Below are positions 1 through 64,000 of a DNA stretch of 64,000 nucleotides, in pieces. The DNA lies in the NCBI GenBank assembly GCA_021730635.1, contig JAJNNC010000001.1, positions 992,001-1,056,000 on the forward strand, in the 5' to 3' direction. The position numbers were made by a program, and so were the translations under genes. The DNA comes from Catalimonadaceae bacterium JC749. GTDB taxonomy: Bacteria > Bacteroidota > Bacteroidia > Cytophagales > Cyclobacteriaceae. The notes under the pieces are model-generated. The model was not told where the DNA came from. It saw only the letters and a program-made list of their open reading frames with translations, and did no database searches. Within the stretch, counting starts at the first letter, position 1, and the number at the start of each line of letters is the position of its first letter.

Positions 1-231
1 AAGGTAGAACTATGCTATCTGGATCCCGATCACAATCAGGTGCGTATTACCGGTGAAGCAGAAATAGTGACAGATCGTGATTTGTTACAGGAATTATGGG
101 ATTCCTACAAACTGCTACAACAATATTTAGGTTCTCTCAGTAACCCTGAACTGATTGTCTATCGTATCAGGCCGCATCAGGTCCGATATATGCGCGAGTG
201 GGCCCTGGAATACCACCAGGTACCTATATGA
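1..231 (+). CDS. PNPOx-like flavin-binding protein, C-terminal fragment
   Basis: The reading frame is open from base 1 to a TGA at 229-231, so this is the last 76 residues of a gene that starts left of the window. The visible part has the alternating strand pattern of the split-barrel pyridoxamine 5'-phosphate oxidase-like fold (general stress protein 26 group). It includes a 'V.ITGEAEIV.D' strand, an 'ELWDSYKLL' helix, and a closing 'LIVYRIRPHQVRYM' strand-helix that resembles the C-terminal strand of those proteins. Members bind FMN, F420 or haem, and most lack a known substrate. The internal GTG at 40 is not a real start because the frame continues upstream. Assignment rests on the last third of the protein only. 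Confidence 0.6.
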   Translation, partial: KVELCYLDPDHNQVRITGEAEIVTDRDLLQELWDSYKLLQQYLGSLSNPELIVYRIRPHQVRYMREWALEYHQVPI

Positions 232-271
232 CAGAAGCTGCTGCAAAAGCTATCCTTAACAAGAAAGCTTT

Positions 272-1144
272 TTAATGAAACTCAATTGTATAATCTATCT
301 CAAATACTTCACTGGGTGCCAGAATCTGTATGCCTTCTTTTTGTGTAAAATCTCCTGTAAATCCAACCTGGTCTGTCAGGCCATACCAAGGTTCAATGCA
401 ATAAAAATTAGCACCCAGTTTTTGCCATATACCCAGGAAAGGAAACTTTTTGCAGTAAACCGTCACAATCTTTTCTCCAGTAGACTGGGCCATAATACTT
501 ACCCATTCAGACTGGATTTGCCGGAAAATAATAGCATCTTCCGTAAACAAATGACGGTGTAGGGCCAACATGTGTTCATTGTTTAAAAGCCGTTTGGTAC
601 GGCCATTTCGTAAACCGTCCTCAATAAAGTGACGATCCAGGGTCTCATCCTTCTCAAACAACAGTTGATATTCTTCCCATCGATGATCTATCTGGGCAGG
701 GCAACAGAAAGCCGGATGAGCTCCAATGGAAAAAGGCATAGGCTGCTTGTCCATATTTTTCACCTGATACACAACCCTCACACGATTATCTGAGAGATCG
801 TACCGGATAGTCAACATAAAATTGAAGGGATACATCTTTTTTGTTTCTTCGTCCGCAGCTAGCTGAAAGGCAATCTGCTGGTCTTCCTGTTTCAACAGAG
901 CAAATTCCTTATCGCGGGCAAAGCCATGTTGGGGCATCTTATAAGATTTCCCGTTGAGACGGTACTGATCGTTGTAAAGCTTTCCTACGATAGGAAACAA
1001 GACAGGAGCATGACGAGCCCAAACCGCTGGATCCGCCTGCCAGATATATTCCTGGTCTGTCGCTTTATTTTTAACACTGGCTATTTCAGCACCCTGCGTT
1101 TTGATCAGCAAAAAAAACCGCTCATTTTCAATAGAGTAGTTCAT
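272..1144 (-). CDS. Aldose 1-epimerase-like (LacX-type) protein
   Basis: A 290-residue cytoplasmic protein of the galactose mutarotase-like fold, closest in pattern to the LacX branch of aldose 1-epimerases. Visible signatures are 'HGFARD' at about residue 73, 'GAHPAF' with the expected catalytic His, and 'CIEPWYGLTD', where the Glu would be the catalytic base. The family interconverts alpha and beta sugar anomers, and some members act on phosphorylated sugars; the substrate here is unknown. No signal peptide. The gene stands alone, with about 120 bases to its upstream neighbour. The ATG at 1144 lies in the inner copy of a 14-bp tandem duplication (1131-1158), so a second, out-of-frame ATG lies 14 bases upstream. 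Confidence 0.85.
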   Translation of the reverse strand: MNYSIENERFFLLIKTQGAEIASVKNKATDQEYIWQADPAVWARHAPVLFPIVGKLYNDQYRLNGKSYKMPQHGFARDKEFALLKQEDQQIAFQLAADEETKKMYPFNFMLTIRYDLSDNRVRVVYQVKNMDKQPMPFSIGAHPAFCCPAQIDHRWEEYQLLFEKDETLDRHFIEDGLRNGRTKRLLNNEHMLALHRHLFTEDAIIFRQIQSEWVSIMAQSTGEKIVTVYCKKFPFLGIWQKLGANFYCIEPWYGLTDQVGFTGDFTQKEGIQILAPSEVFEIDYTIEFH

Positions 1145-1158
1145 ATAGAGTAGTTCAT
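1131..1158 (-). repeat. 14-bp tandem duplication spanning the start codon
   Basis: Two perfect adjacent copies of a 14-base unit (1131-1144 and 1145-1158; plus strand ATAGAGTAGTTCAT). On the minus strand each copy begins with ATG. The outer ATG (1158) opens a five-codon mini-ORF (MNYSI) whose TGA overlaps the inner ATG at 1144 as ATGA. The inner copy is in frame with the epimerase-like gene. Because 14 is not a multiple of three, the outer ATG cannot be an N-terminal extension. Confidence 0.9.
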
Positions 1159-1266
1159 AAGGTGTAATTGCATTCTTCTATGTAAAGCTAATAAGCTAAA
1201 TCATTATTTTGTTATTATGTTTATTTACAATATAAAATTTTGAAATATAATATAGTTGGCTGGATT

Positions 1267-2307
1267 TTAATGATACTGCACATATTTTTCCCATTTTTCC
1301 AGCACTGCTCTGAAATCTTCAGGTAATTCGGCTTCAAATTGCATAAACTCTTTGCTCACCGGATGATTAAAACCCAGTGATCTGGCATGCAAGGCCTGCC
1401 GGGGCATAAGTTTGAAGCAGTTTTCCACAAAAGACTTGTATTTAGAGAATTTTGTTCCTTTGAGGATCTGGTCTCCTCCATACAAAGCATCATTGAACAA
1501 AGGGTGTCCGATATATTTCAAATGGGCCCGGATCTGATGTGTACGCCCTGTTTCCAGTTTGCATCTGATCAGGGATACATACCGCAGATACTGCACCACT
1601 TCATAATGCGTAATAGCGTTTCTTCCAATGTCACCCTGAGGGAACGCGACAGTCACCCGCCTGTCTCTGGGACTTCTTCCCAAGTGGACATCAATAGTCG
1701 CTTTTTCAACTTCAGGTTCTCCCCAAACAAGTGCAATATAAGTTCTTTCAATGCTATGATCAAAAAACTGTTTGGCGAGACTATTCATTGCCAGCTCTGT
1801 TTTGGCAATGACCAGCAAGCCGGAAGTATCTTTGTCAATACGATGTACCAGGCCAGGCCGGCCTTCATTACCAGCCATAGTTGGTAGTTGCTGAAAATGA
1901 TAGGCCAGGGCATTGACCAGCGTTCCTGTCCAGTTGTTGTAAGCTGGATGCACCACCATACCCGCTTCTTTATTGACTACCAGCACCTCTTCGTCTTCGT
2001 AGACAATTTGTAACGGAATATTCTCCGGTACTACTTCGGTATCCCGGGGAGGTTCAGGCAAAGCGATGATAATTTCATCGGCGGGTCTTATTTTATAATT
2101 CGGTTTTATAGGATGGCCATTTACCTTCACGTACTGTTGCCGAATGGCTTCCTGTACTTTGTTGCGACTTACGTTTGGTAGGCGGTCCATTAAAAACTTA
2201 TCAACCCGTAATAAGGATTGTTTAGGATCTGCTTTGATTTGGTAATGGGTAAACAGTTCTTCCGACTCTTGTTCTTCGTCTTCCGGTTCCCAATCTTTAA
2301 ATTTCAT
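1267..2307 (-). CDS. RluD-type large-subunit rRNA pseudouridine synthase
   Basis: A 346-residue RluA-family pseudouridine synthase. Residues about 30-80 form an S4 RNA-binding domain ('LLRVDKFLMDRLPNVSR', then 'VKVNG'). The catalytic domain follows with 'VNKEAGMVVHPA' and the signature 'HRIDKDTSGLL', whose first Asp (Asp158) is the expected nucleophile. 'GRTHQIRAHL' is also present. RluD modifies helix 69 of 23S rRNA in E. coli; the same target is likely but not proven. The frame extends 24 codons upstream, but that stretch overlaps the divergent promoter region and is hydrophobic without sense, so I place the start at the ATG at 2307 (MKFKDW). The gene is divergent from the PLP enzyme at 2345. 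Confidence 0.92.
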   Translation of the reverse strand: MKFKDWEPEDEEQESEELFTHYQIKADPKQSLLRVDKFLMDRLPNVSRNKVQEAIRQQYVKVNGHPIKPNYKIRPADEIIIALPEPPRDTEVVPENIPLQIVYEDEEVLVVNKEAGMVVHPAYNNWTGTLVNALAYHFQQLPTMAGNEGRPGLVHRIDKDTSGLLVIAKTELAMNSLAKQFFDHSIERTYIALVWGEPEVEKATIDVHLGRSPRDRRVTVAFPQGDIGRNAITHYEVVQYLRYVSLIRCKLETGRTHQIRAHLKYIGHPLFNDALYGGDQILKGTKFSKYKSFVENCFKLMPRQALHARSLGFNHPVSKEFMQFEAELPEDFRAVLEKWEKYVQYH

Positions 2308-2313
2308 AATGTT

Positions 2314-2321
2314 TACATTTG
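2314..2321 (+). promoter_or_regulatory. Bacteroidota -7 element for the PLP enzyme
   Basis: TACATTTG matches the Bacteroidota -7 consensus TAnnTTTG and sits 24 bases before the ATG at 2345. No clear TTTG -33 box is visible at the expected spacing, so this is a half match. Confidence 0.4.
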
Positions 2322-2327
2322 TGCTCG

Positions 2328-2335
2328 CAAAAGTA
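2328..2335 (-). promoter_or_regulatory. Bacteroidota -7 element for the pseudouridine synthase
   Basis: On the minus strand the bases read TACTTTTG, matching TAnnTTTG, 21 bases before the ATG at 2307. This supports the chosen short start. It lies only 6 bases from the oppositely oriented element at 2314-2321, so two polymerases could not occupy both at once. Confidence 0.4.
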
Positions 2336-2344
2336 TAAAAAAGG

Positions 2345-3268
2345 ATGATGCAAGAACAGCAGGTTCCGACTACGCGCATTCAAGAATCCCTATTAACCAA
2401 GGCTGATGTATCGCTTTACATACAGCGAGAAGAACTGGTTCATCCTACTTTATCAGGTAACAAGTGGTATAAGTTAAAATACAATATACTAAAAGCGAGG
2501 GAAGAAGGGTATGAAACACTACTAACTTTTGGAGGCGCTTACTCTAACCATATCTATGCAACGGCTGCCGCCGGGAAACTTTTTGGCTTCAAGACCATAG
2601 GGATCATTCGGGGAGAACAGGCTCAGCCACTCAATGAAACGCTGCGGTTTGCCCAGGATTGCGGTATGCAACTTCAACACCTAAGCAGAGAAGCTTTTCA
2701 GCACAAAAACGATCCGGGTATGATCGCACAACTCCAAGACCAGTGGGGAAGGTTTTATCTTTTGCCGGAGGGAGGCACGAATCTGCTGGCCGTACGAGGT
2801 TGCGAAGAGATGGGCAGACAGGCGGCTCATTATGATGTAGTGTGCGTGAGTGTGGGCACCGGAGGCACGCTGGCTGGGGTTGCTATGGCGATGAAAGGTC
2901 AAAATCGTCTGTTGGGTTTTTCGGCCCTGAAAAATGGACAGTTTTTAACTGAGGAAATTCATCGTTTAATGGATGCCTATAAAGGCACTGTTTATCACAA
3001 CTTCCAGATCATAGACCAGTATCATTTTGGGGGCTATGCAAAATTCAAACCAGCACTGATCGATTTTATCAACCAGTTCAACCAAAGGCATCGTATTCTT
3101 TTAGACCCGGTTTACACCGGAAAAATGATGTTTGGGCTCTACGATATGATCCGGCAAGGGTACTTTTCAGAAGGAAGCCGCTTACTCGTTATTCATAGCG
3201 GTGGGTTACAGGGTATTCAAGGTTTCAATGAACGCTATAAAAATAAACTTTGCATTTATAGCGAATAA
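2345..3268 (+). CDS. PLP-dependent ACC deaminase / D-cysteine desulfhydrase family
   Basis: A 307-residue fold-type II PLP enzyme. 'LSGNKWYKLKYN' carries the PLP-binding Lys (Lys40 of GNK), 'FGGAYSNHIYATA' is the Ser-Asn phosphate and substrate loop, and 'VSVGTGGTLAGVA' is the glycine-rich phosphate cup. The family includes 1-aminocyclopropane-1-carboxylate deaminase and D-cysteine desulfhydrase. The two differ at a few active-site residues, and I do not assign one here; in non-plant-associated bacteria the desulfhydrase-type activity is more usual. Cytoplasmic, no signal peptide. Two ATGs lie back to back at 2345 and 2348; either may be used. The next gene starts 50 bases downstream. Confidence 0.85.
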   Translation: MMQEQQVPTTRIQESLLTKADVSLYIQREELVHPTLSGNKWYKLKYNILKAREEGYETLLTFGGAYSNHIYATAAAGKLFGFKTIGIIRGEQAQPLNETLRFAQDCGMQLQHLSREAFQHKNDPGMIAQLQDQWGRFYLLPEGGTNLLAVRGCEEMGRQAAHYDVVCVSVGTGGTLAGVAMAMKGQNRLLGFSALKNGQFLTEEIHRLMDAYKGTVYHNFQIIDQYHFGGYAKFKPALIDFINQFNQRHRILLDPVYTGKMMFGLYDMIRQGYFSEGSRLLVIHSGGLQGIQGFNERYKNKLCIYSE

Positions 3269-3318
3269 CATTTAATTATAAGCTATATTATCTGTTTATT
3301 TTGAAACCTAAAATTACA

Positions 3319-4032
3319 ATGATGAAAAATCTATACTTATCTTTCCTTATGCTCCTGGGGTTTGCTTCTGTAGCAGTGGGTCAGTGCAGCAATAATTTTT
3401 ATAAAATGGAAAAAGGAGTTGAGTATGAGATGACCTTATACAATAAAAAAGATAAAGTAGAGGGCAGAATGCTCAATGCGGTAATGGAAGTGAACAACCA
3501 GGGAGAAGCGCAGCAGGCGACCTTACATTCCAAATTTTTTGATAAAAAGGATAAACTAGTTTCAGAAGGAGACTATCAGATCATCTGCGAAGGAGACAAA
3601 ATAAAAATTGATGTAGAAAGTATGCTGGCTTCTATGCAACAATTTTCTGGTCAGGAAAATATGAACATGAAAGTAGAAGGAGACTACGTTATCTTTCCTT
3701 CTCAACTGGAAGTGGGGGCTTCCTTACCGGAAAGTAAAAGCAACATGACTTTGTTGATGGGGGAAAATAACGCTACAATGAGCAGTACCGATATTTATTT
3801 GAAAAACCGCAAAGTAGAAAAAGAAGAGGATATTACTACGCCTGCAGGAACCTTCAAATGTTATAAAATAGTGTATGATATGGATATGGACATGAAAGTG
3901 ATGGGTATCAACCGAAAGATGAGCAGCCGCGGAGCAGAATGGATAGCCGAAGGGGTGGGTGTGGTGAAAACGGCCAGTTATGACAAAAAGGGAGAAATAG
4001 AATCATATACCCTGCTGAGCAGCTACCAATAA
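3319..4032 (+). CDS. Secreted TapB-like protein of unknown function
   Basis: A 237-residue protein with a cleavable signal peptide (a hydrophobic run after MMKNLYLS, ending near 'SVAVGQ'). The mature part is beta-rich: 'GVEYEMTLYNKKDK', 'MLNAVMEVNNQG', and late on 'TTPAGTFKCYKI' followed by 'WIAEGVGVVKTASYD'. The last pair is typical of DUF3108/TapB-like periplasmic beta proteins, where a product-to-lipid or surface role has been proposed but not shown. The longest frame begins at a TTG (3301), but the ATG at 3319 gives a standard signal peptide, so I use it. It ends right before a strong bidirectional terminator. The function is unknown. Confidence 0.7.
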   Translation: MMKNLYLSFLMLLGFASVAVGQCSNNFYKMEKGVEYEMTLYNKKDKVEGRMLNAVMEVNNQGEAQQATLHSKFFDKKDKLVSEGDYQIICEGDKIKIDVESMLASMQQFSGQENMNMKVEGDYVIFPSQLEVGASLPESKSNMTLLMGENNATMSSTDIYLKNRKVEKEEDITTPAGTFKCYKIVYDMDMDMKVMGINRKMSSRGAEWIAEGVGVVKTASYDKKGEIESYTLLSSYQ

Positions 4033-4033
4033 T

Positions 4034-4065
4034 AAAAGAGCCGGAAATTTCCGGCTTTTATTTTC
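4034..4065. terminator. Bidirectional rho-independent terminator
   Basis: A perfect 18-bp palindrome at 4039-4056 (AGCCGGAAATTTCCGGCT) is followed by a T-rich tract on both strands. It lies between the convergent gene ends at 4032 and 4058 and can serve both. Confidence 0.85.
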
Positions 4066-4660
4066 TTACCATACTGAGTGTACGGACAACTTGATTTTTT
4101 CTCTTATCTATAGGCAGATCATCGTCACTTACCCGCTTTACGCCTTCTACTGTATAAAAAGCTTCCGGATGAAAATACCGAACGGCTTTTAACAGGTCTT
4201 CCAGTTTGCTACGCTTTACGACAGTGAAAAGCACGTTAGCATCTCCCTGATTTTCCTCGGCCTGCACATTACTATATCGGTAATGATTGTCATTGAGCCA
4301 TATGATTAAATCACTGACCGGAGCGCGGGTAATGACTCTGACAACCACTTTTCCCATAGCAATCTTTTCTTCTATACACATGCCCACAAAGGTTCCGGTG
4401 GCGTAACCAACGGCATAGGCCAGATAGGAGTACACATTACTGATATTTTGCATGATCTGACCAATAGCCAGCAACCAGATCAACGACTCAAAAAAGCCCA
4501 GAACAGGTGCCCACTTTTTGGTACCACTCATGATAAACATCACCCGGATGGTGGAAAGGGATACATCGGTAACACGAGCCAGAAAAATGAGAAAAGGCAA
4601 TACTACATAACTGAAAACTTCACTTTGTATCCCTAACTTACTAATAATAAACGTTTCCAA
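4058..4660 (-). CDS. UPF0316 / DUF5698-DUF2179 membrane protein
   Basis: A 200-residue inner-membrane protein. The N-terminal half has about three membrane segments ('FLIFLARVTDVSLSTIRVMFI', 'FFESLIWLLAIGQIM', 'YLAYAVGYATGTFVGMCIEEKI'). 'ARVTDVSLSTIR' and 'GTFVGMCIEEKIA' are hallmark stretches of the UPF0316 (YebE-like) group. The C-terminal half is a soluble DUF2179-type domain ('ANVLFTVVKRSKLEDLL', 'FYTVEGVKRV'), thought to bind a small ligand in the cytoplasm. No function is established. The stop codon lies inside the shared terminator. Confidence 0.85.
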   Translation of the reverse strand: METFIISKLGIQSEVFSYVVLPFLIFLARVTDVSLSTIRVMFIMSGTKKWAPVLGFFESLIWLLAIGQIMQNISNVYSYLAYAVGYATGTFVGMCIEEKIAMGKVVVRVITRAPVSDLIIWLNDNHYRYSNVQAEENQGDANVLFTVVKRSKLEDLLKAVRYFHPEAFYTVEGVKRVSDDDLPIDKRKNQVVRTLSMVRK

Positions 4661-4762
4661 AACTTACAATTTATAAAATTCCAATTACCTATGCTCAACA
4701 CAATTTTGGGGCAAAAATGCCGTCTGCCTTCAATAATTTTTTTGCTCCTATGTAAGTTTTTG

Positions 4763-6154
4763 TTAATGCATCAATTCTTCGATCAACTCCTCCAGTTTGC
4801 TGTAGGATTTAATATCTATTTTATATTTTTTGCTGTCCAGTCCTTTCAGATTGAATTTGGAAAGATAAATCTTGTCGAACCCAAGTTTTTCCGCTTCAGT
4901 GATACGGCTTTCAATCCGATTGACGGCTCGTATTTCTCCACCTAGTCCTACTTCAGCTGTGAAACAAACGCGTCCGGATATAGGTCTATCCAGGAAAGAG
5001 GAGACAATAGAAGTACATACCGCCAAGTCTATTGCCGGATCTTCCACTTTCAGTCCTCCTGCAATATTCAAAAATACATCTTGCACCCCCAGGCGATAAC
5101 CTACTCTTTTCTCCAGCACTGCCAATAGCATATTTAATCGTTTGGCATCAAAACCGGTAGAGCTTCGTTGAGGAGTACCATAAGTAGCTGTGCTTACCAG
5201 GGATTGAATCTCAATGAGCAGTGGCCGGTTACCTTCCAGGGTAGCGCCAATGGTAATGCCGCTCAGATCGCCCTCCCGCTGTGAAATAAGGATTTCAGAA
5301 GGATTGGTTACCTGTCGCAAACCTGCATCGGTCATTTCATAGATGCCCAGTTCAGCCGTGGAGCCAAAGCGGTTTTTGGTAGTCCGCAGAATCCGGTAAG
5401 CCATATGCCGATCGCCCTCAAACTGCAGCACGGTATCTACCATATGCTCCAAAACTTTTGGCCCGGCAATGCTGCCTTCTTTGGTAATATGCCCAATCAG
5501 CATGACAGGCGTATTGCTCTCTTTGGCAAATTTCATCAGCGCTGCCGTACACTCTCTCACTTGGGAGACACTGCCCGCGGCAGACTCCACATAGTCCGAT
5601 TGTAAGGTTTGAATTGAGTCTATGACGACAATGTCTGGTTTTAACAGCTCAATTTGCTTGAAGATATTAGGCAGTGAAGTTTCCCCTAAGACATAACAAT
5701 CAGCCTCTCCCAAACCATTTGTCGCCTGTATATGGAGCCTGTCAGCTCTCATTTTAATTTGCTGCTCGCTTTCCTCACCGGATACGTACAATACTTTATA
5801 TTGACTCAAGGTGAGTGCAATCTGCAACATCAGTGTAGATTTACCGATACCGGGTTCACCGCCAATCAGCACCAATGAGCCTGGCATGATACCGCCACCC
5901 AATACCCGGTTTAGCTCCTGGTCAAAAGTATCTATACGGCTTTCTGGATGAAAACTGATCTCATGAATGGAAAGAGGCCGGGTAGTGGTTTTAATCGCGC
6001 TTCCTTCCTGCCGCCATTGAGGCTGCTTGCTCTCTTTAGCGATAATTTCTTCTACATAGGTATTCCATTCACCGCAGGCCGGGCATTTTCCCAACCACTT
6101 AGGCGAGGAAGCACCACAGTTCTGACAAACGTAGATTGTTTTACTTTTAGCCAC
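4763..6154 (-). CDS. radA: DNA repair protein RadA
   Basis: A 463-residue RadA (Sms), a RecA-like branch-migration helicase for recombination intermediates. Domains in order are a zinc finger with Cys10, Cys13, Cys24 and Cys27 ('CQNCG', 'CPACGEW'), a RecA-type ATPase with Walker A 'GGEPGIGKST' at 98-107 and Walker B 'IVVIDS' near 175-180, the RadA-specific 'KNRFG' at 260-264, and a C-terminal Lon-protease-like domain ('CFTAEVGLGGEIR'). Length matches the family. It acts in the cytoplasm on DNA. It is transcribed alone, divergent from the polyketide synthase gene at 6260. Confidence 0.97.
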   Translation of the reverse strand: MAKSKTIYVCQNCGASSPKWLGKCPACGEWNTYVEEIIAKESKQPQWRQEGSAIKTTTRPLSIHEISFHPESRIDTFDQELNRVLGGGIMPGSLVLIGGEPGIGKSTLMLQIALTLSQYKVLYVSGEESEQQIKMRADRLHIQATNGLGEADCYVLGETSLPNIFKQIELLKPDIVVIDSIQTLQSDYVESAAGSVSQVRECTAALMKFAKESNTPVMLIGHITKEGSIAGPKVLEHMVDTVLQFEGDRHMAYRILRTTKNRFGSTAELGIYEMTDAGLRQVTNPSEILISQREGDLSGITIGATLEGNRPLLIEIQSLVSTATYGTPQRSSTGFDAKRLNMLLAVLEKRVGYRLGVQDVFLNIAGGLKVEDPAIDLAVCTSIVSSFLDRPISGRVCFTAEVGLGGEIRAVNRIESRITEAEKLGFDKIYLSKFNLKGLDSKKYKIDIKSYSKLEELIEELMH

Positions 6155-6259
6155 TTGAATATTTTATAAAGTTCTTCCTGTTGCCATAACAAGTTTTTTT
6201 TATAAACCTTTCCCTATCCATAAAAGAACAAGTTAGTATTTTTTAGTTTATAATGAACG

Positions 6260-7399
6260 ATGAATACATACATTACCGCCATAGGAACGGCTGTTCCCTC
6301 TCATAAAATAGCCCAAGCTGAAGTTGCTGAATTTATGGCCAGGGCTCATCAGCTCAATGATCAGGAAAGAAAAAGGTTATATGCTTTATACAGGGCTTCT
6401 GGCATCCATTATCGTTACTCTGTGCTTCCTGATTATGGAATGAGCCATGGTTTTACGTTCTATCCCGACAATGAAACCCTGGAACCCTTTCCTGATATCA
6501 ACCAGCGGATGGAATTGTACCGTCAACATGCAGTAGATTTAAGCTATCAGGCTGCGCAACAGTGCTTAAACAGCATGCCAATGCCTATGGCCCCTTCACA
6601 GATCACTCATCTGATTTATGTAAGTTGCACAGGCATGTACGCTCCCGGCGTTGATATAGAACTGGTCAATAAATTAGGGCTTAACACGCATGTACAAAGA
6701 ACTGCTATTAATTTCATGGGGTGCTATGCGGCTTTCAATGCGATCAAAGTGGCAGATAATATTGTCAGGGCCGATCCGGAAGCCCGTGTGCTGATGATTT
6801 GTACAGAGCTTTGTACGCTTCATTTTCAGAAGGCCCATGATGAAGACAACCTATTAGCCAATGCACTATTTGCTGATGGGTCAGCTGCAGCCCTGATCAG
6901 TGGAAAAAAGTTGCCGGGGGCTCTTCAGTTAAGTCTGGAACAGTTTTACTGCGATCTTGCTCCGGAGGGTCATCAGGACATGGCCTGGAAAATTGGCAAC
7001 TTTGGCTTTGAAATGCGCCTTTCTGCTTATGTCCCGGTTATCATTAAAAACGGAGTCAGGCAGTTAACACAAAATTTGCTAAGTACCCTGACTTTGGCAG
7101 CAGAAGAATATGCTGAAACAGAAGAATCGTTTCCTATAGATTTTTACGCGATTCATCCGGGGGGAAAACGCATTTTACAAGTCATAGAAGAAGCTTTGGC
7201 TATACAACCAAAAGCAAACACAGCAGCTTACCACATACTCAGAGAATACGGAAATATGTCATCGCCTACTATTCTTTTTGTGCTCCAAGACTTGTGTCGG
7301 CGCCTGACCCTGAGTGATAATGACAAACATATTCTAGGTTTAGCCTTTGGCCCTGGCCTGACGCTGGAAAGTATGTTGCTGAGAGTCTCCTGCCTATAA
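6260..7399 (+). CDS. Type III polyketide synthase (chalcone/stilbene synthase-like)
   Basis: A 379-residue homodimeric thiolase-fold enzyme. The catalytic triad is visible: Cys155 in 'NFMGCYAAFN', His299 in 'YAIHPGGKR' and Asn332 in 'EYGNMSSPT'. Such enzymes extend a starter acyl-CoA with malonyl-CoA and cyclise the chain to alkylresorcinols, alkylpyrones or similar phenolic lipids. The starter and product cannot be read from sequence. There is no methyltransferase, P450 or other tailoring gene next to it, which is unusual because many bacterial type III PKS genes sit with a methyltransferase. The gene ends just before a terminator that serves the opposite gene. Confidence 0.93.
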   Translation: MNTYITAIGTAVPSHKIAQAEVAEFMARAHQLNDQERKRLYALYRASGIHYRYSVLPDYGMSHGFTFYPDNETLEPFPDINQRMELYRQHAVDLSYQAAQQCLNSMPMPMAPSQITHLIYVSCTGMYAPGVDIELVNKLGLNTHVQRTAINFMGCYAAFNAIKVADNIVRADPEARVLMICTELCTLHFQKAHDEDNLLANALFADGSAAALISGKKLPGALQLSLEQFYCDLAPEGHQDMAWKIGNFGFEMRLSAYVPVIIKNGVRQLTQNLLSTLTLAAEEYAETEESFPIDFYAIHPGGKRILQVIEEALAIQPKANTAAYHILREYGNMSSPTILFVLQDLCRRLTLSDNDKHILGLAFGPGLTLESMLLRVSCL

Positions 7400-7430
7400 A
7401 AAAAGCAAGAGAAATCTTTATCTCTTGCTC
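7397..7430 (-). terminator. Terminator of the coiled-coil lipoprotein gene
   Basis: Nine-base arms AGCAAGAGA (7404-7412) and TCTCTTGCT (7421-7429) form a hairpin with an 8-base loop. On the minus strand it is followed by a run of T (the A tract at 7397-7404 on the plus strand), so it mainly ends the gene that stops at 7457. Confidence 0.8.
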
Positions 7431-7456
7431 TAATGTGTTGCTAGTCTTAGTTGATA

Positions 7457-8323
7457 TTAGCTGCCCGTCATGACTACCAGGTAACGCGAAGATGCCCAGA
7501 AGCTATCCGGATCAGAAATAACCAATTGTGTTTTTCCTTCTGAAGATTTTTCTATTTTGTACGAATTGGAAGGATGATGCGTGATTACTTCAACACCTTC
7601 TCCTTCAACGGGAATTACTGTCTGGTTTTTGATGTCTATCTGCTTAAACTTCTCACGGTTAAAATTATCTTTTAGCGTCTTAGTTCTTCCCAAACCTAAA
7701 AAGCCACCTTCTTTTTCCAAAATATTTTCATCCCTTAGTTCTTTAAAATCTCCAGCTACATAAAAAGCCGTATTGAGTTGATTGTACGTTTGCTGATTTA
7801 CTGTTTGCAGGCTATCTAGATTCTGATTGAGCTGGGCTACTGTATTCTCCAAATTACCCAGTTCTTTTCTCAATTCTTCTATACGTGCTTCCCGCTCTTT
7901 AACCTGGACAGACAGATTTTCCTTCATCTCATTCATGGTTTCGTTGAGCTGCGTATTCTCACGGCCTGAAACTGCAATTTTATTGTTAAGTCGTTGAATA
8001 GTCTGTTTATTTTCTGCTATCAAACGGTCAATTTCCTTGATGTCTTCCTCAATTTGTTTTCTGGCGTCCGCAGGAGAAAGATTTTTTTCCCTGTTTTTTA
8101 ATTCTATATTCATCTCTCGCTGTCTGATCTCTCTCAGATTTTCCTCAATTTCATTGAAAGATTTAATGAGAACCACCATACTGGAATCTTTTTCCTTATT
8201 TTCAGCCAGCAATTTTGAGTTTTGGGTTTCAAGCTGGCTTACCTGAGTTTGTAGTTCTTCCTCCTTGTTATCACAGGCGAAGAATAGAGTTCCTAATGCA
8301 AAAAACAACCATATTTTTTTCAT
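7457..8323 (-). CDS. Coiled-coil lipoprotein of unknown function
   Basis: A 288-residue lipoprotein. The N terminus has a short signal and a lipobox ending at Cys17 ('TLFFAC'), followed by Asp-Asn-Lys. Residues about 20-175 are a long, highly charged coiled coil rich in Glu, Lys, Gln and Asn, with heptads such as 'LETQNSKLLAENKEKD'. The last hundred residues form a compact beta-rich domain ('GGFLGLGRTKTLKDNF', 'FKQIDIKNQTVIPV'). This arrangement suggests a periplasmic spacer that holds a small C-terminal domain away from the membrane. I do not recognise a named family. Confidence 0.75.
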   Translation of the reverse strand: MKKIWLFFALGTLFFACDNKEEELQTQVSQLETQNSKLLAENKEKDSSMVVLIKSFNEIEENLREIRQREMNIELKNREKNLSPADARKQIEEDIKEIDRLIAENKQTIQRLNNKIAVSGRENTQLNETMNEMKENLSVQVKEREARIEELRKELGNLENTVAQLNQNLDSLQTVNQQTYNQLNTAFYVAGDFKELRDENILEKEGGFLGLGRTKTLKDNFNREKFKQIDIKNQTVIPVEGEGVEVITHHPSNSYKIEKSSEGKTQLVISDPDSFWASSRYLVVMTGS

Positions 8324-8372
8324 ATAATTAAAGTTTAAGTTAAAAAATTAACATTCTTGTCAAGAAAAGATC

Positions 8373-8471
8373 CTAACAAGCAGACAGACCTGGCATTAAA
8401 GAACTTAATAATAATAGCAGGCAGAAAATACCTGGCTTGTTAGAAGATGAGATCCACGGCGGTGACCCGCC
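8373..8471. other. Intergenic region with spaced inverted repeats
   Basis: The 182-base gap between the divergent lipoprotein and SDR genes holds CTAACAAGC (8373-8381) and its complement GCTTGTTAG (8435-8443), plus a small GGCGG-TGA-CCCGCC hairpin at about 8458-8471. These could form an RNA fold or bind a regulator, or arise by chance. No known riboswitch was recognised. Confidence 0.3.
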
Positions 8472-8505
8472 TCTAATTAATTAACAAATAAAAATTCAAA
8501 TTGTT

Positions 8506-9375
8506 ATGAAAAATTCAGACGGTATGCTAAAGGAAGAAGCACTGAAAGGAAAAACCATCATTGTGACCGGCGGAGGAACTGGCTTAGGAAAGGCCATGGG
8601 ACAATATTTTCTTGAGTTAGGGGCCAATCTGGTCATCGCCAGTCGTAAAATGGAAGTGCTGGAAGATACAGCGCATGAATTAGCTGAAAAAACGGGTGGG
8701 CAGGTCTTACCCATAGCCTGTGATGTAAGAAAGTATGAAGAAATTGAGCAGGTCATACGGGCAACCGAAGAAAAATTTGGTACAATCCACGGCCTTCTTA
8801 ACAATGCTGCCGGTAATTTTATCAGCCCTACTGAAAGATTGTCTCACAGGGCTTTTGATATCATTGTAGATATTGTGTTGCGGGGGACCTATTATTTTAC
8901 GCTGGCTTTAGGAAAAAAATGGATTGCCCTTCAACAATCCGGTACCCTCCTCAATATTGTCACAACGTATGCCTGGACTGGCTCAGGCTATGTCGTACCT
9001 TCTGCCTGCGCGAAAGCGGGTATATTATCCTTGACCCGTTCGTTGGCGGTAGAATGGGCTAAATACAAGATCCGTTCAAATGCTATCGCGCCAGGCCCTT
9101 TCCCAACCGAAGGAGCCTGGAGCCGGTTATTGCCTGGAGATATGGCACAAAAATTTGACCCTGCGCTGAAAAATCCCTTAGGCCGGGTAGGCGATCATCA
9201 GGAGCTGGCCAATTTAGCCGCCTATCTGATGTCCGATTACTCTGCTTATATCAATGGAGAAGTAATTACCATCGATGGAGGAGAATGGCTGATGGGTGCT
9301 GGCGAATTTAATCACCTGGAATCAGTTAGCTCATCGATGTGGGATCAGTTAGCACAAAGTAAGAAAGATAAATAA
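8506..9375 (+). CDS. SDR oxidoreductase, 2,4-dienoyl-CoA reductase-like
   Basis: A 289-residue short-chain dehydrogenase. Residues 21-28 (TGGGTGLG) are the NADP(H)-binding glycine motif and 'LLNNAAGNFISPTE' follows at 97-110. The usual Tyr-x3-Lys is missing. Instead Tyr155, Ser166 and Lys170 match the spacing of the displaced triad known in mitochondrial DECR1, and 'GYVVPSACAKAG', 'INGEVITIDGGEW' and the 'GEFNHL' tail follow the same subfamily. The likely reaction is NADPH-dependent reduction of 2,4-dienoyl-CoA during beta-oxidation of unsaturated fatty acids. No other beta-oxidation gene is adjacent. Confidence 0.85.
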   Translation: MKNSDGMLKEEALKGKTIIVTGGGTGLGKAMGQYFLELGANLVIASRKMEVLEDTAHELAEKTGGQVLPIACDVRKYEEIEQVIRATEEKFGTIHGLLNNAAGNFISPTERLSHRAFDIIVDIVLRGTYYFTLALGKKWIALQQSGTLLNIVTTYAWTGSGYVVPSACAKAGILSLTRSLAVEWAKYKIRSNAIAPGPFPTEGAWSRLLPGDMAQKFDPALKNPLGRVGDHQELANLAAYLMSDYSAYINGEVITIDGGEWLMGAGEFNHLESVSSSMWDQLAQSKKDK

Positions 9376-9501
9376 AGGGCCAACAAGCCATGACAGATTT
9401 ATACTCCAGCACGCAACCCATGCGCGATAAGCTCCTTAGCCATATAGCCGACGCTGGCATTCATTAAATTTCCTGTATATTTAACAGAAAAATACACAAC
9501 T

Positions 9502-9702
9502 ATGGCAAGTCAAGGATCAACAGGTAATGTCATTGCTGCTTTAGCCAGCTTTTTTATTCCGGGGCTGGGTCAACTTTTACAAGGCCGGTTATTTATAGCT
9601 ATCATCATGTTTGTCCTGGCAGGCGTACTTTGGTTTTTCTTGCTGGGTTGGGCAGTCCATCTTTGGTCTATTCTGGATGCGGCACTATTCAAAGCGCGTT
9701 GA
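9502..9702 (+). CDS. Small TM2-like membrane protein
   Basis: A 66-residue protein with two hydrophobic segments: 'VIAALASFFIPGLGQLLQG' and a long second one, 'LFIAIIMFVLAGVLWFFLLG'. The 'PGLGQLLQGR' turn is typical of TM2-like and DUF5683-like small inner-membrane proteins. A short Trp-containing tail ('LWSILDAALF') ends the protein. ATG at 9502. The function is unknown. It is followed by an AT-rich gap before the serpin gene. Confidence 0.7.
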   Translation: MASQGSTGNVIAALASFFIPGLGQLLQGRLFIAIIMFVLAGVLWFFLLGWAVHLWSILDAALFKAR

Positions 9703-9907
9703 ACAAGCAGGCTGTTTTTTTATGTATGATTTTTGTACTATCCTCTCAAACATCATTATTCTTGGCCTGGGAAGTAAATTTCTTACGCTATTGGTAGGGT
9801 GCGTTGTTCAAAAAAAATTAAAATTAGTTTTGTTATTGCTTTTCTAAGAAAAATCCATGATTTTTCGTAAATTTATAAATTGGAATAAATTTGTTTGGGT
9901 TTCGGCT

Positions 9908-11137
9908 ATGAAGTTTTGCCCTTATTTTTTGTTTCTCTGCTCGCTATGTCTCCTGTGGAGTTGCCAGCAAGATCTTGCTCATCCTGAAAATCGGATTAAT
10001 TTGAGAAAGCTTTCTGCTCATGAGCAGGAGCTTGTTCGTTCAGTCAATAACTTTTCCTTCGACCTGTTTAAAGAAATCTCGCTAAAAAATACGGCTCAGA
10101 ATCTTTTTATTTCTCCTTTCAGTGTGAACATGGCCTTAAGCATGACCCTGAATGGAGCGGATAGCACTACCCTTCAGCAAATGCAAAAGGGCCTGGGCTA
10201 TGAAACACTGGAACGTTTAGAAATTAACAAAGCCTTCAATGAGTTCAATCCTTTCCTGCAACAGGTGGACGGAAAGGTTAACCTCTCTTTGGCTAATACC
10301 GCGTGGTTCAATCAGAATCTGGAAATACAACCTCTTTTCAGAGACATGATGGTCGCTTATTACCACGCCGGCGTGGAAGGGCTGGATTTCAGCACTCCAA
10401 AAGCCACCAAAACCATCAACAAATGGATTGAAAACGAAACGGATGGCAAGGTGAAAGAATTGGTGAAAAATGTGGCCTCCGATGAAGTAGTTTATTTGGT
10501 CAGCACTATTCATTTCAAAGGTGACTGGACGTTTCCCTTCAACAAAGAAATGACCAAACTGGGTACTTTTTATTTTGAGGATGGAAAAAGTGTTACGGCA
10601 GAAATGATGTTCACCGATAAAGTGGTCTACCGGTACTATAACGATCAAAGAAAAACGCTAATAGATATTCCTTACGGCAATCTTCAATATAGCATGACCG
10701 TACTGCTTCCCCACCAGGGTGATAGCATCGCCGGTATTATTCAAAGCCTTTCAGCCAGTGAATTACAGGAGAATTTAGCGCATTCAGATACGGTTAGTTA
10801 CCACCTGCAGATGCCTAAATTTACTATAAGATATAGTACTGAATTGAAAGACCCACTTTCAGGCTTAGGCATGAAAGAAGCCTTTCATGAAAAAGCTTCC
10901 TTTCCCGGATTTTCTCCTTCCCAGCCTGCCTGGATTACCAATGTGTTGCACAATGCATCCATCGAGGTTGATGAAAAAGGTACGGAAGCATCTGCCGCCG
11001 CTGGCGCTATCATTCAAAGTAAATCAGGAGGCAATGCTCCCTCGGTCAGCCTTAACCGGCCTTTTGTATTCTTTATCCGTGAAAACCACTCCGGTGCGAT
11101 TCTCTTTGCCGGTATGCTGACAAATCCTGTTCAGTAG
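9908..11137 (+). CDS. Serpin-family protease inhibitor, lipoprotein
   Basis: A 409-residue serpin. I start at the ATG at 9908, which gives a signal with a lipobox ('LLWSCQQD') after a hydrophobic run; the longer frame from 9857 adds a charged N-terminal stretch. The protein is therefore probably a surface or periplasmic lipoprotein. Serpin core motifs are present ('LFISPFSVNMALSMTLNGAD', 'STIHFKGDWTFPF', 'LNRPFVFFIRE'). The reactive-centre hinge 'EKGTEASAAAGAI' fits the inhibitory pattern of small residues at P12-P9. Counting from P17 Glu as in alpha-1-antitrypsin places Lys at P1 and Ser at P1', which would favour trypsin-like targets, but the distal loop is about two residues longer, so the P1 call is tentative. 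Confidence 0.92.
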   Translation: MKFCPYFLFLCSLCLLWSCQQDLAHPENRINLRKLSAHEQELVRSVNNFSFDLFKEISLKNTAQNLFISPFSVNMALSMTLNGADSTTLQQMQKGLGYETLERLEINKAFNEFNPFLQQVDGKVNLSLANTAWFNQNLEIQPLFRDMMVAYYHAGVEGLDFSTPKATKTINKWIENETDGKVKELVKNVASDEVVYLVSTIHFKGDWTFPFNKEMTKLGTFYFEDGKSVTAEMMFTDKVVYRYYNDQRKTLIDIPYGNLQYSMTVLLPHQGDSIAGIIQSLSASELQENLAHSDTVSYHLQMPKFTIRYSTELKDPLSGLGMKEAFHEKASFPGFSPSQPAWITNVLHNASIEVDEKGTEASAAAGAIIQSKSGGNAPSVSLNRPFVFFIRENHSGAILFAGMLTNPVQ

Positions 11138-11185
11138 TTGCTTCTATCCTTAATACCTTTTACTTTTCCCGTAGAATTACTTTTT

Positions 11186-12847
11186 ATGGGTATGCGACAG
11201 AAAATTTTGAAAATTCATCCCTCAGATAATATCGTTGTAGCTCTAGACCACTTGTCGGCTGGAGAAACAGTGACGTGGCAGGAAGAAACTTATCAGATCC
11301 GGCAGGATGTTCCTCCCAAACATAAATTTGCAGCACAGGATTTCCGGCAGGGAGATCAGGTGATTATGTATGGTGTTTTAGTAGGAAAAGCTACCCAAAC
11401 CATTCAGGAAGGTGAGCCTATCACCACCCGCAACATACAACATGATGCGGGTACTTTTTCTAATACCTCTACACATGAAGTCAACTGGCAGGCACCGGAT
11501 ATATCCCGTTGGGAAGATAAAACATTTATGGGTTATCACCGGGCCGATGGCAAAGTAGGAACAGCTAACTACTGGCTTTTTATCCCTTTGGTTTTCTGTG
11601 AAAATCGTAATCTACAGGTTATCCGTGAGGCTTTGGTGAAAGAATTGGGTTATGACCGCACGAGAAGTTATTACTTTGATATCCGGACGCTGGTGCAAAA
11701 ACACCAGCAGGGCGCTACTCATGAAGATATACTCACCGCTGATATTGTGCTTACAGAAGAAGAGAGAAGCAGCAAAAGGGCTTTTCCTAATATCGATGGC
11801 ATTCAATTCTTAACTCACGAAGGGGGATGTGGTGGCACCAGGCTCGATGCTCATACCCTGTGTGCTTTATTTGCCGGTTATATTACCCATGCCAACGTAG
11901 CAGGGGCTACCGTGTTAAGCCTGGGCTGCCAGAATGCGGAAGTGCGCATACTACAGGAAGAAATAAAAAAGCGCGACCCTGATTTTAATAAACCCTTATA
12001 TATTTTAGAGCAGCAAAAAAGTAAATCCGAACGGGATTTTATAGCAGAAGCCATTAAAAAAACATTCATAGGTCTTACAGAAGCCAACAAACTGAAGCGC
12101 ACGCCTGCTCCATTGAGCAAGCTGGTCATCGGATTGGAATGTGGGGGTTCAGATGGATTTTCCGGTATTTCAGCCAATCCGGCCGTAGGGCATGCTGCCG
12201 ACCTGGTAGTAGGCCTGGGAGGTTCGGTCATTTTATCGGAGTTTCCGGAACTATGCGGGGTAGAACAAGAGCTTACGGATCGCTGTGTGGATGATGCTAC
12301 CGCCGAAAAATTTGTCCGTATCATGCGTGCCTATAGTGCCAGTGCGGAAGCCGTTGGCAGCGGCTTTGATGCCAATCCTTCTCCGGGCAATATTAAAGAT
12401 GGTTTGATCACTGATGCTATCAAATCTGCGGGAGCTGCGAAAAAAGGGGGTACTTCACCTGTCACAGACGTGCTGGATTATCCTGAGCCGGTAACCAAGC
12501 CCGGACTTAACCTACTGTGTACACCTGGCAACGATGTAGAATCTACTACCGGTCTGGCTGGTTCGGGAGCCACGATCATTTTGTTTACAACTGGTCTGGG
12601 CACACCCACTGGCAATGCCGTAGCGCCGACTCTGAAGATTTCCAGCAATACGGCACTGGCAAAAAGAATGTCTGATATTATTGATATTGACGCCGGTACG
12701 ATTATCACCGGAGAAGACACTATCGAGAGTAAAGGAGAGGAAATCCTGAACTATATCATCCGGACAGCCAGTGGTGAATACATACCCAGAGCCGTGGCTA
12801 TCGGGCAGGATGACTTTATTCCCTGGAAGCGAGGGGTATCCCTTTGA
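11186..12847 (+). CDS. uxaA: Altronate dehydratase (UxaA family)
   Basis: A 553-residue altronate dehydratase, which removes water from D-altronate to give 2-keto-3-deoxygluconate in galacturonate breakdown. The N terminus is a SAF domain ('ILKIHPSDNIVVAL', 'PKHKFAAQDF'). The large catalytic part has 'THEGGCGGTRLDAHTL', 'LECGGSDGFSGISANPAVG' and 'STTGLAGSGATIILFTTG', where conserved Cys and His are expected to bind the catalytic metal (Fe2+ or Mn2+ in characterised members). The TTG at 11138, directly after the serpin stop, is unlikely; I use the ATG at 11186 (a second ATG is at 11192). The reductase gene for the preceding step follows. Confidence 0.92.
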   Translation: MGMRQKILKIHPSDNIVVALDHLSAGETVTWQEETYQIRQDVPPKHKFAAQDFRQGDQVIMYGVLVGKATQTIQEGEPITTRNIQHDAGTFSNTSTHEVNWQAPDISRWEDKTFMGYHRADGKVGTANYWLFIPLVFCENRNLQVIREALVKELGYDRTRSYYFDIRTLVQKHQQGATHEDILTADIVLTEEERSSKRAFPNIDGIQFLTHEGGCGGTRLDAHTLCALFAGYITHANVAGATVLSLGCQNAEVRILQEEIKKRDPDFNKPLYILEQQKSKSERDFIAEAIKKTFIGLTEANKLKRTPAPLSKLVIGLECGGSDGFSGISANPAVGHAADLVVGLGGSVILSEFPELCGVEQELTDRCVDDATAEKFVRIMRAYSASAEAVGSGFDANPSPGNIKDGLITDAIKSAGAAKKGGTSPVTDVLDYPEPVTKPGLNLLCTPGNDVESTTGLAGSGATIILFTTGLGTPTGNAVAPTLKISSNTALAKRMSDIIDIDAGTIITGEDTIESKGEEILNYIIRTASGEYIPRAVAIGQDDFIPWKRGVSL

Positions 12848-12939
12848 TCTACTGACTTGCACATTTAGAAGAATCCTGAAGCATTGTATGCCTGAGCTTC
12901 ATGCATCATATTTTTGTTCATTGCTATCAATCACGCTTT

Positions 12940-14478
12940 ATGCTACAACCTTTAAACCGACAACTCCTTACTTTACAGAAGTATCAACCTATCCATAACT
13001 TACAGACACCCAACCCGGCGCAATTGGATTATCCGGAAAAGGTGATACAGTTTGGTTCGGGAGCACTGTTACGAGGATTTATCGACTTTTTTATTGAACA
13101 AGCGAACCGGCAGGGAATTTTTCAGGGAAAGGCAGTAATCGTTAATAACACCCGTTCCGGAAGAAGTACTTTATTTAATGAGCAGGATGGGCTGTTTACC
13201 CTTTGTATAGAAGGGTTTACCAAAGGAGAGATTAAGAAAGATTATCTTGTCACTGCGGCTGTAAGCCGGGCGCTTCCTGCTGCTGACCAATGGCACGAAG
13301 TGCTGGCTTTGGCTAAAAACAAAGATATCCGGGTAGTGGTCTCCAATACGACGGAAGTAGGCATTACCCTTCAGGAAGATGATCAGTTAGAGGCAAACCC
13401 ACCAGCTTCTTTTCCAGGAAAACTTACTGCTTTTCTGTATGAAAGATACAAAGCACTAGGCCAATCAGCGGAAAGCGGTCTGGTCATTTTACCTACTGAG
13501 CTCATTCCCGACAATGGGAGTAAACTCAAAAACATTGTCTTAAAACTGGCTGAAATTCATCGGCTTGAAGCATCATTTTCTGCATGGATTTCACAACATA
13601 ATATTTTCTGTAATACCCTGGTTGACCGTATTGTCCCGGGTGAACCCAGTAAAGAAAAACAAAGCAAAATCGAAGAAGAATTGGGCTATACGGATGGCTT
13701 ACTCACCGTGAGTGAGGTGTATCGACTGTTTGCTATTGAAGGCAACCGGGAGCTACTGCTTCAAAAAGCTCCTTTTCTCCAGGCCGACGAGGGTATCATC
13801 ATTAGTAAGGATATTACGCCTTACCGGGAACGGAAACTGCGCATCCTGAACGGAGGGCATACCATCAGCGTAGCCGCTGGTTTTCTCTGTGGCTTGGAGA
13901 CCGTGTACGACTGCATGGAAGATCAAGTGATGTCTGCCTTTATCACACGGGTTATTCACCAGGAAATTGTTCCTTCTCTGGATATTGACCAGAATATGGC
14001 CAAGGCGTTTGCCGATGATGTGCTCGATCGTTTCCGAAATCCTTTTCTGAATCATAAACTGCTTAGCATTACCCTTCAGTACACTTCCAAAATGAATATG
14101 CGGAATGGCATGACCTTCCTCCGCTACTATCAGAAATTCGGAAGAGTCCCTGTGCTTATGGGTGCCGGTTTTGCTGCTTATCTTTTTTTCACACGACCGG
14201 TGAAGAAAGTAGGAGAACAATATCTGGGAGAATTTCAGGGTCAGACATATCCTATCCAGGACGACCAAGCTGCTTTTTTTTACCAGTGCTGGCAGGCAAC
14301 CGACATGCAGGATGAGGGTTCGCTGGGACGATTGGTAGATCAGGTACTTTCTAACCAACAGTTGTGGGACCAGGACCTCAAAAGTCTGGGAGATTTCAGC
14401 GAGCAAGTTAAGGAAAACCTAAAACAGTTTATCCAGCATGGGGTGAGAGCAACGCTGGCCGCCCTACTGAAAAGCTAG
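12940..14478 (+). CDS. uxaB: Tagaturonate reductase (UxaB), mannitol dehydrogenase family
   Basis: A 512-residue NADH-dependent polyol/uronate dehydrogenase. It should reduce D-tagaturonate to D-altronate, the substrate of the enzyme encoded just upstream. Visible motifs are the N-terminal nucleotide-binding 'VIQFGSGALLRGF', 'VVSNTTEVGI', 'NTLVDRIVPG', and the C-terminal 'RILNGGHTISVAAGFLCG', which carries the Lys/Asn/His-type active site of the family. I start at the ATG at 12940 (MLQPLNR) because the 13 residues before it look untranslated. The gap to uxaA is 92 bases, so the two are probably one transcript. Its stop overlaps the convergent hydrolase stop in one CTAG. Confidence 0.92.
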   Translation: MLQPLNRQLLTLQKYQPIHNLQTPNPAQLDYPEKVIQFGSGALLRGFIDFFIEQANRQGIFQGKAVIVNNTRSGRSTLFNEQDGLFTLCIEGFTKGEIKKDYLVTAAVSRALPAADQWHEVLALAKNKDIRVVVSNTTEVGITLQEDDQLEANPPASFPGKLTAFLYERYKALGQSAESGLVILPTELIPDNGSKLKNIVLKLAEIHRLEASFSAWISQHNIFCNTLVDRIVPGEPSKEKQSKIEEELGYTDGLLTVSEVYRLFAIEGNRELLLQKAPFLQADEGIIISKDITPYRERKLRILNGGHTISVAAGFLCGLETVYDCMEDQVMSAFITRVIHQEIVPSLDIDQNMAKAFADDVLDRFRNPFLNHKLLSITLQYTSKMNMRNGMTFLRYYQKFGRVPVLMGAGFAAYLFFTRPVKKVGEQYLGEFQGQTYPIQDDQAAFFYQCWQATDMQDEGSLGRLVDQVLSNQQLWDQDLKSLGDFSEQVKENLKQFIQHGVRATLAALLKS

Positions 14479-15533
14479 CGCATAGAAGAAGAATCTTGGT
14501 TCCAATACTTTTGCTGAGCGGCTTCCGCCCGCTGTTTGTTCTCCTCATAGGATATTAAGTCGTACTCTTTCATAATATCTGCCACCTTCAATGCTGGGTC
14601 TCGACTTTCCAGAACAGAGAACTCTTCTTCGTGTAAAGTATACGTTCTGACCCGGTCGCCGTACTGTTGGTGTATATCCAGGAAACGATAGGCGTAAGGC
14701 CAGCTATGAAGCAGCACTTTTTCCAGGTTAAGGGGTGCGCACACGCCCCATAAGTTATACTGCCCGCTTTGTGCTACTACCTCCCCGGTCAGGTCGCAGA
14801 TTTTGGAAGCTCCTTTACGGGTACTGGAAATGACAGGAAATTTATGCAACCAGGCCATACCCTCCACCTTTTTGCCACCGGCAAAAGCAGAAGGCCAGAA
14901 TACCATGTCGGCTCCTTTTTCTTTCAACTGTTGCCAGCCTTGCATCCATTCAATATCAAAACAGATCTGCACACCTATTTTTCCCAAGTCCGTTTCAAAT
15001 ACCGGAACTTCCAGCGGACCCGGTGTAAAACCCAAATCATTAATTTCTCCTTCTGTAGGACGCATTTTTTTATAGCCCCCCACATATTTTCCTTCTCTGT
15101 CTATCAGTACGGCTGTATTATAATAACGGCCGGCCTCCTGGGTATATACCGGGGCAATGACGTAGCATTTGTGTTGTTTGGCAAAATCGGCCAGTGGTTG
15201 GGTAATATGACCAATTGGTGTCTCAGCCGTTTCAGAAGAAAGGGGTGGCTCTTTGGGTAAGCCAGCCACATGAAAAGCTTCCGGCAGACAAATAATATCC
15301 GGCTGATAACCCCTGATACTTTCCATGGCCTTTACAGTCTTTTGAACGACCTGCTTCACAGTAGTGCCAGTCAGCTCATGCTGGGTAAGGGTAGCGACCC
15401 ATACCTCCCGGGGCAACCTTTGAGGTTTCTCATTGGGATTAACTGCCTGCCCGGGGGTTGAGGCGTTGAACAAACTAACCCCTCCTACCCCTAAAGCAGC
15501 TTTGTTGAGAAAGTTTCTTCTGGATTCGTTCAT
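14475..15533 (-). CDS. Tat-exported carbon-nitrogen hydrolase (nitrilase superfamily)
   Basis: A 352-residue nitrilase-fold amidohydrolase. The catalytic Glu85 ('CLPEAFH'), Lys156 ('GGYKKMRPT') and Cys191 ('VQICFDIEW') are all present. The N terminus has a twin-arginine signal, 'SRRNFLNKAALGVGG', so the enzyme is predicted to fold in the cytoplasm and act in the periplasm. Most nitrilase-superfamily enzymes are cytoplasmic, so export is notable. The substrate is unknown: an amide, carbamoyl or nitrile group. The ATG at 15533 is chosen because the longer frame puts 21 residues before the Tat motif. The gene is divergent from the SDR at 15654. Confidence 0.85.
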   Translation of the reverse strand: MNESRRNFLNKAALGVGGVSLFNASTPGQAVNPNEKPQRLPREVWVATLTQHELTGTTVKQVVQKTVKAMESIRGYQPDIICLPEAFHVAGLPKEPPLSSETAETPIGHITQPLADFAKQHKCYVIAPVYTQEAGRYYNTAVLIDREGKYVGGYKKMRPTEGEINDLGFTPGPLEVPVFETDLGKIGVQICFDIEWMQGWQQLKEKGADMVFWPSAFAGGKKVEGMAWLHKFPVISSTRKGASKICDLTGEVVAQSGQYNLWGVCAPLNLEKVLLHSWPYAYRFLDIHQQYGDRVRTYTLHEEEFSVLESRDPALKVADIMKEYDLISYEENKQRAEAAQQKYWNQDSSSMR

Positions 15534-15653
15534 GGTGGTAGCGAATGTATAGCTTTGGTAAGTTACTTCCTTTTCCGCTCGTTTGCAATCAAACAAGAGT
15601 ACATCTCAGCGGTTCTACTTATCTGTACTATATTTTTTACAAACATATTTCTT

Positions 15654-16631
15654 ATGAAAGATTACAGATCGTTGGTAGTGGTCATTACCGGAGCTTCTTC
15701 CGGTATTGGCAGAGCGACCGCTCTAGCTTTTGCAGAAAAAGGAAGCACAGTGGTATTGGCTGCCCGCCGGGAGGAAGCCTTGGCAATGTTGGCGCAAGAA
15801 TGCGAACAAAGAGGAGGCAAAGCCCTTGTCGTACCTACTGATGTCTCCAGGGAAGAGGCAGTGCAAGCCTTAGCCCTGAAAACCTATGACACGTATGGCC
15901 GAATAGACATTTGGATCAATAATGCTGCTGTTTCTTTGTTTGGCATTTTTGATGAAACTCCTTTGGAAGATATACAGAAAGTCATTCAGACCAATTTGTT
16001 TGGCTATATCTATGGAGCCCATGCCGTGTTGCCCTATTTCAAGAGAGCAGGCAGAGGCACCCTGATCAATGTGTCTTCTATGGTGGGTATGACGGCACAA
16101 CCTTATACAGCTGCCTATACGACCAGCAAATTTGGTATCCGGGGTTTGAGTTTGGGGCTGGCACAGGAACTGGCGGAAGAAAAGCAAATTCATGTGTGTA
16201 CGGTCTATCCCAGTGTCATAGATACACCCATCTTCCAACAGGCAGGCAATTATTTGGGAAAAGCGGTAAAGGCTCCTGATCCGGTCATTCCAGCAAAAGA
16301 AGTGGCCAAAACGATTGTTCAGTTAGTAGCTAGTCCAAAACATGAAGTAGTCGTAGGACATACCGGTAAATTAAGCCGTATGGCCAGGTTAATAGCCCCT
16401 GAACTTTTTGACAAAAAATTTCGCAAAACGATTGCTCAAAAGCACTTTAAAGATCAGCCGCAGGAAACAACACAAGGCAACCTGTATGAGCCCAACCCTA
16501 CATGGACCTCAGTCAGTGGCGGATGGCCTACAGCCAAAGTAAAAGATATCCCTGTTTCCGGGAAGGCTATACTATTTGGCACCCTGGCTTTGTCGGGTTT
16601 TATGATAGGTAGATTTGTCTTGAAAAGATAA
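15654..16631 (+). CDS. SDR oxidoreductase with C-terminal membrane anchor
   Basis: A 325-residue short-chain dehydrogenase. 'ITGASSGIGRA' (11-21) binds the NAD(P) cofactor, 'INNAAVSLFG' stabilises the core, and 'YTAAYTTSKFG' holds the catalytic Tyr-x3-Lys with an upstream Ser ('NVSSMVG'). About 70 residues extend beyond the usual core. They end in a hydrophobic helix, 'AILFGTLALSGFMIGRFVL', followed by Lys-Arg, which should anchor the enzyme to the inner membrane. The longest frame starts at 15555, but the first 33 residues overlap the opposite gene's promoter region, so I use the ATG at 15654. The substrate is unknown. Confidence 0.85.
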   Translation: MKDYRSLVVVITGASSGIGRATALAFAEKGSTVVLAARREEALAMLAQECEQRGGKALVVPTDVSREEAVQALALKTYDTYGRIDIWINNAAVSLFGIFDETPLEDIQKVIQTNLFGYIYGAHAVLPYFKRAGRGTLINVSSMVGMTAQPYTAAYTTSKFGIRGLSLGLAQELAEEKQIHVCTVYPSVIDTPIFQQAGNYLGKAVKAPDPVIPAKEVAKTIVQLVASPKHEVVVGHTGKLSRMARLIAPELFDKKFRKTIAQKHFKDQPQETTQGNLYEPNPTWTSVSGGWPTAKVKDIPVSGKAILFGTLALSGFMIGRFVLKR

Positions 16632-16805
16632 AAACCACTCCCTTGGACATGTTGTTTTGTCGCTGAAAGAAGGCTTCTTTCCGGCCGTGAAATCCTATGA
16701 AAATTTATTTGCAACATGCTGTATATCAGTATTTTATAATATCATTTTATGAAACTGATGTGTGCTGTAGTATGTTGAAATACTACATAGATTGATTCGT
16801 TTTTT

Positions 16806-17843
16806 ATGCATCATTTCAGTCCTAATACCATATTTTATACCCCCGATGCTCTCAATGAGAGAGGCAAGGATATTATACAGCAGTATAACCCGGTGGAAGT
16901 GCTGCAGACACCACAGCATAACCGCCTTCCTCCCCTGGAGATAGGTCATTATAAGGCGAAATCTGATATCTTAGTGCTGGGTCGCCTTAAAACTTTGCAA
17001 TGCAAATGGAGTGGTCGCAGTGCTGACTATATTGCCCCAAGTTTTGCCAATGGTTGTTTTGGAGCCTGTGCTTATTGCTATGTAGACCGTCATAAGCCTG
17101 TCAACCCAATCACGTTGTTTACCAATGTGGAAGAGATACTGCAAACGATTGACAAGCATGTACAGCAGTTGCCTTGGCCTAAAAAGCCTAACCAGACAGA
17201 TGAGGTGTATTATACTTATGACATCGGCTGTAATTCAGACGTATCAGTTGATGCTACCATTGCAGATAGTATCCGTTTAGCGATTGATTTCTTTCGGGAT
17301 CATCCGAAAGCCAAAGCTACCTTTGCCACTAAATTTGTGAACCCGACTTTGCTGGCGCTCAATCCTCAGCGGAAAACCCGGATACGGTTTAGCCTGATGC
17401 CAGCCCGCATCAGCAAGCTGGTAGATGTCAGAACAGATCCTATAGAGCAACGCATTCAGGCAATTAACGATTTCTACCAGGCAGGTTACGAAGTACATGT
17501 CAATTTCTCACCGGTTATAGTTTATGGAGGTAAGCAATGGCGTGCGGATTATCAAGAGCTATTCTTACAGCTCGATCAGACTTTGCTTCCTGAAGTGAAA
17601 GCACAAATGCAGAGTGAAGTAATTTTCCTGACGCATAACCGGAGTCAGCACGAAGCGAATCTGGAGATCAATCCGAAAGCAGAAACTTTGCTCTGGACAC
17701 CTGTACTGCAGGAAGACAAACGCAGCCAAATGGGAGGATATAATATCCGCTACGAGCGCCACCTTAAATCTAAAATGATGGAGGTTTTTCAGCAGATACA
17801 TCAGGAAACTATTCCCTGGTGCCATATCAGGTATATCTTTTAA
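16806..17843 (+). CDS. Spore-photoproduct-lyase-like radical SAM protein 1
   Basis: A 345-residue radical SAM protein of the SPL family. Cys84, Cys88 and Cys91 ('CFGACAYC') should bind the 4Fe-4S cluster that cleaves S-adenosylmethionine. A further Cys142 in 'YDIGCNSDVSVDA' sits where Bacillus SPL carries its hydrogen-donor cysteine. In Bacillus, SPL reverses the thymine dimer of UV-treated spores. This organism is not a known spore former, so the substrate is uncertain: DNA photoproducts or another nucleic acid lesion. A paralogue follows 105 bases downstream in the same direction. A later His/Asn-rich part ('IFLTHNRSQHEANL') is well conserved in such proteins. Confidence 0.87.
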   Translation: MHHFSPNTIFYTPDALNERGKDIIQQYNPVEVLQTPQHNRLPPLEIGHYKAKSDILVLGRLKTLQCKWSGRSADYIAPSFANGCFGACAYCYVDRHKPVNPITLFTNVEEILQTIDKHVQQLPWPKKPNQTDEVYYTYDIGCNSDVSVDATIADSIRLAIDFFRDHPKAKATFATKFVNPTLLALNPQRKTRIRFSLMPARISKLVDVRTDPIEQRIQAINDFYQAGYEVHVNFSPVIVYGGKQWRADYQELFLQLDQTLLPEVKAQMQSEVIFLTHNRSQHEANLEINPKAETLLWTPVLQEDKRSQMGGYNIRYERHLKSKMMEVFQQIHQETIPWCHIRYIF

Positions 17844-17948
17844 TAGGAGGTTGTATCAACTTCAAAACACCCTTAAGCAAATTTTAATCATCATTCTCCG
17901 GGTCTGCAGCGGTGCTGGCAAACTCAACACCCATACGCGAAGATTACT

Positions 17949-19028
17949 ATGGCAGTTACGACTAATGTTACCTCACTTTATCAAACACGACCGGCTCCTA
18001 TCTGGAGGCCTCATAAAGCTGTTTTTACACCTGCCGCCCTGGAAGAACCCTATGGCAACATTATTCTTGAGAAAGTGGCTTCCCAGGGTATCCCTGTAGA
18101 AGTGCTGTCGGGTAACCGGATTACCGGACTGCGTGGAAAAGATGTGCGGGCTACCTATCGTACTGCTAAAAACACATTAGCTGTGGTGAACGCCCCCGCC
18201 AGTGCTTTCAAACTGCGCCCTATTCCCCCTTCTGCCGACTGGCAGTTTCATCTGGCAGAAGGCTGTCCTGCCCATTGCCAGTATTGTTATCTGGCAGGCA
18301 GTTTGGCTGGTCCGCCAGTGATCCGTGTATTTGCCAATTTGCCTTCTATTCTCCAAAATTTGGGGCACTATGCGCCAACGGGCAAGCTTACTACGTTTGA
18401 AGCCAGCTGCTACACTGATCCTTTGGGTATAGAACACCTTACCGGCAGCTTGGCTGAGTGCATCCGTTATTTCGGTGAGCGACCTCATTTGCGGTTACGC
18501 TGGGTAACCAAATATAATCAGGTAGACAGTCTGCTGAATTTGCCCCATCAGGGACATACCCGATGTCGGATCAGCCTCAATGCCGAACCTGTCGCCCGGC
18601 GATTGGAAGGGGGTACGGCTTCTGTTGAAGCTCGCTTACAAGCACTTCGTCGCCTGGCTTTACCGATCTCTCAGGGAGGAGGTGGTTATCCTATTGGTGT
18701 GGTGCTGGCACCTATCATGCCTATTCCTGACTGGGAAGTGCATTACGGAGATTTGTTGGACCGCTTGCAATCTAATCTGGACTTCCCCTGCGACCTGACG
18801 TTCGAACTAATCAGTCACCGCTTCACACCGGGTTCCAAAGATGTATTGCTACAATGGTATCCCAACACTTCTCTGGATATGGATGAAACTCAGCGGGCAG
18901 TTAAGCGCAACAAGTTTGGCGGACAAAAATTTGTATACCGGCCAGACATGATGCAGCGGTTAAGAAGCTATTTTGAAAAACAGCTTTCTTTCCGTTTTCC
19001 TAAAGCCAAGCTTCTTTACTGGACGTGA
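17949..19028 (+). CDS. Spore-photoproduct-lyase-like radical SAM protein 2
   Basis: A 359-residue SPL-family radical SAM protein, paralogous to the one just upstream but clearly diverged. Cluster cysteines are Cys106, Cys110 and Cys113 ('CPAHCQYC'). Cys154 in 'FEASCYTDPLGIEHLTGSL' lies 48 residues after the first cluster cysteine, much like the essential Cys141 of Bacillus SPL, and its surroundings resemble SPL more than copy 1 does. A likely role is radical-based repair of a UV lesion, inferred from the family. Together the two genes form a probable two-gene operon with no photolyase or regulator beside it. Confidence 0.87.
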   Translation: MAVTTNVTSLYQTRPAPIWRPHKAVFTPAALEEPYGNIILEKVASQGIPVEVLSGNRITGLRGKDVRATYRTAKNTLAVVNAPASAFKLRPIPPSADWQFHLAEGCPAHCQYCYLAGSLAGPPVIRVFANLPSILQNLGHYAPTGKLTTFEASCYTDPLGIEHLTGSLAECIRYFGERPHLRLRWVTKYNQVDSLLNLPHQGHTRCRISLNAEPVARRLEGGTASVEARLQALRRLALPISQGGGGYPIGVVLAPIMPIPDWEVHYGDLLDRLQSNLDFPCDLTFELISHRFTPGSKDVLLQWYPNTSLDMDETQRAVKRNKFGGQKFVYRPDMMQRLRSYFEKQLSFRFPKAKLLYWT

Positions 19029-19114
19029 TAGGTCATAGCTTATTTCTTATGATCTGACTTAACATTCCATTTTAAAATGTGTATTTTTATCTATCGCTGT
19101 AAAACAAATTTGCT

Positions 19115-19699
19115 ATGCTGGATAAAATTGTGCTTAAGGGTAAAGAAATGCAGCATTTATCTGATGAGGAATTTTTTACCTTTTGTCAGGCCAATCCTGA
19201 AATTAATATTGAGCGAAACAGTCAAAGGGAAATCATTATTATGTCACCTACAGGTGCATTGTCTAGTAACCGGAATGCGGAAATCATCGCACAACTAAGA
19301 AATTGGAACAATAAGAAAAACCTGGGTATTGTATTTGATTCTTCAGGGGGGTTTACCTTACCGGATCAGTCTGTAAAGTCACCGGATGCTTCCTGGCTAT
19401 CCCATGAGAAGTGGGCTAGGCTTACTATCGAGGAAAAAGAAAGATTTGCCCCTGTGTGTCCGGAATTTGTTGTGGAGCTTCTATCCAAAACAGATCGTCT
19501 GCAGGATTTACAGCATAAAATGGAAGAATGGATTCAAAATGGTGTTCAGTTGGGTTGGCTTATTGATCCTGAAAATGAAGCAGTTCATGTGTACCAACCC
19601 CAGCAGGCTCTGCAGACAATTTATGGCTTTCAGCAACTAATTTCTGCCAATCCTATACTTCCTGGTTTCCGCTTGAATCTCAAAAAATTAAATAGATAA
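19115..19699 (+). CDS. Uma2-family (DUF820) endonuclease-like protein
   Basis: A 194-residue protein of the PD-(D/E)xK-like Uma2 family. The core is visible as 'IIIMSPTGALSSNRNAEI', 'SVKSPDASWLS' with the acidic active-site residue, and 'PEFVVELLSKTDRL' with Glu and Lys, followed by 'MEEWIQNGVQLGWLIDPEN' and the closing 'LPGFRLNL'. These proteins are very common in cyanobacteria and scattered in other phyla, often in many copies, and their role is unsettled. Only this copy is in the window, with no partner gene. It is followed by a hairpin shared with the convergent ssb gene. Confidence 0.88.
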   Translation: MLDKIVLKGKEMQHLSDEEFFTFCQANPEINIERNSQREIIIMSPTGALSSNRNAEIIAQLRNWNNKKNLGIVFDSSGGFTLPDQSVKSPDASWLSHEKWARLTIEEKERFAPVCPEFVVELLSKTDRLQDLQHKMEEWIQNGVQLGWLIDPENEAVHVYQPQQALQTIYGFQQLISANPILPGFRLNLKKLNR

Positions 19700-19729
19700 A
19701 AAAAAGCGCCAGGAAAATCCGGCGCTTTG
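19696..19729 (-). terminator. Terminator between Uma2 and ssb genes
   Basis: Arms AAAGCGCC (19703-19710) and GGCGCTTT (19721-19728) form a GC-rich hairpin. On the minus strand it is followed by eight T, so it ends ssb well. On the plus strand only a short T tract follows, so it may also stop the Uma2 transcript less efficiently. Confidence 0.8.
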
Positions 19730-19760
19730 TAAAAGAATTAATTTTTATTCTAGGAAACCA

Positions 19761-20156
19761 TCAAAACGGCAGATCATCCTCCAGAGGCTTGCTGCTATCC
19801 TTTGGCTGCTGGTCTGAATCTTCTTTCTTGCCCAGCATCAACAGCTCGGAGGCCACCACTTCGGTGACAAAACGCTTCACCCCCTGCTTGTCTTCATAAC
19901 TTCGGTAGCTGAGCTTGCCTTCCAGGGCTATCTGCTTGCCCTTCTGCAGGTACTGCTCAGCCAGGTCTGCCAGCCTGCCCCAGCAGACCACCTGATGCCA
20001 CTGCGTATCGGTGACCTGCTCTCCCTGGGCATTTTTATAGCTTTCTGAAGTAGCCAGAGAGAACTGGGCCACTTTCTTATCCTGTTCTAATTGTCTTACC
20101 TGCGGATCTTTGCCTAAGTGACCGATCAACTGCACACGATTCTTTAACTGATTCAT
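19761..20156 (-). CDS. ssb: Single-stranded DNA-binding protein
   Basis: A 131-residue SSB. One OB fold fills residues 1-105 ('NRVQLIGHLGKDPQVRQL', 'VAQFSLATSESY', 'WHQVVCWGRLADLAEQYL', 'GKQIALEGKL'). After a short Gln/Ser linker the protein ends in the acidic tip 'DDLPF', which recruits partner proteins. It is shorter than many housekeeping SSBs because the linker is small, so it may be an auxiliary copy. I use the ATG at 20156 (MNQLKNRV) because the 20 residues before it are not SSB-like. Confidence 0.93.
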   Translation of the reverse strand: MNQLKNRVQLIGHLGKDPQVRQLEQDKKVAQFSLATSESYKNAQGEQVTDTQWHQVVCWGRLADLAEQYLQKGKQIALEGKLSYRSYEDKQGVKRFVTEVVASELLMLGKKEDSDQQPKDSSKPLEDDLPF

Positions 20157-20195
20157 AACGCACTTATTTTTCTTGTGAAACATAAACAACTTCAG

Positions 20196-20203
20196 CAAAG
20201 CTA
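20196..20203 (-). promoter_or_regulatory. Possible -7 element of ssb
   Basis: Minus-strand TAGCTTTG matches TAnnTTTG, 40 bases before the ATG at 20156. No good -33 box is visible, so support is partial. Confidence 0.35.
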
Positions 20204-20340
20204 TAGCAGCCGGCAAGCCCTAGTCGGTTTTCAGCTATTTACTTTCGGCTATAACTGCTTGTAACCGTTTGTAATTGACTATGCCTTGTAAATCTGTCCC
20301 ACTATGCAGAAGATTTAGCTTTGAGAAGATAGGTATGTTA

Positions 20341-21426
20341 CTATTTATTGCCTAACCAAAGGTCAACAGGCTTGGCTACTTTCTCAGTAAAAGGCATGGT
20401 AATCTTTTTTCCTGAACCTGCCGAAGCGTAAGCGGCATAAATAATCTCAAGCACAGCCCGGCCATCTTCTCCGGTCACTAAAGGCGTTTTATCGTGTTGT
20501 ACGCAATCAATGAAGTGCTTTAATTCGTGCGGGTAACCCTGATTGAAAACTTCTTCAAAAACAGTAAAACTCCACCCCTGGGTCGTATCGGCTTTTTCCA
20601 TGGCATAGCCATACCCCTTCTGACTATAAGTAATGGCAGCGTTTCCCATAAACAGGTCGGCATAGATGACCCCTCCGGTTCCGTAAATCTCACAACGATC
20701 GTCCATCCCTCCGTGTTTGGCCCAGCTATCTTCCGCAATAGCCGTAACCCCATTTTCAAATTCAACGATTATCACCGCATTATCTTCTCCCCGCGTACGC
20801 CCCTGGTGCAACACCGTACCCATGGTAGCATACACACTCTCTACCTTTGCATTGCCCAGCATCCAGCGAAACCAGGCCAGCGCATGACATCCCATGTCCA
20901 TGATCACACCACCACCGGCCTGATTAATGTCATAAAACCAATCGGAGTGCGGCCCCGAATGTTTTTCAGCTTGTTTGAGCATATAGATCTGACCTACAGC
21001 TCCTTCTTTGACCAAATGCCGGGCTCTTTCATATTTAGGGGCAAAGCAAAGTTCCTCCGCATACATCAGCTTCACTTTGTTTTGCTTACAGGCAGCTATC
21101 ATAGCATCGGCTTCCTCCAGGGTGACAGCCAGGGGTTTCTCAATAATAATATGTTTACCAGCCTGAGCCGCTTTCAGCGTGGCTTGTGCATGCAGGAAGT
21201 TAGGGAGGCAAATGTCCACGACCTCACAGCCAGAATCAGTGATAGCCTTTTCAAAATTATCGTACCACTGTGGAATATGATATTTATCCGCAAAAGCTTT
21301 CGCTTTGTCGGCATGGCGGGCATACACTGCCACCACTTCAGCTTCAGGAATAAAACGGTGATAACATTCTAAATGGATATCAGCAATAAACCCTGCTCCG
21401 AGGATGGCCACTTTGGTTCTGTTCAT
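20341..21426 (-). CDS. Gfo/Idh/MocA-family NAD(P)-dependent oxidoreductase
   Basis: A 361-residue oxidoreductase. The N-terminal Rossmann domain has 'VAILGAGFIADIHLECY' and the catalytic 'IIIEKPLAVTLEEAD' Lys. The C-terminal substrate domain has 'QAGGGVIMDMGCHALAWFRWM', where the His is commonly part of the active site. No signal peptide, so cytoplasmic. The family oxidises or reduces sugars and cyclitols at a ring or chain carbon, and the substrate is not readable here. No neighbour suggests a sugar pathway: ssb lies downstream and the broken ORF is on the other side. The upstream 300-base gap has no clear promoter. Confidence 0.9.
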   Translation of the reverse strand: MNRTKVAILGAGFIADIHLECYHRFIPEAEVVAVYARHADKAKAFADKYHIPQWYDNFEKAITDSGCEVVDICLPNFLHAQATLKAAQAGKHIIIEKPLAVTLEEADAMIAACKQNKVKLMYAEELCFAPKYERARHLVKEGAVGQIYMLKQAEKHSGPHSDWFYDINQAGGGVIMDMGCHALAWFRWMLGNAKVESVYATMGTVLHQGRTRGEDNAVIIVEFENGVTAIAEDSWAKHGGMDDRCEIYGTGGVIYADLFMGNAAITYSQKGYGYAMEKADTTQGWSFTVFEEVFNQGYPHELKHFIDCVQHDKTPLVTGEDGRAVLEIIYAAYASAGSGKKITMPFTEKVAKPVDLWLGNK

Positions 21427-21755
21427 AGTAAAGGCAGTGAGTGAATGGTTGAGTAAATAGGCAATGTTCTGTCTAAAGTCATTATTTTACTGAGTTTTGG
21501 CAACGGCCTCACAGCGGCTAACTTCTTGTTAAGTTACTGATGATTCTGCATTTAACAAATACATTTGGCACTACCCCTAATCACATCCTGATCTTGAAAT
21601 TTTTTACTCTCCCTAAGCCTGCCTTATAGGTCTTTTGCTCAAGTCGATCTGCCATAAATTTATCAGAGAAATTACATAAACAAGGTCTTACAATAAGTGC
21701 TGAGTTTTTATTCCTTTCGTGTGGCAGATTTACTGAGTTGAAAAATTGTTACCAA
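21427..21755. other. Gene-free gap, nothing recognised
   Basis: About 330 AT-rich bases between two divergent genes. I see no coding frame, RNA fold or repeat, and no clear TAnnTTTG/TTTG pair. Promoters for both flanking genes should lie here. Confidence 0.6.
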
Positions 21756-22442
21756 ATGAATAAATCTGTTCTACTCATTTTTTATATTTTTTCTTTTCAT
21801 CTGATTTATGCTCAGGATAATACTCTTTACATTTTAAAAGATGGCCGGGAAATAACTCTTTCAGATGCAGGTGTGGCCAATCCTAGGAAAGGGGAATATG
21901 TGTTTCTGCTGGATGGCGAGCGTATTAATTTTAATGACATGGCTTATGTCATTAAGTAAAACGAGATATTGAAAGTAGGCCCTGTAGATAAAAACAATAA
22001 ATTATTGTTGTACAAAAAAATAAGCGATGGACCCAGAATAGATTTTTACAGTATACAGGTGAAAACTAAAGACTCTTACCCTCATAGAGGGTATAAAAAA
22101 AGAAATTTAGAATTCTTTGAGAAAGACCAAGGTAAATTGAAGAAAATTAATTACCGCAATGTAAAAGAGGCTGTTAGTAATAATCCACAAAGTTTGCTAG
22201 CACTAAGAAAAGCAGAGCAACTGAGATCCATCACAGGGCTTATTATTGGAGTAAGTTTTATAGGCCCTTTGGTTGTCTCACTGACTTCAGCAGAAAAATC
22301 AAATCAGGCAAATCTGGTTTTGGTCAGTCCGCTTCTCTGGACCTTACCTTTATCTTTTAAAAATATTAAGCATAAACAATATCTGGAGGCTATCCGCATC
22401 TATAATGAAATGGGTTCGGTCTCGAGCCCGATCAGAGAATAA
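21756..22442 (+). pseudogene. Secreted/membrane hypothetical ORF split by one in-frame stop
   Basis: One continuous frame runs from the ATG at 21756 to the TAA at 22440-22442, broken only by a TAA at 21957-21959. Upstream is a signal peptide (MNKSVLLIFYIF... ending near 'IYAQ') and 'LYILKDGREITL', 'GEYVFLLDGERINF'. Downstream, still in frame, comes 'ILKVGPVDKNNKLLLYKKI', then a Lys-rich stretch and two membrane segments ('ITGLIIGVSFIGPLVVSL', 'LVLVSPLLWTLPLSF'). The second part has no signal or good start (a TTG at 21969), which suggests a single gene cut by a nonsense mutation. Alternatives are readthrough, two real small proteins or a sequencing error. I do not recognise the family. Confidence 0.6.
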
Positions 22443-22498
22443 TTAACTTGATGGAAGCTGAAGCTTCAAGATAGCCTTTGGACAATGGTTATCTCCTG

Positions 22499-23869
22499 CT
22501 AATTTGTACTGGGAAACATATCGTCTTTCTGTGTTTGCAGTAAAGTCGTCATTTTTTCCGGTACTTCAGCGGACTCATTTCTTTGCTTTCTGTATACCTG
22601 GATCAGATGCAGATTCTTAAGCGTAGTATCAAACATCCAATCTCCTTCAATGGTACAACTCAGGGCCTTCTTAAAATACTCTCTGGCTTTGGCCTCATCA
22701 TTCTCTATGACGGCCAGTTCCATGAGGGTGGCATAATCCCAATACTCCGGTTTCTTGGTTTCCAGTTTTCTGTTTACTGCGTACTCTACCACAGGCTCCA
22801 ATTTGCCTATCTTCGATCTTTCACCTTTTAACTCCAGTAGCGTGACAGCATTTACACCCGGGTAGGCATCCCGCCAATCGGCTTCAAAACCTTTTGTATA
22901 GGCATCCAATGCCTGATCCAGGTAAGCTTCCGCGCGAAATGCATTGTTATCGGCCCTGGCCTTGTCAAAAAGGTCTTTGTATACCCTGCCTAAAATGCCA
23001 TAGGTCTCACTGCTGGGACCATTATTCTGAATGACTTTTTCCAGTACCCTTATGGCCTCCTCATGCTTACCAGCTCTGTTCAACGCAAAACCTAACTGTT
23101 CCTGTACCATGATGGTTTGCTTTACGTGTGTAGGCATGGCATTGATAAAATCAATCATTTTTGGGTAGGCTCCCAATGCCCGGTAGGATAACATGACATC
23201 TACCAGCACGCCTGCTTCTTCATTCTCGAGCATCAGAGTACTTACAATATCATCCACGGCTTTGATTCTTGCTTCTTTACCGCCTTCCTTTTTACGGGCA
23301 TTCATCAGCAGATCTTTCATCTCGGTATTGTACTTTACCTTATCACGGAAAATATCCGTTTTTTCATGGGCTACACTGTTTTGAAATGCAATACCATCGA
23401 CCAACTGGTAGACCGGACTATCGGTAGTTTTTTCTTTTTTGGCTCTTTGCAATTGGGCGGTAAGAGACTTTACATCTTTTTCAACCTGCGTAAGCAGGTT
23501 TTTTGTATCATAGCCATAGGGCATGCCCCGCAAAAAGTTAAGATCAAAAGGCAGCTTAGAGTTAGCCGAAAAAAGCGTAATCGTAGTATAAGGCTTCACG
23601 GCATGGCGTATGCCTAACTCATAAAAAACATTGGCATTTGCGGTGGTAAGGTCGGCCACGGCATAGTCGCACAGAATCAACCGTTCGTACATAGGCTTAT
23701 GGATAATACCATTCACGGTTTCTTCATCCGCGCGAATAGGCTCCATATCTGCCGCTTCTACGGCAGGCCTGATCAGTTGGTTGTATACCACATCAAAATC
23801 AATTTCATTACCTTCTGCATCCTTTTTTTTATTAAAGGGCATGACGATAAAACATAGGGGCTTAGTCAT
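22499..23869 (-). CDS. Rossmann-like sensor fused to ASK1-like TPR scaffold (TRAFs-binding domain)
   Basis: A 456-residue protein. Residues 1-120 form a Rossmann-like domain: a 'PLCFIVMPF' strand, 'YERLILCDYAVADLTTANA' and 'NVFYELGIRHA' at 80-90. This is the kind of nucleoside-deoxyribosyltransferase/TIR-like fold found at the front of such proteins. Residues about 190-440 are helical TPR-like repeats ('QEQLGFALNRAGKHEEAIRVL', 'SETYGILGRVYKDLF') resembling the TRAF-binding region of the animal kinase ASK1/MAP3K5. In bacteria such TPR scaffolds have been proposed to sense NAD-derived or nucleotide signals in conflict systems. The ATG at 23869 is chosen because it begins the conserved strand. 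It lies 14 bases downstream of the patatin gene, so they are co-transcribed. Confidence 0.8.
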   Translation of the reverse strand: MTKPLCFIVMPFNKKKDAEGNEIDFDVVYNQLIRPAVEAADMEPIRADEETVNGIIHKPMYERLILCDYAVADLTTANANVFYELGIRHAVKPYTTITLFSANSKLPFDLNFLRGMPYGYDTKNLLTQVEKDVKSLTAQLQRAKKEKTTDSPVYQLVDGIAFQNSVAHEKTDIFRDKVKYNTEMKDLLMNARKKEGGKEARIKAVDDIVSTLMLENEEAGVLVDVMLSYRALGAYPKMIDFINAMPTHVKQTIMVQEQLGFALNRAGKHEEAIRVLEKVIQNNGPSSETYGILGRVYKDLFDKARADNNAFRAEAYLDQALDAYTKGFEADWRDAYPGVNAVTLLELKGERSKIGKLEPVVEYAVNRKLETKKPEYWDYATLMELAVIENDEAKAREYFKKALSCTIEGDWMFDTTLKNLHLIQVYRKQRNESAEVPEKMTTLLQTQKDDMFPSTN

Positions 23870-23883
23870 AACATTACTTGATT

Positions 23884-25035
23884 TTATACTGTAAATGAAT
23901 GCGGGAAATGAGCCGCGGAGACTTCTTTCTCTGCGGTATGGCAACCAATATCATACAACTCGAACCGGCTTTCGGCATTGCTCATTTCTACCAGATTGTC
24001 TATCTGCTTTTGTGTATAAGTCTTGTGCATCAAAGGGTTTAGGTTTTCTGCATCCAGCCAAAGATTGTACCGCAAGTAAGAGATCAGTCCTTTGCTACTG
24101 GTATCTACCACCAGCAGGTCCTCTTCCATTTTCCCAATTTCAGTGTCAATTTCCCAGCGGGTCAGCGATTGGGATAACCACTGCAAAATAATCTGATTAT
24201 GCCAGTTGGCATCCTGCATCAGCATATCGGGCAGTTCCTGCGCCCAGTTCAGCAAATGGTTCTCCGTAATATTTTTTGGCAACTTACGAGGTCGGCTCAT
24301 ACCGGTGCCTACTGAAACCAGCAAAATATTGTCTGCCCCTAAAGACCAGTGAAAGGGAAACCCCTTGAGTGTTGCCACCATTAAGAGTTGTAAAGCAGGG
24401 TTGTTAGCCATACTCACACCGCCATCTACGAAGGCCGCTGTGGGCAGGGATCCACCCACCTCTACTACCTGGGGCAAAAAATAGGTAGGCGCGGCTGCAC
24501 TGGCTCTCACCGCCTTCCACAACAAAATATCTTTATTCTTTCCCAGCTCACTATCATAGAATTTTCCTTTCGGATGGTTGATCAACGGCCATACGCTATT
24601 GGTATCAGCCCTTTTGGCAACAATACACAAACCAGTGCGGATTTCATCGCTGCCCAGTGTAATATCCTTGTACACGTTGTGCAACTCTCTTTCCAGGGGT
24701 TTGGCATCATACCTGGCTTTGGTAAGTTTGAACACTTCGTACCATCGGTGCTTGTCTCCAAAAATCTTACCTCCCAGCTCAAAGTATTTTTCTTTGATCT
24801 CTTCCACTTTCATGCCGATCGCCAGACAAGCCGCAATGATAGAACCTGTGCTGGTGCCACCTATCAGGTCAAAGTAATCGCACAAACGAAAGTCAGGCGA
24901 GTTCCCATGCTGCTCGCGCAGTATGTCTTCTATCTTTTGCAGATAACCCAGGGTCAAAGCCCCCCGGATACCTCCGCCATCTAAGGCAAGTATTCTTTTA
25001 GGGCCTGTGGTTTGGAAGCGTTTCAGGAGTGACAT
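23884..25035 (-). CDS. Patatin-like phospholipase, likely effector
   Basis: A 383-residue patatin-fold lipase. The oxyanion loop 'LDGGGIRGALTLGYL' has GGGIRG at 20-25, the nucleophile Ser62 lies in 'GGTSTGS', and Asp204 in 'FVDGGVSMANNP' completes the Ser-Asp dyad. There is no signal peptide, so it would act on membrane lipids from the cytoplasm. This cytoplasmic patatin type resembles the CapV-like effectors of CBASS, which degrade the host membrane on activation. No cyclic-nucleotide synthase is nearby; instead the sensor/TPR protein follows directly. Start: the ATG at 25035 (MSLLKRF), since the longer frame adds a non-conserved stretch. Confidence 0.88.
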   Translation of the reverse strand: MSLLKRFQTTGPKRILALDGGGIRGALTLGYLQKIEDILREQHGNSPDFRLCDYFDLIGGTSTGSIIAACLAIGMKVEEIKEKYFELGGKIFGDKHRWYEVFKLTKARYDAKPLERELHNVYKDITLGSDEIRTGLCIVAKRADTNSVWPLINHPKGKFYDSELGKNKDILLWKAVRASAAAPTYFLPQVVEVGGSLPTAAFVDGGVSMANNPALQLLMVATLKGFPFHWSLGADNILLVSVGTGMSRPRKLPKNITENHLLNWAQELPDMLMQDANWHNQIILQWLSQSLTRWEIDTEIGKMEEDLLVVDTSSKGLISYLRYNLWLDAENLNPLMHKTYTQKQIDNLVEMSNAESRFELYDIGCHTAEKEVSAAHFPHSFTV

Positions 25036-25245
25036 AGTAGGTTCAGGTGATAAGTTGTCAGCCGGATGATTTAAAAGAAAAAGATACAAAATAAAATAGA
25101 ATGTTGATATGGCCGGGCGCTTTAAATAAGGCTGTAGAATGAAGTGACTTTAGAGGCATAACGGTTGGATGTGCCAGGCGTCACATGTTGGAAAAAGAGG
25201 AGTGATCAGTTTGCAGATAAATTTCTCTATGGGTAAGCAGACTGA

Positions 25246-26028
25246 TTATTTGAGTTCAAACATCACCACTTTATGCGCCTGGCGGTCAATCCCCCATAAT
25301 GTCTGTTTTTGCCAGCGATCCCAGGCAATTCCCTGTCCTTTAATAGGTGCCGCAAGGGTCTTGACGAGTTGCAGGGTATACCCAGCAGAAGGGATCGCTA
25401 ACACATAGATCTCAGGATGGTCATGGCCGGTCACATACAGTAAACCATCTTCGCCCCATACTCCTCCTGAAGTGCTGTAGGGAGCCATTCTGTCTATCAC
25501 CTCTTTGGGAAAAATCCAGGCTTGCAGACGCTGCCATTTTTTGTCAAACTGAACCAATTGTGTCCAGCGTGTATCTTTCCCTTCCGAAGATCCATTTTCT
25601 CCGTAGTGAGCAAAAGCGACCCACCAATAATCATCCTTTCGCTCAACCCAGGTGGCCGAACCAATCATAATACCAAAACTGTGATTACCTATAGGCTGCA
25701 TCGTTTTCGTGTCGTAAGCTTCGATGGAACTGGCCATAGGAGAATCCGGAAAATTAGAATGGCTACAGTATAAGGTATCTCCTATCACGATGCCACTATT
25801 CAGGTGTTTGATGATACCCTCAGCCTTACCGTCCCATGACGCAATTTTTTTTCCACTGTTTTTGTGATACTTCACAATGCTGCTGTTGTTGATTACATAA
25901 AAAAATTCTTCATCCACGGCCACAGCTTGTTGTACCTGGTCCACTGTAAAACTTTTCAACAACTGTGACTGAGCCTGTAGCGGACTATACAACACACAAA
26001 ACAAAAAAAACAACCAGGGCATGTGCAT
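25246..26028 (-). CDS. Secreted beta-propeller-like protein of unknown function
   Basis: A 260-residue exported protein. The signal peptide is 'MPWLFFLFCVLYSPLQAQ' (ATG at 26028 or 26022); the longest frame adds about 44 non-signal residues and is unlikely. The mature part repeats short strand patterns such as 'VAVDEEFFYVINNSSIVKY', 'GDTLYCSHSNFP' and 'GVWGEDGLLYVTGHDHPEIYVL'. This looks like a single beta-propeller of the NHL/SMP-30-like type. No catalytic motif is clear. A separate gene, with about 180 bases to the next one. I do not assign a function. Confidence 0.6.
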   Translation of the reverse strand: MHMPWLFFLFCVLYSPLQAQSQLLKSFTVDQVQQAVAVDEEFFYVINNSSIVKYHKNSGKKIASWDGKAEGIIKHLNSGIVIGDTLYCSHSNFPDSPMASSIEAYDTKTMQPIGNHSFGIMIGSATWVERKDDYWWVAFAHYGENGSSEGKDTRWTQLVQFDKKWQRLQAWIFPKEVIDRMAPYSTSGGVWGEDGLLYVTGHDHPEIYVLAIPSAGYTLQLVKTLAAPIKGQGIAWDRWQKQTLWGIDRQAHKVVMFELK

Positions 26029-26205
26029 AGGTTTGAAAAAGTAAGTATCCTCTGATACTTGAAGAACGTGAAAAAAAGATGATTTGCAAGCGCCAACGTT
26101 TGATTTAATCACAGCATGAGCTGATGCGCCAAGGTTATGGTGCCTTTCATATATTGCCAAACAGACAGAAGTGGAAAGAAAAATCAGAAACGAAGATTCC
26201 TATAT

Positions 26206-26973
26206 TTATCTTACCATCATCTTGCGCGATTGAATAGCCTGACGAATCTGGTCCGCAAGCCCCTGAGGATCTTCCAGAGGGATTAAATGCCCTACCTTCT
26301 TGACTGTTACAAGTGTTGCGTTTTTTAGGAGCTGTACCACATCACTTTGGATAATGCTGTATGGAATCACAGGATCATCTTCAGAGGCAATCACAGTCAC
26401 TGGTATATTCACTTTAGGCATGTATCTGGCAATGGAGTGTTGCATGCCCTCCAGCAGCCACCAGCGCCAGGTGTGATTGTCAATGAGCATTTGCGTATCT
26501 ACGGCCAGCGCATAACGCTCTTTGGGAAGCGATTTTACCGTAGCTTTTTTAACGTTTATTTCTGCGTTTTTCCGGTTGGGGTGGTCTAGCATACGTTCAC
26601 GCTCTTCATCCGGCATGGGTTCTTGTGTCGGTGGAGAAGGCGCTACCAAAATAATTTGTTCAATGCCGCTAGGGTAGTCGGCAGCCAATTGCAAAGCGAT
26701 CTTTCCGCTCATAGAATGCCCTATAACCGTGTAATGATTAATGTTCATCAATTGCAGAATATTCCTGATAGCGTGTGTGTAGCCTACTATCTTGGGTGTG
26801 GAAAGAGGAGCAGTGCCACCAAAGCCGGGCAGATTTAGTGCTATGCATTTATATTCAGACTGTAAAATATCAGCCATCCATTGCCAGCTATCCGCAGCGC
26901 CCCCAAAATAATGCAGGAAGACAAGAACTTCTTCCCCCTTACCCCATTGTCTGAAAGAAAGATGGTTTGCCAT
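26206..26973 (-). CDS. Alpha/beta-fold hydrolase
   Basis: A 255-residue single-domain hydrolase. Ser87 is the nucleophile ('VIGHSMSGKIAL'), the acid is in 'IASEDDPVIP', and the base His lies in 'KKVGHLIPLEDP'. The oxyanion region 'FLHYFGGAADSW' has the family's HG-like turn in a modified form (His-Tyr-Phe-Gly-Gly). No signal peptide. The substrate is unknown, as is usual for this broad fold: esters, lactones or epoxides. It lies alone, upstream of the secreted propeller gene, same strand. Confidence 0.9.
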   Translation of the reverse strand: MANHLSFRQWGKGEEVLVFLHYFGGAADSWQWMADILQSEYKCIALNLPGFGGTAPLSTPKIVGYTHAIRNILQLMNINHYTVIGHSMSGKIALQLAADYPSGIEQIILVAPSPPTQEPMPDEERERMLDHPNRKNAEINVKKATVKSLPKERYALAVDTQMLIDNHTWRWWLLEGMQHSIARYMPKVNIPVTVIASEDDPVIPYSIIQSDVVQLLKNATLVTVKKVGHLIPLEDPQGLADQIRQAIQSRKMMVR

Positions 26974-27116
26974 AAAGAGCTATCGTTTTAAGGCATAACA
27001 GTGCTATTGCTATAGCCTCACCTCTATCAGGAAGCGTATGACAAAGATGGACTACCGCACCAGCCTGGAATACTTATAAATAAGTTTGTATTGAAAATGT
27101 ATGGTAGCGCTAAGGA

Positions 27117-27932
27117 TCAGCCAAAAGCGGATTCAACCGATCCGCCATCTACCCTATAGTTACTTCCGTTGACATAGCTGGAGAGTTCTGAACATAAGAA
27201 GCTGATGACGGCAGCCACTTCCCTGGGTTGTCCACGACGCTGTACTTCTATGTGCGGGCGCTTGTTTTTTAGAAACCATGCTACAGCTTCATCAAAGGAA
27301 ATGCCCTTCTCTTCAGCCAATTCTTCCATCATTTTATCCGTCATAGGTGTGGCTACATAAGCTGGCGACACACAATTGACCAGTATACCATCCCGGCCAT
27401 AGCTTCTGGACAAACATTTGGCCAGATTGATGATAGCCGCTTTGCAGGCATTGTAAGGACTTTCTTCAGGGTAAGGCTGAAAGGCATTTTCGGAGGCAAT
27501 CAAGACAATCCGTCCCCAACCTTTCTCCCGCATCTGTGGAATAAATGCCCGGCAAAGCCGCACGGCAGCCATCAAATCCGTATCAATAGTTTCCATCCAA
27601 TCCTTATCGCTAAGCTCCAGAAAGTCTCCGGCAGCCCCACGAGCACCTGCACAGTTCACCAGAATATCGGTCCCTCCAAATTTTTCCTTTACTTTTTGCG
27701 CCATGCTCTGCACTGCCTTGTCATCAGTCAGATCTGCCGGAATACTCATCATATGCTCACTTGTTTTTGCATAAGACTTAAGCTTATCAGCAGCCTTTTT
27801 CAAAGCTTCCTGGTCAAGGTCGTTCAGGACAACCTTTGCACCTTCCTGCAAAAGAATTTTTGCGGTTTCCAGGCCTATACCTGAATCTGCCCCTGTAATC
27901 ACTGCTATTTTGCCTTCAATCTGTAAATTCAT
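27117..27932 (-). CDS. SDR oxidoreductase
   Basis: A 271-residue classical short-chain dehydrogenase. 'ITGADSGIGLETA' (12-24) is the cofactor motif, 'LVNCAGARGA' follows, Ser is in 'VLIASENAF', and 'SPYNACKAAI' gives Tyr-x3-Lys. The C terminus has 'NYRVDGGSVESA', typical of FabG-like enzymes. Cytoplasmic. It may act as an acetoacetyl- or polyol dehydrogenase; nothing in the neighbourhood fixes the substrate. A monocistronic unit, with gaps of more than 140 bases on both sides. Confidence 0.88.
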   Translation of the reverse strand: MNLQIEGKIAVITGADSGIGLETAKILLQEGAKVVLNDLDQEALKKAADKLKSYAKTSEHMMSIPADLTDDKAVQSMAQKVKEKFGGTDILVNCAGARGAAGDFLELSDKDWMETIDTDLMAAVRLCRAFIPQMREKGWGRIVLIASENAFQPYPEESPYNACKAAIINLAKCLSRSYGRDGILVNCVSPAYVATPMTDKMMEELAEEKGISFDEAVAWFLKNKRPHIEVQRRGQPREVAAVISFLCSELSSYVNGSNYRVDGGSVESAFG

Positions 27933-28077
27933 TTCGTTTTGTTGTTTTCTTCAAGAATATTTCATAAACAACAAGACGGCTTTTGAATTGTTTAGACATT
28001 TGATTCAATTGTTAAACAAAACTGTTTTTGGAGTTGATTTGTCTTAAACTTAGAGATGAAATGGCTCCTTTTCTTCA

Positions 28078-29679
28078 TCATTCTATAGGCTCCTTCTCAA
28101 AATCAGAAGGGTTAACCCAGCCGGCTTTGATGTCTTCCCCTTGCTTATAACGCTCATAAAAGTGACGCGACTGCGCCCCGGCATACTCATATTCATCAAA
28201 AATATGTCCCTGACCAACCATACGCGGATCCCCTTGGGCTTTCAGTTGCTCAAAGAGCTGATTCTTTAGGTCCTCTTTGATAGCCTGATATTCTGCATGC
28301 AGGGCCAGGTTATCCATACAAGCCGGATCTTTACTTTTGTGATACAATTCCTCCTGGGGTCTTTTGCCAAAAGAAGCTTGCCAGAAGTGTGCTGTTTCTT
28401 GCTGCTTTCTTCTGTTCAGTATCAGTGTCTTGGTAGGGCTGCCATCCGTATTGAGGTACCCTGTCTCCGGATTACCGGCTGGCCAACGGTTCGGCTCGAA
28501 GTTGTGCAGGTAAAGATATTCTTTGGTCACTAGCCCCCTGATAGGATAGCCCCAATCGTGAGGTCTGCCCACATCATGACGTTCCTTGCCCAGGAGTACG
28601 GCCTTTCTCTCAGCTTCTACCTGCCCTTCCTTTTCACTGTAGAAAATGTTTGTCAGGCTCTTGCCTGTGATGGGCTGCATGGCTGAAGAATCGGCCACAA
28701 TGCCAGCCACTTCCAGAAAGGTAGGGACAAAATCTATGAAACTGACAAAGTCCTCTATACTTCTACCCGGATTTTCAATCCCCTTCCTCCACATGATAGC
28801 CAGGGGTAGATGATTGGCATATTCATAGGCCTGCCCCTTGATCCTGGGAAAAGGCATGCCATTGTCGGCTGTGACCACAATGATGGTATTGTCCAGTTCT
28901 CCCCTCTCTTCCAGCAATGCCAGCATTTTTTGCAGATGCTGATCAAAATATTCCAGTTCATAGGCATAATCCAGCATATCCGTTCTGACTGTATCAGTGT
29001 CAGGCCAGAAAGCAGGCACCTTGTCAATAGCCTCTATGCTTTTTCCTCCCTTTTCTATACCTGAGCCAAATGTATAAGCCCGATGCGGTTCTGTAGAACC
29101 ATACCAGAAACAGAAAGGCTGATCCTCAGGCTTTTGGTTGAGAAAATCTGCAAAGTTACGAGCATAATCATTGGTGTTGATGTCAGTTGTAGGTGGCTGC
29201 GTGGCAAACTGATTATAGGCAGGTCCGGTCAACGCTCTTTTTCTGCCGTCCACTTCCCCCACCTCTCCGGGAGCCCAACCTTTGGCGGTGTGGCCTGTAT
29301 GATAGCCTTGTGTGGCAAACACTTCCATAAAAGTTTTGAATTTGTCAGGAAAATAAGGGGAGTGGTTGGCAGCTTCCTCCAGTTGCCAGGAGTTTCTGCC
29401 GGTCAGGATACAAGCCCTGGAAGGAGCACACTTGGCATTGGGAGTATAGGCATTCATAAACAAGAGACCTTCCTGAGCCACCTGGTCAAAGGCAGGGGTG
29501 TTCACCCAGGCGCATCCATAGGCACTCATGTAGGGAAAGGAAGCATCATCGGCTATGGCCAATAAGATATTGGGGCGGGCTGCAGGCTGCTGAGTATCCT
29601 GTTTTTCTTGTGGAGAACAACTTACCAGCAAAATCAGACATACCAGCCCAAGGAACCTGATGTTAAAAAAATACTTCAT
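28078..29679 (-). CDS. Family S1 sulfatase, lipoprotein
   Basis: A 533-residue sulfatase. Cys84 lies in 'KCAPSRACILTGR', the CxPSR motif whose Cys is converted to formylglycine by a maturase. Metal-binding Asp44-Asp45 follow 'NILLAIA', and 'VVTADNGMPFP' carries the Asp-Asn metal ligands. A signal with lipobox ('ILLVSCSPQ', Cys21) places it in the periplasm or on the cell surface. Architecture and 'TEPHRAYTFGSG' resemble heparan N-sulfatase-like members of family S1, so a sulfated glycan is likely, but subfamily and substrate are inferred. It sits 41 bases after the PhoD-like gene and is probably its co-transcribed partner. No maturase gene is in the window. Confidence 0.9.
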   Translation of the reverse strand: MKYFFNIRFLGLVCLILLVSCSPQEKQDTQQPAARPNILLAIADDASFPYMSAYGCAWVNTPAFDQVAQEGLLFMNAYTPNAKCAPSRACILTGRNSWQLEEAANHSPYFPDKFKTFMEVFATQGYHTGHTAKGWAPGEVGEVDGRKRALTGPAYNQFATQPPTTDINTNDYARNFADFLNQKPEDQPFCFWYGSTEPHRAYTFGSGIEKGGKSIEAIDKVPAFWPDTDTVRTDMLDYAYELEYFDQHLQKMLALLEERGELDNTIIVVTADNGMPFPRIKGQAYEYANHLPLAIMWRKGIENPGRSIEDFVSFIDFVPTFLEVAGIVADSSAMQPITGKSLTNIFYSEKEGQVEAERKAVLLGKERHDVGRPHDWGYPIRGLVTKEYLYLHNFEPNRWPAGNPETGYLNTDGSPTKTLILNRRKQQETAHFWQASFGKRPQEELYHKSKDPACMDNLALHAEYQAIKEDLKNQLFEQLKAQGDPRMVGQGHIFDEYEYAGAQSRHFYERYKQGEDIKAGWVNPSDFEKEPIE

Positions 29680-29720
29680 TCATTCATCATTTTTATAGTC
29701 TTTACAGACCTGAATTACTT

Positions 29721-32330
29721 TTACAATTTAACCACTCTTGGTTCTTTATTGCCACTAGAAGTTGACAGGCCCGTTAAAGTTTTCTCTTTTCCCGCTTCTG
29801 GTTCGCTGACTTTTATCTTGTAGGTCCCTTCGGAAAACACATGAGGCCGAAAGCGATTGCCTTTCAGGCGCAAGATGTATTCTGTTTCATTATTTGCTTC
29901 ATTGATCAGTTCAATGACCGGGTTCTTCACCCCTTCTATCTTGAGTTCATCCAGGAATGCCACTGCTTTACGACCGTAGTTGTCTTGCTGTTTGATCGTA
30001 ACAGGCCACCCCAGGTACTGCCCTTTGGGTTCTTTGTCAGGATCTACATACCTTGGCCAGCACTCTAGGGTCATGGTGCGCTCCTGCTTGTTGAAAGTAA
30101 CCATTCCATACCCTGTTGACCTGTCATAAATGAGAGAGGGTTCCCGATACGTCTGTTGAGGGTTGGCTACGGCATGTACTGTCATGCGGTTGCCGAAGCC
30201 ATCCTGAAAATTACCCGTATAGGCTGGCTGACCGGGCAAAGCCTGATGTGAGGCTTCTACAGGAGGCCACCAACGACGGGGAAAAATATTATTCAGGGCC
30301 GGACCGGCAAAAGCATACCCTGCATCTCCATATTCGTCTATTCCATATTGCACCATACTGGCCAGGTGTTGGTCTCCGGCAATATGCAGGGCAAAACATT
30401 TGCGGATGATGCTCAAAGCTTCATCTCTTCCCTTCTGCGGCCAGCCATTGGAGTCCATATCGGTTGTAGGCGCATCTCCCTGCACATATTCTCCAGGCTC
30501 AGGAATAGGAAGCTTCGGCACTATGCTATCAATAATACTTCCTTTGGGTAAAGTAGCTACCGTACAGAAGTTGGTTTGCGATAAAACCGCTTTCATTTCC
30601 ACACCTCTCTTCCAATCTGTGCTCCATTCTTTCAGGAAGGTGAGCTGGCGGTCTCCCAGCAGATCAGCCTCTACATCATAGTGCGCTTTAATATTAAATG
30701 CAGGATTCTGGATGAAGCCGTTTGTGACTTTGGCTTCTTCGGGTAATACGTTTTTCGGAGCCGATTTAAACTTGCGGTCTTCCAGTATGGCAAAGCTTAT
30801 GCCGCCGTAATTCCAGTGAGTATAGTATACTCCAATGCCCTGCTTAACAGGAGTGGGGTCATAGGGGTCGGGCAGATGCCCGGTTTGGGTGCGTTGCACC
30901 ATATTGACCCACTCAGCCGGCATTTTGTAGCCTCCCTGGTCCTGGGCGGCATAGGTCCAACCTTCGTCTGTAGGCGCCTGCTTTCCGGCTTCTCCCCATA
31001 CATTGCCATGGTATACATCATGGTCATCGGGGATGCAGGCAGCAGGTATATGACGAAAAATTTCCCGGTATGACCAGCCGAACATATACCATTTGCGAAG
31101 ATAGTCCAGGGTAGCTTTCTCCATGGGGCTGGTCTGTATACCAAACCCGCCCGTACTTTCATAAAACTGATCACCCAGGAAAACGGCCAGGTCAGGGTTG
31201 TGCTTATTCACATGCAGCGCCACTTCCTGGTCGGGAAATCCATGGTCGCCATTACAACTGAACACGGCTACTTTAACCTGAGCAGCTTCCATGGGTTCCT
31301 GGGCTATGGTTCCTTCATACGTATAGGTTTGAACTCCTTTCTTTAATGGTAATTCCAGGTACACCCGATAAGGCACTGCATTTTTATAAGGCCAGTCTTC
31401 TATTCTAAACTGTGCGGTTCGCCCCATAGGGTCCATGGACCTTTGTTGCAGTGTTTTCCATTGATTGTTGTCTTGAATTTGCAAAGCAATATGATGCCCC
31501 GGAATAGCTTCTATGGGAGCCAGTTGGGCAGTAAGTTTTAAGATTTGATCATGGAGGGTATACTGGGCAAAACAGATGGGCCCAAAGGTATGATGTTGCG
31601 CATAGCTGATTTTTGCTCCCTGTATCTCCCAGTTGCCAAAGGCTACCGAAGGTTGCTCCGAGTGCTCTTCGTGCTCTGCAAAATGGGAAATCAGGGCCAT
31701 ATTACCCTGGAGTTCCTCATTAGTAATGTCTCCTACACTTAATTCAGTCAGCGGCTGTCCTCCTCCTTTTTTAGTGGCCGATAAGGTAAGCCTGTATTTT
31801 TCGTTCTCAGGCACTGCTATCAACTGCAGCCTGAGCGGCTGTTTTGCCTCTACTGTTTGTGTAGCCCGCTTTTCTCCTATGAATAACGTTCCATCGGTAG
31901 AAATACCAGCATCCAGCCCTTTGCCAAATACCGCTGCAGAACGATAATCCTCAAACTTACCTTGAGCACCAATGCTGAAACCAACATAGTTTTGCCCAGA
32001 CGGCTGGGTATTTAGCATTTCCACCTCTACACTTAATTCAAATCCTGCTTCCTGATCAGATATCTGGCAAGACAGACAGTGCAATGTTCTGTGGTTACCG
32101 CTTATGTCACAAACTGCTTTGCCCTTGCGAATCTGCCAATCCTGCAAGCGATTGCCCCAATATTCCGGGCCTACCCAATCCATATCATGCCAACTTTGCC
32201 AGGAACTCCGGAAGTTAACAGGTCGTAGAGGAGTAGCTGCTGATGTGCCTCTGTTCTTTCGTTTGGATAACAGTAGCTGAGGGGTAAGCGTACTGAGGGC
32301 AATCGCTTTAACCGCTTTCCTTCGTTGCAT
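29721..32330 (-). CDS. PhoD-like alkaline phosphatase/phosphodiesterase
   Basis: An 869-residue protein. The N terminus is a twin-arginine-like or Sec signal ('MQRRKAVKAIALSTLTPQLLLS'). Residues about 40-380 are beta-rich, low-similarity modules. The catalytic PhoD-like metallophosphatase region has 'VAVFSCNGDHGFP', 'DLAVFLGDQFYES', 'IPDDHDVYHGN' and 'HIAGDQHLASM', where Asp and His residues bind the metals. Such enzymes release phosphate from phosphodiesters or teichoic-like polymers, and this long form may be a nuclease or a glycan-associated phosphatase. The sulfatase gene follows in the same direction. Substrate unknown. Confidence 0.85.
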   Translation of the reverse strand: MQRRKAVKAIALSTLTPQLLLSKRKNRGTSAATPLRPVNFRSSWQSWHDMDWVGPEYWGNRLQDWQIRKGKAVCDISGNHRTLHCLSCQISDQEAGFELSVEVEMLNTQPSGQNYVGFSIGAQGKFEDYRSAAVFGKGLDAGISTDGTLFIGEKRATQTVEAKQPLRLQLIAVPENEKYRLTLSATKKGGGQPLTELSVGDITNEELQGNMALISHFAEHEEHSEQPSVAFGNWEIQGAKISYAQHHTFGPICFAQYTLHDQILKLTAQLAPIEAIPGHHIALQIQDNNQWKTLQQRSMDPMGRTAQFRIEDWPYKNAVPYRVYLELPLKKGVQTYTYEGTIAQEPMEAAQVKVAVFSCNGDHGFPDQEVALHVNKHNPDLAVFLGDQFYESTGGFGIQTSPMEKATLDYLRKWYMFGWSYREIFRHIPAACIPDDHDVYHGNVWGEAGKQAPTDEGWTYAAQDQGGYKMPAEWVNMVQRTQTGHLPDPYDPTPVKQGIGVYYTHWNYGGISFAILEDRKFKSAPKNVLPEEAKVTNGFIQNPAFNIKAHYDVEADLLGDRQLTFLKEWSTDWKRGVEMKAVLSQTNFCTVATLPKGSIIDSIVPKLPIPEPGEYVQGDAPTTDMDSNGWPQKGRDEALSIIRKCFALHIAGDQHLASMVQYGIDEYGDAGYAFAGPALNNIFPRRWWPPVEASHQALPGQPAYTGNFQDGFGNRMTVHAVANPQQTYREPSLIYDRSTGYGMVTFNKQERTMTLECWPRYVDPDKEPKGQYLGWPVTIKQQDNYGRKAVAFLDELKIEGVKNPVIELINEANNETEYILRLKGNRFRPHVFSEGTYKIKVSEPEAGKEKTLTGLSTSSGNKEPRVVKL

Positions 32331-32764
32331 AGATGGTAATTTAGTAAGTATCTAGGTTTCTTTCGAAAAGAAATTAAACAGCGTTGCTCCTCTCTCCTCA
32401 TTTGGCAAATAAAAAATTTCCCTGTTCAATATACACATTCACATTTATTTTGACACAATATACTGCCAACACTCCTCTCCTGAAATGTACCAGGTATTAT
32501 AACAGGCTTTTCAGTATCTATCCGGTTTGTTTGAATCCAGATAGCAGGAAACCATTTTCTGCATATTCTTCCCAGGCATCATTAGTAAATATATAGGCGA
32601 TAGATACTTCATTGTAAGAATCTGGCCCTTAATAATTTTAAAATTTACTTTTAGAAAGGATTTAGACAGCTGAACACTCTTTAGGAAATGACTTACCTAC
32701 CTGAATTTTTATAGTAGAAAGCTTTGCTTTCAGAGCTATATATGACCCTTGCCATTTCTACCCA
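32331..32764. other. Gene-free gap, nothing recognised
   Basis: About 430 AT-rich bases between the PhoD-like gene and the cstA-like gene. No coding frame, repeat, RNA gene or clear promoter pair was seen; the end of the CstA transcript and the start of the PhoD one must lie here. Confidence 0.6.
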
Positions 32765-34408
32765 CTACACTTTTTCAAAATGCGGGTCCGGCTCGTTCAG
32801 TTCTTTCTTGAGGCTCTCTTTAGCCAGCCAAATCAGCGCCACCGAAAGCAGAAATAATAAACCGGCCAATACAGAAAGGATGTAAACGCCTTTATTAAAG
32901 TTCTGAATAGCAAAAAGCAGAAGTGAGCTAAGTGTCACAGCAAACATAAAAAACATAGGCACCAACACGAAGGCAGGTTTTATTTTTCTTTTGATGAGCC
33001 AAACGGCCACTGCCAATAGCGCTAATGCCGCCAATAATTGATTGGCTGAACCAAAGATAGGCCAAAGCGTTGTAAATTCGCCAGAGGTGAGGAGTAAGAC
33101 AGAAAGCAACACTACTACAAAAGTGGCTAGATAACGGTTGCCTGAGAACATTTTAGCTGCTTTATGATCCACATCCTCAAAATATTCCTGAAAAGTAAAT
33201 CTGGCTAAGCGGGTACACGTATCTAAGGTGGTCAGGGCAAAGGCTGATACAGTAAGGGCTACAAAAGAAGTAGCCAGCGATGCAGCAATACCGGTAGAAG
33301 AGATCATACTGCCTAAGCCATCGGCAAACATCGTCACAGGACCTTCCACACTCAATCTGCTGGCATACTCTGTCCTGCTGATGACAATGACCGAGCCTAC
33401 AGAAATAATGGCCAGAAAAGATTCTATCAGCATACCGCCATAACCAATCACTTTGGTATCCTTTTCCTGATTCACTTGCTTAGAAGTGGTGCCGGAGGCT
33501 ACTAACGAATGAAAGCCACTGATAGCGCCACAGGCGATCGTAACAAAAAGGACAGGGAACAAGTATCCCAGGTTCTCTGAGCTGAACTGTACCTCATTGT
33601 CCATTTTGATTTCAGGATTGGCTATGAAAACTCCTATCACAGCAAAAATCATAAGGCCATACAATAGAAAACTGTTCAGATAATCTCTGGGCTGTAGCAG
33701 GAAAGATACCGGTGTGACAGAAGCGATAAATGCATATCCCATCAATAGTACAATCCATAATTTGTAATCGAGAAGAAAAGGGATTTGAATTCCCAGATAT
33801 ACAAAGTAATACATCAGGACTACCCCGATAATTGAATTAAGGACAAAAGCGCCTTTCTTATGGCTGGTCAGTTTGTTGACCATGCCAAATACAATGGCTA
33901 ATCCGATAAACAGCATAGAGGCAGAGGCCACACCCGGGCTGTTCACAAATGTTTTGGCAATGATATCCGCAAAGACCCCAATGATGAGAATCAGTGTAGC
34001 AAAGCTGAAAATCAGGAAAAGAAATTTCCCCTGCCGGCCTATATATTTCTGAATAATGGCACCAATAGATTTACCATCATGTCGCATAGAGGCTACCATA
34101 CTGGTAAGATCATGTACGGCTCCAAAAAAGATACCTCCTACCAGAATCCAGAGCACCGCCGGAATCCAGCCAAAGGTGATAGCAATGATAGGCCCTACAA
34201 TAGGACCAGCCCCTGCGATAGAGGCAAAATGATGCCCCAGCACTACAGGCGTTTTACTAGGTATATAGTCTACACCGTCTTCATGTTTGTGAGCAGGTGT
34301 TATGTTTTTATTGTCAATCATTATTCTACCTGCCACAAACCGCCCGTAGGTGTAGTAAGCACCCAGAAGAATAATGCCTGCTATGACTAATAAAATTATA
34401 AGGTTCAT
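32765..34408 (-). CDS. CstA-family transporter
   Basis: A 547-residue inner-membrane protein with about 14 hydrophobic helices. The CstA core is clear: 'HKHEDGVDYIPSKTPVVLGHHFASIAGAGPIVGP', 'AVHDLTSMVASMRHDGKSIG', and 'GFHSLVASGTTSKQVNQEKD'. E. coli CstA is about 700 residues, so this is the shorter form common in Bacteroidota. Characterised members move peptides or pyruvate when carbon is scarce; the substrate here is not shown. The C-terminal 'PDPHFEKV' tail is short. Isolated gene, no regulator beside it. Confidence 0.93.
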   Translation of the reverse strand: MNLIILLVIAGIILLGAYYTYGRFVAGRIMIDNKNITPAHKHEDGVDYIPSKTPVVLGHHFASIAGAGPIVGPIIAITFGWIPAVLWILVGGIFFGAVHDLTSMVASMRHDGKSIGAIIQKYIGRQGKFLFLIFSFATLILIIGVFADIIAKTFVNSPGVASASMLFIGLAIVFGMVNKLTSHKKGAFVLNSIIGVVLMYYFVYLGIQIPFLLDYKLWIVLLMGYAFIASVTPVSFLLQPRDYLNSFLLYGLMIFAVIGVFIANPEIKMDNEVQFSSENLGYLFPVLFVTIACGAISGFHSLVASGTTSKQVNQEKDTKVIGYGGMLIESFLAIISVGSVIVISRTEYASRLSVEGPVTMFADGLGSMISSTGIAASLATSFVALTVSAFALTTLDTCTRLARFTFQEYFEDVDHKAAKMFSGNRYLATFVVVLLSVLLLTSGEFTTLWPIFGSANQLLAALALLAVAVWLIKRKIKPAFVLVPMFFMFAVTLSSLLLFAIQNFNKGVYILSVLAGLLFLLSVALIWLAKESLKKELNEPDPHFEKV

Positions 34409-34538
34409 TCGTGTTTATTACTAGATTAAAAATAATTTTCCTCAGGATATACTTTTTTAAAGTTAAATACTTTCATGAATGATCGTTCTTTTCATAAAAG
34501 ATTTTTCTGATCTCAGAACCGCCTTACATGTTTGTAAA

Positions 34539-35945
34539 TTACTTTTGCCCTTGGTGTTTTGAGAGGTTCCCCTTTGAAAGTGCTTGGATATACTCTTTCA
34601 AATCAGCTATATACACGCATCTGGTGTTGTCTTCGTACCCATTGAAAATGACAAACCTCCCTGACCGGTCCCAAGTTGGATGAGCATCTACCCGAAAGGA
34701 GCTGTCTTCTACTTTGGGAACAAACACATGCGCGATCAGTTCTTCCGTTCCTGTGGCTACATTCAAGAGTCGGACCGGAACAAAACCATCCTGATGTGTG
34801 ACCGGCTCATGCGGATAAGCATCTGTTACAACCAGTGGCAGACCACCAGGATGAAAAGAAGGATGCCCGGAACCTACTGGAAAAACAGTTTTCAAATCTG
34901 ATCCATCGTATTTGACGGTAATAAACTCCAATCCGGGTTCGCCATCTACTTCCAGATTCATTGAAATGTGATCCCCATCGGCTGTCCATGCCATATGGTG
35001 TCCACCCATGGCATATTGTTCCGGAGTGATAGCTGTCCGTATTTCTGAGCCATCCGGACGCATAGTAATCACGGCAATCTTACGTTTTCCACCGGTTAAG
35101 GGCCTCCATTGCACTAATGTCATGATGCGCGTTCCCTGCGGGTTCCACATAATTTTAAAGCAATAGTAGGCGAAATCATTCGGATTGGAAACAGTAATAC
35201 TGGGCACAGTTTTTTCATAGATGTCTCGAATGGAGACTAACATTTCAGTTTTACCGGTTTTCGTATCGGTGATGAAAATACCATCACTATCCACCGGCCC
35301 CACGTTATAATCTGTCAAACTGTCCGGCAGAATAACCCCATAACCCGACTGAGCATGTACTGAGTTTACCAGATTATGACTAGCTAATTTTTTTCCGTCG
35401 AGGGAAGCCATGAAAACCGTTCCTTCCATTCGGCGAGAAGAACCGGTGAAAGGATCGAGTTGCACCGCAAAGGGTTCCCAAGTAGTGGTATCCACATCAT
35501 TGAAGTAAAGTTCGTGATCACTTCCGCCCCATTGTACGTTCGCCCCTACCTGCATCTCCCAACCATAAGATTTGGATATTACACGTTCTTTTCCTGTTTT
35601 CATATCCACAAGAATGACTTCTCCGGCCTCTCCAGGCTGAGGGTAACGATCTTCGAAAGGCACCCGAAACAATGCCATAAAACGCCCTGAAGGGCTCAGT
35701 GGTGAAGTGTCGTGAAAGCGGTGAATCACGCCACCAGAGCTTATTTTTCTAATGGGGACTAGTGGTTTTCCAGGTTTAATCGCGGAGTGAGAAATCTCAC
35801 CGGGGGGAGCCAGCACTGTCTGTGCTTGTATACCCATTCCGTAGAAAAACATAATCAAGACAAAGAACATGAGAGTACGATAAGAGTACCTCCTTGCTGG
35901 AATGGCGCTTCTGTAGTTTTTTAAAGTTATCCTTTTATTTTTCAT
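34539..35945 (-). CDS. TolB-like (PD40) secreted beta-propeller protein
   Basis: A 468-residue exported protein. The signal is 'MFFVLIMFFYGMGIQAQT' after a basic N terminus; I use the ATG at 35945, since the longer frame adds a non-signal prefix. Repeated PD40/TolB-type blades follow: 'LSPSGRFMALFRVPF', 'IMWNPQGTRIMTLVQW', 'MAWTADGDHISMN', 'PTWDRSGRFVIFNGYED'. The fold resembles oligogalacturonate lyase-type propellers, but no lyase residues are certain, so a binding or enzymatic role is open. It is last in a row of minus-strand genes beginning with the sus locus at 45435, but a gap of 164 bases separates it from the FMN_bind-like gene. Confidence 0.65.
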   Translation of the reverse strand: MKNKRITLKNYRSAIPARRYSYRTLMFFVLIMFFYGMGIQAQTVLAPPGEISHSAIKPGKPLVPIRKISSGGVIHRFHDTSPLSPSGRFMALFRVPFEDRYPQPGEAGEVILVDMKTGKERVISKSYGWEMQVGANVQWGGSDHELYFNDVDTTTWEPFAVQLDPFTGSSRRMEGTVFMASLDGKKLASHNLVNSVHAQSGYGVILPDSLTDYNVGPVDSDGIFITDTKTGKTEMLVSIRDIYEKTVPSITVSNPNDFAYYCFKIMWNPQGTRIMTLVQWRPLTGGKRKIAVITMRPDGSEIRTAITPEQYAMGGHHMAWTADGDHISMNLEVDGEPGLEFITVKYDGSDLKTVFPVGSGHPSFHPGGLPLVVTDAYPHEPVTHQDGFVPVRLLNVATGTEELIAHVFVPKVEDSSFRVDAHPTWDRSGRFVIFNGYEDNTRCVYIADLKEYIQALSKGNLSKHQGQK

Positions 35946-36109
35946 GTTAATCAGTTTGTTATGATAAGGGCCTTCATGGCTGCCTAATAATTGCATTATT
36001 ATAGACTGAGGATTGAAACCCATTCAGGGAGATAAAAACAGTTGATAATCTGGCTCCATTGTCATGGTTTACGGAATCCGGATACGCATTCAGTCAAAAC
36101 TAGTTAGAG

Positions 36110-37189
36110 CTATTGGGCTTGTTTCAAAAAGTCGGTAGCTGTTTGCCGGACAAGTGTATTTTCGCTTTTTAACAGTGCTCGGGCAGCAACGATTACTTTT
36201 TCAGAATGATCCGGGCTATGTAGTAGCACCTGTAATATTTTCATCTTATACCATTCGTTTTCTCCACCCAAATCATTCCCCAGTGCCTCGTACAAGTCTG
36301 GTGCAAGCGTTGTCAGGTTAGTAAGGGCAGGTAAAATCAGCAACTTTTCATCCAGAGAAGCCTTCCGGTAAATAACCGCCAGTTCAGACTGCATGGATGG
36401 CTGATCTACATTAGATCTTACCAAAGCATTGGCGGATAATTTTTTAAGATAATCATCCGTTTCTGCTTTTAAACCAGTGATCACTAAGGTATCTGTCAAG
36501 GGTGATGGAGGCAATTTTCCTAATCCTACTAAGTCCAGCAAGAAGTAACGATATTCCTTTTTCCCATTCTTCAGCAGATTGCTGGTAAGCGCAGTATTAT
36601 TTTTTAATTCCTCAAGGGTCAATGTGGCCAATTGTTCTTTCTCTCCCTGATGGATCAGGTGCCAGATTGTATGGGTGGTATAGACAGCATCTTTTACTGC
36701 TTCGGAGGCTATTTCCTTTTTAGTGGCTCCGGAAGCTCCATCTACTACTTCTTCGTAGGGATCATCAACCAATTCCGACAATTCATACTCTCGTAACAAA
36801 GACCAATCGTTATGTAGAATACCCATCAATTGATCATAATCCTCCTGAGAAAAATCACTATGATCAGTTTTGGTAAGATGTTCTCCATATATCTCAAGCC
36901 CAAGGAATCTACCGGTGCAATCCCAGTAGATTCCTATGTCTATGAGTTTGCATTCACCTGTGAGGCATACCGGAGTTTTAATTCTTCTATACCAGTATAA
37001 TATCCCTTGGCCATCTTCCAGGGCTGTGATGTCAACCCTTTCATGATTGTCATCCCAAATGCTGTATGCCCCTTCTATGCGCTTTGTCTTGAGGTGCAGA
37101 AGTTCTTTACTCCGGTAATAAACATCCTCTGTATAACTTCCCAATAGGTAGAATACACAGATAAGAAGAAAGAAAAATGCTTTACTCAT
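36110..37189 (-). CDS. FMN_bind-like protein with flavinylation motif and helical-repeat tail (copy 1)
   Basis: A 359-residue exported protein. An N-terminal hydrophobic segment (MSKAFFFLLICVFYLLGS) is a signal or anchor. Cys75 and Cys80 ('VCLTGEC') precede 'IYWDCTGRFLGL'. Then 'VVDGASGAT' (Thr156) matches the Dgx(S/T)(G/S)AT motif that the ApbE transferase uses to attach FMN to Thr in NqrC, RnfG and other FMN_bind proteins. 'YTTHTIWH' follows. The C-terminal half is alpha-helical and HEAT-like. Paralogous to 52052-53188. It directly follows the giant FAD oxidoreductase (16-base gap), so a redox partner role is inferred. Start at the ATG at 37189; a GTG at 37204 also exists. Confidence 0.7.
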   Translation of the reverse strand: MSKAFFFLLICVFYLLGSYTEDVYYRSKELLHLKTKRIEGAYSIWDDNHERVDITALEDGQGILYWYRRIKTPVCLTGECKLIDIGIYWDCTGRFLGLEIYGEHLTKTDHSDFSQEDYDQLMGILHNDWSLLREYELSELVDDPYEEVVDGASGATKKEIASEAVKDAVYTTHTIWHLIHQGEKEQLATLTLEELKNNTALTSNLLKNGKKEYRYFLLDLVGLGKLPPSPLTDTLVITGLKAETDDYLKKLSANALVRSNVDQPSMQSELAVIYRKASLDEKLLILPALTNLTTLAPDLYEALGNDLGGENEWYKMKILQVLLHSPDHSEKVIVAARALLKSENTLVRQTATDFLKQAQ

Positions 37190-37205
37190 AAATGTATACC
37201 TCACC

Positions 37206-40200
37206 TTAAATTTCTACTGTTTTGATCAACTGCTTGCCTGGTCTGGGAAATTGTAATTCGGCAATAAGTTTTTTCCAGGCTGTAGCATGATACCCATGAT
37301 CTTGTTGTGTCAGCTCCCTGAGTTCTGAAGCTGCAAAAGCTTTGTAGTGATGATGTATATCTTCCAAGTAATCGGCCAAGAGATGATAGCCGGTTTTACC
37401 ACCACAACGGGCTAAAGCAGCAGCTATTGAAATCTCCAAAAATCCTCCATACACTCTCCATCTCACTTGGTCATACTCTTCTGTGAGAAATCCACCGATA
37501 TTATCATCTTTCAAGAGCTTTTCAAAACCGGGAATAAACGCAGGGTCAGGAACCCGTTCGGCATAAAAACACAAGTTCAGAATCCTATTGTAAAAAGGAA
37601 TGATTTTTAAATCAATTCTTCCATTGAAATAAGCATTGGATCGTTCTACTATTCCTCCGCCAGACACTGTATGCTCAATGATGTGCTTAATGGTAGGATT
37701 ACTCTTAGCATCCCCCGTCATAGCTAGTAAGCCTATATTCTGATTGATACGCCAAAACAAACCTTCCAGTATATTCTTCTCCCGTCCTCTGATAAAGTCA
37801 TAATCATCAACATAGCCGCCTGGGTAACCCTGGTCTAGTTCCTGAGCAAATAGTTCCTGAAGTTCTTGCACAATCAGGTCGTTACCTACAGGATCTCCAA
37901 ACCAAGCCAGAGCCTTGGCAGTCAAAAGTTTTCCTTCCTCCAGAAACTCGCCTTCACTACTAGCGGCTTTTTTAAAAAATTCCCGCAACACCGGAAGGGC
38001 TTTTTCCCTGGGTAACTTGCTACATTCAAAAAGGTACTCTCTTTCACCATTGGCCAGATGCATAATTCTTCTACGGATTTCTTCCTCCTTTTCCCGAAAG
38101 TTCCAGGTAGATTTTCTGGCATAATCTGAGGGTAAATATTCCAGTCCGGACCATTCTTTCTGCAGGGAGGAAATATCAAAACTTCTAGGCTGGAGGTTAT
38201 TCCAAGCCAAATGGGCTGCTATTTGCCCTGTAAGATACCCCAGTACGATAATATCTGCCGTCATACGGGTAAACTGGAGTGCATTGTGTGTTTGACTGAT
38301 GCCCCTGCCTGAAATCAGCAAACCATCCAAGGTTTTGGGTACAATACACCGGTACGGGATCTCTACGACGATGTCGTTGGAATGGGGGAGCAAAAAACCG
38401 CATTTTGAAAATTCAGAAGACCCTACATTATGTGGATCAAAATCACTGCTGGCCAGGGAGATCACATCTTCAAAATGTGTCCCTTCTGCCGCATCCAGAA
38501 AGTTCAGCACATAGATTCCCTCAATTCTCCGGGATTCCCTTACCGTCAGCATAGGGTGGAAATCATAAAAATGTGCTTCATAATGAGACAAAAACAGTCC
38601 TCTTTGCAGTTCCGATATTTTTGTGTTGTCTATCACATCGTAATCCCGGTTGGTAGGGGAGGGCACATTCACACCAGCAATATCCCATTGACTATAATTC
38701 TGTGTTTCTCCGGTTCTGGAATTTCCTATAAAATAGGCTGCTCCTGCGAAAGCAGCAATGTCACCATCTCCCGTGGCATCAACCGTAACCTGACTTTCAA
38801 TGGCTTCCAGTTTTCCATGGCGGCATATCACAATACCTTTGACTGTATTATCATTTACCAAAGTGTGGCACATGATGGCGCCTCCCATAAACCTGCCACC
38901 GGCATTCAGCACACCTGTCAGATGATATAATTTGCGGCCGGTTTTCTTGGTCATGTTGGTTTCAAAAGCGAGCCTTTCAGCATCTTCGCTTTGTTTTTTG
39001 AAAAACTTATTATCTTTTACCCCATGGTAGTAGCCCATCACACCTCCCATAGTTTTGGTACCACCCAGATCGTTAAAATAGTCTGCCACAATAGTATTAG
39101 CTCCTTTTTCGGCAGCCCCCATGGCTACAAAAGCACCCCCCGTGCCACCTCCGGCTACCAATACCTGACATTGTTCTTTGTTTTTGACCAGATTGGTAAA
39201 ATCAAAGGTAACCTTCTGTAAGGGGATCGAAAGTCCTGGTTCTTCTACCTCCGAAAAACGTAAATCGGTAAAAGGAATCGTATTGCCGATGGTGTGTAAT
39301 GAATGGATTTGCGCATTGGTTTTGGCATATTTGATAGCATCCACCATTTCTTTTGCCGCTGCTTCTATGGCTTCTATTTTTTTGTAGCTTAAAGCAGCCG
39401 AGGCATTAGGCAAAACATAATGGCCTTTCAGGGTGGGGGAAGGCAGCGTATCATCTGCGAGGAAAAGGGAGGTTTCCAGTGGGAGCTGATTAATCTGTGC
39501 TCTTTTCAGGGAAGCATCCAGGCTGCTTAATTTCTCTCCCAATTTGGCAGAAATTAATCTGGCCTGGTGTTCGATTTCCTCCGGTTTCTGCGAGCCGACA
39601 GGGAACTCAAATTCTATAAAAAGCTGGTTGTCTGAAAGTTTTCCCTGATGGAATTTTAAAGTATTCTCGTGTATACCAAATTCATCTGAAACTTCAACTT
39701 CCTTTTTCTGTGGATCACTAACCTCTGACATTTCCAATACAAAACCTGCACGGTCTATCCGGTAGTTCTCTGCCAGAATACCTCTGCTAAACAGTACCTG
39801 ATCGGAAGCATCAATAAAGCTTTTGCATTTTACCGAATGGAAACCATGTTTACTGGCCAGCAGCACTCCCTGTACAACTTTGTCATCGGTGAAGATGCCG
39901 CAAACATCGGTCATCAACAGCACATGCACTTTGTTGACCAGCAGATTACGCAATAAACCTTTTCTGACACTTCCTGAGAATAGCAGTACTTCGTCGCCAT
40001 ACTGGCTTTCTCCATAGCCTTTGCCACCCGATTTTTTACGTTCTTGTTTTTCATCAGAGGGCAAAAACAATTGTTTAAGCTCAGGCCGAAAGTTGTCGAA
40101 GCCTTCGGCTCCCATCCACAGTTTTCCTTTGGCTGCCATTTCGTAACCAGGGCTGGTTCTTTTTTCAACAATCAGTACCTTTTTGCCTTGCTGCGCAGCG

Positions 40201-40385
40201 TGCACAGCGGCAAAGTACCCTGACAGCCCGGCTCCATTGACCACCAGGTCATATGCTGCAAAACTGCTATTCCCTGAAAACTGCCGGTTGATTTCAGCCA
40301 TGGCTTGTAAATTGACAAGGCCTGGAGGGATAAAAACAGCTCCAGTGGCTGACAGACTTATGTTTAAAAATTCTCTTCTTTTCAT
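37206..40385 (-). CDS. Giant Tat-exported FAD-dependent oxidoreductase with two Rossmann motifs
   Basis: A 1059-residue protein. The N terminus is a twin-arginine signal ('MKRREFLNISLSATGAVF'); the longer frame is not signal-like. Two dinucleotide-binding stretches are present: 'NGAGLSG' at 50-56 and 'GGGTGG' at 412-417. The second is followed by 'TVDATGDGDIAAFAGAAYF', typical of PF12831 FAD-dependent oxidoreductases. The first half looks like a diverged copy and may not bind FAD. After about residue 760 the protein is helical and rich in repeats. It is about twice the usual family length of 550. It sits between SusD (14-base gap) and the FMN_bind-like gene, so it is probably the main oxidase of this locus. 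Reaction unknown. Confidence 0.8.
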   Translation of the reverse strand: MKRREFLNISLSATGAVFIPPGLVNLQAMAEINRQFSGNSSFAAYDLVVNGAGLSGYFAAVHAAQQGKKVLIVEKRTSPGYEMAAKGKLWMGAEGFDNFRPELKQLFLPSDEKQERKKSGGKGYGESQYGDEVLLFSGSVRKGLLRNLLVNKVHVLLMTDVCGIFTDDKVVQGVLLASKHGFHSVKCKSFIDASDQVLFSRGILAENYRIDRAGFVLEMSEVSDPQKKEVEVSDEFGIHENTLKFHQGKLSDNQLFIEFEFPVGSQKPEEIEHQARLISAKLGEKLSSLDASLKRAQINQLPLETSLFLADDTLPSPTLKGHYVLPNASAALSYKKIEAIEAAAKEMVDAIKYAKTNAQIHSLHTIGNTIPFTDLRFSEVEEPGLSIPLQKVTFDFTNLVKNKEQCQVLVAGGGTGGAFVAMGAAEKGANTIVADYFNDLGGTKTMGGVMGYYHGVKDNKFFKKQSEDAERLAFETNMTKKTGRKLYHLTGVLNAGGRFMGGAIMCHTLVNDNTVKGIVICRHGKLEAIESQVTVDATGDGDIAAFAGAAYFIGNSRTGETQNYSQWDIAGVNVPSPTNRDYDVIDNTKISELQRGLFLSHYEAHFYDFHPMLTVRESRRIEGIYVLNFLDAAEGTHFEDVISLASSDFDPHNVGSSEFSKCGFLLPHSNDIVVEIPYRCIVPKTLDGLLISGRGISQTHNALQFTRMTADIIVLGYLTGQIAAHLAWNNLQPRSFDISSLQKEWSGLEYLPSDYARKSTWNFREKEEEIRRRIMHLANGEREYLFECSKLPREKALPVLREFFKKAASSEGEFLEEGKLLTAKALAWFGDPVGNDLIVQELQELFAQELDQGYPGGYVDDYDFIRGREKNILEGLFWRINQNIGLLAMTGDAKSNPTIKHIIEHTVSGGGIVERSNAYFNGRIDLKIIPFYNRILNLCFYAERVPDPAFIPGFEKLLKDDNIGGFLTEEYDQVRWRVYGGFLEISIAAALARCGGKTGYHLLADYLEDIHHHYKAFAASELRELTQQDHGYHATAWKKLIAELQFPRPGKQLIKTVEI

Positions 40386-40399
40386 GTTATTTTTATCGG

Positions 40400-42079
40400 T
40401 TAATAACCCGGATTTTGTGTCAAATTGGAGTTGATGTCTAATTCCTTTTGTGGGATTGGCCATAAATAATCTCTGGCAGGGTTGAAATTTCGGGTATCAA
40501 ACTGCCGAAGTTCATCCCCATAGGCATCATAATGCGGTATGCCATTCTCATCAAAAGTGGGAATAAAGCTTTCCTCATAATCCCGTTGGGGACGGCCGTA
40601 TAAAGTACCCGGCATTACATCTTCTGCTATTTTCCATCTTCTTAGGTCAAAAAAGCGCAATCCTTCAAAAGGAAACTCTACTTTGCGTTCCTGTCTGACG
40701 ATCTTCCTCAGTTCATCCTGCGACTTTCCGGCAGCTATGGCGGGTAAGCCAGCACGAAGTCGTACAGCGTTGATGGCATCATATACACTTAGATCCAGTT
40801 CTCCTTTTTCTATCTTCGCTTCGGCATACATCAGCAATACCTCGGCATATCGTACCAGCATGATGTTCAGTTCTGATTCCCCTCTGAATTCTCGTTCCTC
40901 ATCGGCCACATACTTCCGGTACTGATAGCCTGAAAAGGTAGCATAAGCATGGGTTACCTCCAGGTTATTGACTCTCCTGGGTGGATTTGTGTTATAGTCC
41001 CAGACCATGAGGCTGTCAGGATGTGTTTCAAATTGGTATCCTAAGAATACAGAACCTGGCACCACGCAGGTGGCCTGCAGGCGGGGATCACGATTTTCAA
41101 AAGGGTTACTTGCATCGTATAAGGGTGATTGGTCTATCGGCAAACCATCTATACTTTCATAAGAATCGATCAATGCTTGGGTAGGAATCTTGGTCACATA
41201 GCCCCCTCCAAGTCTGCCCCGGGTATGAATGGGTGTTTGATGCGTCAACTGATTTGCCCGGCTAAACTGAATGGTCATGATTTCTTCCGAATTATTCTCA
41301 GCAGCATAAGTAAAAAGTTCACTATAGTCCGGATACAGTTGATAGAGGTTCAAATCCATGATACGCTTGGCAGCCGTAGCGGCTATGTCCCATTCCTCAC
41401 TGAATAGGGCTTCTCTGGCTTTGATCGCTAAGGCAGCCCCTGCTGTTATTTTCCCTCTTTCATTAGCAGGGTATTCAACGGGTAATATACTGGCCACCGC
41501 ATCAAGTTCATTCAGAATAAAAGTATGGATTTCTGACCTGGCCGTCCGGGGTAGTTTTGCATCAAAGACATCGAGGGGTTCGACCGTGAAGGGAACGTCT
41601 CCGTAAAAACTGGTTAACAGATGATACCAATATGCTCTGAAAAAACGAGCTTCTGCTGCAATCCTTTCATATACCTCGGGATCTGTCACCTCCTGCGCGT
41701 GTTCCATATTTGCCAGTAAACGGTTACATTGGCCGATTGTCTGATAGGCACTGTTCCATGTTCCGGTAATGAGCGGCTCGTCATTGGGGGTGATGAGTCC
41801 CTGGGATAATAATTGCCAGGAGCTAAGATTCCGGTCCCAGGAGATATCAGTGGCCAGGTCCAGCAGAAACTGAAAAGGGAGATGAGTTACATCTCTATCC
41901 GTGAAGTACAGGCTTCGGTAAATGGCATTGATCGACAGCTGCAATTCTGACTCTGTACTCCAGAAAGTAGCATCGGATGGAGAGTCCAGGGGAAATTTCT
42001 CGAGATAGTCTTCTGAACAGCCGTTGAAACCTATCAGAAACACGACTAACAGGAAGTGGAAATATTTCTTAGTTTTCAT
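40400..42079 (-). CDS. SusD/RagB-family outer-membrane lipoprotein (locus 1)
   Basis: A 559-residue surface lipoprotein that captures a substrate for the SusC transporter upstream. The signal ends in a lipobox ('IGFNGCSEDYLE'), then 'FPLDSPSDATFW', an N-terminal SusD signature. TPR-like helices and the C-terminal 'RRWKIAEDVMPG' and 'PARDYLWPIPQKELDINS' stretch are typical. The gap after SusC is 11 bases, so they are translationally close. Paralogous to the second SusD at 59184. Ligand unknown; no glycoside hydrolase lies in this locus, which is unusual for a sugar-polymer PUL. Confidence 0.95.
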   Translation of the reverse strand: MKTKKYFHFLLVVFLIGFNGCSEDYLEKFPLDSPSDATFWSTESELQLSINAIYRSLYFTDRDVTHLPFQFLLDLATDISWDRNLSSWQLLSQGLITPNDEPLITGTWNSAYQTIGQCNRLLANMEHAQEVTDPEVYERIAAEARFFRAYWYHLLTSFYGDVPFTVEPLDVFDAKLPRTARSEIHTFILNELDAVASILPVEYPANERGKITAGAALAIKAREALFSEEWDIAATAAKRIMDLNLYQLYPDYSELFTYAAENNSEEIMTIQFSRANQLTHQTPIHTRGRLGGGYVTKIPTQALIDSYESIDGLPIDQSPLYDASNPFENRDPRLQATCVVPGSVFLGYQFETHPDSLMVWDYNTNPPRRVNNLEVTHAYATFSGYQYRKYVADEEREFRGESELNIMLVRYAEVLLMYAEAKIEKGELDLSVYDAINAVRLRAGLPAIAAGKSQDELRKIVRQERKVEFPFEGLRFFDLRRWKIAEDVMPGTLYGRPQRDYEESFIPTFDENGIPHYDAYGDELRQFDTRNFNPARDYLWPIPQKELDINSNLTQNPGY

Positions 42080-42090
42080 TTTTCAAGCTT

Positions 42091-45000
42091 TTAAAAGGTT
42101 GTTTCAAGGCCAAAGGCAAACACTTTTACCATCGGATAAAAATCACCCTGCCCCACCGGCGATTCGGGATCATAGCTGTCATAGAAGTTGTCCAGGGTCA
42201 GCAAGTTTTGTCCACTGAAGAACACCCGGCATTTAGCGACGGAAATTCTGTTTGTGAAGGTGCTGGGCAAGGTATACCCCAACTGCAAGTTCTTCAGACG
42301 AAAATAGGCAGCACTCCTCACCCAATAGGATGACACCTGCTCATTGTTAGGGTAATTGAAGGTTAATCTGGGGTAGGAGGCATTCGGATTGTTCTCCGTC
42401 CAGTGATCTTTGTGCCATTCCTGAGCAGTACCTCCCAGATAAAAAGCCATAGTGGCAAAATTATCCAGATACCCATCCGCTTTGCCTACTCCCTGGATAA
42501 ACACCCCCAGATCAAACCCTTTGAATTGGCCGGACAAATTTAAGCCGTAGGTGTATCTGGGAATTGGGTTTCCAATGACTACCCGGTCCGTGGCATTCAC
42601 CACTCCGTCGGGCTCGTCAGCGATGCCATCACCGTTCACATCTACGGACTGGTCTTTGTACTTAATATCTCCGGGGCTTGACGGACCAAACTGACCCGCA
42701 TGGTTATCAATTTCTTCCTGCGTCTGAAAAAGTCCTAGGGCTTCCAGTCCGAATAAGGCATCGATGGGTTGTCCTTCCATTCGCACAGTGCGTGTGCCAA
42801 TGTAAGGACCCGTGCCTACCAGGTCAACAATTTTATTACTAACATTGGCCAGGTTGGCACCAATGCTGTACTTGAAGTCATTGATATTATCGTTGAACTG
42901 TACGCGTAAATCCCAGCCTGCATTCCGTACTTTCCCTGCGTTTTGAAAGGGAGGGTCTAACCCAGCTATCCGGGGTAATGGTAATTCCAACAGAATATCG
43001 TATGTATTTTTTATGTAATAGTCGGCAGTGATATAAAACTTGCCCATGCCGGCATCCAGTCCTACGTTCACCATTTCAGTGGTTTCCCAGGATATCTGAG
43101 GGTTGGCGGCGTTTAGTAAAGCGCCGCCTATAGCCGGTATATCATTGCCATAGACATAATTCAACCCCATGGTAACGGCAGATGCAAAAGGGTAGTTTCC
43201 AATCAACTGGTTACCCAACTTTCCCCAGGAAGCTCTGAGCTTTAAGTCATAGAGCCAGTCATCGGAGGTGTTGGAGAGGAAAGTTTCTTCAGAAATTCGC
43301 CATCCTACGGAGAAAGATGGGAAAAAACCGTACTTGTACCCTTCGGCAAATCGAGAGGAACCATCTATCCGGGCATTGGCCTCGAAAAGATACTTTTCCT
43401 GATAGTTGTAGTTGACTCTGCCAAAATAAGACATCAGCGCCCATTCGTAGGCCGATCCGGTAGCGGTTTGGTTGGCGGTAGAGCCTACGTTTAATACTTC
43501 GTAGTTTTCTAAAGGAAACTGATCCCGGAAACCCTGTATCCACTCATTTTTATAATCAATGGCTTCCCATCCTCCCAGCAGATTCAAGGAATGGGCACTA
43601 AAATTCTTATCATAGGAGAGCAGGGCTTTGTAGTTGTTGGTGCTTTCTTTCATATACTGCTCTGTCAATTCAGCCCGGTAAGGTGTCGGATTGATCATGA
43701 AGCCGTCCGGGTAATAGAGGTTCACCTGCTTGCGAAACGACTTATAGTGGTTATATGATTTATTCGGAGCCACCTGGAAGGCAAGGTTGATTCCCGGCAC
43801 AGGTTGCCAATCCATTCTCATGTTTACAATAAACTCATCACTTTTTGTATGGGACATACCTCCGTCTTCCAGGGTGGCCCATCCGTTGTTTCCATCCCAG
43901 CCGATACCCCAGGAGCCATCCTCATTTTTTCCCGGAAGGTTATGAGGGTAACGTGCCAGCCAGTACCATCCCTGGGGAGGCTCTGCGTTGTTCTCACTTT
44001 TCCCTAATAGATCTATATTAAATTGCAGGTTATCTTTCAGTCTGATGTCAGAGTTGAGCCGGAGGTTAAACCTTTTGTAATTGGAATGCATCATGCCATC
44101 CTGGTCCAGAAAAGACAATGAGCCCAGCAAACTGATTTTTTCGCCACCGCTGTTAATACTCAGGTAATGATTTTGCTGAAAGGCTCTATCCTTTAGCATC
44201 ACCTCGTGCCAGTCAGTTTCCGGGTACTCATCGGAAGGAGCTGCTGTTTTATACGCATCGATGTATTCCTGAGAAAAGGGTTCTGACTGCCCCACATTAC
44301 GGTGTGCTTCGTTGATCATGACCATGTGGTCGTACCCGCTTACTTTATCCATGAGCTCAGTGGGTTGCTGCCAACCGGCAGATGCCCGATAGTTAATGGC
44401 AAACTGTTGTTTTTTGGCCCGTTTGGTGGTTACTAAAATTACCCCGTTTGCCGCTCTGGACCCGTAGATAGCCGCTGAGGCGGCATCTTTTAGCACAGAA
44501 ATACTTTCTATTTCATTCACATCCACATCATTGAGGTTAAAGGGAATGCCGTCTACCAAAACGAGTGGATTAGCATCTCCTGTCGTTCCAATGCCCCGGA
44601 TGCGTATGACACCACCATCCGAGCCGGGCTTTCCTGAATTTTGGGTTACGGTAACCCCTGGGGCCAGGCCTTGTAATGCCATAGAGGCCTGACCTACCGG
44701 GCGAGATACAATATCCTGCTCATTGATGGACTCTACGGACCCAGTGACATTCACTTTTTTCTGCGTTCCGTACCCTATCACTACTACTTCCTCTAAGCTC
44801 TGCACATCTTCAGCCATGGTTGCATTAATCTCCGTCCGTCCGTTTACTGCCACTTCCTGGGTGATATATCCTATAGAGGAAAAAACGAGAGTATCGTCTT
44901 CCTCAGGCACACTGATATGATAACGACCATCAATATCAGTGATAGTACCGGTAGCGGTGCCTTTTACCAACACATTCACCCCCGGTAAACCTTCTCCATC

Positions 45001-45435
45001 AGTAGAGGAAGTGACAGTACCGTTCACCTGAATGGCTTGAGAGATTTCAATGGTTTGCTGTCTTTTTCCTTCTTTTACCGGTTTTACATGGATGTTGTCA
45101 TTCACCTGTTTGAAGTGAACTCTGGCTGTTTTACCAATATCCAAAAGCACGTGTTCCAGGGTTTGCTCATCCGCCTGAACGGTGATACCCTTTCGGCCCG
45201 GCAAGTCACTTTCTTCATAAGTAAAATGAAAAGAGGTCTTGGATTCAATGACCTGTATGACCTCTACCAGGGTTGCATTTCTGATGTTTAAGGTGATGTG
45301 CACATCTTTCACACTTTTGTATTGTGCTATCCCATCTGTTGCAAATAATAAGGTAAAGGTGAAAAGCTGTATCATGAATCCATAGCCTATATATTTACTG
45401 GTCATCATGAGTAGTCTTAGTAGGTTGTTTTTCAT
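42091..45435 (-). CDS. SusC/RagA-family TonB-dependent transporter with STN domain (locus 1)
   Basis: A 1114-residue outer-membrane transporter. In order: signal peptide (ends near 'FATDGIAQ'), an STN domain at about 45-115, a CarboxypepD_reg-like domain at about 135-210 ('VNGTVTSSTDGEGLPGVNVL'), a TonB-box-like 'LEEVVVIGYGTQKKVNVTGS', the plug ('MALQGLAPGVTV', 'IYGSRAANGVILVTT') and a 22-strand barrel ending in Phe. STN-bearing SusC proteins signal through a FecR-type anti-sigma factor to an ECF sigma factor, and those genes lie upstream. Head of the operon with SusD, the giant oxidoreductase and the FMN_bind-like gene. Confidence 0.96.
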   Translation of the reverse strand: MKNNLLRLLMMTSKYIGYGFMIQLFTFTLLFATDGIAQYKSVKDVHITLNIRNATLVEVIQVIESKTSFHFTYEESDLPGRKGITVQADEQTLEHVLLDIGKTARVHFKQVNDNIHVKPVKEGKRQQTIEISQAIQVNGTVTSSTDGEGLPGVNVLVKGTATGTITDIDGRYHISVPEEDDTLVFSSIGYITQEVAVNGRTEINATMAEDVQSLEEVVVIGYGTQKKVNVTGSVESINEQDIVSRPVGQASMALQGLAPGVTVTQNSGKPGSDGGVIRIRGIGTTGDANPLVLVDGIPFNLNDVDVNEIESISVLKDAASAAIYGSRAANGVILVTTKRAKKQQFAINYRASAGWQQPTELMDKVSGYDHMVMINEAHRNVGQSEPFSQEYIDAYKTAAPSDEYPETDWHEVMLKDRAFQQNHYLSINSGGEKISLLGSLSFLDQDGMMHSNYKRFNLRLNSDIRLKDNLQFNIDLLGKSENNAEPPQGWYWLARYPHNLPGKNEDGSWGIGWDGNNGWATLEDGGMSHTKSDEFIVNMRMDWQPVPGINLAFQVAPNKSYNHYKSFRKQVNLYYPDGFMINPTPYRAELTEQYMKESTNNYKALLSYDKNFSAHSLNLLGGWEAIDYKNEWIQGFRDQFPLENYEVLNVGSTANQTATGSAYEWALMSYFGRVNYNYQEKYLFEANARIDGSSRFAEGYKYGFFPSFSVGWRISEETFLSNTSDDWLYDLKLRASWGKLGNQLIGNYPFASAVTMGLNYVYGNDIPAIGGALLNAANPQISWETTEMVNVGLDAGMGKFYITADYYIKNTYDILLELPLPRIAGLDPPFQNAGKVRNAGWDLRVQFNDNINDFKYSIGANLANVSNKIVDLVGTGPYIGTRTVRMEGQPIDALFGLEALGLFQTQEEIDNHAGQFGPSSPGDIKYKDQSVDVNGDGIADEPDGVVNATDRVVIGNPIPRYTYGLNLSGQFKGFDLGVFIQGVGKADGYLDNFATMAFYLGGTAQEWHKDHWTENNPNASYPRLTFNYPNNEQVSSYWVRSAAYFRLKNLQLGYTLPSTFTNRISVAKCRVFFSGQNLLTLDNFYDSYDPESPVGQGDFYPMVKVFAFGLETTF

Positions 45436-45478
45436 ACATTTGTAATGTTTTAATTGATGGAGAATTGATTAAAACGCA

Positions 45479-45528
45479 GCCCCCTTCCGCAAAGCGAGGA
45501 TGCACCACCATCCTGCTTTGCCGGGGGC
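45479..45528. terminator. Long GC-rich hairpin between FecR and SusC genes
   Basis: Outer arms GCCCCC (45479-45484) and GGGGGC (45523-45528) enclose inner arms GCAAAGCGAGGATG (45489-45502) and CATCCTGCTTTGC (45509-45521) with one bulge. On the plus strand it is followed by ATTTTTATTTG, on the minus strand by TGCGTTTT. It sits downstream of fecR and upstream of susC on the minus strand, so it may end the sigma-fecR transcript or attenuate susC. Confidence 0.6.
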
Positions 45529-45570
45529 ATTTTTATTTGTAGATCATTTATATTTCATAAGCTTGCAGAT

Positions 45571-46614
45571 TTAGTTGAACATGAGTTTGATATTTTTACC
45601 ATTCATCTCAAAAGAGAAGCCCTTCACATAACTTATCCCGGTGAGCACATTTTCCAGATTTTGATTTTTAAACATCCCGGTATAAGTCCAATCCTCTTTT
45701 TTTACGCTATCTGTATTTCCTTCAATGGCTATCTTTACACCATACCAGTCTTCTAATTTTTGAATGACCTGTTCTATACCTGCTTTTTTAAAGTATAGAA
45801 TCCCTTCTTTCCAGGCTAATGTCTCCAAGGTATCAAAATGATCGGTACGGAAAGAGGCTTCTTGTATGTGATAATTGAGCCGCTCTCCAGGTTGAAGTTT
45901 TGTCGCTTTCACATCCCTTATTTTATCTTTAGCTACCACTTGCACTACTCCCGTAGCCAATGACACCTCCGTTATGTCCCTGTCAGGCCGGTAATAAATA
46001 TTAAAAGAAGTGCCTAAGGCAGTAGTGGAAAGGTTTCCTGAATGCACAGTGAAAGGCCGTAGTGAATCCTTAGCCACTTCAAAAAAGGCTTCTCCCACTA
46101 GTACGATTTCCCGCTTATTTTCCCTGAAACCGGAATCATAGGTAATACTGCTCCGGGCGTTCAATATCACCTTGGAGCCGTCGGGCAATACCGTAGTCCG
46201 CTTCACACCTGCCGGTGTCTCGATAGCCACTACTCTTGGTGATTCAATAGTTTGTGGCGTTTGAGAAAAATCTGAGAAGAGCCAGGTGAAAAGGAAAGGA
46301 ATAAAAAGAATAGCTGCAACCCTTAAGGCATAGGCCCATGATTCAGACAGGCTAATCCATTGTCTTTTGTGTTTAAAAGTGACAGCGTGCTTTTGAGGCT
46401 GATCCATCTGCTGATGAATAAAATCCAGCATGCCCTGAGGATCATGCACAAACTGAGGATCATGTTTCTCTTGCTCCGCCTCCTGCCAAATAGCGTGCAG
46501 ATCATCTTCCTGCCAAGGTTCTATCTTATGATGGCTGAACCACTCCAGTACCTGTTTTGCCTCCTCAGGCGTACAATCTTTTCTGAAAAATTTCTCGATC
46601 AGTTTACTGTTCAT
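45571..46614 (-). CDS. FecR-family anti-sigma factor
   Basis: A 347-residue membrane regulator. Residues 1-80 are the cytoplasmic part that would bind the sigma factor ('MNSKLIEKFFRKDCTPEEAK'). One transmembrane helix follows ('ALRVAAILFIPFLFTWLF', about 97-114). The periplasmic FecR domain has 'VAIETPAGVKRTTVLPDGSKVILNARSS' and a DUF4974-type C-terminal domain ends near 'YVKGFSFEMNGKNIKLMF'. It should receive the signal from the STN domain of SusC and release or activate the sigma factor encoded just upstream. Gap to the sigma gene 135 bases, to SusC also 135. Confidence 0.93.
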   Translation of the reverse strand: MNSKLIEKFFRKDCTPEEAKQVLEWFSHHKIEPWQEDDLHAIWQEAEQEKHDPQFVHDPQGMLDFIHQQMDQPQKHAVTFKHKRQWISLSESWAYALRVAAILFIPFLFTWLFSDFSQTPQTIESPRVVAIETPAGVKRTTVLPDGSKVILNARSSITYDSGFRENKREIVLVGEAFFEVAKDSLRPFTVHSGNLSTTALGTSFNIYYRPDRDITEVSLATGVVQVVAKDKIRDVKATKLQPGERLNYHIQEASFRTDHFDTLETLAWKEGILYFKKAGIEQVIQKLEDWYGVKIAIEGNTDSVKKEDWTYTGMFKNQNLENVLTGISYVKGFSFEMNGKNIKLMFN

Positions 46615-46749
46615 GAGGTTTTTTGCCCTTTATAGTAAATACAATCAACGCCTGTTTAGGGCCACCTCTCTCTGAAAAATTTTTAATAAATTTTCATTCT
46701 TGTTGCAAGGGGTAGAATAAATCTAACTTTGGATGTGAGTTACAGCAGC

Positions 46750-47361
46750 TCAGGAAAGCAAATAGATGAGCGTAAGAAGAATGATCGGAGCAATCTCATG
46801 CACCTGGATCTGTTCTTTTAGGAAACGTAACGCTTTATAGATATGGTTTTTAACATTGCTGGTACTCGTATTCAATTTTTCCGCAATCTCACTGTGACTT
46901 AACCCTTCAATACGGCTCATTGTAAACACTTCTCGTCGTACTGGAGGCAGTTGATTACAGGCTGCCTGAATGAGGTCTCTCAGTTCATTAAAATGAACCT
47001 TGTTTTCAGTGACATTTTCTGTTTGACTGCCATATAAAGTCATGTATTCTTTATAAGCAAAAAGATAGGCTTTACGTCTGGCTTTATTATAAACCAGATT
47101 CTTAGCCATAGTGTAAAGAAAACTACTAAATTTATATTGAGGATCAATCCATTGTCTTCTTTCCCAAACCTTCAGAAAAACCTCCTGCACCACTTCTTTT
47201 GCATCCTCTGCATCATGGGTAAGCTTCATTGAATAAGCAAACAGCGTAGGCTCATAAGCACAAAACAATTCATTAAAAGCGGCTTTATCCCCTTCTTTGA
47301 GCTTGTTGATTAACTGTTTATGTTGATGATCATCTTGTGATGCCATATTATAATGTTTCAT
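46750..47361 (-). CDS. ECF RNA polymerase sigma factor (FecI-like)
   Basis: A 203-residue ECF sigma-70 factor. Region 2 spans about 25-95 ('AFNELFCAYEPTLFAYSMKL', 'EVVQEVFLKVWERR'), and region 4 about 125-180 ('LPPVRREVFTMSRIEGLSHSE', 'LNTSTSNVKNHIYKALRFL'). The C terminus ends in a hydrophobic tail ('APIILLTLIYLLS'). It is the expected transcriptional activator of the susC/susD operon downstream, controlled by the FecR protein. It probably also drives its own gene or the paralogous locus 2, which is not testable here. Confidence 0.93.
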   Translation of the reverse strand: MKHYNMASQDDHQHKQLINKLKEGDKAAFNELFCAYEPTLFAYSMKLTHDAEDAKEVVQEVFLKVWERRQWIDPQYKFSSFLYTMAKNLVYNKARRKAYLFAYKEYMTLYGSQTENVTENKVHFNELRDLIQAACNQLPPVRREVFTMSRIEGLSHSEIAEKLNTSTSNVKNHIYKALRFLKEQIQVHEIAPIILLTLIYLLS

Positions 47362-47725
47362 CCAACTACTTATTTCCTGAAAGGGAAAGTAACATCAAAT
47401 ATTTCCAATTAATAAAATATAATTTAAAAATTTCTAAATAATAAGATATATTTTTTTGTTAAGTTTTAATTCATAATGATTTCTGCTTGTACCACTCAGT
47501 TATAAAAGATGATAGTGATTACCAAGGCAGTACTATGCGAAATTAACCTTATCAATGGGCATTGTACCTCTTCGAAAACTCATGCTACTCAAGAAAGCTC
47601 CTTCCGAATGTTGGTCATACTCCATTGATAAAGATGGCTAATTGTACATTCTATTGAAAAATTATTGGTAAATATTCCGATCATTTTAGGAATATTTTCG
47701 TATAATTGAGAAAACAAAAGTATAC
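47362..47725. other. Intergenic region with divergent promoters and an inverted repeat
   Basis: About 360 AT-rich bases between the sigma gene (minus) and the Xre antitoxin gene (plus). Apart from the inverted repeat at 47670-47697 nothing was recognised. The sigma gene's promoter must lie at the left end; no clear match to TAnnTTTG was seen. Confidence 0.55.
47670..47697 (+). promoter_or_regulatory. Candidate operator of the Xre-RES operon
   Basis: AAATATTCC (47670-47678) and GGAATATTT (47689-47697) are a perfect 9-bp inverted repeat with a 10-base spacer, ending 28 bases before the ATG at 47726. A TATAATTG close to the -7 consensus follows at about 47701-47708. Xre-type antitoxins usually repress their own promoter through such repeats. 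Confidence 0.5.
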
Positions 47726-48100
47726 ATGAATCCATATCAGGTCATTGACACAGCAGAAAAAGGTATCTCTATCAGAATATTTGATAAGCTGGTAAGCCAA
47801 AGCGGCTACTCTAAAGCTGCCCTTGCAGCTTTTATCGGACTGGATGTGAGAACCATCAGTAATTACAAAAATAAGAACAAAGACCTCAAAAAAACAGATG
47901 CTGAACATCTGCTCAAGCTCAAAGAACTCTTTGATAAAGGTCAGGAAGTGTTTGGCAGTAGTGAAGAATTTGTCCGTTGGTTAGGAAAGCCCTCTTATGG
48001 GCTTGAAGGCCGATTGCCAGAAGCACTACTCAACTACATCTCTGGTATAGAGCTGGTCAGCAGAGAACTTACCCGTATTGAATACGGAGACTTTTCCTGA
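47726..48100 (+). CDS. Xre/MbcA/ParS-type antitoxin (DUF2384)
   Basis: A 124-residue antitoxin. The N-terminal part is a helix-turn-helix ('SGYSKAALAAFIGLDVRTISNYKNKNK'). The C-terminal part is the Xre-type toxin-binding domain ('EVFGSSEEFVRWLGKPSYGLEGRLPEALL'), which occludes the active site of RES toxins. Stop TGA at 48098-48100 overlaps the toxin's ATG as TGATG, so the two are translationally coupled. It should bind the inverted repeat upstream and repress the operon. Confidence 0.9.
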   Translation: MNPYQVIDTAEKGISIRIFDKLVSQSGYSKAALAAFIGLDVRTISNYKNKNKDLKKTDAEHLLKLKELFDKGQEVFGSSEEFVRWLGKPSYGLEGRLPEALLNYISGIELVSRELTRIEYGDFS

Positions 48101-48540
48101 TGCTGGTTTATAGAATTACCAAAGCCAAATATGCTCATGTATTGGTGGCCTCTGGTTTTCGTAACCGATGGAACGAGGATAGCCAATATGTCATCTACAC
48201 CAGCGATTCCCGTGCCCCGGCCTGTTTAGAGAACCTTGTACACCGAAGCAACAGTGGTAACGATCAGCTTTTCCGAACCATGATCATCTTTGTTCCAGAT
48301 GAACTACCCATACTGACCATCCATGAAAATGATTTACCAGAGGCCTGGCGTAAGGGCTACTGTGAGAAGTGTCTGCAGATAGGCAAGAACTGGTATGCAG
48401 AAAATAAATATCCCATTCTTAAAGTGCCTACCTCCATTATCTCCAATGAGTGGAACTATATCCTCAATACCCGCCATCAGGATTTCAGTAACATTCAGCT
48501 CATAGGTACAGAAAACTTTCTTTTTGATACGAGGCTGTGA
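48100..48540 (+). CDS. RES-domain toxin (NAD+ phosphorylase)
   Basis: A 146-residue RES toxin. The motif residues are visible: Arg in 'VYRITK', a Tyr and 'DSRAPACLENLVHRS' with the key Glu, and Ser in 'VPTSIISNEWNYILN'. The 'ILNTRHQDF' ending is a variant of the usual Asn-Pro-x-His form. The family degrades NAD+ by phosphorolysis and stops growth or kills the cell. Start ATG at 48100 inside the antitoxin stop. It lies between two related flavoprotein loci with opposite orientation, so it was probably inserted or retained there after rearrangement. Confidence 0.9.
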   Translation: MLVYRITKAKYAHVLVASGFRNRWNEDSQYVIYTSDSRAPACLENLVHRSNSGNDQLFRTMIIFVPDELPILTIHENDLPEAWRKGYCEKCLQIGKNWYAENKYPILKVPTSIISNEWNYILNTRHQDFSNIQLIGTENFLFDTRL

Positions 48541-48620
48541 ACTTGTTAGAAAATAATAATAGAAGAACGCTTCCCTGATGTGATTGTATGGCAATCAGGA
48601 AATCTAATAGATAAAAGGTA

Positions 48621-48694
48621 ATTCTTTTCATAAGTGTTTATCAGTCAGCTATTTGAGTATCTTCAAGGGTTAGGAATTGCTGGTCTTCCAGCAG
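48621..48694. repeat. 74-bp direct repeat, left copy
   Basis: 71 of 74 bases match 50310-50383. This copy covers the end of the oxidoreductase gene at 48641 and 20 bases beyond it, including a minus-strand ATG at 48631 followed by AAAAGAAT, which equals the start of that same gene. It looks like the remnant of a further gene copy. Confidence 0.85.
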
Positions 48695-50320
48695 CCGGTC
48701 TTTTAATGTACTGTAGCTGACTTCCTGCACGGTCTGTTGATTATCAATAGCCAGAGAGGCAGCGGTAGCCGCTGACTGCCCCAGCACCATGAATACGGGT
48801 TCCATGCGGATAGAGCCAAAAGCAATGTGGCTGGCAGAAAGACAAACCGGCACCAACAGGTTGGTAACTTCTTCCCGCTTGGGTATTATGGAGCGATAAG
48901 AAATCGGATAGGGAGGAAACCCACCTACTTCTACATTACCTTCGTTCTTCACCTGAGCCGCACCTCCTGTGCCCTCTACGACTATTCGCTGGCAGTTATG
49001 GGAATCCATCGTGTAGGCCGCCAGACCTACCGCATCCTCAATGACCTCTTCTCCTACGCAATTGGCTTGCGTCATCACATATTCGCCAATCAATCGTCTG
49101 GCTTCCCGTACATACAGTTGGGGCGACCAGTTTCCATGGGCTTCGTACTCATCTTTGGGATAACCCCATTGGCGCACTTCTTCCTGCAGTTCGGCAGGTA
49201 CCCGTGGATCACTGGTGTAAAAATAAAGCAGGCCTTTAGTGTAATCTTCATGCGCTTTGATGATGGAATCACGCTCATCATAACTAGCTTCAGGATAGGC
49301 ATGACTCCAGTTGATCATATCGGTGGAGAAGCCGCCCCGGTTGTTGATATCGGTCTTGTCATTGGGCATCAGACTCCAGATAAAATACTGATTGATTTCT
49401 CTCATGTTGGGTTGCGCTTCAAAAAGGCGGGCCAGTAGCTCATACCTGGTGGCATCGTAATTCTCTGGCTCAGTAATGGGGATTCTGTTTTCCTCATCAT
49501 TGGTCAGGCAGATACGGAAATTATAGGTCTGTACCAGGCTGTCGCCACTCCCCTGCTCCTGCAGTTCAGCATCAGTAATTCCCCAGAGCAGTCCGCTCTC
49601 CGGATCACCTGGGGTCACGTAAGGATCCACGCCATCGGGAAACTGATGCCCTTCCAGCATCTGCACACCATTGTAGGTTTCTCCATAGACACTATTGGCT
49701 TCACGGCCGACAAAATAGCTTACACCGGCAGCCGCCATCAGGTCGCCCTCATAGGTAGCGTCTATAAACATTTTTCCACGATAGGAAGTCCCATCTTCCA
49801 TCTCAATTGCAGTAAGGGTAGTACCTTCCTTCATCACCCCCTCTTCCCGGTTCAGTCTTTTATACACCACTTCAATATTGTCGACAGACAGCATGTCTTC
49901 ATACACCTGCAGAGCAGCCGATGGCTCAAAGGTCCACATGGCCTCTTCTCCTTCTTCCGTTCGGGTCTGGCCTCCATCCTGGTATTCGGATCTTTCCTGC
50001 CATTTCCAGTGGGAAGAGTCTTCATAGTATTGGCGGATATTCTGATAAAACTCTCTGGAAATTCCGCCAATAGCACTTTTATTGCCGATATCGGTTTGGC
50101 CTAGCCCTCCGGTGGTCATACCGCCTATTCTTTGGGTAGGCTCTATTAGCACGACTGACTTACCCATCCGGACACTTTGGATAGCTGCTGCTATACCGCC
50201 GGATGTAGCGCCATAGATAACGATATCATATTCAGCGGGTTGATTTTCCTGGGTAGAGTTGGTTGTTGAACAGGCAAAAGCCACAAAAGCAAGCCATAGT
50301 AATAAGAGGATTCTTTTCAT
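48641..50320 (-). CDS. Exported FAD-dependent oxidoreductase, lipoprotein (array member 5)
   Basis: A 559-residue PF12831-type oxidoreductase. The signal ends in a lipobox ('AFVAFACSTTN'). Rossmann motif 'IVIYGATSGGIAAAIQSVRMGK' at about 33-54, then '[16 protein letters not shown]', '[23 protein letters not shown]' and the C-terminal '[24 protein letters not shown]'. These residues make up the FAD pocket and a conserved substrate face. Closest in this window to the gene at 55711-57393 over most of its length, but its 3' end copies the gene at 50327. One base change (CGA to TGA) makes it end one residue earlier. Reaction unknown. Confidence 0.85.
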   Translation of the reverse strand: MKRILLLLWLAFVAFACSTTNSTQENQPAEYDIVIYGATSGGIAAAIQSVRMGKSVVLIEPTQRIGGMTTGGLGQTDIGNKSAIGGISREFYQNIRQYYEDSSHWKWQERSEYQDGGQTRTEEGEEAMWTFEPSAALQVYEDMLSVDNIEVVYKRLNREEGVMKEGTTLTAIEMEDGTSYRGKMFIDATYEGDLMAAAGVSYFVGREANSVYGETYNGVQMLEGHQFPDGVDPYVTPGDPESGLLWGITDAELQEQGSGDSLVQTYNFRICLTNDEENRIPITEPENYDATRYELLARLFEAQPNMREINQYFIWSLMPNDKTDINNRGGFSTDMINWSHAYPEASYDERDSIIKAHEDYTKGLLYFYTSDPRVPAELQEEVRQWGYPKDEYEAHGNWSPQLYVREARRLIGEYVMTQANCVGEEVIEDAVGLAAYTMDSHNCQRIVVEGTGGAAQVKNEGNVEVGGFPPYPISYRSIIPKREEVTNLLVPVCLSASHIAFGSIRMEPVFMVLGQSAATAASLAIDNQQTVQEVSYSTLKDRLLEDQQFLTLEDTQIAD

Positions 50321-50383
50321 AAGTGTTTATCGGTCAGCTATTTGAATATCTTCAAGGGTTAGGAATTGCTGGTCCTCCAGCAG
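50310..50383. repeat. 74-bp direct repeat, right copy
   Basis: Second copy of the repeat at 48621-48694. It covers the first 11 bases of the gene that starts at 50320, the 6-base spacer, and the end of the gene that stops at 50327. Confidence 0.85.
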
Positions 50384-52018
50384 TTTTGTTTTGAGTTTTT
50401 CATAATCCACCTCCTGCACAGCCACTTCATTTTCGATGGCCTGCACGGCAGCGGTAGCAGCACTCTGGCCCAGAATCATGAATACCGGTTCCATACGGAT
50501 AGAGCCAAAAGCAATATGAGAACTAGATACACAAACCGGCACTAGCAGATTTTCACACTCCTCTTTTTTAGGGACCAGCGAACCGTAAGCAATTTCGTAA
50601 GGTTCGGGTACTTTCACGCCTATGTCACCTTCGTTCTGTACAAAACCATCGGGCTTCACATAACGCTGAATGTTGTGAGAATCCATGGTATAGGAACCCA
50701 TGCCTACTGAGTTGGGCGTTTCTCTTTTATCCAGAATATCATTTTCTGTCATCACGTAATTACCAATCATGCGTCTGGCTTCCCGTACATAGATCTGATG
50801 AGGCCAGTTCCCATTATCGGTAAACTCATCTTTGGCCAGGCCCCAGATTTGCATCTCTTTCCGCACCTCCTCAGGCACGCGGGGATCATTGGCAATGAAA
50901 TACATCAACCCTTTCTGGTAGATCTCATGTTCTTTGATGATCTCTTTGCGGCGTTCGTAGGAAGCTTCCGGATAATCATAATTCATCCCTATGTAATCCG
51001 TACTGACCGGCCCATGGTTGTTGGTATCGGTCTTTCGGTTTGGAATAGTGTCAAATTTCTCAAACGTATCTCGCCAGCCTTTGTCATATACGCGGGCGAG
51101 CAGCTCATATTGGGTGGAGTCGTACCCTGCCGGCCTTGGAAAAGGAACGCGATTGTCAGGATGATTACTCAGGCACATGCGAAAGCAATAGGCCTGCACT
51201 TTGTCATCCCCTTCTCCATACGCACCGGGGTCTTCAGCAGAGATCAGGGGCAATAAGCCGCTGGATGAATCGCCGGGCACCACATAGGGGTCTATATCGT
51301 CCTTAAACCAATGCGCGTGGTGCAGCACGCCGGTTTGTATACCATTCCACTCTTCATTGTATACACTGTTGGCTTCACGGCCTACATGATAGCTCACCCC
51401 TGCTTCCGCCATCAGGTCGCCTTCGTAGGTAGCATCAATAAACATTTTCCCTTCGTAGGTCTGCCCATCCAAGGTGGTAAAAGATACAATTCTGCCATTT
51501 TCTTTCGTTATGCCATTGTCTCTGTTAAGCCAGGCATCGCGATAGATTTCTATGTTGTTTTCTTTGATAAAATCTTCAAAGACTTTTTCGGCGATATGGG
51601 GCTCAAAGATCCACATAGTGCGGTTCTCCCCATCGATGGCCACGGTACCTTGTCCTTTGTTGCCGTACTCTTCCTTTTTCTGCCATTTCCAGGTTTCAGG
51701 TTTCTGGTACTCCTGGTAAACCTTATGATAAAACTCTCTGGAAAGCCCGCCAATGACTTCTTTATTGCCGGTATCGGTAAAACCAAGCCCACCAGCACTA
51801 AGTCCTCCCAGGTGGATATCCGGAGACACCATGATGACAGATTTGCCCATGCGGGCCACCTGCACGGCAGCCGTCACGGCGGCAGAAGTACCTCCATAAA
51901 TGATGACATCGGCACTACGAACTTCCTTTTCAGGCTCATCTTGCACTGTTGAAGGTTGGGAACAGGAAAAAAACAGCAGTAAAATAAAGGTGAAATGATA
52001 AACAGATAACTTTTTCAT
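50327..52018 (-). CDS. Exported FAD-dependent oxidoreductase, lipoprotein (array member 4)
   Basis: A 563-residue PF12831-type oxidoreductase with a lipobox ('LLLFFSCSQPS'). 'VIIYGGTSAAVTAAVQVARMGK' is the FAD-binding turn, and 'GGLSAGGLGFTDTGNK', '[25 protein letters not shown]' and '[24 protein letters not shown]' are conserved. It follows the FMN_bind-like gene by 33 bases and precedes the next copy by 6 bases, so it belongs to the locus 2 operon. The 'MWIFEPHIAEKVFEDF' insert is shared with its paralogues. Substrate unknown; oxidation of a sugar or other alcohol is only an inference from the fold. Confidence 0.85.
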   Translation of the reverse strand: MKKLSVYHFTFILLLFFSCSQPSTVQDEPEKEVRSADVIIYGGTSAAVTAAVQVARMGKSVIMVSPDIHLGGLSAGGLGFTDTGNKEVIGGLSREFYHKVYQEYQKPETWKWQKKEEYGNKGQGTVAIDGENRTMWIFEPHIAEKVFEDFIKENNIEIYRDAWLNRDNGITKENGRIVSFTTLDGQTYEGKMFIDATYEGDLMAEAGVSYHVGREANSVYNEEWNGIQTGVLHHAHWFKDDIDPYVVPGDSSSGLLPLISAEDPGAYGEGDDKVQAYCFRMCLSNHPDNRVPFPRPAGYDSTQYELLARVYDKGWRDTFEKFDTIPNRKTDTNNHGPVSTDYIGMNYDYPEASYERRKEIIKEHEIYQKGLMYFIANDPRVPEEVRKEMQIWGLAKDEFTDNGNWPHQIYVREARRMIGNYVMTENDILDKRETPNSVGMGSYTMDSHNIQRYVKPDGFVQNEGDIGVKVPEPYEIAYGSLVPKKEECENLLVPVCVSSSHIAFGSIRMEPVFMILGQSAATAAVQAIENEVAVQEVDYEKLKTKLLEDQQFLTLEDIQIADR

Positions 52019-52051
52019 GCTTTAAAGTTAGGTTGTAATTTGCTTGTTGAT

Positions 52052-53188
52052 TTAATGTTTATTTGGATATTCCTTTAGTTTCTCTTTTAGCCATGGTTCC
52101 TTGTCCGTTAGTGATGAAAGATAGTGATAAGCCGCTTCCGATATGAATTTTTTTTCATGTTCCAGCAGCAGGCTTACCTTTTGAATCAGAAAAGGCTCTG
52201 GCGAATAAGATACTTTTAATAGTGTAAACAATAGGTTTGCGATGGCATTATTTTCATAAGGAATTTGACGCACAACATGCTCAACTACTTCTGCCTGAAG
52301 GCTGCAACATTCGATTAGCCGATTGATAATCATCCTTTTAGTACCAAAGTCGCACGTGGGAAATACTTCAAAAAGATTGGACTGAATATGGTCCTCGCTC
52401 ATGGCTGAGTTCGTAAGGCTATTCATTGCCTGCTCTTTTATGTAAAAATCTTCTGACTTTATCGTCTCCTGGATTTTAGGAATAAGTGCAGAGAATTCTT
52501 TTGCATTATTTTTAAATTGGTTAAGTGCCCAGATTTTATCCTGCCTATTACTGCCGGAAAGCATTGTATCCAACAGAGGTGCGGAAGCATAGGCTGAAGA
52601 AATGCTCAGGATACTATCCCTGCTAGGCCCATATACAATATGCCATAAGGTATGGGTAGTGTAAGCAGCCCCTTGAATAATATAACCCCTTATATCTGCT
52701 ATAGTAGCCCCACTGATCCCATCTACCTGTGCAGTCTTAGTTTCCTCAGGAGCCATTTCTGCTAAAGTGTAATTTGCCAGCATGGATTGAGGGTCACTTA
52801 ATAAAGTATGCAGTTTTGCATAATCGTGTGCTGTAAAAGGGTCATGCTCATTTTTGGTTAATATTTCACCTTCCCCCAATTGATAGCCCAGATAGTTTCC
52901 CGATACGGTCCAGTAAATAGAAAGAGATACTGGCAGGCATACACCTTCCAGGCAAACACCAGACTGTATTTCACGATAGAAAGCCAGGGGTATTTCCTGT
53001 TTTGAAAAACAGACATACAGGGTATCGTTGGGAATGGTGTCCTGAAAATTAACGAATCTTCCTTCAATACGCACAATTTGGTCAGGGTGGAATGCTCCAT
53101 TGAAAAACTGCCATTGTTCATGCTGCCGAAATTGCAAACTCGCAGCCACTACCAGCAGTGAAATTACACCTATTGGATGAACACTCAT
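52052..53188 (-). CDS. FMN_bind-like protein with flavinylation motif and helical-repeat tail (copy 2)
   Basis: A 378-residue protein, paralogue of 36110-37189. Cys79 and Cys84 ('VCLEGVC') are five residues apart as in copy 1. 'IYWTVSGNYLGYQL' and 'LTKNEHDPF' follow, then 'VDGISGAT' (Thr162), again a match to the ApbE flavinylation motif, then 'YTTHTLWH'. The C-terminal half is helical. A hydrophobic N-terminal segment is a signal or anchor. ATG at 53188 overlaps the upstream stop as ATGA, so it is translationally coupled to the large oxidoreductase. The order oxidoreductase then FMN_bind-like protein is the same in both loci. Confidence 0.7.
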   Translation of the reverse strand: MSVHPIGVISLLVVAASLQFRQHEQWQFFNGAFHPDQIVRIEGRFVNFQDTIPNDTLYVCFSKQEIPLAFYREIQSGVCLEGVCLPVSLSIYWTVSGNYLGYQLGEGEILTKNEHDPFTAHDYAKLHTLLSDPQSMLANYTLAEMAPEETKTAQVDGISGATIADIRGYIIQGAAYTTHTLWHIVYGPSRDSILSISSAYASAPLLDTMLSGSNRQDKIWALNQFKNNAKEFSALIPKIQETIKSEDFYIKEQAMNSLTNSAMSEDHIQSNLFEVFPTCDFGTKRMIINRLIECCSLQAEVVEHVVRQIPYENNAIANLLFTLLKVSYSPEPFLIQKVSLLLEHEKKFISEAAYHYLSSLTDKEPWLKEKLKEYPNKH

Positions 53189-55581
53189 TTGTTCTTTTTT
53201 TCCCATGGCAACGCTACTTCATCATCTGGTTGGCGCATGATCTTATAGGCACGGGCCGCCATGTTCACCCTGTGTTGCGGTTCCTTATACACTCGGATCT
53301 CACAGATGCCACCAGCAGGCTTTTCTTCTTCCAGCACCACCCTCAGGCCGGATGTGTTTATTTCTCCCACCGGTAGTACCAGGCGCCGGAAAGCTTCGGC
53401 ATTGTCAACCACGCGTAATGTTTCCCACTTCCCATTGCTCATTTGCTCTAAGCGGAACTTCTTCGGCGCCAGTTCTCCCCGGTTCTGGAACACCACATGC
53501 ACCACATTGAAAGACTGTGGCATTGCCCAATGCAACGCAAGCCAGTGGGGGCCTTTTGCTGTGGTGTCGGGAACCCACGCATTGAGACGCAATTCAGCAT
53601 GGGGAAAAGCAGTAGGCAACCTTGCTCGGGCGTATCCATTGGTCACCTCACTGGCGGGACTCAATTCACTGGAAGCTTTTACGCTAGCCATCAAGGCCAG
53701 ATCATCAGGATCCTGGTTAGGCAGTTCGATCAGATAGGCACCCTGCTTCAGCAGCTTTTGCTGCAACTGATCTACATGAGCCTGATATATTCCCCGTGGT
53801 GAGGTGTTTTCCATAATTGCCATACCAGCGGCAGTGCCTGTTGCCTGCCCAATCACACCGCAAGTTAACATGACACGTGTAGCTGTCAGCGCCACATGGG
53901 TGACTGATATATCCCGGCCTGCCATCATTAAGTTATCAATATTTTCGGAATACAGACTTCGGTAAGGAATAGAGTGAAGTACCCCCCGATGCGTATGATT
54001 ATTCAACCGCTCCTGATCAAAAAACCCGAGGGAAGGGTGATCATCAAGTCCCCAGCCGCCATAAGCCACCCTATCCTCCAGGAGAGGTTGTTCGGTGACG
54101 TCCCGTTCTGACATGACATAGTCACCTTTCAGGCGATAGCTTTCCCGCATGCCCACCACATGCCCTACCCAGACAAGCTTCTCATCTGCAGCCTCTTCCT
54201 TCCACTCTGTACAATGGTTTTTCAAATGATCCCAGATACCATAGATTAATCTGAACAGATCATCTCTCACTGCTTCTGCATTGGCATAGGTTTTTTCCGT
54301 ACCTCCCAGCTCTATCACCCACTGGGTATCGATGGGACCTATCTTTGGGTGGCGTCCTGTTCCAAAATCACTACACTTAGGAAAGGAGTAAATCCAGGAG
54401 GGGCTTTCGAAGGGTTGTAGGGTCTCTTGTGGCTCATACCAATATTTCAGGGAGCTTGGCAGCGTTGTAGTGTCAGCTTCCTCCGGCGCTTTAGTTTCAT
54501 GATACATGGCTTGAGACTCTCTGCCATACATATAGGCTGCCCCTGCTTTCACACCGATGATCCCATTGCCCGTACAGTCAATAAACAGCTTTCCGGAAAA
54601 CCGTAACCGCTGACCTTCCGGCAAACTTATACAGGTGACACTGGCTATGTTTGTTTCATTTTCCATTTCCACCCCTGTAGCATGCGTATGCAGAAAGAGG
54701 TCGAGATTCGGTTCTGATTCCACTAACCGTAACAGTCTGCTGGGGTAAAGTTTTCCGTCTGTAAAATAGCGCTGATTTCCATAGGCAGCGATTTCTTCAA
54801 CCAATCCAGTTTCTCTTACGTCATATTTTTTGTACTCTTTTTCCAGCTTGGTTTGTACTACCCCTACCGGTGGTACCAGTATTTCCAGACTGGCGTTCCC
54901 TCCTAACATACTTCGGTTTTGGATCAATACGGTTCTGGCCCCTTCACGGGCAGCGGCTACGGCCGCTAAAGTACCGGCGATTCCGCCTCCCACAACCACC
55001 ACATCATATTGTCCCATGTCTTTCATTTCCTGGCTGATTGCGCCATGTTTCTCTCGAAGCTTGGTCATGGCATCGATAGCAACAGGGGGTGTCCAGTGTA
55101 AATCTGAACTGAAAACAATCACATCACACCGGCCATAATAGCCCGTCAAATCTTGTAAGCGTAGTTGGTTAGTTTCCTTCAGAGAGACCACTCCACCATC
55201 TTCCCAGATCCAACCTGCCTGGCCACTCTCACCAAAGGTTTTGCCTGCTTTTTGGTTATTGACATATAGTTCAAATTTTCCAGGGTGATCTTCCGGGCTC
55301 CAGTCGTGACTACGAACCCATATCCTGTAACGGCCCGGTTTATCTACCTTGATAGCTGTAGTGGCATCTTTTACGGGAGTTCCCAAACCTGCTGCCAATA
55401 AATAGGGTGAGCCCATCTGGTCTATGAACTGCCAGTCATTGGTCCACCCCCCCGTATGGTCAAAACTTTCTGCTTCAACCCATACCATTTCCTGGCCAAT
55501 GACCAGCGAAGGCAGCGCTAGTAAGGCTAAGCTTACATAGTATTTTAATAACAATCTGGCTAGTTTATGTAGAGCAGTCAT
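53185..55581 (-). CDS. Exported FAD-dependent oxidoreductase with sugar-binding-type flanking domains (array member 3)
   Basis: A 798-residue protein. In order: signal peptide (to about residue 30), a galactose-binding-like or CBM-like domain ('VEAESFDHTGGW', 'PGRYRIWVRSHDW', about 33-165), the FAD domain with 'VVVGGGIAGTLAAVAAAREG' (about 184-203) and 'FIDCTGNGIIGVKAGAAYMYGRE', and a discoidin-like C-terminal domain (about 650-780) with 'HVVFQNRGELAPKKFRLEQM'. The two flanking modules suggest that it acts on a carbohydrate or glycan. It is coupled by ATGA to the FMN_bind-like gene. It differs from its neighbours in having no lipobox. Confidence 0.8.
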   Translation of the reverse strand: MTALHKLARLLLKYYVSLALLALPSLVIGQEMVWVEAESFDHTGGWTNDWQFIDQMGSPYLLAAGLGTPVKDATTAIKVDKPGRYRIWVRSHDWSPEDHPGKFELYVNNQKAGKTFGESGQAGWIWEDGGVVSLKETNQLRLQDLTGYYGRCDVIVFSSDLHWTPPVAIDAMTKLREKHGAISQEMKDMGQYDVVVVGGGIAGTLAAVAAAREGARTVLIQNRSMLGGNASLEILVPPVGVVQTKLEKEYKKYDVRETGLVEEIAAYGNQRYFTDGKLYPSRLLRLVESEPNLDLFLHTHATGVEMENETNIASVTCISLPEGQRLRFSGKLFIDCTGNGIIGVKAGAAYMYGRESQAMYHETKAPEEADTTTLPSSLKYWYEPQETLQPFESPSWIYSFPKCSDFGTGRHPKIGPIDTQWVIELGGTEKTYANAEAVRDDLFRLIYGIWDHLKNHCTEWKEEAADEKLVWVGHVVGMRESYRLKGDYVMSERDVTEQPLLEDRVAYGGWGLDDHPSLGFFDQERLNNHTHRGVLHSIPYRSLYSENIDNLMMAGRDISVTHVALTATRVMLTCGVIGQATGTAAGMAIMENTSPRGIYQAHVDQLQQKLLKQGAYLIELPNQDPDDLALMASVKASSELSPASEVTNGYARARLPTAFPHAELRLNAWVPDTTAKGPHWLALHWAMPQSFNVVHVVFQNRGELAPKKFRLEQMSNGKWETLRVVDNAEAFRRLVLPVGEINTSGLRVVLEEEKPAGGICEIRVYKEPQHRVNMAARAYKIMRQPDDEVALPWEKKNK

Positions 55582-55710
55582 AGCGTATAGTTTTCATTGT
55601 TATCAAAAGTAGTTATACCTTATAGGCTGTCTTATGCAGCCACACTTCACGATCTCCTGCGCTCCCCTGATGTTTTCATGCCATCGCTTCTCTCTGTCCT
55701 TTTGTGTCTT

Positions 55711-57393
55711 TTAATTTGCCGGTGCCAACCGTTGCTGGTCTTTCAGCAATATTTCTCTCAAACTTTTATAAGGAAGATCCTGCAAGGCAACCTTTTTGTC
55801 TATTGACAGTGCGGCAGCCGTAGCCGCTGATTGTCCCAGCACCATAAACACAGGTTCCATCCGGATAGAACCAAAAGCAATGTGCGAAGCACTCAAGCAT
55901 ACCGGAACCAACAGGTTACTGCATTCGGCTTTTTTTGGAATGATAGAACGGTAGCTCACTGGATAAGGGCCAGCCACTTTTGACTGCACATTCCCTTCAT
56001 TTTGCACATATCCATTGGCATCAATGTAACGCTGTATATGATGTGAATCCATGCCATAGGCCCCCAATCCTATAGGGTCTTCCGCTACTTCTAACCCTTC
56101 GCAATGATGCTGGGTCATCACATAGTCACTGACCAGGCGCCTGGCCTCTCTGATATATAGTTGTTGTTGCCAGCCGTCTTCTCTGGCAAATTCATCCTTG
56201 GCAGTTCCCCAACGGGATACTTCATTCCTCACCATTTCAGGAATTCTGGGATGATAAGCCAGCGTCCACATCAATCCTTTCTGGTAGTTTCTGTGCGCCT
56301 CGGTAATCCTTTCTCTCTCCTCGTAGGAAGCTTCCGGGTAGTCATAGTTCTGCCCTATGAAATCGGTGGAAAAGCCATGCCTATTATTGGTATCTGTTTT
56401 ACGGTTGGGCATGGCTGAATTGATCCAGGGAATCTGTGTCTCACCGGCCTCATAGTTTCTGAGGAGCAATTCGTAATTACGTTCGTCATAATTGGCAGGC
56501 TTCTCAAAAGGAATTCGGTTATCAGGGTGGTCCGTCAAACACATACGAAAGCAATAGGCTTGGATTTTGTGATCGCCGCTTCCGTCTATGCCAGGCCCCT
56601 CTGTGTTGATATAAGGCAGTACTCCACTGGATGGGTCCCCTTTCTTCACATAAGGGTCTACGCCTGCTACAAAGTTATGGTTTTGCCCGTTGATAGATAC
56701 GTTTTTAAGTAAAGACAAACTGATTTTATTCGCCTGCACGCCATTCAATGTTTCGCCATACTGCTCATTGGGTTCCCGCCCGAGGGTATAGCTTACGCCT
56801 GCAGCAGCCATCAAATCACCTTCATAGGTAGCATCTATGAACATCTTACCTGCATAGGTTTCTCCGCTTACCATCTCAATTTGCCTGATCGATGTGCCAT
56901 TTTTCACCACTCCATTTTCCCGATTCAGTCTTTGTCCGTATATCAGCTTTACTTGCTCTGAGGCCAGCATATCCTTGTACACCTGCAGGGCCGCCGATGG
57001 TTCAAAGGTCCACATGGCCTCTTCTCCTTCTTCTGTTCGGGTCTGGCCTCCGTCCATATAATCTTTTTGTTGTTGCCACTTCCAGTTTGACGGATCATCA
57101 TAGTATTCGCGGATCTTCTGATAAAACTCTCTGGCTATGCCTCCTATGGCTGCTTTGTTACCGATATCCGTCTGACCTAACCCTCCTGTGGTAAGTCCGC
57201 CGATTCTTTGATAAGGTTCAATCAACAACACACTTTTTCCCATCCTTGAACTCTGGATAGCTGCAGCTACGCCAGCCGATGTGCCACCATAAATAACGAT
57301 GTCATACTCAGTGGTTTGAGACCCTTGGCTAACTCCCGAGAGGGTTATCCCTAACAGGCTTACCATCAAAAATATCGTCTTCTTCATATCCAT
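55711..57393 (-). CDS. Exported FAD-dependent oxidoreductase (array member 2)
   Basis: A 560-residue PF12831-type protein with a cleavable signal ('[21 protein letters not shown]') and no lipobox. '[22 protein letters not shown]', '[16 protein letters not shown]', '[23 protein letters not shown]' and '[24 protein letters not shown]' define the family. An ATG at 57393 shares its A with the upstream stop (TGATG), so it is coupled to member 1; a second ATG at 57387 could be the start, and the TTG at 57396 is not needed. 129 bases separate it from member 3. Reaction unknown. Confidence 0.85.
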
Positions 57394-59072
57394 CAATTGT
57401 GAGCCAGTTCTGCTGATTGCTCAAGTAAGGGATCTTCCTTAAGTTTCTGTTGAATATCAGCAACATTTACCCTCTGTACGGGTACGTCCTGATCGATAGC
57501 CAATGAAGCGGCTACGGCTGCAGACTGGGCTAGCACCATAAATACAGGCTCCATCCGGATAGACCCATACGCTATATGAGAAGCCGACAGACAAACAGGT
57601 ACCAACAAATTTTCACATTCCTCCCTTTTGGGTGTTATAGCCCGGTACGCCACAGGATAGGGAGGAAAACCGTGTACTTGTATATCTCCTTCGTTCTTTA
57701 CCTGCGCACCGCCTTTCCCATCATCCACCACTATCCTTTGAATGTGATGGGAATCCATGCCATAAGCGGCTAGCCCTACTTTATCCTCTACTACCTCGTC
57801 TCCTACTACATTATGTTGTGTCATCACATATTCACCGATCATTCTTCTGGCTTCCCGGACATAGAGTTGATGCGGAAAGTGATCATTATCCACAAATTCA
57901 TCTTTGCAATAGCCTAAGGATAGCATCTTCTTTCTAAGTTCTTCAGGAACCCTTTCGTCATGACCGAGAAAATACAAAAGTCCTTTGGTATAGTCTTCGT
58001 GGGCTTTCCATATTTCCGCACGAGTTTCATAATCGGCTTCAGGATAGGCATAATTCATTCCAATCATATCGGTTGAAAACCCTCCCTTGTTGTTGACATC
58101 CATATCCCCTTTGGGCATGTTCCACCTGGCCAGTAAATAATCGTTGATATCCGTACTCTTTTGTTTTTCAATGAGCCTGGCCAGTAAGGTATACATTGCC
58201 GGATCATAGTTTTCCGGTTTACTGATAGGCACCTGGTTGGTTGTATCCTGCGTCAGACATAAGCGGAAGTTGTATGCCTGCACTTTTTTATCTCCAGCAC
58301 CAATAGGGGCCAGCGTATCATCACTGATCCCCCAAAGCAGGCCACTAGCCGGGTTTCCTGCTTCCACATAAGGATCCACGCCATCTGGAAATTGATGACG
58401 GTTAACTGGAATCCTGCTAAAATAGTCCACCTTGATGGAATCGATATCTTCTGGCAATTCTTCCGGATACAGTTGTACGCCATTCAGCGATTCCTTGTAG
58501 ACATCAGAAGATTCTCTACCAACAGCATAGGATACACCTGCTTTGGGGAGCAGATCTCCTTCATAGCTACAATCTAAAAATACTTTTGCTTTTACTTTTA
58601 TTTCATGGTGGGAGGTAGGATCCGCACTATCCATCAAAGATATTTCTACGATGTTTTTATCTTTGGTGGCTGCGCCGGAAAGCCTCTTCTGAAATAATAC
58701 TTCCAGCTCTGCTTCATCCACATATTGCTGGATGGTATTGGAAGCGACAGAAGGTTCGAAAGCCCACTGTTCAGACTTGCCATATGCCTTACCTACTCTC
58801 TTGTAAAAATCCAAAGCCAGTCCTGTGACCGCTTCTTTATTCCCAAAATCAGTCCAGCCCAATCCACCGGTAGTCATTCCACCCAAGTATTTACCTGGTT
58901 CGATCAATAAAACGGTTTTGCCCAACTTTTTGGCCGAATAGGCTGCCATTACTCCTGCTGCTGTGCCCCCATAAACACAAATGTCTACTTCTCTTACATT
59001 TTCTCTTTCTTCAGGGGTGTTACAGGCCAGGAGGGTTACTAACAAAAAATAAACAATACTTCTAATGATCAT
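57393..59072 (-). CDS. Exported FAD-dependent oxidoreductase, lipoprotein (array member 1)
   Basis: A 559-residue PF12831-type protein. The signal ends in a lipobox ('[11 protein letters not shown]'). '[22 protein letters not shown]' binds FAD, then '[16 protein letters not shown]' and '[23 protein letters not shown]', which differs from the other members ('Cys-Ser' for 'Ala-Thr'). The C-terminal '[24 protein letters not shown]' matches. It is the first gene after susD of locus 2, 111 bases downstream, with two hairpins in the gap. Its stop overlaps the start of member 2. Confidence 0.85.
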
Positions 59073-59097
59073 ATATAATGCTTGTTCAATGAATAAA

Positions 59098-59143
59098 AAT
59101 CCGCAAAGGATTTAGTAGAACGACTTGACATCGTTCTACTAAA
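59098..59143 (-). terminator. Two tandem hairpins between susD and the oxidoreductase array
   Basis: A perfect 13-bp inverted repeat, TTTAGTAGAACGA (59111-59123) and TCGTTCTACTAAA (59131-59143) with a 7-base loop, adjoins a small AAATCC-GCAA-AGGATTT hairpin at about 59098-59114. On the minus strand they are followed by TTTTTATT. They could lower expression of the downstream array relative to susCD, or protect the upstream mRNA. Confidence 0.65.
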
Positions 59144-59183
59144 GGATTGTGCTCTGAAGAAGATCACAAACTTTTCTACCAGG

Positions 59184-60851
59184 CTAATAGCCAGGGTTCT
59201 GTTCAAGTTCAGGATTGGTCTCCAGTTCAATGCGCGGTATAGGCCAGAGATAATCCCTATCCGGATTAAAAGTCCTCGTTTCAATAATCACCATCTGGTC
59301 TGCATTGCTTACATTGTCATAACTGGGGGTTCCGATCTCATCAATCTCAGGCGCTTCAGACAAAAAGCCGGTCTCTATTCTTCCGCGAAGAGGGCCGGGC
59401 ATTATTTCATGGGCGATTCTCCAGCGACGAATATCAAAATATCGTAAGCCTTCCATGCCCAGTTCATGTCTTCGCTCTTTTCTCACAATATTCCGAAGGT
59501 CCTGCTGGCTTTTTCCTTCGGCAATTTCAGGCATCTCCACAGTTGGTCTACGGCGAATCGCATTGATTGCTTCGTACACTGATGGATCAAGTTCATTCAT
59601 TTCTATCTTTGCTTCAGCGTAATTGAGCAGCACTTCAGCATACCGGAAAAGGATCATATCTTGCTCACTATTGCCTACATCTGTCGGGTAATCTACAGGA
59701 TCTACATGTTTTCTATACAAGTATCCTGTGAAAGAAGAATACGGGTGTGTCGCCTCTGTATTCTCAATGCGGACCGGAGGTGTCTCATTATAGTTCCAGA
59801 TCATGGTCGTATCAGGATTGGTATTAAAGACAAATCCTACATATACACTATTCGGTACTACGAGTGTATAATTTAATCTGGGATCTCTGTTTTCAAATGG
59901 ATTCATCGGGTCATATAAAGGAGACTCATCGATCGGCAACCCATCAATACAATCGTAGGTATCTACCATATCCTGTGGGGGCTTTTTATTAGAGTGCCCC
60001 AGGCCTAATCTGGAGAAAAAATTTCGGGGCATAGCATGGGTCTGCACCCCTCTTAAATACTGAACTGACATAATAATTTCAGGCGAATCTTCTCCGGCAT
60101 ACTTGAACAATTCAGCATAATCATCATGTAACTGGTATGTGCCTAATCCCATTAATTCTTCTGCGGCCTGTGCGGCTTCTTCCCAACGTTCATTATAAAG
60201 GGCCACTCTGGATTTAAGTGCCAAGGCTACTCCCTTCGTCGCTCTACTCTTGTTTTCGGGTTCAGAGGGCAAAACTTCAATAATGTCATCCAGTTCGGCC
60301 AACATAAAATCGACTACGTCAGATTTTGGGGTTCGTGGCATTTGTGCCTCTTCCAAGGAGATGGCCTCTGTCAACAAGGGGACATCACCATAAAGCTCGC
60401 TTAGGTAAGAATAAAAATACACTCTTAAAAAACGCACTTCCGCTAACAGGCGATTGTATTTTTCCGCATCCATGTCCTCCGACAAGTGGGATGCTCCTGA
60501 TAAAATATAATTACTACGACCTATTCCACGATAAAAGGCAGACCAAAAAGATCCTGTAAAATCGTTATCAGAATTCGCATCCCCTCTACCGAGTGCCTGC
60601 AAACCGCTGCCATTACGGTCCCAACCATTGTCTGACGCAAACTCCAAGGTTAACACGAAAGGATGGCCTACACCCGGTGGGTGAAACCAAAGCGTATTGT
60701 ACACCCCCGTTACTGCTAATTCTAACTCTGTTTCATTTGTTAGAAAATTTTCTGAGGAAGGAGAATCCAAGGGTAATCGCTGGAGATAATCCTCACAGGA
60801 ATAATGAATCAAGCACAAACACAATATTATTATATATCTCAGTAGTTTCAT
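59184..60851 (-). CDS. SusD/RagB-family outer-membrane lipoprotein (locus 2)
   Basis: A 555-residue SusD. The lipobox is in 'LIHYSCEDYLQ', followed by 'LPLDSPSSENFL', TPR-like helices, and the C-terminal 'RRWRIAHEIMPG' and 'PDRDYLWPIPRIELETNPEL'. It is clearly paralogous to the SusD at 40400 ('MNPFENRDPRL', 'TGYLYRKHV' in both regions), so the two SusCD pairs probably bind related ligands. It follows susC by 18 bases. Confidence 0.95.
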   Translation of the reverse strand: MKLLRYIIILCLCLIHYSCEDYLQRLPLDSPSSENFLTNETELELAVTGVYNTLWFHPPGVGHPFVLTLEFASDNGWDRNGSGLQALGRGDANSDNDFTGSFWSAFYRGIGRSNYILSGASHLSEDMDAEKYNRLLAEVRFLRVYFYSYLSELYGDVPLLTEAISLEEAQMPRTPKSDVVDFMLAELDDIIEVLPSEPENKSRATKGVALALKSRVALYNERWEEAAQAAEELMGLGTYQLHDDYAELFKYAGEDSPEIIMSVQYLRGVQTHAMPRNFFSRLGLGHSNKKPPQDMVDTYDCIDGLPIDESPLYDPMNPFENRDPRLNYTLVVPNSVYVGFVFNTNPDTTMIWNYNETPPVRIENTEATHPYSSFTGYLYRKHVDPVDYPTDVGNSEQDMILFRYAEVLLNYAEAKIEMNELDPSVYEAINAIRRRPTVEMPEIAEGKSQQDLRNIVRKERRHELGMEGLRYFDIRRWRIAHEIMPGPLRGRIETGFLSEAPEIDEIGTPSYDNVSNADQMVIIETRTFNPDRDYLWPIPRIELETNPELEQNPGY

Positions 60852-60869
60852 TGTTGAATTATTTTGAAA

Positions 60870-63800
60870 TTAAAAACTGATATTCAATCCGGCAGTAAAT
60901 ACTTTCATCTGCGGGTACCATCCACCATTACTTACCGGTGCTTCCGGATCATATCCCTCATAAAAATTATCAATGGTGAACAGATTCCGCCCACTCAGAT
61001 AGACACGCATTCGCTGTATGTTATTGATAACGCCCTGAGGAATGGTATAACCGATTTGAATATTCTGCCCTCTCAGGTAAGCAGCGTTCTTCATCCAGAA
61101 ACTTGAGTTCTGTTCATTATTCACCTGATTGAATGCCAAACGAGGATAGGTAGCATCTGTGTTATCGGGCGTCCAACGGTCTTTGTGTTGTTCTTGTACA
61201 GTGCCCCCCAGGAAGAAAGGCATAATACCCTGACCGTATAAATAGCCATCTGCTTTGCCTACGCCCTGCAGAAACAAAGAGAAATCAAATGCTTTATAAT
61301 CCAGATTAAACCTGGCACCAAAAGTGAATCTGGGTATTGGGCTGCCAATCACCGTTTGATCCTGGTCATTGATGATCCCATCGTTGTTGATGTCACGATA
61401 TTTAATATCCCCGGGTGCTACTGTACCAAACTGTGTCGCATGCGCTTCTACTTCATCTTCTGACTGGAAAAGGCCAATGGCTTCATAGCCGAAAAATGAT
61501 CCTATGGGATATCCTTCACGGTCTACCTGAAGGCCGCTCTGCTGAATACCTTTCATATCTAGTATTTCATTTTTCACATCAGAGAGATTGAAGGTAATGC
61601 TGTAATTCAGCTCTCCGATACGATCCCGGTAAGTGGTCACAAAGTCCCAACCTCTGTTTTCCACTACTCCGGCATTTTGGAAAGGAGGATTTAACCCCAA
61701 AGTTTGCGGGATATTCAATTGCAGCAGAATATCATTGGTTAGTCTATAGTAGTAGTCAAAGGTGATATCGAGTTTGCCCCAAAGATTCGCTTCTATACCT
61801 ATGTCAGTAGTCTCAGAGGTTTCCCACACTATATCAGGATTTGCCATATCATTCAACGCTGCCCCAGGGGAAATAGCATTATTAAACACATAATCTGCGC
61901 TACTACCCCCGATTTGGATAAAGGCCGCATAAGGATACAGTCCTATATTTTGGTTACCCAACTGGCCCCAGGAGGCACGCAACTTCAAATGATCTATAAA
62001 ATTGGTCATCCCTTGCATGAATGGCTCCTCAGAGATTCTCCATGCTGCAGAAAAGGAGGGAAAGATACCTTGGCGATTTCCCTCAGCAAAACGTGAGGAC
62101 CCATCACGGCGTACATTGGCCTCAAGCAAATACCTATCCTGGAAGTTGTATTTAACTCTTCCAAAAAAGGAACGCAAAGCCCAGTGGGTACCAGAACCTC
62201 TGGTTAATTCGTTGGCCCGGTTACCCGCATCAATTTCCTGGTATTCAGGCAGTGGAAACACCTCTCTATAGGCGGAGACCCAGTTGTTGGTCTGGTCTTC
62301 CTGCTGAAATCCTGCCAGAAAACTTAGCTGATGCATTTCATTAAAACTTTTATCTACAGTCACTACGGCCCGCAGGTTGTTGTACCATTCGCGATCAAAA
62401 CGTTCGGTAAGAGAGTTTCTTTGAGGCACAAAGTGGGTGGGGGTCACTCCATCTCTGGCATAGGTTTGGGTGATATCGAAAAACCTGACTTCATGGGGGT
62501 TCTCAAACCTTGGGGCATACATGACCTCCGCCGAGAGCCAGTTGGTAAATTGATAGTTAGCTCTAAAATTCAGGATAGCATCCAGCCCTTCCTTGGTCCA
62601 TATGCCACCATCCTTGGCACGTGCCAGTGGATGATCCCCATTCCAACCTTCTCCATATAAGCCATTAGACAATACACCCACTTCATTAGAAGGGATACGG
62701 CGCATCCAGTGAAATACATAACCCGTGCCATCAGCCGGCTGGTTTTGTTCGGTGCGACGGAGAAAAACATCCATTGAGGTTGTTAACTTATCCGTAATAT
62801 CTATATCTGAATTCACGCGAATGTTGACCCTGTTAAAATCTGTACTCGGGATAATACCATCCTGATCCAGGTAACTTAGGGAAGCAAAGAGTCTTGCCTT
62901 ATCACTTCCTGCATTAATCCCCAGATTATGATTTTGCATAAAGGCACTGTTCTTCATGGTAAGATCCTGCCAGTCTGTATCAGGATACTGGTCAGAAGGC
63001 ATCTGATTTCTGTGCGTCTCGATTTGCTCTTGTGTCCAAATAGGGGTGAGCCCCACATTGGTATAGGCTTCGCTTAGTAACGCCATATGATCAGCCCCAT
63101 TTACAATGTTGGGCATATCAGTAGGTACCTGGAATCCGGCATAACCATTGTAATTTACGCTAACGCCTTCTTTACCCCGTTTGGTAGTCACCAGGATCAC
63201 CCCGTTTGCAGCACGGGCCCCATAGATAGCCGCTGAGGCAGCATCTTTGAGTATAGATATATTTTCAATGTCATTAGGGTCTACATTACTTAGATCCGTT
63301 TCTACCCCATCCACCATCACCAGGGGGTTGCTATCACCTAAAGTACCGATTCCTCTGATACGGATGTTGCCTCCATCCGCACCAGGCTGTCCGGAGCGTT
63401 GGGTAACTGTTACCCCCGGCGCTACCCCTTGCAATGCCATTGTAGTTTGGCCTACAGGGACTTTTTCTAATTCACTCCCTTCAATAGAGCTGACCGATCC
63501 GGTAAGGTTCACTTTTTTCTCTGTTCCGTAACCCACTACTACTATCTCTTCCAAACTTCGTACGTCTTCTTCCAAGATTACATCAAGGGTCGTTCTTCCA
63601 TTTACGCCAATTTCGCGAGAAATGTATCCGATAGAAGAGAAGAGGATCGTATCATTTTCGTTAGGCACATTCAGACTATAAGCCCCTTCTACATCCGTAA
63701 CCGTTCCTGTATTGCTCCCTTTTATAATCACATTGACGCCGGGAAGCGGTTGCCCACTTGCCTGATCAGTCACCTTACCTTGTACCACCAAGGCTACTTT

Positions 63801-64000
63801 AGCTATCTCGACGGCTTCAGCTTTCTCTCCTGTCACCTTAGGTTTTACATTGATCACATCGTTGTATTGCCTAAACTTTAAATTGGATTGCCGGGAAAAA
63901 TCGATCAAAATCTCAAACAGTGACTGTTTCTTATAATCTCCATTTACTTTTTTCTGCCTTACGTCACTTATATTGTAGGAAAAACTAAAGCCAGTGGCTT
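60870..64000 (-). CDS. SusC/RagA-family TonB-dependent transporter (locus 2), partial
   Basis: The frame runs from the stop at 60870 to the right edge, so the N terminus lies outside the window. About 1043 residues are visible, starting in an STN domain ('SFSYNISDV', 'LFEILIDFSRQSNLKF'). The carboxypeptidase-like domain ('VQGKVTDQASGQPLPGVNV'), TonB-box-like 'LEEIVVVGYGTEKKVNL', plug ('MALQGVAPGVTVTQRSG', 'IYGARAANGVILVTTKRG') and barrel follow. It is closely paralogous to the SusC at 42091. The STN domain predicts a FecR/sigma pair upstream, to the right of the window. The TTG at 63908 is not the start. Confidence 0.95.
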   Translation of the reverse strand, partial: ATGFSFSYNISDVRQKKVNGDYKKQSLFEILIDFSRQSNLKFRQYNDVINVKPKVTGEKAEAVEIAKVALVVQGKVTDQASGQPLPGVNVIIKGSNTGTVTDVEGAYSLNVPNENDTILFSSIGYISREIGVNGRTTLDVILEEDVRSLEEIVVVGYGTEKKVNLTGSVSSIEGSELEKVPVGQTTMALQGVAPGVTVTQRSGQPGADGGNIRIRGIGTLGDSNPLVMVDGVETDLSNVDPNDIENISILKDAASAAIYGARAANGVILVTTKRGKEGVSVNYNGYAGFQVPTDMPNIVNGADHMALLSEAYTNVGLTPIWTQEQIETHRNQMPSDQYPDTDWQDLTMKNSAFMQNHNLGINAGSDKARLFASLSYLDQDGIIPSTDFNRVNIRVNSDIDITDKLTTSMDVFLRRTEQNQPADGTGYVFHWMRRIPSNEVGVLSNGLYGEGWNGDHPLARAKDGGIWTKEGLDAILNFRANYQFTNWLSAEVMYAPRFENPHEVRFFDITQTYARDGVTPTHFVPQRNSLTERFDREWYNNLRAVVTVDKSFNEMHQLSFLAGFQQEDQTNNWVSAYREVFPLPEYQEIDAGNRANELTRGSGTHWALRSFFGRVKYNFQDRYLLEANVRRDGSSRFAEGNRQGIFPSFSAAWRISEEPFMQGMTNFIDHLKLRASWGQLGNQNIGLYPYAAFIQIGGSSADYVFNNAISPGAALNDMANPDIVWETSETTDIGIEANLWGKLDITFDYYYRLTNDILLQLNIPQTLGLNPPFQNAGVVENRGWDFVTTYRDRIGELNYSITFNLSDVKNEILDMKGIQQSGLQVDREGYPIGSFFGYEAIGLFQSEDEVEAHATQFGTVAPGDIKYRDINNDGIINDQDQTVIGSPIPRFTFGARFNLDYKAFDFSLFLQGVGKADGYLYGQGIMPFFLGGTVQEQHKDRWTPDNTDATYPRLAFNQVNNEQNSSFWMKNAAYLRGQNIQIGYTIPQGVINNIQRMRVYLSGRNLFTIDNFYEGYDPEAPVSNGGWYPQMKVFTAGLNISF

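Follow-up and report, generated by a model that had tools for sequence, protein, structure and literature searches.

The window analysed here, a stretch of 64,000 nucleotides from contig JAJNNC010000001.1 of Catalimonadaceae bacterium JC749, carries twice the gene order SusC – SusD – PF12831 oxidoreductase(s) – partner with a DGxSGAT motif, as the original prediction had described; both copies are on the minus strand. We refer to the partner as FMNb. Locus A combines SusC1, SusD1, a two-domain oxidoreductase and FMNb1 with regulators upstream:

46750–47361, minus strand: ECF sigma factor (Pfam), regulator upstream of locus A
45571–46614, minus strand: FecR anti-sigma factor (Pfam), regulator upstream of locus A
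42091–45435, minus strand: SusC1, TonB-dependent outer-membrane importer (Plug and CarbopepD_reg_2)
40400–42079, minus strand: SusD1 lipoprotein (SusD_RagB, E 9e-55)
37206–40463, minus strand: 1085-aa oxidoreductase with two PF12831-type regions (PF12831, E 9e-63, 3 stretches)
36110–37204, minus strand: FMNb1, putative flavinylated partner (sequence motif DGASGAT, Cys pair)
34539–36023, minus strand: TolB-like protein, named by eye (57–63% identical to neighbours in L100, L101 and L103)
32765–34408, minus strand: CstA-family transporter adjoining locus A (PF02554, E 2.5e-159)

The most likely start codon of FMNb1 is ATG 37189. The 1085-aa oxidoreductase is 54–58% identical to FMNb-adjoining proteins in relatives (L051, L100, L101, L103 and L108), and the TolB-like protein, which matches no family in Pfam above cut-off, recurs there beside the two-domain oxidoreductase. 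CstA-like genes were also seen within 3/93 FMNb loci of relatives, and a sulfatase gene lies at 28078–29679, outside the 36110–64000 range. In locus B, FMNb2 is accompanied by five PF12831 enzymes; FecR- and ECF sigma-type genes lie upstream, just beyond the window (custom profiles; seen in L241):

60870–63998, minus strand: SusC2, extending past the window end (SusC plug domain)
59184–60851, minus strand: SusD2 lipoprotein (SusD_RagB, E 1e-49)
57393–59072, minus strand: PF12831 oxidoreductase, ~560-aa type (E 6e-110); lipobox-like start by eye, unflagged by the N-terminal rule
55711–57396, minus strand: PF12831 oxidoreductase, ~560-aa type, hydrophobic start (E 1e-119)
53185–55581, minus strand: 798-aa PF12831 oxidoreductase, EAESF...GGW beta domain at its N-terminus (E 7e-79)
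52052–53206, minus strand: FMNb2, putative flavinylated partner with DGISGAT, a Cys pair and a helical-repeat tail (motif, model)
50327–52018, minus strand: PF12831 oxidoreductase, ~560-aa type, lipobox-like start (E 2e-116)
48641–50320, minus strand: PF12831 oxidoreductase, ~560-aa type, lipobox-like start (E 3e-115)

The start of FMNb2 is at 53188, six codons within the listed ORF, where it overlaps the stop of the 798-aa oxidoreductase gene as ATGA, so that the coupling noticed earlier is real. All six oxidoreductases pass PF12831 (FAD_oxidored) with 213–401 bits against a curated cut-off of 27 (E 9e-63 to 1e-119). The two loci had been called paralogous, and this holds for their SusC and SusD proteins, which are about 48% identical (SusC1 versus SusC2, 48.5%), but not for the enzyme/partner pairs, which come from different lineages; since close likeness is confined to SusC/SusD, we reject the reading that one locus is a recent duplicate of the other. 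Export signals had been ascribed to all products. By simple rules applied to the N-termini, both FMNb proteins of the window and five of its six PF12831 enzymes begin with a hydrophobic stretch (lipobox-like by rule in two of these five enzymes), but the 1085-aa protein falls below the hydrophobicity threshold and goes unflagged; by eye, twin arginines can be made out in it downstream of an internal Met. Both loci contain the SusC/SusD pair by which a polysaccharide utilisation locus is recognised, and, in line with what was stated at the outset, a Pfam scan of 43 window proteins (some short ORFs left out) revealed no glycoside hydrolase or lyase, and no carbohydrate-cleaving enzyme beside either locus.

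FMNb is a real protein family, although the FMN_bind likeness proposed for it was not borne out by its Pfam score. FMNb2 reaches only 12.9 bits with PF04205 (E 0.18, cut-off 22), at the motif alone, and FMNb1 gives no match; with the E limit at 10, a match is obtained for 3 of 19 family members, the best at 0.075, and neither Pfam nor NCBIfam provides an above-cut-off family. When FMNb is compared with FMN_bind by hhalign, only the motif region aligns, over 21 columns (probability 26%, E 7e-4). Among 97 FMNb sequences (95 from relatives plus both window genes, the HEAT-only weak match in L028 and those, likewise weak, in G653 and G727 having been dropped before counting), six alignment columns are invariant, including Asp162, Thr168, Cys85 and Cys90; the motif Asp and Thr are thus kept in 97/97 at the exact ApbE spacing, and so is the Cys pair. 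The ApbE rule is given as D-x-x-[S/T]-G-A-[S/T] in an excerpt of PMC12052999, and both exported-type window partners conform to it. The strict motif is present in 63/97 members and in 6 of the 23 with ApbE in the locus, 16 of these 23 having Ala at position 4. A hydrophobic N-terminus is found in 90/95 FMNb of relatives and a helical-repeat tail in most members. In the AlphaFold model of FMNb2, the N-domain consists of strands and a helix, with low confidence in the motif loop; because the armadillo/HEAT-like tail dominated the Foldseek matches, the N-terminal fold is left unplaced. A sequence search of the PDB with the partner returned chance and repeat-protein matches, together with the flavinylated domain 8p2b at E 0.49.

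The ApbE link was borne out at two levels. One ApbE is encoded in this genome and ApbE was found in 12/12 FMNb-bearing genomes tested; presence alone is not discriminating, however, because the ApbE motif is also present in this genome's NqrC and 7/14 control genomes have ApbE too. More specifically, ApbE occurs in the same gene run as FMNb in 20/93 loci of relatives, a link restricted to five genera of two families (identity by Pfam, E 2e-80 for one cluster member and 1.5e-71 for another checked separately).

Pairing with PF12831 enzymes is close and recurrent. Sixty genomes drawn evenly from the family, among them the window's own with both its FMNb genes, contain 19 FMNb; 16 of these have a strong PF12831 gene no more than 2 kb away versus 0.18 expected, and the figure is 15/17 when the window genome is left out; the enrichment that had been predicted is therefore present. 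Only PF12831 matches with E 1e-40 or better were used, since the default threshold matches 14/14 control genomes (3/14 at E 1e-40). Two of the three misses adjoin the two-domain type, namely window FMNb1, beside an enzyme whose split matches score weaker, and G032:C182, beside a similar protein cut by the contig end; the third, in G029, has no PF12831 neighbour. Across the 93 loci of relatives, a PF12831-type gene is the direct same-strand neighbour of 89/95 FMNb genes (the FMNb of L030, next to a protein that resembles the two-domain enzyme but is cut by the contig end, is excluded by rule), with a median gap of 4 nt, 73 of the 89 pairs within 30 nt or overlapping, and both gene orders represented (52 and 37). 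For 3/95 FMNb, the fetched stretch lacks any gene of the PF12831 type. The FMNb tree splits by type of partner enzyme (3 changes versus 20.7 when shuffled; 88 of 91 rows labelled by partner, three fragments left out). Twin-arginine motifs occur in 5/5 two-domain, 10/19 ~460-aa and 14/65 ~600-aa enzymes versus 8/499 other neighbours, a frequency that would fit enzymes exported with their cofactor bound.

The wider neighbourhood in relatives points to carbohydrates. SusC or SusD lies within seven genes of 72/95 FMNb, and within six genes the 93 loci contain SSF symporters (34), LacI regulators (30), GH2 (28) and sulfatases (23), counted as neighbour clusters with one member of each checked by Pfam; GH16, GH31, GH43, alpha-rhamnosidase and a lambda-carrageenase were seen as well. 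Hence the view that this is not a classic polysaccharide locus stands for the window but fails for the FMNb family, since GH2 or sulfatase genes accompany many relatives. No membrane redox partner was seen among the recurrent neighbour clusters, part of which were identified (81/104 cluster representatives scanned; top 25 of 133 families listed). A 3-keto-glycoside pathway as the general role of FMNb is unsupported, PF06439-like genes being present in 1/93 FMNb loci versus 3/20 other fetched stretches. These locus counts rest on our own crude ORF calling in stretches of at most 20 kb, some ending with the contig, and genus g276 is over-represented. Exported enzymes of the PF12831 type are found repeatedly in Bacteroidota that degrade glycans, and also in other phyla. 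Among named PF12831 loci (the best 80 of at least 585), 14 or 15 bear FMNb, the range being given because the FMNb tail of L140 is truncated at the contig end; they include Dyadobacter, Larkinella, Chitinophaga, Olivibacter and Pleomorphovibrio, which are mostly aerobes.

Several known systems resemble parts of this arrangement. As in SusCD polysaccharide utilisation loci under ECF sigma/FecR control, SusC, SusD and ECF/FecR genes are present and many relatives add glycoside hydrolases and sulfatases, but the catalytic genes of the window loci are flavin oxidoreductases and not carbohydrate-cleaving enzymes. LacA is a flavoprotein of the GMC type that works with a cytochrome subunit; no such component was seen here, and PF06439-like genes are rare near FMNb. 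In common with the proposed role, periplasmic lactose/glucoside 3-dehydrogenase LacABC with its DUF1080 hydrolase oxidises sugars in the envelope before breakdown, in Bacteroidota and others (in part of PMC9007349). Fumarate reductase-like enzymes (Listeria FrdA, UrdA, FccA) likewise join an FAD enzyme to a bound carrier and move electrons across the envelope, with the FMN-binding or cytochrome domain inside the enzyme in FrdA and FccA (passages of PMC8238504), whereas FMNb is encoded by a separate gene and the FAD enzyme is of the PF12831 type with SusCD attached. Closest are the extracytosolic flavinylated carriers that are ApbE substrates (FMN_bind, NqrC/RnfG, DUF2271, DUF3570): FMNb is similarly exported, has a single D-x-x-(S/T)-G-A-T site, adjoins a redox-enzyme gene and in some loci lies near ApbE, but differs in falling below the FMN_bind cut-off, in its invariant Cys pair, in its usual helical-repeat tail and in having a PF12831 partner in place of a membrane complex or a fumarate-reductase-like enzyme. 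PF12831, FAD_oxidored and SusC are unmentioned in the main texts of PMC8238504 and PMC11334425, and no report of a PF12831–FMNb-type combination was found in the open-licence literature, nor were a solved close relative or, in that literature, a described function found for exported PF12831 enzymes. In the same literature PF12831 turned up in a single paper, PMC9045290, whose one match to 'SusC' is to the start of a word and may be another word.

On balance we think it probable that FMNb, flavinylated by ApbE, serves the exported PF12831 FAD oxidoreductases of SusCD nutrient-uptake loci as their dedicated electron partner. A large substrate, probably derived from carbohydrate, would be brought by SusC/SusD up to the outer membrane or across it. 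The PF12831 enzyme would then oxidise this substrate, either at the surface or in the periplasm, and FADH2 electrons would pass to FMNb, whose single FMN ApbE would have bound covalently to the Thr of D-x-x-(S/T/A)-G-A-T; from FMNb they would go on to the membrane chain. The covalent FMN, electron flow and its direction, and the substrate class are what we infer from the genes and their motifs.

Other explanations have to be weighed. Electrons might run from the membrane through FMNb to a PF12831 enzyme that reduces an imported substrate, in a respiratory or detoxifying role, comparable to urocanate and fumarate reductases that contain FMN_bind domains; PMC8238504 describes flavinylated enzymes that resemble fumarate reductase. 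Flavocytochrome c fumarate reductases and urocanate reductase are among the nearest solved folds to the AlphaFold model of the 798-aa enzyme (pLDDT 80), but these matches are weak (TM about 0.14–0.25 on query) and generic. Considering also the mostly aerobic FMNb-bearing genera and the many catabolic carbohydrate genes nearby, we find reverse flow unlikely. That FMNb is unflavinylated and its motif convergent, this helical-repeat Cys-pair protein being instead an oxidoreductase subunit with a structural role or one in binding the substrate, seems still less likely: the missing Pfam assignment, the armadillo/HEAT-like tail and a Cys pair as invariant as the motif agree with it, but the Asp and Thr at exact ApbE spacing and the ApbE genes in the FMNb runs do not.

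A further alternative is that PF12831 chemistry is redox-neutral, a transient oxidation being followed by elimination or isomerisation and re-reduction, with FMNb as a redox rescue or assembly partner in some lineages. Within FMNb genomes, 51/75 strong PF12831 genes lie more than 6 kb from FMNb, and 65 or 66 of the best 80 named loci (of at least 585) are without it. No cytochrome takes its place, an idea we reject since CxxCH occurs in 0/244 near genes of 66 loci. With most of the examined PF12831 enzymes lacking a nearby FMNb and no cytochrome replacement, these enzymes may need no external acceptor, and one array without FMNb holds both PF06439 and GFO_IDH_MocA. Such chemistry would leave unexplained, however, why FMNb so rarely occurs without PF12831 and why the ApbE motif is invariant, and PF06439-like genes are all but missing from FMNb loci; we consider this alternative unlikely.

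The best reading, then, makes FMNb an electron carrier that ApbE flavinylates and that is dedicated to exported FAD enzymes, most of its loci being for carbohydrate uptake; its pairing with PF12831 would extend known extracytosolic flavinylated electron transfer. The extracytoplasmic system originally proposed is supported in part, by the conserved pair, the invariant Asp and Thr and the ApbE genes, in this genome and in FMNb loci; most of the PF12831 genes examined occur without FMNb nearby. Tentatively, we suggest that FMNb may be an unnamed class of ApbE substrate that makes exported PF12831 flavoenzymes respiratory, aerobic Bacteroidota possibly coupling the oxidation of imported or surface-bound glycans directly, by way of the flavin carrier, to the electron-transport chain, with carriers recruited by different types of enzyme and partners swapped, as in this window. 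A dedicated carrier with an ApbE site names a partner for PF12831 enzymes and offers a direct handle on their chemistry, predicting that electrons move and that loss of Thr168 should break their path. If true, this would add a carrier family missed by curated libraries and tie flavinylation to SusCD nutrient uptake. In many Bacteroidota, an exported FAD enzyme appears to be matched with a small partner, likewise exported and probably bearing a permanently bound flavin, often amid genes for the uptake of complex sugars; this would amount to a so far unrecognised route by which food molecules are oxidised outside the cytoplasm.

We have established that the pairing of FMNb genes with exported FAD oxidoreductases of the PF12831 (FAD_oxidored) type, predicted from the window, extends to its relatives: across the 93 fetched loci a PF12831-type gene is the direct same-strand neighbour of 89 of 95 FMNb genes, with a median gap of 4 nt and in either gene order, and three of the 95 have no PF12831-type gene in the fetched stretch. 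The proposed enrichment is likewise evident in an even draw of 60 genomes, where 16/19 FMNb genes lie less than 2 kb from a strong PF12831 gene (threshold, E of 1e-40 or better) against 0.18 expected, or 15/17 when the window's genome is left out. Two of the three misses are explained, since FMNb1 of the window adjoins the two-domain enzyme and the gene on G032:C182 adjoins a contig-cut protein resembling that enzyme; the FMNb of G029 is the sole remaining one without PF12831 nearby in this draw. By eye, the ORF preceding this last gene (locus L044) is short, beta-barrel-like and apparently truncated. A strong PF12831 gene is present in 11/12 FMNb genomes versus 20/48 others (Fisher p 0.0027). 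The converse, however, fails: in the FMNb genomes of the draw, 24/75 strong PF12831 genes are within 6 kb of FMNb. Among the best 80 of at least 585 named loci with the ~600-aa enzyme type, FMNb occurs in 14 (15 counting a truncated copy), and those without it include Bacteroidales, Planctomycetes, Verrucomicrobia, Lentisphaerae and Armatimonadota; L176, from a Bacteroidales bin, does have FMNb. In a FastTree phylogeny covering 171 PF12831 proteins, in which long branches were flagged, the distribution of FMNb requires at least eight changes.

Within the 8.0 Mb host genome, the two loci of the window are arranged as follows.

Locus A, minus strand: ECF sigma factor, FecR anti-sigma factor, SusC, SusD, 1085-aa protein, FMNb1, TolB-like protein, CstA
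1085-aa protein of locus A, minus strand: two PF12831-type regions
Locus B, minus strand: SusC, SusD, two ~560-aa PF12831 proteins, 798-aa PF12831 protein, FMNb2, two further ~560-aa PF12831 proteins

Sigma- and FecR-type genes accompany locus B directly outside the window. The expected ATGA coupling is present, the stop of the 798-aa gene overlapping the start of FMNb2. As to the claimed export signals, FMNb1, FMNb2 and five PF12831 proteins appear to be exported, having hydrophobic N-termini by simple rules; two of these five were flagged by rule as having lipobox-like starts and a third was recognized by eye. The two-domain protein shows, by eye, a twin-arginine stretch past an internal Met, and among relatives twin-arginine starts are frequent in PF12831 enzymes and rare in the remaining neighbours. 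Description of the loci as paralogous holds for the transporters, SusC1/SusC2 and SusD1/SusD2 each being about 48% identical, but not for the enzyme/carrier pairs, which differ. SusC1 and SusC2 are mutual best matches among the sequences compared, and SusD2 is nearer to the SusD of L223 (65%) than to SusD1. The SusC/SusD identities and the distinct enzyme lineages argue that loci A and B share transporter ancestry and differ in their enzyme/carrier pairs.

The FMNb tree is sorted by type of partner enzyme (about 600, 460 or 1054 aa): three changes suffice, where shuffled labels average 20.7. FMNb2 is the exception, lying in the clade with ~460-aa partners yet coupled to the 798-aa enzyme, which is of the ~600-aa type. 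Judged from these sequences, enzyme and carrier lineages track each other, with a partner swap in the window. This swap may be older than the window's genome, because the FMNb of L183 (a Bacteroidetes bin; absent from the FMNb tree), the most similar to FMNb2 of 15 aligned sequences (38%), is likewise beside a ~600-aa-type enzyme. FMNb1 and the two-domain enzyme form a separate conserved set with L051, L100, L101, L103 and L108 (enzymes 54–58% identical), three members of which also retain the TolB-like protein. Arrays similar to the four ~560-aa enzymes in locus B are present in L223 (G031:C33), L224, L225 and L226, which have SusD or SusC/SusD, and sulfatases in L223–L225, with no FMNb within the fetched stretches. 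L223 also carries a PF06439 3-keto-disaccharide hydrolase and a GFO_IDH_MocA enzyme.

FMNb1 and FMNb2 are 26–27% identical, and by score the FMN_bind-like label originally given to them is not supported, as Pfam FMN_bind matches FMNb2 at the motif alone, under the cut-off (E 0.18). An NCBIfam search gave no family above cut-off; FMNb is thus a family missed by curated libraries. Counting the window's genome in each draw, relatives were found in 12/60 genomes of its own family (profile built from FMNb1 and FMNb2) and, with a 19-sequence profile, in 54/390 genomes of the order (two being weak tail matches alone) and 8/395 phylum-wide. Six columns only are invariant in 97 FMNb sequences (Cys85, Cys90, Leu116, Phe124, Asp162 and Thr168), and the spacing of Asp162 and Thr168 matches the motif rule for ApbE, D-x-x-[S/T]-G-A-[S/T], as given in PMC12052999; position four is Ser/Thr in 75/97. 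In the AlphaFold model of FMNb2 (mean pLDDT 84), the N-terminal domain is rich in strands and leads into helical repeats; the loop bearing the motif is poorly resolved.

As anticipated, this genome has an ApbE gene, a single one, far from the window and not in the Nqr operon. ApbE was present in 12/12 FMNb genomes tested, which says little alone because NqrC has the motif too. More telling is its presence within FMNb loci: 21 of 93, from five genera and two families, carry an ApbE gene, which in 20 cases shares a gene run with FMNb. FMNb in these loci reads D-x-K-A-G-A-T in 16/23 and keeps the strict motif in 6/23, compared with 57/74 elsewhere. This shift may reflect a dedicated ApbE with altered preference, or mere shared descent.

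Within six genes of FMNb, the 93 loci contain GH2-type (28), SSF symporter (34), LacI (30) and sulfatase (23) genes, these being cluster counts with one member per cluster confirmed by Pfam; beside this frequency of sulfatases we note sulfatase and PhoD-like phosphatase genes in the window (28078–29679 and 29721–32330, minus strand), downstream of CstA on the same strand as locus A. Further FMNb loci have GH16, GH31, GH43 or alpha-rhamnosidase genes, some a GH29-like protein (by eye), and L115 a lambda-carrageenase with sulfatases. The ~600-aa enzymes possess an N-terminal EAESF...GGW domain, and the weak fold matches to the 798-aa enzyme model include a GH26-CBM35 structure, which hints at carbohydrate binding. 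Among operon neighbours of FMNb that carry no label, the most frequent (cluster c2; 29 loci including L035 and L065, 25/93 gene runs) is an exported-looking protein of ~835–976 aa. Pfam gave nothing above cut-off for it and, for L065, weak GH88, pectate lyase and GH127 matches; it is probably an unnamed carbohydrate enzyme. An ~825-aa protein of no assigned family adjoins ~600-aa enzymes with and without FMNb (L097, L054, L163), and cluster c9 and the 821–825-aa proteins are, by eye, one family.

Elsewhere in the window, an Xre/ParS-type antitoxin and RES-domain toxin pair (47726–48540, plus strand) lies between loci A and B, a patatin-like phospholipase ORF and a TPR-sensor ORF overlap (22499–25089, minus strand) in a layout that may represent a signalling or defence pair, and 9857–11137 (plus strand) holds a full-length serpin gene, serpins being uncommon in bacteria.

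The simplest mechanism would be that a sugar-derived substrate is oxidized outside the cytoplasm by the FAD enzyme, with electrons passing from FAD to FMNb and on to the membrane chain. No membrane redox protein was seen among the recurrent neighbour clusters of FMNb, leaving no candidate gene for the last step, and no cytochrome substitute for FMNb was found in FMNb-less PF12831 loci. Flavinylated carriers serving extracytosolic enzymes are already established (PMC8238504; PMC11334425); the terms PF12831, FAD_oxidored and SusC are absent from the main texts of both papers, and our searches of open-licence PMC papers gave no description of the FMNb–PF12831 pairing. If FMNb indeed carries covalent FMN, it would constitute a new family of ApbE substrates.
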